Shown here: in pieces, positions 1-64,000 of the stretch
Position numbering within the stretch: the stretch's first letter is position 1
Layout: every line of letters begins with the position of its first letter
Source of the DNA: Mytilus galloprovincialis
Lineage: Eukaryota; Mollusca; Bivalvia; Mytilida; Mytilidae
DNA length: 64,000 nucleotides
Assembly: GCF_965363235.1 (NCBI RefSeq)
Contig: NC_134841.1
Location: 34,315,440-34,379,439, forward strand
Direction of reading: 5' to 3'
Notes under the pieces: generated by a model
The model's input: only the letters and a program-made list of their open reading frames with translations
What the model was told of the DNA's origin: nothing
The model's database searches: none
Translations under genes and position numbers: made by a program

Positions 1-415
1 AACAGATCATGAAAAACAACTTCCAAAAAAAAGATGATGATCAATAGATTACTAAAACTGGCCAGCAGATGGTTCATTGTCCCTTTTATAATACATTTAT
101 TTTTATCTTGCGTTACTCAGAGTATCCAGATCGGAAGCCGTGGTTAATGTCAGTTAGTACAATGTATTTCATATATTTCCAGATGTGTTAGCATGTATTA
201 GAAAATAATTACATTAGATGTATGTTTCATTATTATAATACGTTATTCTGATTGGCTAGCTGCACATCACGTGCTATTCCTGAAACAATTGCATTTGACA
301 ATAAAATTTATCATTCATGACGACACGAGGTCCCACAATAAAGTGCACAGGTGAATAAAATGAAAACTTGATAAAAATTGTGTTTTCATGATTCTAGCTA
401 AAAACAATGTAATTA

Positions 416-574
416 TAAGTATTGAATGCTTCTTTTTGTAACTTTATAGGGTTGTAAAAGCGTTGACCGTGCGCACATTTTTAGTATGAAGCGCTTCCGC
501 GCTTCATAGAAAATGAACTTCGGTCAACGCTTTTACACCCCAATAAATTTACAAAAAGCAGCATTCAATTCTTA
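416..574. repeat. Long imperfect palindrome (MITE-like)
   Basis: Two arms of about 55 bp face each other: the left arm reads from ATTGAATGCTTCTTTTTGTA to GCGTTGACCG and the right arm is its imperfect reverse complement. A second short hairpin (ATGAAGCGC/GCGCTTCAT) sits in the middle. No target duplication was identified. A foldback MITE is the likeliest explanation. Confidence 0.6.
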
Positions 575-576
575 AA

Positions 577-2140
577 TGATGTGTTCCCGGCAATGTTTTG
601 CTGCAGCACGGTACACGGGTTTATGATACGGGTTAGCATTTGAGGCTGCGTGATCATCCCTTTTTTGTTCATTGAATATCGTTTGTTTAACATGATCTTT
701 CACTTTTGAAACAATTTTGGGAGAGTATAGAAAAGATAGGCGAAACTCATACATTAAGACGAAAATAAACTGACCGTCATTGGAAAAAAAAATGAGTTCA
801 AAGGACTTAGTATACTTAACTTAAAATGCATAGAAAACTCAAGCATAAAAACTGAGCAACACGAGCCCCACCAAAAACCGGGATAATACATATATGTATC
901 AGGTGATGCATAAAATGATTATGTCATTTGCCATTGCATACTTCATGATGTAACAGTACTGATGGCTATATATATGACTGTTCTATCATCATACAACAGA
1001 CGCATGTTAGGGATATTGACCTAGATATGCCCTGTATGCATTTCACTGAGACCGGTCTTTCGTAACAGGCGCAATTTGCGGTTCGCGCGCGGCCATGCAA
1101 TCATGCATTGGAAATATTTACTTTCCAATGTTTTCCCATTGAACCATTACTAACGATGGTTAAAATAGCTATAGGTAGGGAACCACTACTTTTTCTAGTT
1201 CTATCAGTTTCATTGGATTTATGTCTGATCGAGGCGCCTTGTGTGGGTTACAATTTTTTGTTTGTTTTCAACTGCTCAACAATGATGATACAACTTTCGA
1301 TGTTTGGATATTGTCCTGCAGGATCTGTCATGTGTGTTTTTAGGTTGGAATTCGCTTTTACTGACCAGACATACCGTGAGTTGAGAAAGACCGGATTGGA
1401 ATTTTCATTTAGTATACATTTTGTAGTTGCCATTTCTCGTAAGTTAATTGTGCCAGAAACGTTAGATATGCTGTTCCGATGTTGTGCTGCTCCTTTTTTA
1501 AGCACTTTTATAAATTTATTGATGTGCAGTTCATATTCGTTTAATCTTCTAGAGTTGCGGTAACCTCAATATATTTGCAATAATTTTAAGCTTGTGTTGG
1601 TATTCGGTTAATTCTTGCCTTATAAGTTTTGATTTATTTCCTGTGTTATCCAACTTGAAGTTGTTTTAATTTTGTCTTGCAAATTTGTGAAGCCAAGGTA
1701 TCATGAAGTTGTGTACTGCTCACAGTCCTTCATTGAACATATCCCAGAGTGAACAGGGTCTTGTCTAAGATATTTGAAAATTCTTAGGCACATTACATAC
1801 AAAACAAGCATACATTTTAACACTCTAAATACGGATGGCATCGACTATTGCATATTTTGCCCTGCTTTTACTACAGGCATATCTATTTGATTCACGTCTG
1901 TTTTTGACACATGAACATCCACATATGTCTTCCCATATATCGAATCAGATTTAACGGTACGTCTAAGAGCAATACAGTTTCCATGCAATACATACATTTG
2001 AAGGTACAAAAACAAACCTAGAGGCTCGCAAGAGCCTGTGTGATTCTACTTTGGATTTTGAAATAATATTAAAAAATGTAAAAAATTGTAACAGATACTT
2101 ATAATGATGTTTTAGGCCAAATTTGGTTTAATATTGTTAT
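577..2140. other. Intergenic, no gene supported
   Basis: AT-rich sequence. Open frames exist on both strands around 1,100-1,680, but they overlap each other and have no recognisable domain. The minus-strand frame at about 1,248-1,560 looks faintly protein-like with frame breaks and could be a decayed transposon gene; I could not place it. Confidence 0.5.
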
Positions 2141-2146
2141 GTTAGG

Positions 2147-3010
2147 TTTGATTTCATTCAGTAGTTCTTCAAAAGAAGACATTTGTATGTATTTCCCATA
2201 GGGTCCCATGTTAAACTAAATCCCCGTCTGGCGGCCATCTTGGATAATGGAAGGGCTACAAAGTAACAACACTTGGTCAGCACCTCATAAGGAACATTCA
2301 TGCCATGCTTGGTTTCATTCAATTCCGTGGTTCTTCAAAAGAAGACATTTGTATGTATTTCCCATACTGAGAATCCTATGTTAAACTAAGTCCCCCGCTG
2401 GCGACCATCTTGGATAATGGAAGGGCAACAAAGTAACAACACTTGGTCGGTTTCTCATCAGGAACATTCATGATACATTTGGTTTCTTTCCATTCAATGG
2501 TTCTTCAAAAGAAGACATTTGTATGTATTTCCCATAGGATTCTATGTTAAACTAAGTCCCCCGCTGGCGGCCATCTTGGATAATGGAAGGGCTACAAAGT
2601 AACAACACTTGGTCAGCACCTCATAAGGAACATTCATGCCATGCTTGGTTTCATTCAATTCAGTGGTTCTTCAAAAGAAGACATTTGTATGTATTTCCCA
2701 TAGGATTCTATGTTAAACTAAGTCCCCCGCTGGCGGCCATCTTGGATAATGGAAGGGCTACAAAGTAACAACACTTGGTCAGCACCTCATAAGGAACATT
2801 CATGCCATGCTTGGTTTCATTCAATTCAGTGGTTCTTCAAAAGAAGACATTTGTATGTATTTCCCATCCTGAGAATCCTATGTTAAACTAAGTCCCCCCG
2901 CTGGCGGCCATCTTGGATAATGGAAGGGCTACAATTAAAGTATCAACACTTGGTCAACACCTCATAAGGAACATTCATGCTATGTTTGGTTTCATTCCAT
3001 TCAGTGGTTC
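2147..3010. repeat. Tandem array, ~166-175 bp unit, about 5 copies
   Basis: The landmark GGTTTCATTC or a close variant recurs at 2311, 2481, 2647, 2813 and 2988, with a diverged start near 2147. Each unit contains TTCTTCAAAAGAAGACATTT and GGCGGCCATCTTGGATAATG. The final unit breaks off into a short segment followed by a strong hairpin. The array is probably the core repeat of a non-autonomous mobile element rather than a free satellite. Confidence 0.9.
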
Positions 3011-3069
3011 TCTAGAAGAAGTTGAAAATGGAAAAAAGTTTACGCAGACGACGGACACCAAGTGATGAG

Positions 3070-3104
3070 AAAAGCTCACTTGGCCCTTCGGGCCAGGTGA
3101 GCTA
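3070..3104. repeat. GC-rich hairpin after the tandem array
   Basis: AGCTCACTTGGCCC, a TTC loop region, then GGGCCAGGTGAGCT form a near-perfect stem of about 14 bp. It lies about 60 bp past the ~168-bp tandem array. A terminal hairpin beside core tandem repeats is the layout of Helitron/Helentron-type non-autonomous elements; that class assignment is an inference. Confidence 0.6.
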
Positions 3105-3983
3105 AAAGGGAATCAGCAACCACGAACTTATTCCTTGTAAAGGATCTGTGTAAGATACCATATGTGTTGTGGTCCGGTAAACTATATTGTGAATCTTTTT
3201 ATGAATGGTACATTTCTTGATCTAATTTTCACTACTTTTGATATAAATCCATGTTCACAATTTTTTCCTTGACCATATCATGCATATCTCCCCCTTATCT
3301 TGCATTTTGAGTTTTCCTCTGAAATATGCAGTAATTTAAGTAGTTTTCCCCAACCCAAGCAACATCTTTGTCTGTGCCATACTTGTTTGTTTTTGAAATA
3401 ATGAAGCGAAATATGTTTCTCTTGTCTCTTTTATATTAAGCTTTCACATCTTTTGCTATTCACAAAGATCCATGCCCATGCACCACCCAAACCATAGTGT
3501 ATAATTGGGGGGGGGGGGGGTCTATAATCGGAGGTAAAGAGTGTAATCTGTATGGCTGAAATATAAGAAATGGAGTGAGCCCCTTTAAACAATCTAAATT
3601 CTTACTTTGTTAACAGATATTAAATAAGTAGGATTTTTGTCTCTTTAACTCTTCTTTTGTCATCAGAGTATAAAACATATCATCATGATGATTGTAGTTC
3701 TTGTCCATATCTTGCATTCCGGCTGTTTTTCCCGCTGCAATTTGTAGTAACTTTTAGAAACAAGTGCCTGTGTTATTTGTTTGTGAACTAATGAAGTTCA
3801 GCTAGTGCTATGTAAAATCACAAGCCATTCAAGGATTCTACAGTATCAACTACTTAAATAATTAATGATTCAAGTGATTCTACATAAACCCTAAAAAATC
3901 ATGGATTCAATAAGATCCCTGATTATACTAATACACTGTAACATACATATATGAATACACTTTTCCAGGTGTATTATATACGA

Positions 3984-5300
3984 CAGTGGCGTAGCTGGGT
4001 CATTTTTACGTGTACGCCCGAACCTTGGCGAGGGATATGAGGGGTGCCAACCCCTCAATGTCAAAGCACCTGTTGGTAGTGGGTTCGAAAGGGACGAAGC
4101 CCCTGAAAGCTATCGAGAATAAGATACCATAATGATTCCTGTCAGTTAGAAATCATTGATAACAACATATATATACTTTTGAATCTAAATGGTTTATTTT
4201 TTTGGTTAAATCTTGTAATATGTTAACTTATTCATCGTGTTAAACTTGAAGCTAGCCTAATGGTCATTGGTTTTAGAGAAAACGTCCAAACCAATATTAC
4301 TTTTAAATAAGTTTAAAGGGTGCCGTGAGTGAGCATACAATCAACAAAAGCACCTCTTAATGAACATGAAAAAATAAATATTTCTAAGAGGTGCAGTATA
4401 AAAAAAAATCTGGAACACCTAGGGTTTCTTTCCACAAAAAGTGAAACAATTTATCATTCCTTTAAATGGCTTTTAAAAAAAAATCTAAAATTTTCTTTTG
4501 ATAATTTTTTCTTGATATGGAATATTTCACGACAATCTATGAAGGTTTGTAAATTGAGCATGTAAAACAATTAATTGCGTAAAGAAGAGCCCGGCTATCT
4601 GTCTATCAGAAAAGAACCGAAAAATGAATGAAAACAAATGCTTTCAAAATTTTAACTTTAGACACTAGTCAAAGAAAAAGTTTCTTCGGCATATGTCATA
4701 AATTTCGATGAAGGTTCGACAAGTAGTTAATGTAATTGAGAAATAACAAAATGTAAGCCCAAACCCAAACTGCGACCACTTATTAATTGCAGAAAGAAAT
4801 ACATTTTGTCCTTAAAATGCGGGCAAATAAAAGATATAATTGCATTAGTATATTGCTCTGAATACTCTTTTGATCGTAAACAGTTTCTGTACAACTTTCG
4901 TAAAATTTCACAGAGAGTCATTCAAAAGACTTTATCCACATTCGGAACCTAAATATTTACGCCGCTTTGTCTCGCTTATGGGACATAAATCACAGGCTCG
5001 ACAAAAATACAAACAGCATATCGAATCTGAGCAGATAGTGAATTGCTTTTAATATAAGAAAAGTACGTAGAATTCATAGTGGATTCAGACTTTTACAAAA
5101 AATTCGAACAAATATATTAAATGATCTATTTGAGTAAATTTAGTCCCTTTTCATTCAAAATTACAATTCATTTAAAAAAGAAGCACAAGGCTGATGTGCT
5201 TTTGACCAGTTTTTCTTATATTCTATGTCGATTATTTGTTTTATTTTCAAAATTCAAGTGTACGCCCGGGCGTTTTGACGTAAACGTAGCTACGCGCATG
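3984..5300 (+). mobile_element. 1,317-bp non-autonomous DNA element, copy 1
   Basis: The element runs from CAGTGGCGTAGCTGGG to GCTACGCGCATG and is flanked by an exact 5-bp target duplication, TACGA (3979-3983 and 5301-5305). The termini are short imperfect inverted repeats sharing GCGTAGCT. A copy of exactly the same length lies inverted at 39134-40450 with only scattered substitutions. Internal frames of 60-78 codons have no recognisable transposase. The CAGTGGCG-type end with a 5-bp duplication would fit a hAT-like group, but this is tentative. It ends 207 bp upstream of the FAM136A start codon. Confidence 0.85.
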
Positions 5301-5507
5301 TACGAATTCCTATAATGAAAACACTTTTCACTAATGATTTGAAATGATTTTTTTTCAAGTATTCATTATCAATACGGAATTATTTCATGTGTTTTCCTGG
5401 TTCGGTACATTTTTATATTTTGTAATCTGTCAAGTGTTTTTACATATATAATATTTGAATGATGAAACAAGTTGAAAATTGCTTTTGAGTGTTTTGAAGG
5501 TCGAGAA

Positions 5508-5591
5508 ATGGAATCCGCACAAGCACGTGTTCAAAATGCCGCTACTTCGATGTACGAAGAGCTTGACAGGACAGTCTTGCGAAAAATGCAG
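5508..5591 (+). CDS. FAM136A: FAM136A exon 1
   Basis: Encodes residues 1-28 (MESAQARVQN... to ...RKMQ), ending CAG|GTGCGC. A 249-nt open frame continues through the donor and should not be taken as the real extent. Confidence 0.88.
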
Positions 5592-8500
5592 GTGCGCAAA
5601 ACAATGAACATTTTCCAACTGTCACAAGTTGTTTTTTTCGACTCTGCTGTTTCATGCCTTGTCCTTATAGTCCCGACAACCTATAGACATAAAATTTATG
5701 CTATACACTTCATTAATTAGTGTCATCATGTTCATACATGTACCCATGCAGTCCGAAAAATCAAACGCGTACACACTGGCTATCTGTATGAATCTTAATG
5801 CGTAGGTCGAAGATACCAATTCTGGTTTTTACTGGACGAGAGAAAGCGCAACAATAATTTGACGATGTTGAGAGCTACAATGTAATCAAATGTGAATCTG
5901 GGTCCGTTCGCGCCTAGTCCAAATAATTATGATGACTTGAAAGGCTATGATAATTGTGTTCTTTGACCGTCAAAGAAAAAAATTATGATAGCCTTTTAAG
6001 ACGTCATAATTATTTGGACTAGTTCGCACCCATTCATGTTCTCGCCCATTCACGTTTGCCCCTTTCACTTGCGCACCCTACACAATTGCTCCCAAAATCC
6101 GTTCGCGCCTAATTGTTATTGGTTTTGTGTTTAATAATTTGTAATCGAGTTTTGGTATTTTAAGGTGTATTGCTACATTGTATAAATATATTTTCATAGT
6201 TTCTAAATAAAGTGAGATTCTGACAACTTTTTTTTGGTGTTGAATAAATCGTAAGCATGTTAGGCCACATTTAAAAGAATGTATGTTTCTCCTCCCCCGG
6301 GTCTACCCTTTGTAGACCGACCAGGAAGGCAGGTTCTTTTTTTTTTTCTTTTTTTTTAACTGGATGTGATTGTCATAGCATGGTCACATGAATGGTTTGA
6401 CTTGTCCACTCCAGGCCACTTATCAGTTGTTTGTGCTCAATTTGAGTGTATTTATTTAGATTATCAATCCTTCTGCTTTAAAGCACTTTCCAAAAATGGA
6501 AACAAATTATTTTCGATTTTTTTGTGGAAAATAATTTTTTGACCAGTGGGCTTATTTTTGACCCTGGTTGGGGGTGGGGAAACAAACATATTTTTAATTT
6601 TGGCCTTAAATGACAAAGTGTAATAGCTATTGCATTAAATATATTTTTTCATTGTTTCTAAATATATTCATTGATATTTGGATTCTGACATTTAAAAAGA
6701 ATTATTTGGTATTTACATATAAAATATATCTAATAATTCAACTGAAATTCAAATAAAAATTGGGCGCGAACATGTAGGGTGCAAACGGACTTCAGAGGTG
6801 AACATGCGAGGTGCGTAAAGTGTAGGGTGCGAAAGTGTATTGGGTGTGAATGGACCTGATACCATCAAATGTTTATATCATTATAGACGTATTTAGTAAT
6901 TATACGACCGCAAAAATTTTAATTTTTTGGTCGTATATTGCTATCACGTTGGCGTCGTCGTCGTCGTCGTCCGAATACTTTTAGTTTTCGCACTCTAACT
7001 TTAGTAAAAGTGAATAGAAATCAATGAAATTTTAACACAAGGTTTATGACCACATAAAGAAGGTTGGGATTGATTTTGGGAGTTTTGGTCCCAACATTTT
7101 AGGAATTAGGGGCCAAAAAGGGCCCAAATAAGCATTTTCTTGGTTTTCGCACTATAACTTTAGTTTAAGTGAATAGAAATCTATGAAATTTTGACACAAG
7201 GTTTATGACCACAAAAGGAAGGTTGGGATTGATTTTGGGAGTTTTGGTTCCAACAGTTTAGGAAATAAGGGCCAAAAAGGTGCCCAAATAAGCATTATTT
7301 TTGTTTTTTGCACCATAACTTTAGTACAAGTAAATAGAAATCTATGAAATTTAAACACAAGGTTTATGACCATAAAAGGAAGGTTGGGTTTGATTTTGGG
7401 AGTTTTGGTCCTAACAGTTTAGGAATAAGGGGCCCAAAGGGTCCAAAATTGAACTTTGTGTGATTTCATCAAAAATTGAATAATTGGGGTTCTTTGATAT
7501 GCCGAATCTAACCATGTATGTAGATTCTTAACTTTTGGTTCCGTTTTCAAATTGGTCTACATTAAGGTCCAAAGGGTCCAAAATTAAACTTAGTTTGATT
7601 TTAACAAAAATTGAATCCTTGGGGTTCTTTGATATGCTGAATTTAAAAATGTACTTAGATTTTTAATTATTGGCCTAGTTTTCAAGTTGGTCCAAATGGG
7701 GGTCCAAAATTAAACTTTGTTTGATTTCATAAAAAATTGAATAAATGGGTTCTTTGATATGCCAAATCTAACTGTGTATGTAGATTCTTAATTTTTGGTC
7801 CAGTTTTCAAATTGGTCTACATTAAGGTCCAAAGGGTCCAAAATTAAACTAAGTTTGATTTTAACAAAAATTAAATTCTTGGGCTTATTTAATATGCTTT
7901 ATCTAAATATGTACTTTGATTTTTGATTATGGGCCCAGTTTTCAAGTTGGTCCAAATCAGGATTCCATCAAGAAATTTTCAATTGCACAGTATTGCACAA
8001 TAGCAAGAAATATCTAATTGCACAATATTGTGCAATAGCAATTAATTTTCAATTGGAGTTATCTTTCTTTGTATAGAATAGTAGTTGATAATATATGTTG
8101 GAAATTTGCCAGACATGACTATGATGTCATTTTCTATTTTTATTTGCCAATAACTTTATGTAAATAACTTCATTGGAAATTTGCCAATATAAAATGTTGC
8201 TGATGAAGTTTTTTTTTATTGTTTTATACAATAAACAATGTATATTCACTTTTACTACCAACCAATCTTTACCATTCAGTGATAACAAGCACTTTATTTT
8301 ACATTTTAATATTTTATGATGTATTTAAAAGAGTAGTTATTGTTGCAAACTCCATTAGAAATTTGAATTGATATCAGTTTTGGAAAAAGGGAAACAGGGA
8401 TGTGAAAAAAAGGGGGGGGGGTTGAAATTTTTCTCATTTCAGATTTCATAAATAAAAAGAAAATTTCTTCAAACATTTTTTTAAGAGGATTAATATTCAA

Positions 8501-11449
8501 CAGCATAGTGAATTGCTCAAAGGCAAAAAAAAACTTTGAAGTTCATTAGACCACATTCGTTCTGTGTCAGAAACCTATGTTGTGTCATGATCAACTATTT
8601 AATTTTAGATTTAAAAAGTTTGAAGAAGAAATCTTTAATTGATTTGTAAAATCTTGACATTTGTTTTGTGTAAAAAAAACCCATGTAATGTCAAAAATTT
8701 GATCACAATCCAAATTCAGAGCTGTATCACGCTTGAATGTTTTGTCCATACTTGCCCCAACTGTTCAGGGTTCGACCTCTGCGGTCGTATAAAGCTGCGC
8801 CCTGCGGAGCACCTGGTTTACACTTGTATTCAAATTTGTGTGCCATTACGTAAAATCACACAGGTTCCTGTAAACTTCGACATCATACATTTTGTACATG
8901 TCATAATTTAAAAATGTTTGATGTCACAATTAAAAAGTGATTGTTGCTTGACGTCAAAAGGTGATTTGTAGAAGTTCTAAGGTCTTTCGGAGGCAAAATA
9001 CAGCTAAAATAGAATACCGAAAAATGTAAATACATTTATTATGTCCAGAATATGTCCTATATCCATGATAATTGATATTGATAATTATTAATAAACTTCA
9101 GGTTGAGTCTCAAGAATAACAAGTTACTGCTTTCTTTGACCCATTTTGCATGAAGAAGAATCATTGAGAATTGACACTTTCTTTTCAGCAGTTGGCCTAA
9201 ATTGTCTAGTTTATTGATGAAACAAATAGCAATTTGGTCAGAATTATGAGTAAACTGCATTTTACTTATACATGTAACGCAGGCATTTGTTTCCAAAATA
9301 AACCAAACACTTTTTCCTTCAACATAAACTAGGTAACTACATGTATGGTACCCAACCCTTATTTATGAGAAATGACACTTGGTCAATATAAACTTCCATA
9401 TGATGATTCTACTGTTGTATATCATACTGAAACTTGTCACCTAAATCTCCATTAAATTATTGTCTACAATATAATATGGTATATAAAACACTTAATTCTG
9501 TTGAAAGTTAGTTTTATTACCTCAAACATGTTATTACCTCAAACATGTCAAACTTTCATTTATAAAATTTTGCAGTTTTTGCTGTTTACATGTAATGTAT
9601 ATCTTTAAAAACAAAAGGAGTTAGGTTAAAAGGAAAAATTGACAAAAAATACCATAAAAAGAAATATCTGCTCTAAAAACTTTGCAACTTTCGATAACCT
9701 GGTGTAGATTTCCCCCTGAAATGTGAAATTTTCACCCTTTTTTTTTTGCAGTTTTAAGTTATCTGAAAAAAACAACCCAGAATATAGAAGTAGGTTACAA
9801 AAATTGTTAATTGAAATGATAGCAGCACAAACAATGACTAGTCACTAGTACATACATGTACAAAAATGTATGTGCAATTAAGGTCATCAGGAGCAGACTC
9901 ACACCTTTTAACTCCTGCTTTAACATAGATATATAGGAAGATGTGGTAGGAGTGCCAATAAGACAACTCTCCATCCAAGTCACAATTTATAAAAGTAAAC
10001 CATTATAGGTCAAGGAACGGTCTTCAACATGGAGCCTAGACTCACACCAAACAGCAAGCTATAAAGAGCCCCAACAATTATTAGTGTAAAACCATTCAAA
10101 CGGGAAAACCAACAGTATAATCTACATGTATATAAAAAAAGAGAAACATTTATGAACCATATAAACAGATGACAACCACTTTGTTAGAGCACACCTGATT
10201 TGTTTAAATGACTTGCCTTCACAACAATAGGGGCTTCATCCAAAATATGTTTTAATTATTATGATTGATTGGTATTTTTAATATTTCTGATAACAAAAAG
10301 AAAGTTTTTTCAACTTTGTAAATGAAATATACTAATATATAAGAAAATAATATGATTGAAACCATGACTGAAAAATTATTTTGCAAAATTATTTGATGAT
10401 ATTTTTTGCAGGGTGACATGTTTAAATGTGGAGCCAAATGTTGTGAGAATACATCAGGATCTGTTGAAGAAGTACAGAGATGTATAGAAAGATGTGCTGA
10501 ACCATTGACCAAATGTCAGACACACATACAAAATGAAATGCAACAGTTTCAGGTATTATACTTCAGTCATTTTAGCCTTCCAAGTTCCATCATGTTCATA
10601 TTATTTCAAAACTGGATGAAATGTGATAATTTTAATATAAATCAGTCTACCAGCTATTAGCTACTATTCAAATGCTCCAGACTATTTAAATTTTGTTTAG
10701 GTCTAGTAAGTTTTTGCTAAATTTTGTTTAGACACATAAGAAAATGATATTGGTCTTCAGACTAGTAGTTGCAAAAGATTTCGGCGCAGACTGAATTTTA
10801 ATGTACATGACAGTATTGTGTTCACATTAATCATGTTATTGTTCCTATGGGTTTCACAACATATATGCTGGAAAATAATATGAATATTCCATTTTCTTAA
10901 TCATTTTAAACATGTCTTAAGCATGGTTAAAATCTTATTGTTTTCACTGTTGACATTGCAGTCATTTCAGATGTTGATTTAATATTTTTAATTGTCTTTA
11001 AACAGGTTTAAATCTTTGTCATGTTTTGTCTAGCACTATCTAGATTGTCTATAAGTCTCTCCACATATTGTCATTTTCTTGATTTTGATGTATTTAAAAT
11101 AAAATGTGTTTTAACATGTATAATGAAAGTCAGGGATTTTTTGTTCCAAATTTATATGAATAAAAATGTATTTTGTAAGCGAGGGAGATGATTACAGAAA
11201 GTGCAGCCTAAAAGATTGTCTTATACATGTTATATATTCATATTACAGGACAGATTACAGAGGGGTGCATTAGATTGTCAAGATAAAGCTAAAGATCAAA
11301 TGGGACCAAATTCTACAGATGCTGAAATATCTAAAGCTAAAGCTTTCATGGAGAAATGTGTGGTGGACTGTGCTGAGAACCATATAAAGATGTTACCAAA
11401 TATGTTAAAGAAAATGAAAGACAGTATAACAAAGGGAGTTTACTCTTGA
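5508..11449 (+). CDS. FAM136A: FAM136A orthologue, complete three-exon gene
   Basis: The coding exons are 5508-5591, 10412-10552 and 11249-11449 (84+141+201 nt), giving 141 aa against 138 in human FAM136A; all introns are phase 0 with GT-AG ends. The protein carries the family's spaced CX3C motifs: C34-C38 and C50-C54-type pairs in exon 2, and a last CX3C pair (KCVVDC) in exon 3. Family knowledge: FAM136A is a small soluble mitochondrial protein of the intermembrane space, with twin-Cys helices suited to oxidative import. One oddity: the third motif reads GALDC, so residue 81 is Gly where human has Cys. The start is the ATG of MESAQARV, which aligns with the family N-terminus. Intron 1 is 4.8 kb and full of mobile elements; intron 2 is 0.7 kb. 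Two AATAAA signals follow the stop. Confidence 0.92.
5894..6863. mobile_element. 970-bp TIR element with 9-bp target duplication
   Basis: ATCAAATGT at 5885-5893 is repeated exactly at 6864-6872. Between them, the ends are inverted: GAATCTGGGTCC at the left and GGACCTGATACC at the right. Both ends continue as runs of a short sub-repeat of the type TTCGCACCCTACA, inverted relative to each other. A 9-bp duplication is typical of Mutator-like elements; no transposase is present. A separate palindrome has inserted into its left terminus. The element lies in FAM136A intron 1. Confidence 0.75.
5914..6022. mobile_element. 109-bp near-perfect palindrome nested in a TIR
   Basis: From CTAGTCCAAATAATTATGA to its reverse complement TCATAATTATTTGGACTAG-like end, with arms of about 54 bp and almost no loop. 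It interrupts the left terminal repeat of the 970-bp element, splitting TTCGCGC from TTCGCACCC. Probably a foldback MITE; the CTAG at both ends may be part of the target duplication. Confidence 0.7.
6901..8820 (+). mobile_element. Core-tandem-repeat element (Helentron/HINE-like)
   Basis: Begins with a short hairpin (TATACGACC/GGTCGTATA) and a GTC microsatellite at 6953-6971. Then come about three copies of a ~160-bp unit (each with CTTTAGT and GGTTTATGACCA) and about four copies of a ~120-180-bp unit (each with GGTCCAAA and TTTGATATGC). Near 8,790 it ends with GGTCGTATAAAG and the stem GCTGCGCCCTGCGGAGC. Shared GGTCGTATA at both ends supports a single element. Class is inferred from layout only; there is no Rep/Helicase gene. 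Confidence 0.55.
9937..10190. repeat. Dispersed repeat family R1, copy 1
   Basis: Shares long stretches with 29377-29690, for example ACAATTTATAAAAGTAAACC and TAGTGTAAAACCATTCAAAC. Fragments of the same family occur near 13087-13125, 37160-37200, 37650-37745 and 42823-42885. Nature (SINE or DNA element) not resolved. It lies in FAM136A intron 1, about 220 bp before exon 2. Confidence 0.75.
10412..10552 (+). CDS. FAM136A: FAM136A exon 2
   Basis: Acceptor TTTTTTGCAG|GGTGACATG, donor CAG|GTATT. Encodes residues 29-75, with CGAKC and CIERC motifs, the first two CX3C pairs of the family. Confidence 0.92.
11249..11449 (+). CDS. FAM136A: FAM136A exon 3 and stop
   Basis: Acceptor ATTACAG|GACAGATTA. 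Encodes residues 76-141, ending TTGA stop at 11447-11449. Contains CQDKAKD and the CVVDC motif. Gly81 replaces the Cys expected four residues before Cys85. Confidence 0.92.
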   Translation, partial: DRLQRGALDCQDKAKDQMGPNSTDAEISKAKAFMEKCVVDCAENHIKMLPNMLKKMKDSITKGVYS

Positions 11450-11723
11450 TGACACTATTTGATGTTCCTAGCTAGTAGCATTCAGTTCAGATATATATTG
11501 TGTGTCTTGACGGTTGATATTGTCTGTTGCTACATTTTTATGCTGAAGTTTTGGAAGATTTGAATAGGGAAAATAGTTGATGTACATGTATGCATACTTC
11601 TATTTATAGGAAACATTGAATTGAAATATTAAATGACACACAATTTATTATATTTTGGTTTTAGAAATATATACATAAAATGTCCTCTTTGATATACATT
11701 GTGTATTTAGGTATTAACTGAAA

Positions 11724-11816
11724 AATAAATTTAAATAGTGATCTTACCTAAACCATACATGTAGAATACAGTATATTTATACCTTTTTCAGCAAAATTCT
11801 AATAAAGTAATCATTT
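11724..11816 (+). terminator. FAM136A: FAM136A polyadenylation signals
   Basis: AATAAA at 11724-11729 and again at 11811-11816, 275 and 362 nt after the stop codon. Either would give an ordinary 3' untranslated region. No downstream GT-rich element was examined in detail. Confidence 0.5.
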
Positions 11817-11829
11817 GATTCGTTTATAC

Positions 11830-12420
11830 ATTTTTCTAATAATGTTGAAAGATAATTTTTTTTATATAATTGTTACCAAGAACTACTGAAATATAACCAT
11901 TTGTATATGACATGCAAATATAAACAATGATTTATTAACATGGTACATATGGGAATCCGATTGAAAAAAAAAAATGATTTCAAAACATGAAAAATTACAA
12001 GAAACTGATGTCAGTTTTGTCTTTTTTTTGTAATTTCAAATTTTTATACACCCTTGAAAAATAGAGGAATTCTTTGTTTTACTCCCTTGAAATGAATGAA
12101 TTTCTTGTAGTTTGCAAGAATATATATAAATTCAAAATATTAAATATTCATTTTGTATGAAACCAGAAAAAAATTAAAGCTAGAAACCAAAAGTAAATAC
12201 ATGTAGATGTAAAATAAAAATGAAATGAACAACCAGTGTATTGATTTATTAACATGTATACCAAAGTTTAACAAACATTCTGATGAAGCCAGAAGGTATT
12301 GCATATGTCCCCAATATGTTATTACACTAATATGTTTTATTATCTTGACAACTGCATACAACAGAAATCAATACCTTGTGTCTCCAAAATTTTATCTCAA
12401 TCCGCCAAGGGTGTAGAGGA
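11830..12420. other. Intergenic, no gene supported
   Basis: AT-rich sequence after FAM136A. Short open frames on both strands overlap and show no domain. Confidence 0.6.
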
Positions 12421-12424
12421 GGGG

Positions 12425-12785
12425 AAATAATGGTAGATGCTTTATTTGGTATATGGAATTATTATAAGATGTTTATGTGTGTGTGGCTGATTTATCTGAC
12501 TTTATGGTTCATTGGTCTATGTTAAGTCTTTTTCTCAGATACTATGAGCAATAGGTTAACTATAATTGATTTATGGGATTATTGTAAGGTGTATAAATCT
12601 CTGTACAGTTGACATTGATATCATTTTCATGGATCATTGGTCAATGTATTTCTAGTTAAAGTCTGTTCTTTTATACTATAAGCAATAGGTCAGCTATATT
12701 TGGTTAATCGAATGATCATAAGATGTACATGTTCATATTGTAGGGATCACCTGACCTTGACCTCATGCTCAGGGTTAATATTTAT
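12425..12785. repeat. Tandem units of ~150 bp, block 1
   Basis: About two units marked by ACTATAAGCAATAGGTCA-like and GATTATTGTAAGGTGTA-like sequences. The same unit forms the larger block at 13290-14090, so this is either a separate copy or the same element split by the R3 insertion. Confidence 0.75.
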
Positions 12786-13070
12786 TTAAACAATAAAGTG
12801 TCCCCAGTACACGGATGCCCCACTTGCACTATCATTTTCTATGTTCAGTGGACCGTGCATTTGGGGTAAAAACTCTAATTTGACATTAAAATTAGAAAGA
12901 TCATCTCATAGGGAACATGTGTACTAAGTTTCAAGTTGATTGGATTTCAACTTCATCAAAAACTACCATGACCAAAAGCTTTAACTTGAAGCGGGACGGA
13001 CGGACGAACGGATGCACAGACCAGAAAACATAACACCCCTCTACTATCGTAGGTGGGGCATAAAAAATTG
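12786..13070. repeat. Dispersed repeat family R3, copy 1
   Basis: Matches 37265-37530 along its length (TTTCAAGTTGATTGGA, CTTCAACTTCATCAAAAACT, GACCAGAAAACA). Ends CTACTATCGTAGGTGGGGCA. A short remnant of the same end occurs at 51020-51060. Class not known. Confidence 0.75.
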
Positions 13071-13129
13071 TGAATAATTATTAAAAAAAAGATGTGATAT
13101 GGTTGCCAATAAGACAACTCTCAACAAGA

Positions 13130-14150
13130 GTTTGTTTTTGTCGAGCCTGTGACTTCTATTGCAAAAAGCTCTGCATTGGGATAATGATCCAGAGGCGGCG
13201 ACTTTAGCTAACTTCTTAAAAACTTTATATTTTAGAAGTTGGAAGACTTAAATGCTTCATACTTTGTTTGTAGATGCCTTATGTTGCGAAGTATCTGTCT
13301 GTCATGTGTCCATTGTCCTTGACCTCATTTTTATGTTTCAGTAAATACTTGAAAAAAATTTAAGTTTTTTTGTAATGTTTATTTCTTTCTTACTATGAGT
13401 AAAAGGATAATGTTTATGTGCTTACTTTGCAAGGTCCTCATGCCTGTCAGACAATTTTCATTTGACCTTGACCTCATTTCATGGATAAGTGAACAAGGTT
13501 ATGTTTTTGTGGTCAAGTCCATATATCAGATACTATAAGTAATAGGCCTGCTATATTTGGTGTATGAAATGATTGTAAGGTGTACATGTTCAACTGGAAG
13601 GTGTCATTTGACCTTGACCTCATTTTCATGGTTCAGTGGTGAAAGTAGGTTTTTGAGGTTTTTTTCCTTTTTCTAATACTATAAGCAATATGCCAACTAT
13701 ATTGTCGCATGAAAGGATAGTAAGGTGTATATGTTTGGCTGGTATCATCTGTTCTTGACCTCATTTTCATGGTTGATTGGTAATTGTTAAGTTTTTTTTT
13801 ATGGTTAAGTCTGTTTCATAGATACTATAAGCAATAGGTCAACTATATTTCATGATTGTTAGGTGTACAGGTCTGTCTGACATGGTTCATCTGACCTTGA
13901 CCTCATTTTCATGGTTCATTGGTCAATGTTTAGTTTTCTTGGTTAAATCTGTTTCTTAGAGACAGCTGTAAGCAATCATTCAACTGTATTTGGTGTATTG
14001 AATGATTGTAAGGTGTTTGTGTGTTTCATTGGGTTTATCCGACCTTGACCTCATTTTTTTGGATCATGTTAAGTTTGTGTGATGTATTAAAGCTTTATAT
14101 CAATGGTTAGCAAAGAAGGCGATATATTTTAGCATGTGCACTCTTGTTAA
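13130..14150. mobile_element. Core-tandem-repeat element, ~150-bp units, block 2
   Basis: A unique leader (TCGAGCCTGTGACTTCTATT, from about 13139) is followed by five to six diverged units of about 150 bp, each with TTGACCTCATTTTCATGG and ACTATAAGCAATA. The last unit gives way to GCGATATATTTTAGCATGTG. The leader-core-tail layout resembles the 6.9-8.8 kb element, so a Helentron/HINE-like origin is inferred. Confidence 0.6.
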
Positions 14151-14875
14151 TACTATAATGTGTTGGACAATTATATAGCAACTCATTTTCTTGTTCGGTT
14201 TAGTGATCCTGTTGGTAGCTGGGCTATGCAAAGTTTTTCTTATGTGCTATATAATGAATTGCATAGTGGGAGGTTGTGCGTATGTAAAACTGGTCTAACT
14301 CAAGCACATCAATGATTGTGTTAGTACTAAATGAGCAATATTGACCATCTGTTGTCTGTTGTTAGTTTTCTTTTAATGTCTTTCGGAGGAGTTAGATGCT
14401 GCAATTGGTGTTTGGTTTCAATAGAATGTTTTTATTCTCTCATTTTTTTGGTAATTCTTTTTATCAGAGACAAACCTCAACAATCTACACATGATCCAGA
14501 TATCTTTGACTAGCTTCATGTACAAAATAAATACTGCCGGTTTGTTTATACTATGATAAGGATAATTAAACCAATAAAAAACAAAGTATTTATCTTTTCT
14601 ACCAAACAGTTTTAACAAAAATACAAAGAAATTAAATCTTTAGAGTATTTTCATACATTATTAAGTCAGGTCAAGAGTGATGTTTTTATTGTTTATATTC
14701 ATATTGTTTTCTAGATGGTATAGTACGTCCAGTCGTTATTCCATTCAACATCCGTCCAATAACAGATAAAGTTTAGGTGAAAGTTCTTCTTCCAAGAAGT
14801 TATGATTACATCTTTGTATCAAAGATCATTTAGAATTGAACTTTCAATATGTACGAACATTAGGGTTTTGATTAT

Positions 14876-15290
14876 AGTTATCAAAGGTACCAGGATTATA
14901 ATTTAATACGCCAGACGCGTGTTTAGTCTACATAAGACTCATCAGTGTCGCTCAGATCAAAATAGTTATAAAGCCAAACAAGTACAAAGCTGAAAAGCAT
15001 TGAGAACCCAAAATTCCAAAAAGTTGTGCCAAATATGGCTAAGATAATCTATTCCTGGGATAGGAAAATCCTTAGTTTTTCGAAAAATTCAAAGTTTTGT
15101 AACAGGAAATTTATAAAAATGACCATATAATTGATATTCATGTCAACACCGAAGTGCTGACTACTGGGCTGGTGATACCCTCGGGGACGAAACGTCCACC
15201 AGCAGTGGCATTAACCAAGTGGTGTAAATAGTTATCAAAGGTACCAGGATTATAATTTAATACGCCAGACGCGCGTTTCGCTTGCATAAA
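14876..15290. repeat. R2 repeat, one full ~350-bp unit plus part of a second
   Basis: AGTTATCAAAGGTACCAGGA at the unit start recurs about 353 bp later. Inside are ACGCCAGACGCG, GACTCATCAGTG(TC/AC)GCTC and CGGGGACGAAACGTCC. Other copies are at 16125-16360 and 53945-54690, with partial relatives near 17220-17295, 19236-19300 and 24860-24965. The tandem arrangement here and at 54 kb shows that units can be joined head to tail. Confidence 0.85.
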
Positions 15291-15589
15291 AGAGGGACGA
15301 AAGATACCAAAGGGACAGTCAAACTCATAAATCTAAAACAAACTGACAACGCCATGGCTAAAAATGAAAAAAAAAAAAAAACAAACAACAGCACACACGA
15401 CACAACATAGAAAACTAAAGAATAAACAACACGAACCCCACCAAAAAACTAGGGGTGATCTCAGGTTCTCCGGAAGGGTAAGCAGATCCTGCTCCACATG
15501 CGGCACCCGTCGTGTTGCTTATGTGATAACAAATCCGGTAAATAGTATAATTAGGTAAGTCACATTCATGAAAGGGAAGGGGATTGTAG

Positions 15590-16135
15590 TTACGACGTAA
15601 GGAACATATCCGATATCATTTGTGAAACGGTTATTCCATAACGGTCAACCAACTCGTGATGGCGTCCGTAAAATTTACGAAGGGATGATTTCAGCTTCAC
15701 CATTTGGAACTCTTGGTTTAATAGCTTCCTTGTGAGCAGCAACCCTCTATCAAGAAAATCATGATAGGAAATGCAAGCACGGGAATATCGTATCAACTGG
15801 GAGATATATACCCCGTATGCAGGTGCTGCTGGAATGTTGTTACTTAGAAATGGAAAGTTCACAATTGGAAAGCTGAAATCATCTCTTTTGTCGTAAAGTT
15901 TTGTTTTCAACCGACCCTCATTGTCAATTTCTAGATGTAAGTCAAGATATGAGGCCGACGTAACTGTATCTGTAGTATCCTTTATCTCTAGCTCGATTGG
16001 ATAGATGCGTTCCACATAGTCACCAAATTTTGAATTATTTAGTGAAAGAACATCATCTATATAGCGAAAAGTAGAGTTAAAGGATATTGCTAACTTCTTA
16101 TCGTTCTTCCTAAGAAGTTCCTGCATAAGACTCAT
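15590..16135 (-). pseudogene. Reverse transcriptase C-terminal fragment
   Basis: An uninterrupted frame of 181 codons carries the RT active-site block FRYIDDVLSLNN (residues about 23-34) followed by YLDLHLEID and the thumb-like region through LRKFYGRHHELVD. It has a stop but no proper N-terminus: upstream, the frame joins R2 sequence directly at GAGTCTTATG. The lineage is uncertain; the arrangement of YIDD then YLDL is like Penelope-like and related elements. It lies between two R2 units, downstream of gene A's stop. A shorter, broken relative is at 18057-18257. Confidence 0.7.
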
Positions 16136-16360
16136 CAGTGACGCTCAGATCAAAATAGGTATAAAGCCAAACAAGTACAAAGTTGAAGAGCATTTAGGAC
16201 TCAAAATTCCAAAAAGTTCTGCCAAATACGGCTAAGGTAATCTATTCCTGGGATAAGAAATCCTTAGTTTTTGTAACAGGAAATTTATAAAAATGACCAT
16301 ATAATTGATATTCATGTCAACACCGAAGTGCTGACTACTGGACTGGTGAGCCAGATATTG
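16125..16360. repeat. R2 repeat, partial unit
   Basis: Starts CATAAGACTCATCAGTGACG at the edge of the RT fragment and runs to GACTACTGGACTGGTGA. Its position suggests the RT segment and R2 belong to one composite insertion. Confidence 0.8.
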
Positions 16361-16550
16361 AGGTTTACTCAATATGGAAATGTAGTGTGGAAGCAGGACA
16401 CCGTTTCATATGAACAGATATTATTTTACAAATATATAAACATTTTTTTCACAACAAAATGTCTTTGAGGCAACCCATTCTCTGTAAAATTTGTTCTTTA
16501 TATGATCACCCATGCTGTATGATAAATTCTTTTAGTCCTATTTTATATTG

Positions 16551-16609
16551 TCAAACTTGGGTGTCTTCGAACTGTTTCGCCTCTGTAGCCACAAGATCGG
16601 TTGCTTTAT
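16551..16609 (-). CDS. Gene A exon 21 (last) and stop
   Basis: Acceptor TTCTATTCCAG|ATAAAGC; completes Asp825 and encodes KATDLVATEAKQFEDTQV then TGA (16551-16553). Gene B ends eight residues earlier by comparison. Confidence 0.75.
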
Positions 16610-19600
16610 CTGGAATAGAAACCAAAGAATACTGAGATTAATTTCCTTATGAAGCTAAATTGCAAGGACATAGAGGCGAATATTGTTTTGTTAAGTAAAC
16701 GGGGTTTTCATGTTCGTTTACGAAGATTTAAGTTTGAGAGTACACGTTTACAAACTTTAAGTTTTAAGTTTGAGAGTACAGTCATTTGTATCATTCTGAG
16801 TGTCTGACATAAAACAACTTTTTGACGATCGATAGTTACATTGACATCTTTGTAAAACTATATCAAATTATAATTACGATTAGTTTTGTTCTCGAACGAA
16901 CACTTTAAAATGTACTTATGTACTTCTAGTACAAATTTAGGTTTGCTGTTAATGTTATAGTAATTGTGTTTGTCCTAAACTATTTTAAAATATCTGATGT
17001 TGCTATATGAAAGGTATTTAGAAGGATACGTTCGATATAAAAGTAAAAGAAGAAATTATTATATATACAACAGTCTCTACCATGTGCACATAACTGTTAT
17101 GACTATTTCTAATAAGAAAGAAATACACATAATGTACATTACCTGTAAACGTGATGTATAAAAAAATGCAGGCCGAATCAGTCACCGAAATCGATTTTCC
17201 TTTTTAACTTTTTAACTTTTTTGGATTCGAACGTCACTGATGAGTCTTTTGTAGACGAAACGCGCGTCTGGCGTAAATACAAAATTTAATCCTAGTATCT
17301 ATGATGAGTTATTGTCAAGGATTATTGGACCTTACAGTTTCTGTTGACATAATTTTCCAAAATATAACCTGTTGAGCACACGATCAATACTCTTCAATTG
17401 AGTCAAAATCAAAGAGTACATTTAGAGTAAATGAGAGTGAACTATTGTCCTGCAAGTCAATAGGATATCAGGGATGTTGCTGTGCTTACTTTGCCGAAAT
17501 TGAACTAGAACTAAATATCGAAAAATTTGTATTTCTAACATACCGGGTATATTCATTACAGATTAACATTGATTTATCCCGTACAATCTATATGAACGAA
17601 AAAAACCCGCTGATTTTTACCTCAATAACAAGCAAACCAAAAAGCACAAGTAGGAGACATCAGTCACACTGAATATAATAACAAATAGAAGATAAAGAAG
17701 AAAATACTAACAATAGTCGAAAAAGTGACTCAGAGATCAGCAGTTGCAATACACCTATTGCATTACTCTATAGTTATTATTCATTGACGAGACAAACATA
17801 CTTTCGTCTTTGAAGTGTCTACCATCTAACTCTAGGACATTACCAACTTGAAATATAAACCACCGGTTCATGTGAATTTGCTAACATTATAACATTTCCA
17901 AATATGTATGAGAACGACTGTAATGGAAATAGGATTGACAATTACGCATTAAGGTTGTTAACGATAGAAACCACAGACACATTGGAAAAAAATCACTGAT
18001 ACAACAGCGAAAACATAGTAAAGCAAAAGTAATATGATAACCTTTCAAAATATATATCAATGCGATATGGCGATTGTGGTGATGTTATAAACGAGAGGAA
18101 GACGACGTAATGTTTGCTTCGACAAGCGTAACTTCATATCTATGATCATAGGTTCCAGAGATATTCTGCTTTCTATAATAGTGTCAACCAAATCATGATG
18201 GCGTCCGTAAAACTTTCGAAGAAATAACATCCGGTCATCATCTAGAACCATTGTCACAATAACTCATTGAAAGCAAACAAAAAAAGGAAATTGCAAGCAT
18301 TTGGCTATCATATCAACTTTGATATTTAAATATAATTTTGTTTTATTTAAATATGCTGTGAAATTGCCACATACAAATAAAAAAAATCACAATGTGAATA
18401 TCGAAATCACCTTTTTTTTTCGTAAACGTTTGAAGTTGTAAGTAAAGATATTACACAGGCATTGTGGTGTTCTTTATTTTATGTCAAATAGAAACGTCCT
18501 TTAAACATAGCCAGAAAGCATAAGCATTTTGTTATTTTTAGCAAATACTCTTCAAAAGCTTTATGGAAAAAAAAAAATAAAAATCTAATTGCACATATAG
18601 CATTTGTCTTGATAAATAAAACGAGAATGATATGTTGATTCCATACTAATGTTTTTGATCAAATCATACGTAATTTACATTATTTACCATCACGCAGTTT
18701 ACTCTAACCACATATTATTGAAATATATTTCTGTAATAGTTTTACCTAAACGCTGAACAGGAACTGAGCTATGGTCTGTTTGGTTTTCTTGAATCATCTT
18801 TGAAAAAAATACGACATGCCTAAAATCATACAACACGTCAGAAATGTTGAACATGGCAAACTATAATATAAGTAGACTGTTAATAAGTAATTTTTATGAT
18901 TATCTATGAAAACTTTAGAAGTGAAAGATAAATTATACTATAGTGATGTATCCACCTAAATCTCACAACGAGTATGAAATTTTCTACCAAAATCTTTTGA
19001 TATAATTGTTAGAAATCTTTCTTGTTACATACAGTTAAAATAGATTTTCGTCGAAGAATGCACGTCATTACCTTAAATTATAGTCAGTACATCTAGTGTC
19101 AATAGACTGCGTTTTACCGGTCAATAAATAACATTTCTTTCCTGTGGAGATTTTGAGCTTATTAATGATGAATATGCTTATAAGAGAGTTGAACATTTAT
19201 ATGTCATTCAAACATTAACTTCGATATTTACTTGGCCTTTTTGAACTTATTTGGTTTCGAGCGGCACTGATGGGTCGTTTGTAGACGAGTCTGGCATATA
19301 TAAACTATAAATATTTTCAAACAGTTCTGTAACTCCAGTATAAGCGGATCTAGGGGGGGACTTTTGTGGGAAAAAACTGATTATTTAGAGAATCACTTAA
19401 GCATGACTGGAGCGCCCCCCTTCCCTCTTAAAAAAAGTTTTGGATCCACCACTACATCCAGACAACATTTTACTAATGAAAAGTAAGAGACTAGTCAATA
19501 TGGTATCTCTACGATAATGGTGAACCCTAATTATTGATACAAATTACGTAAAACATATAGTAAAAAGTTAAATCACACAAATACTGAATTCCGATGAAAA

Positions 19601-22600
19601 TTCAAAACGGATAGTCCCTAATCAAATGGCAAAATATGTTTCGAAATATGTTTTACATCACATCTTTTAACTTTTCAAAAGACTAGTACTTTAGACTAAA
19701 TACAACGATCTGAAAGAGAAATAATGAACAATATTCTCATACCAGGCAAAGGAATTCATTTTCATTTTCCAAGCAGAGAAAGTTTGCTGAAAAATAAGTC
19801 TCTGTTTTTGTAGAAAAATGAGCTTAGTAAATGTTTTGACCTAAGTATGTTTATGAAAGTTATGAAAAGAGGAATTCTGGCATGTTTAAATATACAATAA
19901 CTTACACTGATTTGTTTATTTCCACAACAAATTTGCCATTTGGTTTTCTGATGTAAGCACGTTCTATCTTAACATTAGTTTCTTCATCATAAGACTCCCA
20001 GTTACCACTAGCATCTTGATACTGCCAAGTAGATTGGACTGGCTTCACTGTTAAATATCAATTGGAAAGTTATGCCTTGAAACAATATGTTACATATTCA
20101 AATTAGTCTGGATGAAATAGAAGAATAAAAACGCAACGTTAACAATGTTTTCTCCTTTAAGATTTCAAATAAACCTTTGACAACTTATGTTGATACAAAT
20201 AAGTTGTTATGACATACTGTCTTCTTGAAAGTACTTATAATGCAGCTTTGAATAAACAGTGATGTGGGTCTGCATTGATGTCACAGCCAATCATATAATG
20301 AAATATATAAAGACAGTGATGCCTATGAAAAGTTGCATATAAAATTTATTAAAAAACCTTGGGAATATACTGTAAGGCCTCGAATGATGCATGTCGTTCC
20401 GAACTTACAAGACAACCATTGAAAAATAGGATAATATTATGTAGTATTAAATTCTGGTACCATTTAATCACTTCAGAAGGAAGTTTAGTTCACAAAATAT
20501 ATAATGCTACAAAAAAAGCAACCCATGGGTCCAAAGGTTAAATATTATTATTCAAAACTTAGGTTTATCATATTTGTCAAATGATAACCTTACTATTAAA
20601 CCCCTGTTTGGTTTTATAAAACAAAGACTAATCGACCAGGGTTTTCAGGAACAACATGCAAATATTTCAGCATCTCCAAAATTGACATTTTTCCAGTGTT
20701 TACAAAATGAGTGAACGGGCAGGCTATGTTGATGCTTTAAGAAATAAATAAGATCGATCATCATTGTGTAAATTAAGAGTTAGTGCTCATGACCTTGCCA
20801 TTAAAAGAGGAAGATATTTTAAAGTGCCCAAAGATCAAAGAATTTGTGAAATCTGTAAAAGTGGCGAAATTGAAAATGAACAGCACATGCTGCTACACTG
20901 CAGAGGTTACTCCAGTATTAGAGAGACTTTTGTATTAAAAATGTTCAAAATTACAGGAAAAATATAACCACATTGTGCGATAAAAATAAAATAAATCTTA
21001 TACTTAATAATACATCTTATACGGCTGTAAAATTATCTTCCTCTTTCGTAACAAATTGTTTAAATGCAAGAAGTAATCTATTGCAATATATTTACATTAT
21101 ACCTTTAATCTTTTATTCACATATATATATAATTGTTTGTATTTTACTACCATGTATTGCAAATTGTTTATCCATTCGGTCATTACCATTTATTGTAAAA
21201 GCGTTTGTGCCAATAAAATATTGTTTATTGTCTATTGTCTATTGTTTATAAAGCAAAACAGGAGAAGACGTGATTGTGCAAGCTAACAGAGATTTGCCGT
21301 TGACAACACATTCTATAAAAAGAATGCTATTCAAATATAAACAAAAACAATTAAAAACCAATTGTTCAGAGAATAATTGAAGGTCTTTCCACTAGTAAAG
21401 GTCTATTTTGATATTGAAATATGAAAAATCAGTTTTAAATGTTAGTTCCTATGGCTTTATGATGTATTTATATGAATTTAAATCAAAGGTCAAAATCTAG
21501 AACGTCCTTTTAATATATGACCTTGACCTAAATTTCAAGGTCACAAACCAAGGACCTTAAATCATAAGACCCTAGGTCTTTAATATGTTTGGTTAATGAG
21601 TAATACCACTTTACGCGTAATTCTAAATGTAAGATGGATAAAAACTCCAATTTATTGTATTCGCACCCTTTCAACCAAAATATAAGAATAAGGACATGTC
21701 CCAACTAACAATTTAGGAAAAAATATTTGTCGATATGTCATACAGTATTTGAAAATAAGTGAAAACAAGCCAAAATCAAATTTTAGAATATGACCTTGAC
21801 CTTTGACCTTGACCTTATTTTCATTTTTTTGGACCAAGGATCTTAAATCAAGAGACCCTAGGTCTCTATCACTTATGGTTTACCAGTTATAAACGCATAT
21901 CACCTATATCAAATACATAAGGGGGAATAACTCTCATATGGAGTCTCTGGATAGCTTCGGTCAAAATTAAAATCCTAATCCTGAAGATGTAACGAGCAAT
22001 TTGGTAAAATAATTTTGTCGTAATCTTTTACGGTTGCGAAGGAGTAGTGGCCACAAGAAAAACAGTGTTTGGGGAGATAACTCTTACAACGTAAAGTTTT
22101 TTGTTATGCCGTTGTAAATTTTTAAAGCGTATAAACTATACGACAACATATTCCAAATATTTAAGCGACATCTTTTGAAACATCAATACTACGCAAGAAA
22201 ACATTTAGGCGGAAGAAAAAAAAAAAAAAAAAAAAAATAATAATCAGAACAAATTCAATAGGTCTTTCCACGGAAAGGTGGAAAGACCTAATAATTACTG
22301 ACATGTTCCTTTTTCACTGTATTTGCATAGAAACGTATGAGTAACAGTACTGTAACATTAAAAATAAACGTGATGAAAACAACCCTCACTTTGTTTTTAT
22401 ATCTCCACCAATAATCTACTAATATAATATATAGAGGCACTAACTTACTTCAAAAACACACAAGTATATCCTATCGGTATTACAAAAGATAAATACACAG
22501 ATAAAAGTAAAACATTTACAATAAAATCAATATATAGTGATGATTGCACTTACTGATAGCAAGATTTAGTAGTGCGAATAAATTTGTTTGTATGAAAATC

Positions 22601-25600
22601 CTGCATTTTGTTAGTTATAAACTTACTTTTATTGGTATGGGTAGGTAAAATAAGGGGTAAATCGGATACCATTTCCTGTCGTCTCTTATCCTCGTCGTCT
22701 ATCAAATCAGGTGAACCAATTATTCGATCATCATCGCTGCATGAATCAAAATTAAACTATTGCAGATAAACAAAACGATGACTTTTTTAGACACTTAGTT
22801 AGAACTGTTTCTCGATAGCTTGATCTGGATATAACAATAAATTTGTAACAACTCCCATGGCAGTTCAACTAACACTGTTACATTGGATATTCAAAGAAAT
22901 ATAGCTACTAGTTTTATCAATCTTTAAACTTATGTTCGATTGGGGGATAATGTATACCACAATGGAATCAGTAGTCTGACGGAAAATAAATGTGTCACTC
23001 TATCTGCAGATATATTATGTATAAACTGTATAATCTTTGTAAAGAATCTCGTTTTCTTGTAATTATTCAAACACAATTAGTCTAACTCATCCTTAGAGTA
23101 CAACTATCTAATTTATTTGAGGTAAATGATGACATTGGAAATGAATTAAAGGTTTTTGTAGGATTTGAACATAAAATATGTTGCCTAAATCAAGGCAACA
23201 TTAGTATACCGCTGTTCAATAGTCATACATCGATTAAGCGAAAACAAATCCGGGTTACAAATTAAAGCTAAGGGAAACACACAAAACAATAAGAATAAAA
23301 CAGAACAGAAACACTGAACTGCAACAAAAACAAACGGCAAAATACATGGAAACGGACTATTTGATAACAACTGCCATATCACTGACTAAGTACATGACAT
23401 ATTAAGAAGAAGAAACCTGGTTTCATGGCTTACCAAACCTACCGTTTAAATGGCAATGTTAAAAGTATCTCTTAAAATACAACATTACGTGACAGGAAAA
23501 CTTTACAAATAAACGCAAGATAACTCAGGACAGAGCCATGAACGGATACATAATATAATATTACATTACAACAGAATAACAACGGACAGGCTCCTTAAAT
23601 TTATAGCAGTAAACCACATCCCGGACAAGCAATAAGTAAAATCACAAAAATCTGAACTCCGAGGAAAATGCAAAACGTAAAGTCCCTAATCAAATGGCAA
23701 AATCAAATGATAAAACACTTGAAGACAACTGGACAACAACTGTTACTTTTCTGACTTGTTAAAGGCATTTTCAAATGTTGAAAATGGTAGATCAAACCTG
23801 GTTTTATAGCGCTGAACCTCTCACTTGTATGGCAGTCGCATCAAATTCCATTATATTTACAACGATGTGTGAACAAAATGGACATAATATGTAAAATTGC
23901 CAAAATAGGGGACAGCAAACAATCATATGCCAAAATCAAAGATACTTTATTTAAATGATTTGCACCACGTGACTTTGTCCCTTTTGATCAAATTACTTCC
24001 CTTTGCTCAAGATTGAAAATATAATTTATCTTAGATTTGCGGATAATCTAGTCCTTTTCCGTCATGTATCTAAAACTTTTGTATCTTTAAAAACTTCCTT
24101 CGCCGGATAAATACAAAAATGCTGTGTAATTATGAGGGAAAATGCTTAAAATTTGACTTTTTACGAAATGGGAAGGTTGAAATCATCATGTTTTTAAAAG
24201 AATTTGGCCGAAAACTTTAGAAAGCAGGTAAGTTAAAAGTTATTTGTCTTTAAAATTTAACCTATAAGGTGTTTCCCTGTATGCGAACAAACCATAAACA
24301 ATATCTTTTTGCATATGTATTTCTGTTTTGGATCTTGCTATTTTACGATTTTCCGTTATTTTTTATGATCTTATATAGCAATTATACTATGGCTACGCTT
24401 CCGATGTTTAAACTAAAAAGACCGAAAGATTTCAGAGTAGACAATGTCCATTTGTTCAAGGACAGAAGCCTAAAAATATGTACAACTCACCCGTATGCGA
24501 ACAAATTGTTCATTCGACATATAGGTATTGGCATATTGACATTTTTATTAAAGGGCCTTTTATAATCCTATTGTTATGGCTGCCGTCATGATAAGGCAAA
24601 ATGGCCGCTTTGCAAATTTGTAAATTACCCCAAATTTTGCTAATGTGCAGAATATAATTGTGTACCAAATTATAAGTGGAGAAGCAAGTATAGTGGTTAA
24701 TAAATATTCCGACCGCTAAACACCCCCTTGATATTAGAATTTCTCATGATAATCGTCACAGCAAAACTAAGGATAAACAGAGGGACTTGTCGTGTTCTTG
24801 ATAGTGATTGTCCTTTCAAGCTGGCTCCTTCCGATAGAGCACATGTCTCAGATAATTTGATAATAAACTCATCATAGATACCAGGATTAACATTTTATAT
24901 ATACACCAGACGCGCGTTTCGTCTACAAAAGACTCATCAGTGACGCTCAAATAAAAAAATGTTAAAAGGCCAAATAAAGTACGAAGTATAAGCGTGCGCT
25001 TGAACTAACGTCGCATATTTCAATGACCATATTATTTTTTTATAACAAACACAGCATGATTATATGTATAAAAAAGACAAAATAAGATATTACGTATCAA
25101 ACTTCTAATTGTCATGTAACTTATAAAGATATCTAGTTGAGGAATTGTCCTTAAAATTTATATTATAACGTAATAAACTTACTCTTAAGGTATAGAACCA
25201 CAAGTGTATGGCCGGTGGGATGGAACATACAAGAAAGTAGTACACATTTTAAACACAATAGTTCCTACAGTACGCATAGCTGTATCTTTGTCAATAGGTG
25301 AACTATTTGGGTAGTTTTGGTATCTAATGATAGCTTGGGGATTGGGATCACTACAGAAACCTTGTTGAAGTTTCTTTTGAATGAAAAAGAAGCATATAAA
25401 ATTAAAGTAAGACGGCACATTTGTCCTGTTTATCAGACTAAAAAAACTGCCACTTTATTTGAACTTAAGACAACGTAGCCATTATTGCTCAAAATTGCTG
25501 AATTTAACATAGTAAGCAATGGGGCTATGAATTAGTGGTTTTATATCTTAAAGGTTATATATCAAATGCTATTGATTGATTATTGCGTCTGGTATTTTAG

Positions 25601-28600
25601 TGATAAGCACATCAATTTAAAACCAAGCTATAAGATAATTATTTTGTTGTTTGCCATACTGTTTGTTGTGGGCATTGCAAAAGATCTCTCTTCCTGTTTT
25701 ATGAAATATTATATGAAGTACAGCAACTACTATCAGTGTAGAACGGCATTATCTTATAATTAGCAGATTGAGTTCTTTGAGCTTGGGTTCAGTAAATTCA
25801 CTAATTCTTTGAAAGAGTATATTATATTATTTATCGTTTGTTTGTATTAGTGTATTTTTTTTTATCTGTTTCACCGTCATTATTTAGTTGAATGTGTTTT
25901 CTGCCCTGCTTAGTATTTTAGTATTCTATATCTTTTTTAGTATTTCTTTTGTCAAATCACTGATCGAGATTGATTGTTGTTATTTATAAAAAATGTAGTT
26001 AAGTATTGCATATTTATATGACTATCTCAAGTCAAGAACATTGTCATTGATTTAATGTTTTGGTATGTTAATGGTTTGGGTATTTTGAAGAGTTGGTGTT
26101 GTTAGTAGATATATCAATAATGATAAACCTTTGACAGGGTTTGGTTTAAATTATCCACGACGTGTATTGGCTCTAGATCTAGAGCTTGACAGATTTCGTA
26201 AACACGTCTTGTTTTATTTTGTCCGTTTGCGTATTTGAACAAACAATGAATGTTGTTTATTTGTGTGTATGAATAGCTGTCTCTCCGACGTAAACCCCAC
26301 ATTTATCTTGACTTATTATATTGAATAAAGTATATTAATTTTCTTATGTCAATAAAAGAAAAAAATTGTATTCCGGATACGCGTTACCGCTATTGCAAAT
26401 ACTTTGCTATAATGCTGCTTTCGATTTGCGTTTGCATTTTTTACTATGATTAAAATATAATAGTTGAATACAATGGAGTTACACACCAGATTGCCACTTC
26501 AAACAGACCATCACATGCAAATTTGTATGTTCCAAGTCTTCTTCGATCCCAGTGAACCTGAAATTGTTGTTTTATATGATAAATATTATATCTAGGGGAT
26601 ATTATTTGTTTTGTTTGAAACCCGAATGCAGTTTTATTTTTACAAAAAAAATTGAGTTAGATTATCCCTGATAATCGATAGTACTAATATGTTGCAATGA
26701 CCGAATCTAAGATTAAAAGTAAACTGATAAAAATACCGAACTCCAAGGAAAATTAATATTGCAAAGTCCCTTATCAAATGGGAAAATCAAAAGCTCAAAA
26801 TACATTGAACGAGTGGAAAACAACTGTCATATTCCTGACTTGGTGCAGGAATTACCTTATGAAGAAAATGATGCATTAAGTTTAGATTGATACTATTAAG
26901 TACTAAAGAGAAGTAAATATGGTATCAAACTGGCACTTAAATCAAATATATATAGTCTATCTCCTATAAGTACAAAGTTATACAGATAGCACACCACAGT
27001 CAGATGTATAGTTTCGCATTTTGGCCCAGACGAAGTTTTTAAATATGAAAGCTATTGTGTAATAAAATTCATGTTGTGGAAGCTGAAAATTAATGTTGCC
27101 TTCAAAGATGGTTTACATGTAAACATCAATATTGTGTTATGTATGTATTATGGGCTATCTTCTGTTTGAGAATCCGTTTTCTCATACCATACCAGTTTTG
27201 ATATTTTCAAAGTGAGTGATTTTCTTATTTACTATAATTTTGACAAACGAAATCAATTTTGAATATAACATTTTACCTTGGATAACTATTCCTTGGAATC
27301 CTTACTTGAAGAAATATTTAAAAAAATTTATATTTTCATATAACGAAACAGAGTTTGAAACTCAACATCTTGGCTAGTTCTGAAACCTGGAACCAATTTC
27401 GATTTCAGAAAATTCTGCTAAAATCCAAGGACGAACAGAGGTTTCTCAAAACTTGTGATTTTCTATAACAAGAACAACACTCCAAATTACCTCACACACC
27501 CTGCCAGCTACTGTTACGGGGAGAAAATCAAGAGACATGCTCATCAATATTTATACAATAATCCTTTAATTCTATAGAAATACTAAATAATTCATATTTG
27601 ATAATTTGAATATATTAAACGACCGAAAGCAGAAACATAGCTTAAAATGCAAAATCAGGAGAGGGGATACACCATATATTAATGATATAAAAAATCGAAT
27701 CAAATGAACATTTTAAAAAGAAAATTATACTAATATAGTGTACAGTATTTTTGATGAGAGATTGATGGCTAGGACTGCTTTGAACTGATGTGTGCGTGTT
27801 TAATATTTATTCCTTCAATACAAATACATTAAGAAAAAACATACCACAACTTTCCCGTTGGGTTCAACACATAGGACAGTACCTCGACAACCTCTTCCAC
27901 CGTCCTGTTCACCGTACTTCCAATCTTTACCTGTAAACATAAACAAAGTACACAAAGTCGAAGAACTTGATAACAAAATACGATGTATTTAAGGGTGAAC
28001 ATTAGATACTCTTTATACCAAGGTAGTCTTTCAACATGTTTAATGGTCCAATCAAACAGTTCATTATTGGTTGTTGCTATTTCATAAGGCATTTTATGTG
28101 TTCAAAATTCGGTTTTGTTGGCAGGACTTTTGTTTTCCCTGCTTTCTTTATTTCCATTTCACCTCGCCCTACGTTCTTTATTCAGAATCTTTTTTGTCGG
28201 AATTTTGATTACATACTGTTAAAGGGCCACTAGTTGCCAAATTCATAATCACCGATTTGACTCAAATTCTCATATTTTATTTATAACAATGTAAAACATT
28301 TTTCCAAACTATCAAAAGTATAAAAAAAACAATTTACAGGACATGGTCTCAATAAGATGTAGCTTCATTTCGTGTGAATTTTAGCCAAGACGCCATCTAA
28401 TGTATTATCGAGTTGACCTTCTATGACCTTCTATGACCATATAAGCGATGTAAACATAAACAGAGATATAAATAGATTAAGCAACTCGTGCAATTAGATA
28501 TAGGTCTGTTAAATTTTGTATTATGGCTTTATGCTGATCGTCGTTTTTACCTTTTTAAGAATGATTTTTGGTGGATCGAATCAGTCGATCAAATTATTTA

Positions 28601-31600
28601 CCTTTGTTTCACTTTCAATGTTAACATTCTTTTCCTTTAAATAACCGTACACAGACAATGTATGCGTTATTCTATCTCTTTCTCCGGGGTTAAATTGGAG
28701 TTCACATGAATACGGTTTCAATGAGGTCGAATTATTCACTTGCAAGTGAAATGTTTATTAGCTTAATTTGACAACATTGAACCATTTTAGCTGATAACAG
28801 AAGATTATTATTTCACTATTTCACTTTCATTAGTGATTGAACAAACAAAAAAATCATACTTTAGATTTTATATATATATCGTAGCTATTACCCCTTTAAC
28901 AAAAATATATCAAGGATCTCAATGATTTTACTGTTTTATCATCAACATATGACTACCTTGTTTTATTCCTTCATTTGATACAGTACCTCTTTTAACTCTG
29001 CATCCAACAACAATCAACTCATTTTCTATTTGCCTAGGTTCATTTACTGGTTCAATGTCGTAACACTCATTAGTTTCATCATATCTATACACATTCTCGT
29101 TTCCACTGTCCCATTCGACACGTATCTTCCCTGAAAAAAGATTTACATTTGGATGTAAATTATACAAATCACAATGTGTATTACTCTAACCCGACTGTGC
29201 TGTTTTGAAGTATCTTCTCTCAATGGATAGCATTTATTTCAAATAAATATTGTATTTCGGCAAAGATTTTTTAATTACATTTTTTATGATACAGCCATGG
29301 AATTGAGAGCAATTTGCAAATATATATTATTTTCCTGCAAATTTCTTATAATAACACTTTTAATGCTACAAATAGATTTCGGAAGATGTGGTATGAGTTC
29401 CAATGAGACAACTCTCCAGCCAAATAACAATTTATAAAAGTAAACCATTATAGGTCAAGGTACGGCCTTCAACACGGAGCATAGGCTCACACCGAACAAC
29501 AAGCTATAAAAGGGCCCCTAAAAGCATTAGTGTAAAACCATTCAAACGGGATTACCAACGGTCTCATCTATATTAAAAACGACAAACGAGAAACACGTAT
29601 GAACTGCATAAACAGACGACAACTACTGTACATCAGATTCCTGACTTAGGATAGGTGCAAACATTTGCAGCGGGGTTAACAGTTTTAATGGTACCAAAAC
29701 TTCTACCTTTTTCTGAAACAAAACATCAAAACATAGAAAAACACACTATAGAATATCAATTATAATTAAAAGGCTTAACTCGATCAAAAACGCAAATAAA
29801 CAAACCATGAAATAAACAACTATATCAAGCTTTTTCCCCCCAATGCATTATTCTTACATAGTCACGGATAGCATGGAAAATCATAGCGGTTGTATTTCAT
29901 ACGGAAAAACTATTGCATTAGAGTGACTAACGATTATTATTTCCAGCCAATCAAAATTATGGATTCTGATGAAACATTCACGCGATGTAATATTCTATCC
30001 TATATTAACTAGCATTTTACCAGTACTCTAGTCAAATGCAGGATTCTTTTCGAACTACTTCACACACGGCATACATGATATAAATTAACCCCCCCCCCCC
30101 AATTTGTTCATAAGAGCTGTTAATTGTGGGAAAACCATTACATACCACGTTTATCTTCACCAATAACAGTACCAGCCATTTCCGAATCTTGATTTTGCCA
30201 TTGCCAATGTGGTCCTCGTCGAACACGTGTTCCTAACTGTACAGCTTGACAGTTTGGTTGTTTGAATCGACCATGATATTGCGTTCCAGGATCCAATAAC
30301 AACATTACATTGTCCGTGATATCATCCTGTATCGGTAATAACACTTGATATATGATAAATTGTGATTATCTGTTAATTTTATAATGTTTTTTTCTGTGTA
30401 GAATTGTGTGTTCAGTTCTTGTTCTTTTAAATATCAAAAATTCAGTTCAAACCTTTTTTAAATACTTTTTTAACCATATATAGTGTGTACAAATGAAATA
30501 ACTGTATTTCTACATCAAGCGTATTTTTATTAACAGTTTTGTTTTCATGTAATAAATATTTGAACAACTTACATATGCGTCTAATTCCTGCAGACTAGGC
30601 GAACTAGCTGAACGAACAGCTTTTCTTACGGTGGATCTATTAATCTCAGAAGTTGCCTCTAATTGGTTTGCTATAATTGATGATTGGAGCTAAAATGTAC
30701 AAGTTATAATAACAACCTTGTTGAATTTCAATGTCAATGGAATATTAACTCTGAAAAAAATCTCACAAAGGACATCTTCAACATAAGCCAAAGATGAAAC
30801 CAAAACCAAGACTGATACCGAATCAAAAGAAAGTTGGAGAAGCATTTATGTGCAAATATCTGTGTTTTGTATTAGCTGTAATGAACTCAATCCGTATACT
30901 AGTATTCATTTATTTTTTGGGTAAAATATCACATCGAATATGTCATGAAACATAAATTAACATAAATCTTTTCATCTTTACTGAATACAGTTATCAAGTA
31001 AATCACAAGAAAATATGTCAGTATAATTTCATTCATGATGCACATTAATCATGAAGAATGTTTCAGCGAAGGGACAGTGCTGCACATAGTCATACAATTG
31101 GTGCACACTACTGATTTTTTAAAATTTTCGATCGTATAATGGGATTTTTAAAATCTATTCTTCAATCTCAAATCTTCTCGTTGACAATTTGGTTCTATAT
31201 CAGTAGCGAAACCTTCTTGATGTATTTGGTAGAACAATGGGTGTTCAGCTTGATGAATGGTGACACCAAGCTGGTGACAATAAATAGGCAATATTACAAT
31301 GGTGATGTCTCCTTTATGGCCTACATCATTCTGTGTAAAGCATTTCGTCATTGCTAAGAAGACAGGTCACCTCAAAGGAAAGATTAAGCAAGAAGTTTTA
31401 ATTATAGTACATCACATCAGACGAAAATATACAATAAATAAAATCGGATTCAAGGCATGTTATACTAAAACAATTTAAAATAAAATAAAACTTATTATCC
31501 ATATAAGCATCATGGTTTCCATGCTTCTGCTACTTATTTTCCTTTAGATTAGATAGAAGTACATGTAGTTGATGTAAGCATGACAAAAATAGACGAAGTA

Positions 31601-34600
31601 AGACTATTTTGTAATAGTCCCCAAACTGATATGTTTTTATAAGAAAAGTTCATGTCAAGTACATTCATAACTTGAATCAATTTTATGTATAAATAAAAAC
31701 AATTTCAGATTTGAAAAAATCTGAAATAAATGCACGTTTACGCTGCTAAATACCACTATTCTGATTGTTTTTAGTTTTTTTAGGCAGTCTTTGAAGATTA
31801 TTGTTTGTATTTGTGTCGTTTTTAGTTATGCTTCTGTCGTTTTGATTTTCTCTTTGGTATCTTATTTAATTTTTTGTTTTCTTCATAGATTTAATGCATC
31901 AATTGAACTGTCGGAAAAAATCACCAAAAAGACACATTCTTGTTAAATAACACCCCTTTTCTTACCTAATAGAAAAGGAATCATACCTTCATTCTAATGT
32001 CGTATGTATGTGGTAAAATTATCAATGAAGCTGCCGAATCTCTTATTTTGAGTGCTGTTAAATTGACATATTTCTAGTTTTTAAGCTGAAACCTCACCAT
32101 TATACAGAAAATGCTAGAATCCACATCAAATTGGACAGAACATAAAATGCAACTTTGCAAAAAGAAGAAGTCAACGACTACAAACGCTGTACGTTGATGT
32201 CTTACTTGATACAACTATTTCAAAGTAAACATTAAACTTAAGATTAATTAAATAGTTCATGGCAATAAATTATAGTTTTATGGTCCGCTAAAGTCAAAAT
32301 AAAAATTAACACATGTTATGAGGATGAAGGCCACAGATGTGACAGTTTATGTTTCAAAATCAATCATATCAAAAGATACATGTATAAAAATTTGCATACA
32401 CTTCAATTATAAGTACCAATTGTGAATTCAAATATACAATACTTTCATTACAATCTGAACCAATGAGCATATTGTGTATTAAATGAAAAGACAAATGTCA
32501 TCAATTATTAAAATTGAATGTTTTCAAAAGTCAATCAATTAAGAGTTATCTCCCCTTGACTATACATTTGTTAATAATAGTGTTACATCTCAACTTTTGG
32601 GAGCAGATACCGCTTTTTTTGTCACCTTTAATTCAACAATTAAAGAACCTCTTTTCAAGGTGGAAGATGGGGAAGGGGAAGAGGATTAAAATATTTTATG
32701 GAATTGAATGTCACCAAATTTCTGTATGTGTTCTTCCCTCGGCAGGTATTTGGAAAAGAGGCTGGATATTAAAACATGTGCTCGAAGTAGCGCCTCCTTA
32801 TCAATTATCAACATGATATCACAAGACAGAATACAATTAAAAATTACAATCTTTCATTGTACCATAAAGTCACCTGTGCTGCACATAAGTGTATTTAAAA
32901 ATATGTCTTCAAAAAGCAAGATAATAAATATCAAAGAAATCTATATCCGCCCAGAAAAAAACCACCCCTACCTTCCAAAAGGGAGCATAAATTAATATAA
33001 AATATTTACCAGAACTTGTGTATTTTGTGCAAGACGTTGTATCTGTTCTGGTGGTATTAACTTGCCAAAAGTCTTTTTAACCATCGTTCTCAAAATCTTA
33101 AATGGAATTATATTTTATATAATTTTTTCCAAACATAAGCCATGACAAATTATTACAAACTTTTCTCTGGAAAATTAATCATGATTTAAATCTTTAAGAG
33201 ATTAATATCAGATAGGGCAAGGACGTTCTAGGTTTAGATTCAATAATTTTAAAATCAAAATAGCAGGTTATTGTCATACCTTTAAGAAACCTTCAATATT
33301 CATTTCCGAATTGAAACGTCATGTTATATCAAATACAAAAAAATATACAACTATCCTTCTTAAATAATAAAATGCCTTTCCAAGATATAAAGAAAGAAGA
33401 GAGAAATCTTATTAACAAAAAGCTTTATCTAACCAAATAACTATTAATATGCTACGGACAACACGTGCATTTGGAGGATCTAATCAAATGCCTAAGTTTC
33501 TTACAAGGCGTAACATAATATGATGATAATATTTATGATAATATAATAGTAAGAAAACTTACATCAGTGTTAGCACCTCCTATTGGTACACAAAATATTT
33601 TCGTTCCACCATGTTCACAAAGTTGGACACTATATTTCATTTCACGCGCTGCATTTAACGAAGTCTGGAAGTAAAGTAATATGTTTAATACACGCTATTG
33701 TTGTTAGATATCATTTACAAATGATGCAACCATATCAGTATTCTATAAACAGTAAATGAATTGATGGACGATGGAACCGATTCATACAATATAGTATTCT
33801 AATATAAAGCTTGGTATCAAATATCAGAAAGTTCTAATTTTAGTTCTTGTGAAAAATGCAACGAATATTTTATCATGGAACAAACAGTGTTTTATAATCG
33901 AATTCTTCGTATTTGAAATCACACTATGTATCTAATAATGGAGTTTCGAATATAATATGAAGAATAGGTATTTAACAGTATATTGTATAGTAGCTTGACG
34001 GATTGCACTTCAAAAGTAAAATTATCATGACTTATTAAATAAATATGTTTAACAAGGATAAGGACAATATCCTTCAAAATTAAAGTTGAGAATCCAACAT
34101 ATAATTTAGTTTTCAAAGCTAGTCTACATAACAATAATGTGTTTATATAATAATACTAAAACAATTCAATGTAACTGTAAATCTTAATCAGTTCCTTAGT
34201 CGGTTCTTTTTTCAATTTTGCACACGTTAAATTAGGTGCCAAATACTAATTTTCTAACTATCTTAGGCAAAATTTCATGTTTGTCAACTTAAGTTTGTTC
34301 ATTCCAAGATACCGCCACATCTCAACGAAACTCCAATGATCGGTATCTTAACCTAAATGTAATCAACCTCTTCAATATCATTCAGTTAAACTCTCCAATT
34401 AATTTTCGACAATTTTATGTTTTGAATTTACAATTAAAATTCCTCATTTAATATTGCCAACGTTATGTGCAGTCGATAAATTTGCATTTTTTTGTTATAC
34501 AAAAGAAGTTTAAGATGTTAAAAAGTACATTACGTCATTTCAATTTGTTTACAACTTTCACGTGGTGTTTTAAATGCAAGTTTTTTTGTCAAAATTGAAC

Positions 34601-37600
34601 GCACTATTTGTGACTGTATGTACTCTTCAAAACGTTATAACATTAAGAAATGATATTTATACACAATGCAACAATCGAAAGGTTTGATATTACCATTATG
34701 ATCAATGTTGAATAAGTACTCTATCTGTTCTTAGATTTATTCTTACCAATAAATCTGATACAAAAGACTCTTCCATTATTCCAATACTTTCTCTGTCTTC
34801 TTCACTAAGAGCTTCTACGCGAGTTGGCATTCCATCCGTTATCACAATAATGTTAGGTAGGAAATCATTGTTCTCGAGGGTAGTGGAACCACCTTATAGA
34901 AAATTCTCATTTCAATTGATTTGTAAGGAAAATTATATAATCTACATATAGATTTACATACAATCTTGTCTGAAATAAGGGCATTGCTTTCCTTTCATAA
35001 TTATTGAAAAAAAGAAAGAAAAAGAACATGTTTCCATTGTTAAGATTAAGAAGAGCAGCTATATGGCTATACAATGTAAAATAAACATACAGTTGTGAAT
35101 TCCGGACAATGCCATCAACAGACCAGCTGCTAAAGGAGATGGACCACAAGGTCTCAACTTGGCTGAAATATAATACTGATGTTTAAATAAAGATGGAATA
35201 GAAAAAACAATCATGATTTATAAATTTAAAAGTGTAGAATAAATAAATTATAAGCTCCGTTTTTTTAAAGCTTTTGATTGGTTCTGATTGTCTCAATATA
35301 GTTAGTGGAATTTAATTTAACATGACCATGTAACACATCTTAATGTTTAAATAAAATATTAAACTAAGTTTCCAATATCAAATTAATATACATATTTATA
35401 ACTTTGGAATTTGATTTGTACTGTTTTCCGTTATTGTGAAATATGAGTCTATATGATATCTAATGTACCTATTTCTCTTTTGATATAATCATACTCTGGT
35501 ATAGGATGCGTGATTAATTCAGTGTCTCTTCCAAAATGAGCGAGTCCAACGTTATCTCGTATACCGTATCTTAAACTGACCTGATGCAGACCTGTTCAAA
35601 AGTAATGTCTACAATTAACAATGTCTTAAGACACCAATAAAAGTCGAAAACGGTGTTGGATGACCTGCTTCTTTAGTTTTAAGTTCTGCTTTTTTCCCCC
35701 TTTATAATCTTTCCAGGGTCCTGAGTGTATCTACAGAAAAATTATTTATCTTACAGCAGCTGCCGTGCCAAATGCAAATTTTTATCCTACATTTACTGTT
35801 ATTATTATAAGCCTGTTCTAATTTTGAACGAAGCAAATACAAGTATGTTGAGTTTTGATTTACCTTATAGTTAATTCAAAGACAAGTCTGTTTCGCATTC
35901 AATAAATAAAGAACAGCTCATTTCTCGTTGATCTTCATAACTATTCTGTATAAAAATAAGATAATTCATAACATGCATTTTATTGAAAATTATTTGTATA
36001 ACATTTAATTATAATGATTGATATTTTTTACCATCGATGAATTTAGTTGCAGTTCTTATCATTGTCTCAAATTTTTCTCCTTGCATACTCTCTGATGTGT
36101 CCAAGAGTAACATATAGTTATGTCCGCTGGCACTCCTATTGTTATTACTAAACGCCAATTCCATACGGACTGTAAAGTAAGAAGTAAATGCTTACAGAAA
36201 AGCTGATATATATTTCTTCTCAGGATAGATAAATATTGTGGATTTATTTTTATTCGTGGGATACCAATTTTTGTGGATTTCGTGGGTACAGGCGAACCAC
36301 GAAATTAAATGATAAACGAATAACAAATTACTATAGGTGTGTATTCAGACATGGGCGAAACCACGAAATTTAATATCCACAAACATTAAGTTTTCCTCAA
36401 TCCACGAAAATTGGCACCCACGAAAATAAATGAATCCACAGTATTGTGTTTTATTGCCTTTTTTGTAATCAACATGAATCGTTATCACTGAATATTTAAA
36501 TTGTCAACTTATTTCGTCATCCCAAAACTCCAAAGATATTTCACATTGTATGTTGTACAATTGAAATTTGGACCAAGTACCAAGTATCAACCTGTACCAA
36601 GTCAGCTCTTGATTTTGCCTTTTGAATACGGACTATGTGTTTAGTAAGTAACCGACAGAAGATGAAGATTAGTAAGAGCAACTAGCTGTCCATGTAAATC
36701 AAAGAATATAGTTAACATCTGAATTAAATTTCAACGAAAAAATATTAGAGGGCTTTATGTCTTATGAAATATTGAATTATTGCTTAGCTAAGATATATAT
36801 ATACATGTATATATAAATTACAGCTTTACGTTAAAGATAAGTTCACGACATATACAAAGATGTTATTATATAAGGAATATGCTTATAGTTAAAAGATTTT
36901 CTAATTTAAATAATTAAAATTGAAGCCAAATAATAGTTTACCTTTACTTCGTGCCTGTCCAGCGATTGCGATCCAGTCAGCGTACGAATGAACTTTCTGT
37001 CCTCTGTCAAAATCTAAAAGTTAAAGAAATGGAGTCAGACATTGTAATTAAACAAACATACAAATAGATAGACAATTCATATTGCTGTCCTTTTTGGAAA
37101 GCCTGTTAACATTTTCTATCTATGATTGTAGTATGACATTCCCAATTACTTTAAATTTTTATATATTCAAACAAAGAGATCTGGTATGAGACGACTATGC
37201 ACCAAAGTGTAAATAGGGTTGATATTACTTATTATAGATAATCGTCCGGATTCAACAATCAACAATAATGTGTCCCATGTACACTATCATTTTCTTTGTT
37301 CAGTGTACCGTGTAAATGGGATAAAATCTCTAATTTGGCATTCAAATTAGAAAGATCATATCATAAGGAACATGTTTACTAGGTTTCAAGTTGATTGGAC
37401 TTCAACTTCATCAAAAACTACCTCGACCAAAAACTTTAACCTGAAGCGAGACAGGCGGACAAAACGAACGAACGTCCGAACGGAGCCATAGACCAGAAAA
37501 CACAATGCCCATAAATGGGACATAAAAGCCGATTTCGTTTAGGCGGCCATAACAGGCCCCGACATATGAAGATTATGACACAATTCAATTGAAAAAGCAA

Positions 37601-40600
37601 TGGGTTAATTTATGACAAAACAATTACGATATATATATATATATGACAGACATGAACCAACGACAACCACTGAACTACATGCTCCTGATGTGGGGCAGGC
37701 ACTTAAAACAACTTAGCGGGGCTAAACATGTTTGTGAGTGCTCAAAACTGCCCTAACCTGGAACAGTAGTGTTATATAACAAACTATATTTGTTGATGTG
37801 TTTCTTTGATAGTGTCTAATATATATTACTTGTTGTTTTAAATTGCCTTATTCCTGTCTTATAATCTGAAAACACTATTTGATTGTCTTTTGATTGTGGT
37901 CACTAAATACATTCTGGTATTTACATTACTTGCCATTTTAAACTAACTTTGTAATTTAAGATTACTGTTACAGTCAATACCTTGAGTTCAAACTTTGTTA
38001 TTGTCTCAATTTGTTCATTATTTGTTGACCTAGTTCAGACTGTTTTACACCAACGCAATACCTTATGATTGTCATTTATGTTTATGTTTTAGTTGTTTGT
38101 TCTGTTCAGTAAAGGCCATCCAAAATATACTAGGACTATTATAAGCCTGGTACCTTTGTTAACTATTAACAGAATTAATCAATATTCTTTTTCTGTCTTT
38201 TTCAAAACTATTGATCATGAAGTATGTATGTATCTATACTTCCTGGTTTTAAAAATGTTGGGTTCCAGCATTCCCAATGATAGTCCATTCATAAAAGCGC
38301 TAAATATGTACGAAATTTATTGAGTGGTCTTCATTCACCTTTTTTTCATTTACTAGTTATAAGTCGATATCACTACACTTAGTGCTAATCCATGATGTTT
38401 TTATCATTTCAGTAATCAGTGCTTCGGTTCTAACATGAATTATTGTCATTTGTCATGAAACTTATGATACTATTGTAGTAATTACCTCTGTTAGCATTCT
38501 GAGACAATGCTATACTTTCCCTCTGTCTTTCATATGATCTAACGTGTGTCTGATTAGGACTCCTGGCAAACAAAATATCATTAAGCACTGACATGATTGA
38601 TTTAATACAATTTATTAAAACTATAAAATTCCTAAGAATTGATGGTCCAAAATCCTTTCGGCAAAGTTGTTCTTAGCTTATTTTTGGCTATTTTTTTCAG
38701 GTCGTCTTTGGTGATTCAGCTCCTCATATCTTTAAAGATATATAAAAAATCTAAAGTTTGATTTTTTTGTTCAACCAATAATGAAAGTGAAATAGTGAAA
38801 TAACAATTCGCTTTTCAGGGGCGGATGCAGGAATTTTCGAAAGGGGGGGTGCTAACCCAGGGCAAAGGGGGGGTGCAGGGGGGTGCAAAACATATGTCCC
38901 GATACAAATGCATTGATCGGCAAAAATAAAGGGGGGGTGCGCACCCCCGGAACCCCCCCCTCTGGATCCGCCACTGCTTTTTGCAGCCAAAAAGGGTCAA
39001 TTTTGTCAAATTACGCAAAGAAACATTGCTAATAAGGTATTCACTTGCAAGTGAATGAGTCGACCTCTTTAAATCCGTATTCATGTGAACTCGAATTTAA
39101 CCCCTAGCTAGAGATTGACAACGCATGCATTGTCATGCGCGTAGCTACGTTTTCGTCAAAACGCCCGGGCGTACACTTGAATTTTGAAAATAAAACAAAT
39201 AATCGACATAGAATATAAGAAAAACTGGTCAAAAGCACATCAGTCTTGTGCTTCTTTTCTTAATGAATTGTAATTTTGAATGAAAAGGGACTAAATTTAC
39301 TCAAATAGATCATTTAATATAATTGTTCGAATCTTTTGTAAAAGTCTGAATCCACTATGAATTCTACGTACTTTTCTTATATTAAAAGCAATTCACTATC
39401 TGCTCAGATTCGATATGCTGTTTGTATTTTTGTCGAGCCTGTGATTTATGTCCCAAAAGCGAGACAAAGCGGCGTAAATATTTAGGTTCCGAATGTGGAT
39501 AAAGTCTTTTGAATGACTCTCTGTGAAATTTTACGAAAGTTATACAGAAACTGTTTACGATCAAAAGAGTATTCAGAGCAATATACTAATGCAATTATAT
39601 CTTTTATTTGCCCGCATTTTAAGGACAAAATGTATTTCTTTCTGCAATTAATAAGTAGTCGCAGTTTGGGTTTGGGCTTACATTTTGTTATTTCTCAATT
39701 ACATTAACTACTTGTCGAACCTTCATCGAAATTTATGAAATATGCCGAAGAAACTTTTTCTTTGACTAGTGTCTAAAGCTAAAATTTTGAAAGCATTTGT
39801 TTTCATTCATTTTTCGGTTCTTTTCTGATAGACAGATAGCCGGGCTCTTCTTTACGCAATTAATTGTTTTACATGCTCAATTTACAAACCTTCATAGATT
39901 GTCGTGAAATATTCCAGATCAAGAAAAAATTATCAAAAGAAAATTTTAGATTTTTTTTTAAAAGCCATTTAAAGGAATGATAAATTGTTTCACTTTATGT
40001 GGAAAGAAGTCCTAGGTGTTCCAGATTTTTTTTTATACTGCACCTCTTAGAAATATTTATTTTTTCATGTTCATTAAGGGGTGCTTTTGTTGATTGTATG
40101 CTCACTCACGGCACCCTTTAAACTTATTTAAAAGTAATATTGGTTTGGACGTTTTCTCTAAAACCAATGACCATTAGGCTAGCTTCAAGTTTAACACGAT
40201 GAATAAGTTGACATATTACAAGATTTAACCAAAAAAATAAACCATTTAGATTCAAAAGTATATATATGTTGTTATCAATGATTTTTTACTGACAGGAATC
40301 ATTATGGTATCTCATTCTCGATAGCTTTCAGGGGCTTCGTCCCTTTCGAACCCACTACCAACAGGTGCTTTGACATTGGGCGGTTGGCACCCCTCATAAC
40401 CCTCGCCAAGGTTCGGGCGTACACGTAAAAATGACCCAGCTACGCCACTGATTGTACGTGTACTGGTTATTCAAAGAAAACGAATATCAACAATGAAAGT
40501 GAAACTAGAGTAAATCATTTGATTACTAATTCGATGCACATAAAATTATTCTTACACGAACAAAAGCAATGAGAAACATCTATTTTTGATCTATAAATTA

Positions 40601-43600
40601 AAATCAAACAGACCTATAAAAATCCAATTGCAGCGTTGGTTTAATCTATTCATATCTTTATTTATGTTTACATCGCTTAATGGTCATCTGAGGTCAAATC
40701 GATAGTTAATTAGGTGGCGTCTGGACTAAAATACAAACGAAACGAACCTATATATTATCTACCCCATGCTCTGTAAACTGTTTATTTTAGGCTTTTGATA
40801 GTTTGAATAAATGTTTTACATTGTTGTAAATCAAATATGAAAATTTGAGTCAAATCAGTGACCATGAATTTGACAACTAGTGCCCCTTTAACATCTTTCC
40901 CTTTCTGTTTGAAATGTTCCTGAGGACTAAATGCAATCCCCGAAAAACGCTCCTGACGTACCAATTTTCAGTGTTATTTTCCTCTATTGTTTTTAGTCAT
41001 TCCGTATTGAACAAAGCAAGGAAACAAAAGTGTATATGATGATCAAATGTATTATCATCTTCCAACAAAGCCGTAAAACAATTTTCTGAGAAAAGTTTAT
41101 TTCAATGGCAACATTTTTACATGCTTTCATGATAACGCTAAAATTAATGAATTTACTTTTTTCCAATTCTAAGTTATAAACTCTAAAGTCAAAGATACCA
41201 GCAGTATGGGCGACGGAAAACAAGATAGTTAGGCGATTACATTTTTGTACAAAAAATGATAGTATAGGCGATTAAGAACTTGACATATACGAAGAAGACA
41301 TAATTCCTATGTGCACCTCTAAATGTCTGTAAACAGTTGTTAATTTATGTTTATGGTTACCATTTTTCTTAGTTTCTTTTGTTACATACTCTTAAAACTT
41401 TCGCTTGTTTAAAGTCAGGAACATATAGCATTTGTTTGTCTTAAGTGTCGTTTTAATTTTTTATCATTTGTATGTTTCGGAGTAAAGTGTGGCGTCCATC
41501 TTTCTGAACTAGTATACATCATTGTTTAGGACCAGCTGAAGTCCGACATCGGGTACGAGACTTCCTCGCTACATCGAAACCCATAGTTGGTCTCTGACTG
41601 TTTTCTGTTCTTTGTTCGGGTTGTTGTCTGTTTGACACATTCGCCGTTTCTATTTTCTATTGTATTTCAAAATGTTTCTTTGTTTCTAAATTAACGTTAA
41701 CACGTCTTGCAATTATGTAACTTATATCATACATTTTTGACTTTATCATTGCACACTAGTATTAGTGTTAGGACGTCCTGTATGTTATTATATGAAATTT
41801 ATTCGTTAATAATTTCGTACCTTTCATTCACATAATTTATCTTTATGTTGGGTGAAGGTTCTTTTTTACTCTGGATTGCGGTTGTTGCAATCGGTGGATT
41901 TAACATTTCACCTTGAAAGCAGAGTTTCTTTCTCTTATAACACATTCTATTGTCATGGTTTTCATTGGTTCTGCAATGTTTCAAACCGTTTACTAATTGT
42001 CTGATTTTTGGTTTCTGCCGCTTTTCTTCTTTTAAAATGTCTACGTTACTGACTTTATCTTCTATCTGACTTCGGCAATACTTGTCTGCTACTGTTTCTT
42101 GTTCTACATCTTTCTGGTATTTTGAACAACTCTCCTGTCCTTTTTCATACATTTCTTTAACATTTTGCCCACGGGATGATGTCGCAGTTTCCTGTTCTGT
42201 TTGATTTGGTTCTTTCTGGGTTAAATATGTATCAGTTTGCAATATTTGTTTATTCAATTCGGTTGATTTTTCAGTTCTTGTTCTATTCTTTAAGGCAGAA
42301 GAAAGTATATCCAATTTCTTGGATAACTTTTCTGTTGTTCCTAGTATTGCTTGCAGCTGAGAAGAATCTCTACACGTTATGTTTTCACAATTTGCTAAAT
42401 GCTCCTCGATTCCTTAGATAAAGCATAATCATTGTTACGTTGATATTTCAGTAATATATAAAAAAAAAAAAAAAAAAAAGCTTGGGAAACACCAACATTC
42501 TCTTCATTGAACTTAACATTACAATAAATTTAAAGAGTAGCTTCAAGAAGGGTCATACTTGACTCTTGACATGAAATTCACTGACATTTATTATGTAACA
42601 AAATGAGTTTCAGCATCTGAAAATCACAAAATCAACAAGTATGAACGAATTACATGTTGTTATGAATTCATAGTTGCAAACATTTTTTTGTTATATAAGT
42701 GACTATTTAAAAAAAAAAGATCTTGTGTAATCTAAAGACTTGATTTTAATAAATAACATAATATAATACTGAGAGTTACATTTAGATCTTTCTTGTATAT
42801 CCTTCTATAAAAAATAAGGATATGTGGTATGAATGCCAATGAGACATCTATCCATCAAAGTTCAAATAAAGTGGCCGTTTTAGTTTAAATTGATAGGATT
42901 GTAATATAAGAAGAGGATTTTAAACAAATATTTCAGCTGAAAATATCGCTGTCGTCAGTGTATTTATTTTTATCAAACATTATACACATTAACCAGTTAC
43001 CCTTTATAAACCAACGATAATCAATTTTAAAGAATTACTGAGTTTGTCGATTTGTCAAATGACTCATAAATCAAACCTTTTCTATGCTACTAAATTTAAC
43101 TGTGGCATCAATATATTTTCTTCTAACGATTGTTTACCATTTTATGTTCATAGAATTCCTTAAGATAATAAAACACTTTTCTTTTATCAAATGTATAGTA
43201 TATTGTATTATTCACACATTTTATTTAAAACATGCAAATAGGGAAAAGATCTACCTTCAAGTCGTTTTATCTCACTACTAAATCCAGTGTTGCTGTAAGA
43301 TAACAAATAATTATGAATTCTTGCTAACAAAAAATGAGAAATACATGCACAAAGAATAATGTATAAGTTTTCATAACGTACAATGATCGTTGCCGTTGCT
43401 TGTTAACTGTCACTCACAAATTGATCTATCTTACAGAAGCACCTTTGATGCGCCCGAAAATTAGAAATGCGAGTTTGGTGTACTACACTATCAATCTTAT
43501 CTCTTTCTTGATTGGTTTGAAGATATGAATTTTTACAAACTTACAACTGTTTAGCATTTGTTTTCTCTTTCACACGGTTCTGTGTCAGTTGAAGGTCTTG

Positions 43601-44608
43601 CATGGCATTCTTAATAGTTTCTACCTAAAAATATATATCAAACCAGTATTATAAAGGAAAATATGCCAATAGTGCAAAATTTTTAACTACAATATATTGA
43701 AAAAAATATATTTCAGATTATTTGGAAATGAGTATTAGATTATGCAACACAAAAGATACAATCATACATAATGCTTTGTCATTAGGCGGGAGGGTTCGGC
43801 TAGCCGTGAAACCAGGTTTAATCCACCATTTGTTCTGTTCAAAGTCAATAATATCGACACGAATGGTATAAAACTTTCCTTACATTTACCATTCATTCCT
43901 AAAACACGGTCGTACAATTGAAAAAAAATCATTTTCAAATATGGAAAGAAGCATGCATACAAGATTATGGGTTCACCTTAGCTCTTTTACTTCAAACATA
44001 GAATTTTTATGCGGATTAAGTCGTTTTGACAAGAAAACAACATCAATGCAATATATTTTTTTTTAATTTTCAGGGGACTTGATTGATTAACATAGATACG
44101 CAGATTATATTAAAACCAGACGGAAAAGTTATAAGATTTATTGCAAGGCATTAAACATCTTTGGAAGATATTGCTGGGTAAAATCCGAAAAAAATTGACA
44201 ATTGAAACTGAATAAACGGACAGTAAACACAGTAAAAAGAATAGAATATAAAAAGGGAAACCAGTCTGAAATGAGAATTATTGCTGTCAATTAAGAAATT
44301 CAGAAATTATTGCAGTGTTTTTATTATTGCAAAAAATTCAACAGGGTAACCATTTTAATCGTAATAATTTATTTGATTTAAACAGTATTTGTCTCAATAT
44401 CGCAAATATTAAAATCGCATTTTTGTCTTCAATAATTTTTGAATTTACAGTAATCTGGAATATTTTCTCACATTTTCATCATTAATAAGTCTCTTTAGGG
44501 GTAGAAAGAGATGAAGAATTGAAGTGAATAATAATAATAAAAAAAAGAACATGAAGTAAGCCGACTGTTATTAAATCATGAACCTACCATATCTGATATA
44601 GCCGCCAT
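16551..44608 (-). CDS. Gene A: VWA - MIB/HERC2 x2 - WWE protein, complete
   Basis: Twenty-one coding exons total 2,532 nt, 843 aa plus stop; every junction is GT-AG and phase-consistent. Order: residues 1-110 helical, coiled-coil-like; 110-290 charged, Lys/Glu-rich linker; 310-490 VWA with MIDAS DTSES at 317-321 and ITDG at 422-425; 517-580 linker; MIB/HERC2 at 585-643 and 655-715; acidic linker; WWE at 758-800 (W760, W769, E781); short tail. No RING, HECT, PARP, signal peptide or membrane segment is seen, so it is likely intracellular. MIB/HERC2 modules bind partners in ubiquitin ligases and WWE domains bind ADP-ribose forms in known families; a role in such signalling is inferred. Gene B downstream in the window is a tandem paralogue. 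I know no named orthologue. Confidence 0.85.
16620..18740. other. Gene A last intron: repeats and old fragments
   Basis: Mostly AT-rich. Holds a short R2-related piece at 17220-17295 (GACGAAACGCGCGTC) and the decayed RT fragment at 18057-18257. No other exon was found. Confidence 0.6.
18057..18257 (-). pseudogene. Decayed reverse transcriptase fragment
   Basis: FLRKFYGRHHDLVD matches LRKFYGRHHELVD at the end of the RT fragment at 15.6 kb; the rest of the frame is degraded. It is a short relict of the same element family inside gene A's last intron. Confidence 0.6.
18746..18819 (-). CDS. Gene A exon 20
   Basis: 74 nt, encodes HVVFFSKMIQENQTDH and SSVPVQRL (residues 801-824). Its twin in gene B is at 49644-49717 with two changes in the first five residues. 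Confidence 0.85.
19339..19456. mobile_element. Diverged small MITE (GCGGATC-ended)
   Basis: Inverted ends AAGCGGATCTAG and TTGGATCCACCACT; TCCAG may flank both sides. Internal sequence GTGGGAAAAA...AATCACT matches the intact copy at 54133-54277. Boundaries are approximate. Confidence 0.55.
19906..20047 (-). CDS. Gene A exon 19: WWE domain
   Basis: 142 nt, residues 754-799. STWQYQDASGNWESYDEETN and then VKIERAY show the two signature Trp (760, 769) and Glu781 of the WWE fold. One exon carries nearly the whole domain. Gene B twin: 50336-50477, 35 of 46 residues identical. Confidence 0.9.
20310..21250 (+). pseudogene. LINE 3' fragment (C-terminal region)
   Basis: Broken frames read KLHIKFIKK, ILGIYCKASN-like and then RQPLKNRIILCSIKFWYHLI, typical of the post-RT region of invertebrate non-LTR elements. 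Further on is LRVSAHDLAIKRGRY with a zinc-binding CX2C...HX4C block (CEICKSGE...HMLLHC). A frameshift near 20358 and stops at about 20750 show it is dead. It ends in a TATTGTCTATTG simple tail. Inserted antisense in gene A's intron 18. A relative is at 57097-57603. Confidence 0.75.
21380..22290. repeat. R4 repeat, copy 1 (reverse orientation)
   Basis: Shares AGGTCTTTCCAC, GACCTTGACC/TTTGACC blocks, TTACGGTTGCGAAGGAG-like and GGGGGAATAACTCTCATATG segments, in inverted order, with the repeats at 56490-57000 and 57940-59460. The right end has GGTCTTTCCACGGAAAGGTG hairpin and an A-tract at 22217-22237. Confidence 0.7.
22627..22736 (-). CDS. Gene A exon 18: acidic linker
   Basis: 110 nt, residues 717-752 (DDDRIIGSPDLIDDEDKR then RQEMVSDLPLILP). 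Links the second MIB/HERC2 domain to WWE. Twin in gene B at 53285-53394. Confidence 0.85.
22740..26480. other. Gene A intron 17: repeat-rich
   Basis: Contains dispersed mussel-type repeats at about 23190-23420 and 23585-23960 (AATGGCAAAATCAAA, CCTCTCACTTGTATGGCAGT), an R2-related piece at 24860-24965, and an exon-like open stretch at 25191-25400. The dispersed family also occurs at 26690-26880 and 45770-45985. Confidence 0.6.
25191..25390 (-). other. Unplaced exon-like open stretch
   Basis: Minus-strand frame KKLQQGFCSDPNPQAIIRYQ through DKDTAMRTVGTIVFKM ends with a stop just before a consensus GTAAGT. It has no match in gene B and no domain I recognise. It could be an alternative terminal exon or a transposon remnant. 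Confidence 0.25.
26487..26557 (-). CDS. Gene A exon 17: end of second MIB/HERC2
   Basis: 71 nt, residues 693-715: VHWDRRRLGTYKFACDGLFE. Matches the conserved closing part of the fold (VxWDxGxxxxYxxG-like). Twin: 53732-53802. The donor must be CTG|GTGTGT, not the GT two bases later, to keep phase. Confidence 0.88.
27845..27930 (-). CDS. Gene A exon 16: core of second MIB/HERC2
   Basis: 86 nt, residues 665-692: KDWKYGEQDGGRGCRGTV. This is the diagnostic DWKxGEQDGGxGxxGTV signature. Twin in gene B at 55569-55654, 23 of 28 residues identical. Confidence 0.92.
28223..28895 (+). mobile_element. TTAA-flanked MITE family R6, intact copy
   Basis: TTAA at 28219-28222 and 28896-28899 flank a 673-bp segment that begins AGGGCCACTAG and ends CTATTACCCCT, short inverted ends of the TTAAAGGG type. 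Such ends are known from Kolobok/T2-type elements; the assignment is inferred. No coding capacity. This copy provides the empty sites for the insertions seen in the second copy at 38.7-40.9 kb. It lies in gene A intron 15. Confidence 0.75.
28987..29130 (-). CDS. Gene A exon 15: joins the two MIB/HERC2 domains
   Basis: 144 nt, residues 617-663: KIRVEWDSGNENVYRYD closes the first domain and VGCRVKRG opens the second. Twin in gene B at 59513-59656, only 29 of 47 residues identical, the least conserved part of the MIB region. Confidence 0.9.
29377..29690. repeat. R1 repeat, copy 2
   Basis: Same family as 9937-10190: GAAGATGTGGTA, CAATGAGACAACTCTCCA, ACAATTTATAAAAGTAAACC. This copy extends further, to AGCGGGGTTAA, which also occurs at 37720. 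Confidence 0.75.
30146..30326 (-). CDS. Gene A exon 14: first MIB/HERC2 domain
   Basis: 181 nt, residues 556-615: DDITDNVMLLLDPGTQYHGR, then LGTRVRRGPHWQWQNQDSEM and AGTVIGED. This is a GxRVxRGxxWxWxxQD signature. Twin in gene B at 60235-60415, 53 of 60 residues identical. Confidence 0.92.
30573..30689 (-). CDS. Gene A exon 13: linker after VWA
   Basis: 117 nt, residues 517-555, ending SLQELDAY. The gene B twin (61200-61307) is three codons shorter. Confidence 0.85.
30690..33005. other. Gene A intron 12, no feature
   Basis: AT-rich intron. Short frames on both strands at 31.1-31.4 and 32.5-33.0 kb overlap each other and show no domain or paralogue match. Confidence 0.6.
33010..33096 (-). 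CDS. Gene A exon 12
   Basis: 87 nt, residues 488-516: KKTFGKLIPPEQIQRLAQ. Twin at 61643-61729 is strongly similar; the paralogue fixes the acceptor at TTTAAG|ATTTTG. Confidence 0.88.
33563..33664 (-). CDS. Gene A exon 11: last strand of VWA
   Basis: 102 nt, residues 454-487. TKIFCVPIGGANTD matches the final VWA strand (hydrophobic run then IGxG-like turn). The gene B twin (62054-62161) has two more codons and a diverged first half. Confidence 0.88.
34747..34892 (-). CDS. Gene A exon 10: VWA third metal loop
   Basis: 146 nt, residues 406-453. NIIVITDGMPTRVEAL contains the D424-G425 pair of the VWA metal site. No gene B counterpart is visible in this window. Confidence 0.9.
35091..35162 (-). 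CDS. Gene A exon 9: VWA second metal loop
   Basis: 72 nt, residues 382-404. CGPSPLAAGLLMAL is the GxTxLxxAL region; Ser389 stands where most VWA domains have the metal-binding Thr. Confidence 0.88.
35469..35591 (-). CDS. Gene A exon 8: VWA middle strands
   Basis: 123 nt, residues 341-380. VSLRYGIRDNVGLAHFGRDT matches the strand with VGLxxFG of VWA domains. Confidence 0.9.
36032..36169 (-). CDS. Gene A exon 7: VWA first metal loop
   Basis: 138 nt, residues 295-339. HNYMLLLDTSESMQGEKF carries the DxSxS MIDAS motif at 317-321 with the usual hydrophobic strand before it. Confidence 0.92.
36236..36441. mobile_element. TA-flanked MITE with ~25-bp TIRs
   Basis: Left end TTGTGGATTTATTTTTATTC and right end GAAAATAAATGAATCCACAG form inverted repeats, with TA on both outer sides. 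Fits a Tc1/mariner-type MITE. It sits 66 bp upstream of gene A exon 7's acceptor. Confidence 0.75.
36942..37013 (-). CDS. Gene A exon 6
   Basis: 72 nt, residues 271-293: FDRGQKVHSYADWIAIAGQA. Precedes the VWA domain. Confidence 0.85.
37265..37530. repeat. R3 repeat, copy 2
   Basis: Collinear with 12786-13070 but more diverged; ends in GACCAGAAAACACAATGCCC. Flanked on both sides by R1 fragments (37160-37200, 37650-37745), so several insertions are stacked in gene A intron 5. Confidence 0.75.
38486..38562 (-). CDS. Gene A exon 5
   Basis: 77 nt, residues 244-269: SPNQTHVRSYERQRESIA. Charged linker. Donor AACAGAG|GTAATT, acceptor TTGCCAG|GAGTCC. Confidence 0.82.
38816..38976. mobile_element. 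161-bp G/C-run MITE with 5-bp target duplication
   Basis: Ends CAGGGGCGGATGCAGG and GGATCCGCCACTG; CTTTT occurs at 38811-38815 and 38977-38981. Internal runs of 7-8 G or C. Belongs to the same end-type group as 54133-54277 and, by its CAGTGGCG-like end and 5-bp duplication, perhaps the same superfamily as the 1,317-bp element. Confidence 0.8.
39134..40450 (-). mobile_element. 1,317-bp non-autonomous DNA element, copy 2
   Basis: Reverse complement of 3984-5300, equal in length to the base, with scattered substitutions. ATTGT occurs at 39129-39133 and 40451-40455 as target duplication. Inserted inside the R6 copy; the intact R6 copy shows one ACAAT at the matching point. Confidence 0.88.
41515..41665. 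repeat. R8 dispersed repeat, copy 1
   Basis: CAGCTGAAGTCCGACATC through GGGTTGTTGTCTGTTTGACA. Copies at 51285-51415 (same orientation) and 55875-56010 (inverted). Confidence 0.75.
41821..42412 (-). CDS. Gene A exon 4: long charged exon
   Basis: 592 nt, residues 48-243, by far the largest exon. Starts IEEHLANCENITCRDSSQLQ with helical, coiled-coil-like spacing (TTEKLSKKLDILSSALKN), then a Lys/Glu/Gln-rich stretch likely disordered, ending NYVNER. The frame remains open past the donor GAAAG|GTACGA for a few codons. Start of the exon is set by acceptor TATCTAAG|GAATCG and phase. Confidence 0.82.
43255..43292 (-). CDS. Gene A exon 3
   Basis: 38 nt, residues 35-46 (NTGFSSEIKRLE). Acceptor TTACAG|CAACAC, donor GAAG|GTAGAT. 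Confidence 0.75.
43545..43624 (-). CDS. Gene A exon 2
   Basis: 80 nt, residues 8-33: VETIKNAMQDLQLTQNRVKE then KTNAKQ. Amphipathic helix, part of the N-terminal coiled coil. Confidence 0.8.
44294..44450. mobile_element. TA-type small element, diverged
   Basis: Left GAAATTCAGAAATTATTGC and right AATAATTTTTGAATTTACAG are imperfect inverted ends, like the cleaner copy at 48738-48944. Boundaries approximate. Confidence 0.5.
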
Positions 44609-44654
44609 TATCAGGTTGTTTGAACGTTAGTTATAAGACCTTTATCGTTGCCCG
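44588..44654 (-). CDS. Gene A exon 1 of coding part, with 5' leader
   Basis: ATG at 44606-44608 starts MAAISDM, then donor ATG|GTAGGT. The exon likely begins at acceptor TTATTTGTAG|CGGGCAACG, so 44609-44654 is 5' untranslated. CDS part is 44588-44608. Confidence 0.78.
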
Positions 44655-45393
44655 CTACAAATAAAGGGAAATAAATTTAAAAAAAATAGAAAAAGAAAAC
44701 AACAACAATGTTTAGTCATTATAAGAATATCTCATCATTTCATGTTATTCCTGTAAACATATTAAAATGTAAATAGAACACAATTAAGTTCCCTCCTTTC
44801 TAAAAATCCTCATTTTATTTGCATACATTCTTTTCCATTTAAAACGGAAATAGTGGTCTGACTGTATCTCCAGGTTTATTTAAATGGAGTGTATGAGGAT
44901 TAACACGTTAACTTTATGATCTCGTTTAAAATAATAATAAGAAATCTTTTATAGCAAAATACTAATATACAATTGCATAAAACTCTACTGATAAATGAAA
45001 AACAATTTTACTTTCGGTTTTCAAGTAAATCCATCAGCATCATTCAGCTTACATATACTAGACTGGATGTACATGGTGTACTAAGCTGCCCCGGAAATTA
45101 TTGTTATAAATAACTCCAGTGGGAAAATAAAATCTTAAATTAGACTGACGGCAATTTATTATGATTATGACCTCGTTTACAAATTGTCAAATGACAAAAC
45201 GTGAACATTTACTCTTTTGTTCGACTGCAACACAAAATGATGTCAACTTTCCATAACATGCATAAGGCACATTGAAATCTCTATCATGTTTTGCATCTCG
45301 TACGTTCACATAATTTATCTCAAATACCTAAAGAATTTTTTACATTAAAAAAACAAAGATTGTTTTATTGAATTGTGGCCCTTTTAGACTTAC

Positions 45394-45480
45394 CTTATTC
45401 AAATAGAAGCCGATTACGATGTTTTTATGGTGAAACTTCATAAAAAAAACCTCAGTTAGACGCACTGTTTCCAATTTTCT
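45394..45480 (-). other. Probable 5' untranslated exon of gene A
   Basis: A consensus donor GAATAAG|GTAAGTC lies upstream of a coding exon that has its own acceptor, which calls for a leading non-coding exon. The upstream (right) limit is not defined. Confidence 0.35.
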
Positions 45481-45499
45481 TCTTCTTGAGCATTAGTAT

Positions 45500-48375
45500 T
45501 CAAGCTTATGCAGTTTTTTGTTACTTGATTTATTTCAAGTGACTGGGCGGTGCTGAAATATGGTTCTACTTATTATTGTCCAGTCAAAAATGTTTTGGTA
45601 TAAACTCATCAATTAAGTTTATAGGTTATTGATCCGGTTAACAAATGAAAACACTATATTTATATTCTCCAAGTAAAAAGTGTACATAGCCGTTAATTTT
45701 TTGTAATACGGAGTATAAAAAAATGGCAACAAATTTATTAGAATTTAGAAACTGTGTGGAAATATGAAAAAAAAGTAAAATCATAAAAATGCTTAACACC
45801 GAGGAAAATTTAAAAGGAAAATCCCTAATCAAATGTCAAAATCAAAAGCTCAAACACATTAAACGAATAGAAAACAACTGAAATATTCAGGTACAGGTTT
45901 TTTCCCTGTAGAAAATGGTTGATTAAACCGGGTTTTACAGCTAGCTTCACCTCTCACTCGTATGACAGTCGCACCAAATTCCTCTATTAATAACTGACTT
46001 TATTATTGAATGCACTTGCTTAGAGAGGAGTGAAGCATAATTTGCAAATGGAACTTAGACCTCTTTATTTTCTAAATAATAATAACAACTATATTCGTAA
46101 AAGCTAATACAAATTTATTTTACTAACAATTTGAAATCACAACAAAGAATATACAATGCAGTCAACAACGGATCTTTTAAGCAAGATATAACTTATCTCA
46201 AATTTATTCATTATGACACTTATTGGATAAACAATAGTTGTACAAGTTTGTAACTTGATGGTGTTTTTCAATAACTAGTTTTAAACTACATACTAGTACA
46301 CATATACATTGAACGTACAACAAAAATATCGAATACCAAGCCAAATTAAAAAAAGTGGAAGTCCATAAAAATTTACATTATCAAAATTTAAGAATCAACA
46401 GAACAACTGAAAAACATCTCCCATATTGGTACAATCATTATCTTCAGAAACAGTATTAACAAATGAGCCATATGCAAATATAATTCACATTACGGACCTC
46501 AATTAAATTGTCACCCATAAGTATCGATCGTAAATAAAACTATAAAAATTACATTTTGATGATTTTTGTTTTAAAACCCCCATTCATTTCAGTGGCAAAA
46601 TTAATCTTCACTCTTTCTTTAAATTTGTAAAAAAGTTTTTATCACCTTAGTTATATCATTCATCATAATAGCCATACTAAAATATCTCTAATTCTATTTG
46701 TCAATGTTGCACTTGTCATTATATTAAACAATAGACCTTTATAACAGTTCTCACTACAACACGTTAAAATACAGTTATCAGTGCAGAATAGTTTGAACCA
46801 TTATTTCAGCATTGTAAAATCTTACTAGTTCACAAAATACTTGAATGTTAACAGATGAATTCGTAACTTGCGGAATACGTTTCAGAAAGCTTAAATCACA
46901 TATTTAACTTATCTTCTATAATTTGTAGTGTCCATAAACTTCATAACTTACAATACTTAAATATACAAGATAAATATCTAATCATAAATCAAATGTTTCG
47001 TGATTAAACCAATCATCATATGTTTTACTAAATAGAATAAATGACACCTTTTTAAAATTTAAACTACAGAACCGGCATATCTGAACAATTCAGGAAGATA
47101 TACAAATTGATCTCATACGTCTATTAGTTAAGAACTATTACTGGCTTTAGTCAGCCCTCTATTTCTATTTTCTTTTCGCAATAGTTTTACTGATCAAACG
47201 TATATCATCTGCATACATAATCAAATATAAATTAAGCATTCATAATTCATAATATTGACAACCTTGTTTCAACATTTTAATGTCCATTTTATTTGCGTTA
47301 ACTGAGTAAACAAGAGCTTAATAAACAGCTCCATGAATTTTCATTCAAGATTCTCGTTCAAAATAACGCTAAGATTATACAATATGCATATTAAATGTAA
47401 CAAAAGGATACGTAAATGTTTGAGTAACAAATCACACACTGAATAAGACAGAATAGTTTCATATCATCCTTTTATGTGTTATCGTTATTCTTTTTCTTAC
47501 CCTTGTATTTATTTATATAAAGGGAGATATGGTTAGGGGGATGGTTACAGTCTCCCATTTTTAAATATTATTCAATGGTCTGATATGATCTATAACCTTT
47601 TCCGTCTATTTTTTTTATCCTTTTAAAACATAAATCACCTTATATTTACACGTTAAACATATTAATTGAAACATACATTTCTATCACAAAATTCTTTATA
47701 TATCACAGATATTTGAAAATATACAATTGCAATTATTTTACACAATGCCACCATTGTCATAATTTTCACTCATCATGTACCCTTTTTTTATATCGCAGTT
47801 TTATGACACTTAAAAGTGTAATAAATAATAGTACTTATAACAACAATAATCATTATCACATATGTCCTAATATAGATTTTCCTAATGCAAATTAATCATT
47901 AAACTCAGTAAAATTAATATATAGTTGAAGTGAGTCTAGTTTCTATGGAGAGTTTTTTTGTTTGTAAATACGGTTTTGATAGGCTAAGTGATAGACTAAT
48001 TCGTACGTAAAACTGGATTAACCAAACCACACAGTGTACCGAGTGCCATATTAATATTTTAAACATAGATATAGATATAACTTAGTCTACTCGTCCGTCA
48101 CGTATCACGTTAACGTTTTGGTCTAAGGTTGTTCACCAAAAAGCGGTCACAAAAACTTGATCTTGACAGTACGATTTACACTTTTTAAAATAGATGTCAA
48201 AAATTAGTGTTTTGAAGATTTCACTATTTCATAATATTTACAAATTGAAAAGTATTGCTTAGAAATACACCAAAGGGTTATTCTAAACAAATACTTAATG
48301 TCTAGCTACTAGGCGAGTTTTCTCTCTAAATAGTACTGTTAGATTGAACATTGAAGCTTAGGTAACTAACAGAAG
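45500..48375. other. Intergenic between genes A and B
   Basis: AT-rich. A dispersed repeat of the family at 23.6 kb lies at 45770-45985 (CCTAATCAAATGTCAAAATC, CCTCTCACTCGTATGACAGT). Nothing else coding was seen; gene A's promoter should be near its right-hand start, around 45.4-45.6 kb. Confidence 0.6.
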
Positions 48376-48379
48376 TATA

Positions 48380-48385
48380 TTTATT
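48380..48385 (-). terminator. Gene B polyadenylation signal
   Basis: AATAAA on the minus strand, 77 nt beyond the gene B stop codon. Confidence 0.5.
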
Positions 48386-48461
48386 ACAAATTAATAATTT
48401 TTAAAGTATGTAAGGCTAATCCTAGGCCTTTGCCTTCATATTGTCACAATTGGATGTCATT

Positions 48462-48496
48462 TCATTGTTTCATCTCTGTAAGATCAGTTGTATTAT
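48462..48496 (-). CDS. Gene B exon 21-equivalent and stop
   Basis: Acceptor TTCTTTTACAG|ATAATAC; encodes NTTDLTEMKQ then TGA at 48462-48464. The shift from CAGTTC in gene A to CAATGA here shortens the tail by eight residues. Confidence 0.78.
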
Positions 48497-51400
48497 CTGT
48501 AAAAGAAACAAAAAACAAGTAAGAAGATATCCATCTGAAGACTAGGGGAAGAGAAGGTGAATATATTTGGTTAAGAAAGCTCGCAAGTGCGTTTTAAAAA
48601 GCTTAACTTTAATAAAAACACGAAGAAATTAAGTTTCATAGTAGTCATTTTGCTATTTCAGTCTACCTTCAAAAATTTGTTGACCAAGGATAAAGATTTA
48701 CTTTTGTAATATACTTTAAAAAAATCTTTATAGAATACTGTAAATTCAGAAATTATTGCGAGGTTTTTATTATTGCGAAATATGCGACAGAGTTGTAAAC
48801 GCAATAATTAAAACTCACATTTTGAAATATTTTATATGAATTGAACAAGATTTTTCTCAAAATCATAAAAAATTAAAATAGCATTTAAGTCTTAATTGTC
48901 AAAATCGCAATATTAAATGCATGTAATAGTTTCTGAATTAACAGTAACTAATCGAAATTCAAATAGAGAAAAATATTCAACGAGTGACCGAACAACACAT
49001 TAATTCACGACTGCGCGTAGCGCAAGAGTTAATTGTCAGTGTTGTTCGGTCACGAGTTGAATATTTTTCGATATTTGAATTCTTTAATTGGTTATTCTTT
49101 TTATTACATTGGCAAATGGCTTTTTTTAAAGAAATTAATGTAAAACATGTAAGGAACTATATCTTTTTTCTACGAATTCACAATTTGTTTTGATCAGCCG
49201 TTATCGACGTCTTGACAACGCTTATTCTTGTATGACGTCAGAAAGTGAAATAACCACGTTTTCAATAACTGGGAAATCAATGTAATTCATTTCAACCAAT
49301 GAACATTGAAACCATGTTTTAGTCAGTTTTCAACACGTTCTTTATTTAGGTCAAGATAAGAAACATCCCTACATAAACTTTGATGTCTTTTGTTTTATTT
49401 TCAACAGAATATTTTGAATTAACAATGGAAGCAAAAATTAACTGTTGTCAATGGGATTTAGGTACAATACTTTTTTGAATGTTTTGAATGAAACGAAGTA
49501 GATCTTATTTTCATGTAAATTGAACATCGAAATAATATCAAGCCTTAGGGTATTGTCAATATCAGATATTATTTCAAATCATGTATGATCAAATAATTAT
49601 CTTTGAAAATATTATTGAAAATATATTTATGCAATAACTTTACCTAAACGCTGTACGGGAACTGAGCTATGGTCTGTTTGGTTTTCTTGGATCATCTTTG
49701 AAAACAGTACTACATGCCTAAAATCATACTATACGTATTGAAATGTTTAACATGACGACAAAAAATAATATACAAAATTAAGGTGATCTATCTAGTTAAA
49801 ACAATTATCTCTGGGAAATAAATACATTCACTGATCTTAAGAACAGCTGGTGTTTATACAGTAAAGTAGATGTTCGACCCATTGTGTTCCCGTGATCAGA
49901 TTTTGACTGTAGGAATGTTGCAGATACCAATTTGGAACTCGACAACTTAATTTTCATTCAAACATACAATAAGTATTCTAAAATAGGCCTGTGACTTTAG
50001 AAATAAAGAGGTGACAGAAGCATTTCGTTTGTCGTACTAGTCAATAGGAGTCAACAGGTTTTTATAATAATGGGCCTTAATATAATATATTTGAAAAGTA
50101 CGTTATAAAGAAAGTATAAACAATTGTATTTTCATATAACGTTATGAATTGGCATAACTCCAGAACAGAAAAGTGACGCCACTCAATTTGAAACTGCTCT
50201 GATTTTTGTGGTAATAAGCATTGTGTATAAGTGTCATAACATTTGATTGAGACAACATTAAGTAAGAGAACAGTATTTAATTTCGCAACGTTCGCACGGA
50301 AGGACAATGGTGTCATTATATATAGAATTACTTACACTGTTTTGTTTATTTCCACAATACATTTACCGTTTGGGTTTCTGCTGTAAGCACGGTCTAACTT
50401 AACATTTGTTTCTTCATCATAAGACTGCCAGCTACCACTAGGATTTTGATACTGCCAGGTTGATTGAACTGGCTTCACTGTTAAATATTAATTGATAACT
50501 TGAATAGTTCAGCGGCTATCTTGAAGCAATGTATATTCAAATCATTGTGGATAAAATATGCATTGTACAAACACACAACTAAAACAAAGATTTTTGTTCC
50601 ATTGTTTTTCTTCAAATGACCCACTTGGGTCTAATTTTTAAAATAATCATTTATTACACTGTCAAATGAACAGTAATTTGCAGCTTAAAAAAAAAGATAT
50701 GACACGACAAATGTGACTGCATATCATAAAACACACCAAAAACAGAATAGGCTTTATTGTAGAGGGAAATATATAGTCTTCAAAAATTTGGTTGAGGGAA
50801 ACTCATATTAGAGAACGGAAACGAAAAATTTAGAAATTTATCCATTTATAAAGTAGCATAACTCTAGAACAATAAAACTGACACCCCCACAATTCATTCT
50901 TGATCTTTATTTTGTGATAATAAGCATTGTGTATAAGTTGCATAACAGTTAGTTGAGGTAATCGAAAATAAGAAAACTGGAACAAAACTAGTAAAAGTAC
51001 GGATGTGCAGACGGACAAGAGTAAATTTTTATGCCCCTCCGCTACTGTGGATGCATAAAAAGTTTGAAAGACAGTACCCGAAATCTCCCATAAAGAATAA
51101 ATTGTTTAATCAAAGAGCATATTGCTCTGAGGGATACGATTGCCATTGTTTTCTTTGACACATGTATACATGTAGCTGGATAATATTATTTTCAAAACTA
51201 ATACAAACTACACATGTAAAATGTGATTTACGTAATCTGAATAGTTACAAAATAGCCAATCCCGGATACAATAGTAGGAACAATGGGGCCAGCTGAAGGA
51301 CGCCTACGATTGCGGGAGTTCCTCGTTACATTGAAGACCCATTGATGGCATTCGGCTGTTGTCTGCTCTATGGTCGGGTTGTTGTCGCTTTGACACATTC

Positions 51401-54400
51401 CCCATTTCCTTTCTCAATTTTACTTATTGTGTTTTATTTTTGTGCTATCAATTCGAAGTTTACTTTCCACAGCAGTCAACGAGACTCAGAGTGAGAGAAG
51501 GTATTTCACTTCGTATCTTATCACCTATTTTCCTACGTTACTTTTGAGAGGAACCCCATTCCTAACTCTTTAAATACTTAATTTCCTTTTGGTCAGTGGT
51601 CATGAATCCTTTCCGTACACATTCCCCGGTTTAAATTGCGATTGTTTTTAATATACTATAACGTTTATCGACAGAACGAGTTATTTTTTCTCGATTTGTG
51701 TTTAAGTATTTTGATTCAGAATTGACGGAAGTTACTTTCGGAAGGGAAACAACAAGAAACGATAATATGGAAGACTCCATTTCGCCTGAAGGGGTGTTGT
51801 AGTTACACCTTTACGATGTGGACTACATTTCTTTTAATTTAAATGATGCATATGATTTAAAATTATGCAACAACATAATCCTCAATAGCAAACATACAAC
51901 ATGTACAAAAAAAGGATCCCATGAGTTTTAAATTAATCAATTGAGTGGGGAATCCAGAGCAACCATTTAACTTATACCCCTTGAAGTCAAGAAAACTATA
52001 CGCATGCGCATAACTACCTAAACAAACCCTGGAGCAAGAATTATAATAAATGTTAATTAAACGACCTAGATAATTCTCTATTTCTTTATGGAAGTACTAT
52101 ATCAAATATCAGTTTCATAACGGTTACATATAAGAAAAACTCCACTTTAGTTCTTATATGACAGAAACAGTTTGATCGGAATTCAGAGAACTCTCGCATT
52201 TTTATCAAAACTGGAGAATTCCCTCTGACGTGTTTCTAAATTTTAAAAACCACTAAAGATAAATACTGCTTAATTCTGAATGTCCGTGTTGTTGAAAACA
52301 CGCATATAAGTCCAGGGAAATATCAAACATGAAGATTATGAAAAGAACAATACAGGAAAGTTGTTTAAGTTCAATCCCTTTGTTTGTGTTTACCTTTTAA
52401 AGCAAGACAATCATAAGAATCTGAGATGTTCCTTAATGTTTAGAACAAAACGGTTGACGTGAGGGTATGGCCCTGAGCCAATAATATATGTTTACAGATT
52501 GCTTGAAAGCAATCGTCTCCCCAAAAAAGTGACAATGAAATATAAATATAAGTGGGAAATTACGACCACGAGTATCATTATTACCGTATGGGGTTCACCT
52601 ATGAAGCCTTTGATCAACTCAATGTCACTTTTTTGTCATTTAAAAAAAAATCAAGAAAAAGTTTCATAAAAGAACCAACAATGAAATATATCTAAATAAA
52701 TGCAACAGTAGTATACGGTTGTTCAAAGTCTTAAATGAATAAAACACTATCTACGTCTTATCAAATTTACAAACGACACCAACACTAACACGTGAGAAGA
52801 AAGTTAACCAATATCAAAGCCATAAGAAACCATAGGGATATTAAAACTCATAGGCAAAATGCCATGGCAAATAAAATAAACAAATGACAGAGAAACAAAA
52901 GTCCAAATAAAGAAACATATAAATCTTAAATCTGAGAGACTTCGACCAAAACTTAGATTGATATAAGCTCAATTGAAGAGGTAAGCACATTATGAACTCC
53001 ATATAGCATCCGTTGTGAAAAAGTATTGCACTTGTTGATAGGAGGATAAAAAGATTCTACATTTCAAGTTATAAAACCATTTAAAACCCACCATCAGGAA
53101 TTTTACAGTTGTGATTTGCATGTAACGTTGATTGATAATGTTTTATTTTGTTAGTTTTCATAATCTCCCAATTTTGAATTTGCCTTAGAGTTTAATGTTT
53201 TTGTTATAAATTGTCATATTGTAATTCGGACTCATAAATTTTGTAAGTTTTTTTTTCTTCACTATTTGTAAGTAGTATACTTACTTTTGTTGGTATGGGA
53301 AGGCAGAATAAGTGGTAAATCAGACATCATTTCCTGTCGGCTATTCTGTTCATCCTCTATTAAGTCAGGTGAACTTATAGTTCGACCATCCTCGCTGAAA
53401 CAAATGGCAAATTTAAGACGATGATTCTTCTAGTCGTACGATTTTAGGAGGTGGGTTTATTTGACAACATGGGTTTTCAATAGTTTGATCTTGTCAACAA
53501 TATATGTATCAGTCTTTATAATTCTTATTGTCATTCAATATACATCAACTACCAGTAATAAATTGATAATGGACAAACAAATACAATGCGAGAGTTTAAC
53601 TGGAATACAATTTGATGTGGTGAAAAGAGTTTTCAAACAAGTGATCGGATGGTTCCTTTCTCATTGGCGTACAATAATGGTTCTACGTATTGATTAATAT
53701 ATGATAATTTAAATACAATGAAAATACACACCAGACTGCAACTTCAAACAAATCATCACAGGCAAACTTGTATGTTCCAAGTCTTCCTCGATCCCAATGA
53801 ACCTGAAATTTATTTTTGCGGTATTTTAGCTATGATTTTTTTAATTCAAGAAATCCGATAGTTTTACAGACGAACATTGAGATTGCATATCTCAAATAAA
53901 TAATAAAGTGAAACAATGTCAGAATTTAAATTTAAATTGCTGTTATGAAAAGTTATCAAAGGTACCAGGATTATAATTTAGTACGCCAGACGCGCGGTTC
54001 GTCTACATACGACTCATCAGTGACGCTCATATCAAAATAGTTATAAACCCAAACAAGTACAAATTTGAAGAGCATTGAGGATCCAAAATTCCCAAAAGTT
54101 GTGCCAAATACGGCTTAGGTTATCTGACCTGGCATAGGCGGATCCAGGGGGTCTTTGAGGGGCCCGCCCCCCACCCTTTCGTGGGAAAAATTTGGTTCAT
54201 TATATAGGGAATCACTGAAGCATCATGGAGGTCAGTTAGCGGACCGCTTTTTATGAAAAGTTCTGGATCCGCCACTGCCTGGGATAAGAAAATCCTCAGT
54301 TTTGTAAACAGAAAATTTATAAAAATGACCATATAATTGATATTCATGTCAACACCGAAGTGCTGACTACTGGGCTGGTGATACCCTCGGGGACGAAACG

Positions 54401-57400
54401 TCCACCAGCAGTGGCATCGACCCAGTGGTGTAAAAAGTTATCAAAGGTACCAGGATTATAATTTAGTACGCCAGACGCGCGTTTCGTCTACATAAGACTC
54501 ATCAGTGACGCTCATATCAAAATAGTTATAAAGCCAAGCAAGTGAAAAGTTGAAGAGCATTGAGGACCCAAAGTTCCAAAAAGGTGTGTCAAATACGGCT
54601 AAGGTTATCTATTCCTGGGAAAAGAAAATCCTTAGTTTTTTTGTAAAATTCAAAGTTTTGTAAACATAAGTTTTATAAAGTTCGATTTTGGTCAAAATTG
54701 TCACTTACATTAAATTATACGTAACTGTCTACGATTTGCATAATCTAAAATTTAATTTATGTACTTAGATATAACATTGCAGCTTTGGTTCAATATATAC
54801 TCTTTTATTGATACTATTGACATAGTTAGCAGTAATTTTGTGTGCATTTGTCAAACATAGATTGTGCTAATTAGAATACGGCTTTGTTTACAAAGCGTAA
54901 TAAGAACGTCATATTAGAATTTTAAAATAAACCGTATGTGCTCCTCCTTCTTTCACATAAATACGACATTATTTGAGGTCAAACTACCCATGGATTACCC
55001 CTTATAGATAACAAAAAATATATATAAAAAAGGTGAACAAGAATGTTTTCGTTACAAACGCAAAAGAGCTTTAAAAAACCCCAGGAAAACCATTATGATG
55101 TTCAACTTAGCGATTTCTAGTAAAGACAATTTCTTTATGTGCATAAAAATAACATTGTTTAGGCATTGATTCACTAAACATTTATCAGCATTATAATAGA
55201 CCAAGGAAACAAAAGTAAACAAGAAAACGGACTTATCAGCAGGGGGGGGGCATACAAAATGTTAATCCTTGTATCTATGATGAGTTTATCTATATGTGAA
55301 GTACTGACACAAATTATATTTACCTTTACAAACAATGTAATGCATGTTTATATATGAATTATATTTTTCTTAAATTTTAAAACCAGAAAATGATTCAGGT
55401 GTCCTTCTCGACAAACATAAAGTTCCGTAAAAATTAAAATTGTATGTATTAAGGCAACCACTTCCTATTTAATCAACAGCTTAATTATTACGACTTTTCT
55501 AAATGACAGTAGTGAATCTGTGCAATATTTTGTCATTTAGTACAGGTACAGCATTGAGTATTACATACCACAACTTTTCCGTTTGATTCAACACGCAGTA
55601 TAGTTCCTCTGCTACCTCTGCCTCCATCCTGTTCATCATACTTCCAATCTTTACCTTTAAATATATAAAAAAAAATTCGATCGTTCAATCGTTTACACAG
55701 AAGATAAATGTTCATATTTCATAATATGTATGCGTGCTCAGAACATTAACATGAGATAATCGGAAACCCTTTGGAATGGAGTGCTGTGTCCATTCAAACT
55801 TATACCTGGACGTTAAACGATTAAAATATATAGGTCAATGACACCATACTATCGTTATCAAAGTAAATAAAATTGAGAATGGAAATGGGGAATGTGTCAA
55901 AGAGACAACAACCCGACCATAGAAAGAAACAACAGCAGAAGGTCACCAACAGGTCTTCAATGTAGCGAGAAATTCCCGCACCCGGAGGCGTCCTTCAACT
56001 GGCCCCTAAACAAATATATACTAGTTCAGTGATAATGAATATCTATAAATATCTAGATCTATAAATGCTTTTGCTTGATTGATCGCTTGTATGGATGGAA
56101 TGCACTTACTGTGTCAGAATCGTTTTCTACAAATATTCACTTCATCTTAAATACAGATTGTTTACTAATGGTGATTTATGATGGAAGATAAAAAAACCTA
56201 ATTGTATGACATCATCAGCTATATGTTATGGAAATATCACAGTTTCATGCTACAAATACATACTAGTAAAGATATTGATACAAAGTGAACTCTTGCAAGT
56301 GCTTTAAACTTTCTAGCATACTGTTTAACATTCTCAAAACTATTATTTCATTCCTAGAACAGATACTGTAAACTCTCATATCGTTTTCAAAATTCATCGA
56401 ATACTGGCTGTTCAATCATATAAACTGTATGTTAAATTGCTTTTTTCCTTTTTTATCATTTATTAGGTCTATTGTATTTGTTCTGTTTATTATTAGGTCT
56501 TTCCAATATTCTGCAGAAAGACCTATTGTATTTGTTCTGATAATTATTATTTTCTTCGCAAAATTTTGTTCTCGCGTACCATTTTTTTTTCACAACATGT
56601 CGATAAGATATTTCTTATATATTATCATACAGTTTATGCGATTTCTATTTTCATCCATTCTAAGCCAAACAATTTTCTGTGTAAGAGTTATCTCCCCGAA
56701 AACTGTTTTCCTTGTGACTGCATCTCCTCTGTAACCGTAAAAGAAAGCAACAAATTTATTTCATAAAATTGTTCGTTGTATCCTTTGCATCCATATGAGA
56801 GTTATTTCCCCTTATGCATTTGATATAAGTGATATGCATTTCTATCTTGTAAACCATAAGTGATAGAGACCTAGGATCTTTTGATTTGAGGTCCTTGGTA
56901 AAAAACAAATTAAAATTAGGTCAAAGTCAAAGGTCAAAGTCATATTCTAAATTTTGAATTTGGCTTATTTTCACTAATTTCTAGAAACCGTATACATATT
57001 ATATCTTTATTTACCAAAGTCATAACAACTATAGGCATACAACATATAAACTACACAAAGTATACATAGATAGCAGAAGGTAATGTGTGAAACATATTAC
57101 ATCATGTTAGATCTTAATTTTTGTGCACGAAATATAAATTTACCCAAATTACATAATTCTCTAAGATTATTAGAACTCATTGATTGTATATATTTATATA
57201 TAGAAGGTGTTCTCCAATAATAGGGTTTTATAAAATGAGATCTAAGACCTTGGTAAGTAGGACATTTTAAAATAAAATGCATCTCATTTTCAATGTCAAT
57301 TTTACAAAAACTACATAGTCTATTACTTCTTGGAATTGCAGAATAGCGACCACATTCTATAGCTAAACCATGACTACTAAGTCTTATCTTGATAATACAT

Positions 57401-60400
57401 GTCATAAAAATAACTGGTATTGGTTTACATGAATAATTTTGTAAACAAAAGTTTTGAACCATATATCTATAACTCGTACATCTAACTAAATTATTCATTT
57501 GGCTGTCAAAATCTTTCTTCAGACAATCAAACAGGCGTTGTTTAATTACCAAGTAAAAACTACTGGAAAGCTTACTATCTAAAAATAAACCTTGATTATC
57601 CAAATATCACCTAAACCTATACTGAGCAACTCATTTTTAATAAAAAATACAACCAATTTGTCTTATTATTTGGACATTTTTGTAAATCGTCATATAAAAA
57701 ACAGTAACAGTTTTTCAAAATACAATTTGTGGTACATAACAACTATAACCAGTATATAAAAATGCGACATTCTCTGGTGTGTTTAGGATATCGACAAATT
57801 ATTTTTCCTAAATTGTTAGTTGCGACATGTGGTAACAAGTAAATTTTGATTGCAAGGGTAAGTTGAATGTAAAAGGGAGTTTTCTCTCCTCTTGTATATG
57901 AAAATACGCGCATGGTGATATAACTCATTAATCAAATATAATTTGACCTATGGCCTTTTAATTTGAGGTACTTGGTTTATGACCTTGAAATTGATCCCAA
58001 GGTCAAAGCTTAATTTGCCGTTCTAGATATTGACTTTTGCTTTTACCTCAAATGTTTACATGATAAAGCCATAAGACCTTTTGCAATAGGTTTCACACCA
58101 TTTAACTTTGTAAAAAACAACCAGAAATGACCTTGTGTGAACCGGAAGTAGCTATTTTTTGTACTGTATCAATATAAAAGTATATAGAACCAGATATTTT
58201 TGGAATAAGTGTCAAGAAAGAAACATTTTTAAAACCTGAAAGTAACAAATTATCTCCTTTTTTTAAAACATTTTGTATCAAAACCATATATTTTTGAAAT
58301 CAGCGTACAATTATTTGACCATTGAAATGACATTTTTAACCTTATTTTACTACTTTCATTTTAAAATTCCTTGTTTTTGGTGGAAAGACATTCAATTATT
58401 CTCAATTGTTATTTTATTATTATCATATTTTTCTTCCTCCAAATTTTGTTCTCGCGTAAAATATTTGTTTCGCAATATGTCGCTAAGATATTTCCTATAT
58501 AGTACTGTACAGTTTATGCGCTTTTTATTTTCACTAATTCTAAACCAAATACTTTTCTTTGTAGGGGTTATCTCCCTGAACACTTTTTTCCTTGTGACTA
58601 CAACTCCTCCCTAACTGTAAAAGAAAGTGACAAATTTATTTTATAAAATTGCTCATTATATCCTTCACATGATTTGTCCTATTTTGACTGAAGCGATATG
58701 AACACTCCATATGATAGTTATTTCCCCTTATGCATTTGATATAAGGGATATGCATTTATGTCTTGTAAACAGTTATTGATAGAGACCTTAGACCTTTTTA
58801 TTTGATCCAAAAACAAGAAAATTAGGTCAAGGTCAGAGGTCAAGGTCATATTTCAAATTTTGATTTGGGCTTATTTTCAATTCTTTTCAAAAAATGTATG
58901 AGATTTTGACAACATGTTTTTACTAAAATGTAAGTTGCGACATGTCGTAACACATTAACCATATATAATTAAGACCTATGGTCTTTTGATTTGAAGCCTG
59001 TGGTTTATGACCTTGAAATTGAACTCAAGGTAATAGGTAACATTTGCGTTCTAGATTTTGACCTTTGCTTTTACCTCATATGTATACATGATGAAGCCAT
59101 GGGACTTTTTGCATTACGTTGAAAGCCACTTGACCATGGAAAGTCCAACCGGAAGTGACCTTGTGTAAACCGGAAGTAGCTTTGTTTTTGTATTTATCTA
59201 ATGTAAAAGTATATTGAACAATATATTTTTTGAATCAGTATCAAGTAAACTATCAAATAAAACTGGAAAAACACATATTTCAAACCGGAAATAACAATTT
59301 ATCTCCCTTATTTAGAAAAAAATGTATAGAAACCATATATTTTTGGAATCAGTGTACAATAAGCTATCATTTGACGCTGGATATGATATTTCAAACTGAA
59401 TTTTCATAGTTCTGTATGAAAATAATATGGATGGAAAGACCTTCAATTGTTCTTTAAATAATTTGTTTTTAATTTTAACTATTTTCCTTTTATCATTAAT
59501 TTTATACAATACCTCTTTTAACTTTGCATCCTACAGCAATCATTTCATCTACTAATCGTCTAGGTTCATTAACAGGTTTTATATCATAAAGTCTTTGGCT
59601 TTCATCATAATGATAACAATTCTTGACACCACTGTCCCATTCAACCCATATCATTCCTGAAACGAATGTTTCGTGACTTTACTTTTGTACGCATATTTCA
59701 ATTTCAAGTTTTTGAAGTGGTATAGATGTATTTGCATTCTGTATACTTTTTTTTTAATAGTGTTGAAATTTTCTTTAACGTTTCGTTGTTCTTACAAAGT
59801 AATTAACAATTAATCATGTTAATATATCAGAAATATTTCATTTATTTTAGAAGCCCGGGTATAAAACAAGCTTTGTATTTTCAGTACGTCGTGTGCTGTA
59901 CAAGGAAATGCATGAAACATGTCAAAAATATGACATTGTTTTCCAGACGTTCGATGCATTTGAACGTTTGATTTTGCAATTTGATAAGGAATTTTTCGTT
60001 TTGAATTATCCTCGTACAGTATTTTTTGGTTATTTCAGTTTTTATATCTTTTTTAAATGTACAACTTTAAGCATTTAGCGAAAATATTTTTTTTCTTCTG
60101 ACAAAGTCCTGCATGAACAAATTACTATATCACGAGTATTTCTCACAGATGTTTTTATTGTTCTGTTGTGTTAACTTAATACATGATATTGATTAAATGT
60201 GTTTGCATTTGATGAAGAGCCATTAATCAAATACCATCTTTATCTTCACCAATAACGGTACCAGCCATGTTTGAATCTTGATTTTTCCATTGCCAATTTG
60301 GTCCTCGTCGAACACGCGTTCCTAGCTGGACAGCTTTACATCTCGGTTGTTTGAACCGACCGTGATATTGGGTTACGGGATCCAATAACAGCATAACATT

Positions 60401-62161
60401 GTCCGTTATATCATCCTGAATTTGTAGTAAACAAATATTAGATAATAAATTATAATAAATGTTTTGCCTCCTTAATGGTGTTTAATATTCAGTAAGCAGT
60501 AAGCGAATTCAGAAATTTAAGATCAATTTTAATTCTATGCTGTGCGTAATTTTAGATAAAGAATGTGCATTGGAACCAACAATTAAGATAAAAGGAGCTT
60601 CTTCTTTTTTTATTGATTTCTTCTTCTATTTTATTAAAATTTTAAAGAAGCCATTGTTATATTATGGTTCGTTTCTGTGTGTGTTACATTTTAACGTTGT
60701 GTTTCTGATGTGTCGTTGTTCTCCTCTTATATTTAATGCGTTTTCCTCAGTTTTAGTTTGTAAACCGGATTTGTTTTTTTCTATCAATTTATGAGTTTCG
60801 AACAGCGGTAAACAACTGTTGCCTTTATTTAAAGAAAATAGGGTTGCATTTCTGACACCAAAATTGTGTGGTTAGTAAGGAATTGTTATACTTGTTATAC
60901 CCAATTATGGAGAGCATTGCAAGGTGTATTTGATGTCATTTTACGTTTACATACATACATTAAAAATATAGTGAAAATTAAAACCCAAAAACAAAATGAC
61001 ATTTTTGTTTATTTTGAATCATTTTGAATCATTTTTTCGTTTTAACATTCAACCCAAATAAGATACTATTTGTCTATTCAGACTTGTAATATTTAATGGA
61101 TTCAAATAATATGTAAGACTGATATGAAATTTATCTCTTAATGAAGAGTATGATCAGTAAAAAAAGGTTTAATTCACGTTAGAAAAAAACTCAACTTACA
61201 TATGCATCTAGTTCCTGCAGACTGACAGAATGAACAGCTGTTTTCACTGAGGTTCTAGTAAACTCAGTGTTTTTCTCTAATTTGTGTGCTATTTTTGATG
61301 CATGGATCTGAAATTCATTTAAAATAATTGATACGCAAGCTCAATTGTCCAAACAAAATTGCGGCGATGTGAAGGTTTTTTAAGGTTAGTCAGCATATTT
61401 GAACATTATTCATTCTCTGTCATAACTCGATTTATATTACACATCCAGATTATTTTAAAGGTGTTTGATTGCTGTGTTATTAACACACACTTTTTAACAT
61501 CCATTATATTTTTAAACTGTGATCTTGTGACGAATCATAGATAGAAAAAAGATAAAGTTCGTTATTTTTAAGATGAAAATAATATTCAATAAAAGCGGTA
61601 TTAATTTTCGAAACCTTGGAAAAATGAATTTCATATATTTACCAAAATCTGTGTATTTTGTGCGAGTCGATGAATCTGATCTGGTGGAATCAACTTGCCA
61701 AAAGTTTTTTTCACAACCTTACTCATAATCTAAAAATCAAACATAAATGACATCTTTTGTTTAGTACATACATTTCTCTGAATTATACAGCATGATTCAA
61801 ATATTTGAGAGAAAGAAATCAATGTTGCTAGTTTACATTTGAAAATTGTAAATTTAGTATAACAGATTATTTTACCCGCGTTTGTAAAACTTTAATAAAG
61901 GAAGCAGGCTTATGATTTGAATCTGATCAGTATCATGTACACGAATATCCTCTTGCTTAACAAATAATAAGTCTGAAATATTCATACTTTTTTAAAACTT
62001 TTCAAACATCTAATGAAAACAAATCGTTATAACAATAACATAAGAGAACTTACATCAGTGTTTGCGCCACCTACTGGAACACAACATACTTTTATTCCTC
62101 TAAGAGCAATATTTGTTACAGTTTTATCTATTTCACTATCCCTCACTAAATTTAGCATAGT
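48462..62161 (-). CDS. Gene B: tandem paralogue of gene A, 5' part not seen
   Basis: Eleven exons totalling 1,146 nt (381 codons plus stop) correspond one to one with gene A exons 11-21, with identical lengths in eight of eleven and the same phases. The visible protein starts in the last VWA strand and continues through both MIB/HERC2 domains, the acidic linker, WWE and a shorter tail. Similarity is uneven: the first MIB exon is 53/60 identical, the exon joining the MIB domains 29/47, WWE 35/46. The third WWE signature residue is Asp327 of this fragment instead of Glu. No exon for the remaining VWA or N-terminus was found between 62162 and 64000; they lie to the right or are lost. Confidence 0.85.
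48738..48944. mobile_element. 207-bp TA-flanked MITE
   Basis: CTGTAAATTCAGAAATTATT at left and AGTTTCTGAATTAACAG at right, with TA on both sides (48736-48737, 48945-48946). Tc1/mariner-type MITE by end structure. Confidence 0.7.
48946..49093. mobile_element. 148-bp foldback element adjoining a MITE
   Basis: Arms of about 60-70 bp: left ATTCAAATAGAGAAAAATAT...GTGACCGAACAACAC, right its imperfect reverse complement, with an AT/GC-rich loop containing CTGCGCGTAGCGCAAG. TA flanks both ends, and the left TA is shared with the neighbouring MITE. Lies in gene B's last intron. Confidence 0.75.
49644..49717 (-). CDS. Gene B exon 20-equivalent
   Basis: 74 nt: HVVLFSKMIQENQTDH and SSVPVQRL. The strongest nucleotide match between the two genes. 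Confidence 0.87.
50336..50477 (-). CDS. Gene B exon 19-equivalent: WWE domain
   Basis: 142 nt: STWQYQNPSGSWQSYDEETN then VKLDRAY. Both Trp kept; the Glu of the signature is Asp. Confidence 0.9.
51285..51415. repeat. R8 dispersed repeat, copy 2
   Basis: CCAGCTGAAGGACGCCTACG through GGGTTGTTGTCGCTTTGACA; see 41515-41665. In gene B intron between WWE and linker exons. Confidence 0.75.
51420..53280. other. Gene B intron, no feature
   Basis: AT-rich. No exon match to gene A and no clear repeat boundary. Confidence 0.55.
53285..53394 (-). CDS. Gene B exon 18-equivalent
   Basis: 110 nt: EDGRTISSPDLIEDEQNS then RQEMMSDLPLILP. Acidic linker. Confidence 0.87.
53732..53802 (-). CDS. Gene B exon 17-equivalent
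   Basis: 71 nt: VHWDRGRLGTYKFACDDLFE. Closing part of the second MIB/HERC2 domain. Confidence 0.9.
53945..54690. repeat. R2 tandem pair with MITE inserted
   Basis: AGTTATCAAAGGTACCAGGA occurs near 53949 and again near 54427, giving a first unit of about 340 bp once the 150 bp of MITE plus duplication is removed. The second unit is partial. Confidence 0.85.
54133..54277. mobile_element. 145-bp GGCGGATCC-ended MITE in R2
   Basis: CATAGGCGGATCCAGG at left and CTGGATCCGCCACTG at right; CCTGG at 54128-54132 and 54278-54282 is the 5-bp target duplication. Other R2 units run through this point without a break (CTATTCCTGGGATAAGAAA), giving an empty site. Confidence 0.85.
55569..55654 (-). CDS. Gene B exon 16-equivalent
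   Basis: 86 nt: KDWKYDEQDGGRGSRGTI. Core of the second MIB/HERC2 domain. Confidence 0.92.
55875..56010. repeat. R8 dispersed repeat, copy 3 (inverted)
   Basis: GGGGAATGTGTCAAAGAGAC to GGCGTCCTTCAACTGG is the reverse complement of the copies at 41.5 and 51.3 kb. Confidence 0.75.
56490..57000. repeat. R4 repeat, copy 2
   Basis: ATTAGGTCTTTCCA, TTTTGTTCTCGCGTA, AGTTATCTCCCCGAA, TTATTTCCCCTTATGCATTT and GGTCAAAG(T) runs, in the same order as 58380-58870. Confidence 0.75.
57097..57603 (-). pseudogene. LINE C-terminal fragment, 168 codons open
   Basis: IRLSSHGLAIECGRY followed by a zinc-binding CSFCKIDIENEMHFILKC block, matching the fragment at 20.8 kb (LRVSAHDLAIKRGRY, CEICKSGE). No RT domain remains upstream. 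It sits between two R4 copies inside gene B's largest intron; dead by truncation although the frame is open. Confidence 0.7.
57940..59460. repeat. R4 repeat, copy 3 with extra segments
   Basis: TTTTGTTCTCGCGTAAAATA, GTTATCTCCCTGAAC, TTATTTCCCCTTATGCATTT, GGTCAAGGTCA. Two CCGGAAGT(A/G)(G/A)C-type blocks, at about 58140 and 59150-59180, suggest an internal duplication. Confidence 0.7.
59513..59656 (-). CDS. Gene B exon 15-equivalent
   Basis: 144 nt: MIWVEWDSGVKNCYHYDES through VGCKVKRG. The most diverged exon of the MIB region. Confidence 0.9.
60235..60415 (-). CDS. Gene B exon 14-equivalent: first MIB/HERC2
   Basis: 181 nt: LGTRVRRGPNWQWKNQDSNM and AGTVIGED. 53 of 60 residues match gene A. 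Confidence 0.92.
61200..61307 (-). CDS. Gene B exon 13-equivalent
   Basis: 108 nt: IHASKIAHKLEKNTEFTR then TSVKTAVHSVSLQELDAY. Three codons shorter than gene A. Confidence 0.87.
61643..61729 (-). CDS. Gene B exon 12-equivalent
   Basis: 87 nt: KKTFGKLIPPDQIHRLAQ. Nearly identical core to gene A. Confidence 0.9.
62054..62161 (-). CDS. Gene B exon 11-equivalent: end of VWA
   Basis: 108 nt: NIALRGIKVCCVPVGGANTD. Shows that gene B keeps at least the last VWA strand. Confidence 0.87.
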
Positions 62162-63700
62162 CTGGAAGTAAAATAAAACGTTAAAAACAATATATTGACT
62201 TTGGGGGACTTTTACGAGCACCGCTATAAGTAGTAGGTAAACATGAAATTGATGTACAACGGAATCAAAAACGATATACCCGTACAACATGCTAATCTGT
62301 ATACTTTTTTGTAATTCTGAAAGCTCTTATTTGTCGTCTCTGAGAAGAAGAAAAAAATGTGAATAAAATTCCAACATGGCCATAAACACTGATATTAAAG
62401 GGATAATCGTAACTGGAATTACGACTATCCCAATATGGCGACGGTAGATATAGGTAAAATCTTTTCAGTCATTTTTCTCAAATGAAGCATGTTTTTTGTC
62501 AATAGTTACTCAGCTGCAAGGTTTTTATATACCATTACATCATATTTGAATCGTAACAGTGCAATGGAATTGTCTAAGCGCTTTGAAAATTGACGTTGAA
62601 AAATTCGGGATGATAATCGTAACTCTATGGCATTTTTCTTCTTTGATAATCGTAATTCCTTTATCGGATAATAGTAACTGAAACATAACAAATGTGTCTT
62701 TCGGCATTTCAATGGTTTTTTGTGTAAAAAATGCAAATGTCTAGTTTAACGACGACATTAACGCATATAAAAATAAATGAAGAAACTAACAGGTTAATAT
62801 CTAGAACAAATTTACTTATATATTTCTATTTATAACTGACAACTATATGCATAACCTTTTAATATATACATGTACCTGTTAAAGATATGTAAAATGAAGC
62901 AGCTGTCGAGTAAGTTGTTGGGGTAAGTAGATATATTTTTATTTTCTTCACAGTTTCAATGTTGTGTGCTAATTTAAGGGAGGAAAAAGGATTGATTAGC
63001 TATATTCCATATCCCAAAAGTGCAATCCTTTCAATTCATTTTTCAAAATGAAAGTCGCGTATATTACATTTTCATACGTCATATGTTTTGCCTCCAATAT
63101 CACGTTGTACTAAAATTCTGCGTGAAATGAACCATTTTAAGTTTCCATCAATAACTTTTTAAATGCATTATCGGATTTAACAGTTGTTACTTTTATCGGT
63201 AGATATGAGTGTTCATGTTTTTTTCTCTTATATTTCAATAAATATAGCCGTCCAATTTTTTCCCTTGGATTCACTTTTTTCTTTTTTATACTGATATAAT
63301 ATTTGATTTTAAAAATTAAATTCAAATGTTTTGATCAAATACACATGTACTTTATGATGTTTCTTTAAACAGTGTGGATGGGGATCTATAATAGTTACCA
63401 ATTTATTGTTACTATTGTTTATTATTATTAGGTAAGGATAATTTGTGTTTTCATTTAATAGAAAGGTACTAACTATATGGCAAGTGTGCAAGTACAAAAA
63501 TGTTTCTTGTTTAGTACCTTAAATATTTTTCTCTACAATATCTTCCATGCATTTGTATGCAGCATACTTTTCATATACCAAGTATTTATGAATTTTTTAA
63601 TTAGTTTGTTTCTAATATGGCGGAATATGCGTTATTTTTTCTCAACGTTGCATTATTTGAATAAGTAGTTTCTTGTAATTAATATTAAAGCCACATCAAT
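62162..63700. other. Region upstream of the last visible gene B exon
   Basis: No exon like gene A exons 7-10 was found. At 62395-62680 the motif GATAATCGTAA or its complement recurs about five times, starting with TTAAAGGGATAATCGTAACT, so a TTAA-type element may be present. Confidence 0.5.
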
Positions 63701-63701
63701 T

Positions 63702-63952
63702 TTATTTCTTGATTTTCGGGCTTTTGGCCAAACTATAAAAGAACACAAATCCATGTTTGTCAATGAACTCCACGTTAGAATGTGCTTCCCGGGGGCAGAA
63801 ATAGCACATATAGCCACCTGCAATACATGAATTAAAACAATATTTACTATATTGCCATGTTTTTATTCAGGATAAATTAATGTTTTTTTACCGTCTTCAT
63901 CAGAAATCTGATGTGGGACGGCACATGCGTTTTGCCTGACAATTATTGACAT
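63702..63952 (-). CDS. Possible 58-aa two-exon small gene
   Basis: Exon a 63892-63952 (ATG at 63950-63952) encodes MSIIVRQNACAVPHQISDED; donor GAAGACG|GTAAAA. Exon b 63702-63817, acceptor TGTATTGCAG|GTGGC, encodes GYMCYFCPREAHSNVEFIDK then HGFVFFYSLAKSPKIKK and TAA. The 74-bp intron splits a Gly codon and both exons join in frame. CX2C followed by two His could bind zinc. I do not recognise the family. A stop lies just before the ATG in the same frame, but an upstream exon beyond the window cannot be excluded. It could also be the end of a transposon gene. Confidence 0.4.
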
Positions 63953-64000
63953 ATATCATAACTTCCTTTAAAAGTGTCTCTTCGCTCATTCCCATATTTT

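Follow-up and report, generated by a model that had tools for sequence, protein, structure and literature searches.

A 21-exon gene with the domain order VWA, two MIB/HERC2 and WWE in Mytilus galloprovincialis belongs to a conserved family that has grown by tandem and within-chromosome duplication

The window analysed in this work, i.e., the whole stretch of 64,000 nucleotides corresponding to C4:34315440-34379439 of a 1.385 Gb genome, harbors on its minus strand, from position 44608 to position 16551, a gene (gene A) whose 21-exon model, built on the genome sequence, is confirmed, and which belongs to a conserved family whose copies arose by duplication in tandem and elsewhere on the chromosome. 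At least four more genes of the same genome (B–E) show the order VWA, two MIB/HERC2 domains, and WWE; hence, this order is the mark of a conserved multigene family and not an assembly accident. The product of gene A joins, in one protein, modules known from ubiquitin ligases and from ADP-ribosylation, with no catalytic domain detected, and we infer, with a probability of roughly 0.37, that it may act as an intracellular non-enzymatic adaptor. The original prediction held that no described protein was known to have this order; in agreement with this, no description of it was retrieved from open-licence PMC papers.

Gene A was rebuilt from stop-to-stop frames, from the comparison with the flanking DNA and with the adjacent duplicate (gene B), and from splice-site scores. 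Its coding sequence accounts for 2532 nt (843 codons plus the stop), and the product is of about 94 kDa; all 20 introns are of the GT-AG type, with consistent phases. The exons, phases, and codons originally predicted were obtained identically, the exon matches to the duplicate exceed those of the controls given below, and the residues that had been named are in place (DTSES at 317–321, ITDG at 422–425, W760, W769, and E781). The original prediction was incomplete in that it left out the N-terminal region encoded by exons 1–6 (about 293 residues) and the tandem duplicate with its expanded family.

Exon 1 (44588–44608, 21 nt) encodes MAAISDM from the start codon and is followed by GTAGGT; the duplicate has an ATG and a GTAAGT at the corresponding place, and an in-frame stop lies upstream of the start ATG in both genes. 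This exon and the terminal exon 21 (16551–16609), which includes the stop codon, are based on position, phase, and partial similarity; they count among the weaker parts of the model, as do exons 3 and 5 on account of their small size. Exon 2 (43545–43624) and the short exon 3 (43255–43292) rest on the comparison with the duplicate and on splice scores. The large N-terminal exon 4 (41821–42412) has a conserved motif (CRTNxxxDNR..KK.C.QGE) near its end; the short exon 5 (38486–38562) was the top candidate on the combined splice and codon score, and the exon has strong splice sites in each of A, B, and C (77, 80, and 77 nt, respectively). Exon 6 (36942–37013) closes this part of the gene.

The reading of 42412–41821 as a separate gene ending in TAA was rejected, since this stop lies beyond a donor site having a counterpart in B. 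A direct joining of exon 4 to exon 6 was also rejected, because it would not match the phase of the main exon-6 acceptor and because all three genes have an exon 5 with strong sites. However, exon 6 has a second acceptor whose phase would suit this joining, at 37003 in A and at 71408 in B (window coordinates), and a skipping of exon 5 through it is possible in both genes. A short stretch that A and B have conserved (37825–37869, minus strand, SDYKTGIRQFKTTS, and window coordinates 71602–71646, ADYKTEIRQLKTTS; E 4e-4) falls inside the intron preceding exon 6 and has no good splice sites of the appropriate phase. Other A–B conserved blocks, among the matches listed, are repeats.

The VWA region extends over exon 7 (36032–36169, where it starts with DTSES), exon 8 (35469–35591), exon 9 (35091–35162, with GPSPL and the Ser that stands at the MIDAS Thr position), exon 10 (34747–34892, with ITDG), exon 11 (33563–33664), and exon 12 (33010–33096), whose acceptor is weak in A, being absent among the acceptors scoring above 0. 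After a linker in exon 13 (30573–30689), exon 14 (30146–30326, with GTRVRRG) encodes the first half of the first MIB/HERC2 domain and exon 15 (28987–29130) its end together with the start of the second one, which continues in exon 16 (27845–27930, with DWKYGEQDGG) and ends in exon 17 (26487–26557). A second linker, exon 18 (22627–22736), leads to the WWE domain, encoded by exon 19 (19906–20047, with the two Trp and the Glu named above) and ending in exon 20 (18746–18819, with H801, Q810, N812, and V819). According to the Pfam scan, all these domains lie above their cut-offs in gene A, thus bearing out the predicted order: MIB_HERC2 with 78.6 bits (cut-off 33.5) in two stretches, the best at residues 658–715; WWE with 43.5 bits (cut-off 21.1) at 759–823; VWA_2 with 39.5 bits (cut-off 27) at 313–425; and VWA with 26.1 bits (cut-off 23.8).

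Gene B lies head-to-tail directly upstream of A (window coordinates 77109–48462, minus strand), with exons 11–21 inside the window (48462–62161) and exons 1–10 outside it. It has 21 exons with the same phases as A, GT-AG introns in 20 cases out of 20, and 862 codons, and the two proteins share 65% identity. When the exons of A were used as queries against the DNA of B, 17 of the 21 matched at E<1e-3, in order, versus none of the 21 in the reversed DNA of B and none in each of three shuffles. Against copy C, which lies 11 Mb from A on the plus strand (C4:23.165-23.187 Mb), 15 of the 21 queries matched, and none when the DNA was reversed. Copy C (53% identity with A) has exons 2–20 with the phases of A and a stop-free joined frame; no convincing candidate for its exon 1 was found.

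Two further copies, D (C4:8.60-8.63 Mb) and E (C4:5.72-5.745 Mb, minus strand), were read in part, the exon 10 donor of E being chosen by phase. Both harbor exons 7–12, 14–17, and 19 in order, with exons 13 and 18 as candidates, and E has exon 20 too. The domains of B and C lie above the Pfam cut-off; so do, in D and E, WWE and the two stretches of MIB_HERC2, although the WWE of D (21.5 versus 21.1) is matched in its first half only because exon 20 was not found in this copy. VWA is above the cut-off in C and D and below it in E (16.8 versus 27). Hence, the order of the domains is kept in the five copies A–E, D and E being partial and VWA being weak in E. Next to copy E, the N-terminal and VWA exons of a further copy follow in tandem.

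On the whole contig C4, at least 15 loci were counted by hand-clustering, i.e., A, B, C, and 12 other MIB clusters, several of which rest on a single exon (e.g., the one at 37.17 Mb); the counts of this search are lower bounds. At 11 of the 15 loci (A, B, C, D, and seven others including E), same-strand VWA exons were found upstream of those for MIB, and WWE was found at six of the 15 (A–E and the locus at 5.831 Mb). Two additional WWE matches, at C4:24708232 and C4:54579768, end near the position of the WWE intron of this family and might belong to further members.

The pairwise comparison of A and B (Nei-Gojobori, point estimates) gave a dN of 0.226, a dS of 0.531, and a dN/dS of 0.43 overall, with 0.65 for the N-terminal 295 residues, 0.45 for VWA, 0.24 for the two MIB/HERC2 domains, and 0.25 for WWE, the last being the best conserved domain (82% identity between A and B). 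Between A and C, dN was 0.371 and dS 1.49, the latter reaching saturation in one region. These A–B values would fit protein coding under constraint, with the N-terminus as the freest part. They also bear on the idea that these are fast-evolving genes for innate immune sensors or effectors, whose copies diversify against pathogens. Such a family would account for at least 15 loci, some of them in tandem, and for the faster N-terminus, and PMC8382680 interprets gene-family expansions of bivalves as an adaptation in stress or immunity. However, dN/dS is below 1 in all the regions compared (including the A–C comparison with its one saturated region), and the same paper places the "Mib-herc2" orthogroup OG314 with ancestral duplications and not with recent immune expansions; we regard this explanation as unlikely, and a stress or immune setting of the family as a guess.

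According to PMC8382680, OG314 comprises 234 genes, with 15.1 of them per bivalve species as against 0.4 per species in the other molluscs, and one of its duplications, still kept by over 70% of bivalves, is placed in their common ancestor. It resembles the family found here in the MIB/HERC2 annotation and in copy number (15.1 per bivalve versus at least 15 loci). OG314 may correspond to this family or, equally, to a different set of MIB/HERC2 loci, for instance that of contig C13.

The search of the genome with the MIB_HERC2 family model retrieved 37 matches, distributed on contigs C1, C3, C4, C8, C11, C13, and C14. Contigs other than C4 account for 33 of them, of which 26 span 44 or more of the 66 positions in one frame, 13 of these 26 being nearly complete domains, whereas the four on C4 cover at most 33 of the 66 positions each, as predicted from the introns that split each of the two domains in gene A. 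A second MIB/HERC2 group, whose domain is contained mostly in a single exon, is located on contig C13. One locus there, partly read, contains a ZZ-like finger below the cut-off and a MIB match of 30 (versus 33.5) lying 9 kb from a full one, and it is probably Mind-bomb-like. The genome, then, seems to hold more than one multi-copy MIB/HERC2 group.

As for the enzymatic part, Pfam revealed no RING, HECT, PARP, or Deltex C-terminal domain either in genes A, B, and C or in the partly read D and E. No RING-like spacing was present in the sense-strand ORFs of at least 40 aa in the regions of A/B, C, D, and E, a search that a domain split across short exons would escape. A missed catalytic exon was considered and dropped on the basis of this search, with the conserved block at 37825–37869 as a stretch that the exon model does not account for. 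Moreover, by hydropathy, gene A has no membrane-type or signal-peptide hydrophobic stretch (best 19-residue mean 0.98). The lack of such a stretch and of a detected catalytic domain makes an intracellular adaptor plausible. The original prediction of an adaptor with no catalytic domain of its own, linked to ubiquitin or ADP-ribose signalling, is therefore supported in part, by the domain scans; the ubiquitin link would hold by association, since it derives from domains usually found in enzymes, the enzyme part of which is absent here.

Such domains might also belong to a subunit that recognises substrates within a multi-protein ubiquitin ligase, the RING being supplied by a separate partner protein. 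MIB/HERC2 and WWE are known in the E3 ligases MIB1, HECTD1, DTX1, RNF146, HUWE1, and TRIP12, judging from the structure matches and from PMC11269756, but neither F-box, BTB, SOCS, nor RING scored in Pfam on gene A at E up to 1, so a subunit of this kind appears improbable.

The MIB_HERC2 region of gene A has its best match among solved structures in Mind bomb 1 (4xi6, E 2.1e-15), followed by HECTD1 (3dkm, E 3.1e-7; 2dk3). Gene A shares with Mind bomb (MIB1/MIB2) the two MIB/HERC2 domains, but it lacks the ZZ finger between them (not detected by Pfam in A and B at E up to 1, nor in C, D, and E at E up to 0.1), the ankyrin repeats (none by Pfam in gene A), and the C-terminal RINGs, and it adds VWA and WWE. 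With HERC2 and HECTD1 it has in common the MIB/HERC2 domain but not a HECT, and both of them are far larger than the gene A product. It resembles Deltex in having one WWE domain but has neither a RING nor the Deltex C-terminal domain, and it differs from the WWE-type PARPs in lacking the PARP catalytic domain. Among the solved structures, the WWE alone weakly matches DTX1 (E 0.021), RNF146 (0.047), HUWE1 (0.1), and TRIP12 (0.84); in these weak pairwise alignments, gene A shares with the four proteins the two Trp, the Glu, and the adenine Gln but not their RING or HECT.

In the WWE of E3 ligases, a conserved Gln together with an aromatic ring contacts the adenine, whereas the contacts to the proximal phosphate are made by a Tyr and an Arg, both conserved; the phosphate contacts of HUWE1 are Tyr1658, Asn1669, Thr1672, Asn1674, and Arg1676 (PMC11269756). 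In gene A, Gln810 aligns with the adenine Gln of HUWE1 and Tyr762 occupies the position of Tyr107 of RNF146, the stacking residue and the numbering of the contacts having been assigned by hand. At the five phosphate positions, gene A has His801, Asn812, Asp815, Ser817, and Val819, so that only the Asn is kept; this mapping comes from the weak HUWE1 alignment, within a full-length Pfam WWE match. B and C have the same letters as A. Copy E is closer to the canonical site, with Tyr, Asn, Asn, Thr (as in TRIP12), and Lys in place of Arg. The ligand site seems, from these residues, to have diverged within the family between A–C and E, and ADP-ribose binding by the WWE of A–C is uncertain because four of the five contacts have changed. 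The predicted ADP-ribose link is, in this way, upheld by Gln810 and Tyr762 and weakened by the phosphate site.

For the same reason, we gave less weight to the adaptor and more to a pure protein–protein scaffold or decoy, in which the WWE of A–C would be ligand-dead and the MIB/HERC2 pair would compete with a Mind bomb-type E3 for its substrates, as a natural inhibitor. This explanation agrees with the lack of a detected catalytic domain, with the resemblance of the MIB domains to Mind bomb 1, and with the other MIB/HERC2 loci on contig C13, one of which has the weak ZZ-like finger. It is at odds with the strong conservation of WWE, with the retention of its adenine Gln, and with the contact residues of copy E, and we consider it rather doubtful.

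The metal-binding VWA domains have a MIDAS motif consisting of DxSxS, T, and D. In A–C it is near-complete, with DTSES and TDG kept and a Ser at the position of the Thr, whereas the site is degraded in D (DCSER/FTDE) and E (DISER/FTDS). A metal-dependent VWA, as originally proposed, might then hold for A–C and seems not to hold for D and E, which weakens the proposal.

Returning to the intracellular adaptor, we can depict the following possible scenario. The partly helical N-terminus would aid self-association. Exon 4 of A, B, and C has no Pfam family above the cut-off, and its AlphaFold model (exon alone) has a mean pLDDT of 46, with a helix at exon residues 16–64 that is predicted with moderate confidence in its first part only; self-association is, on account of this mean value, a guess. 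Mind bomb binds its substrates through its MIB/HERC2 region and, by analogy, VWA and the tandem MIB/HERC2 barrels might bind client proteins. The WWE would recognise an adenine-containing, ADP-ribose-type mark, through a phosphate site altered in A–C and more canonical in E, and the clients would be brought to enzymes handling ADP-ribosylation or ubiquitin and acting in trans. The faster-changing N-terminus may vary the partners between copies.

A bolder, and quite improbable, version of the adaptor is that of an undescribed family of enzyme-free readers, expanded on a single chromosome, in which MIB/HERC2 would choose the client, VWA would dock, and WWE would have diverged, being a canonical ADP-ribose domain in E and having in A–C a reshaped phosphate pocket that senses another adenine-containing signal, the whole representing a diversified intracellular stress or pathogen repertoire. 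If WWE and MIB/HERC2 bind as expected, the family would amount to a large set of natural readers devoid of enzymatic activity, with which one could ask how intracellular signalling is diversified in animals that lack adaptive immunity; the WWE differences of A–C from E permit a direct and cheap comparison of binding.

Lastly, other features were observed in and near the window. Two exons on the plus strand (10400–11449) match Pfam DUF842 (E 2.6e-17 and 2.2e-19) and belong to what we take to be a FAM136A-like gene. An element fragment on the minus strand (15593–16144), with a counterpart at window coordinates 64473–64916 and shared pieces 95–100% alike, has no Pfam match for the window copy; it presumably represents a reverse transcriptase, given the YIDD motif in the first copy. 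A repeated element with internal direct repeats is present at 53949–54680 and 14876–16350, with pieces 88–94% identical between the two places. ORFs similar to hydroxylysine kinase are located at window coordinates of about 96.7k, 102.4k, and 115.1k, the first and the third being near-duplicates.
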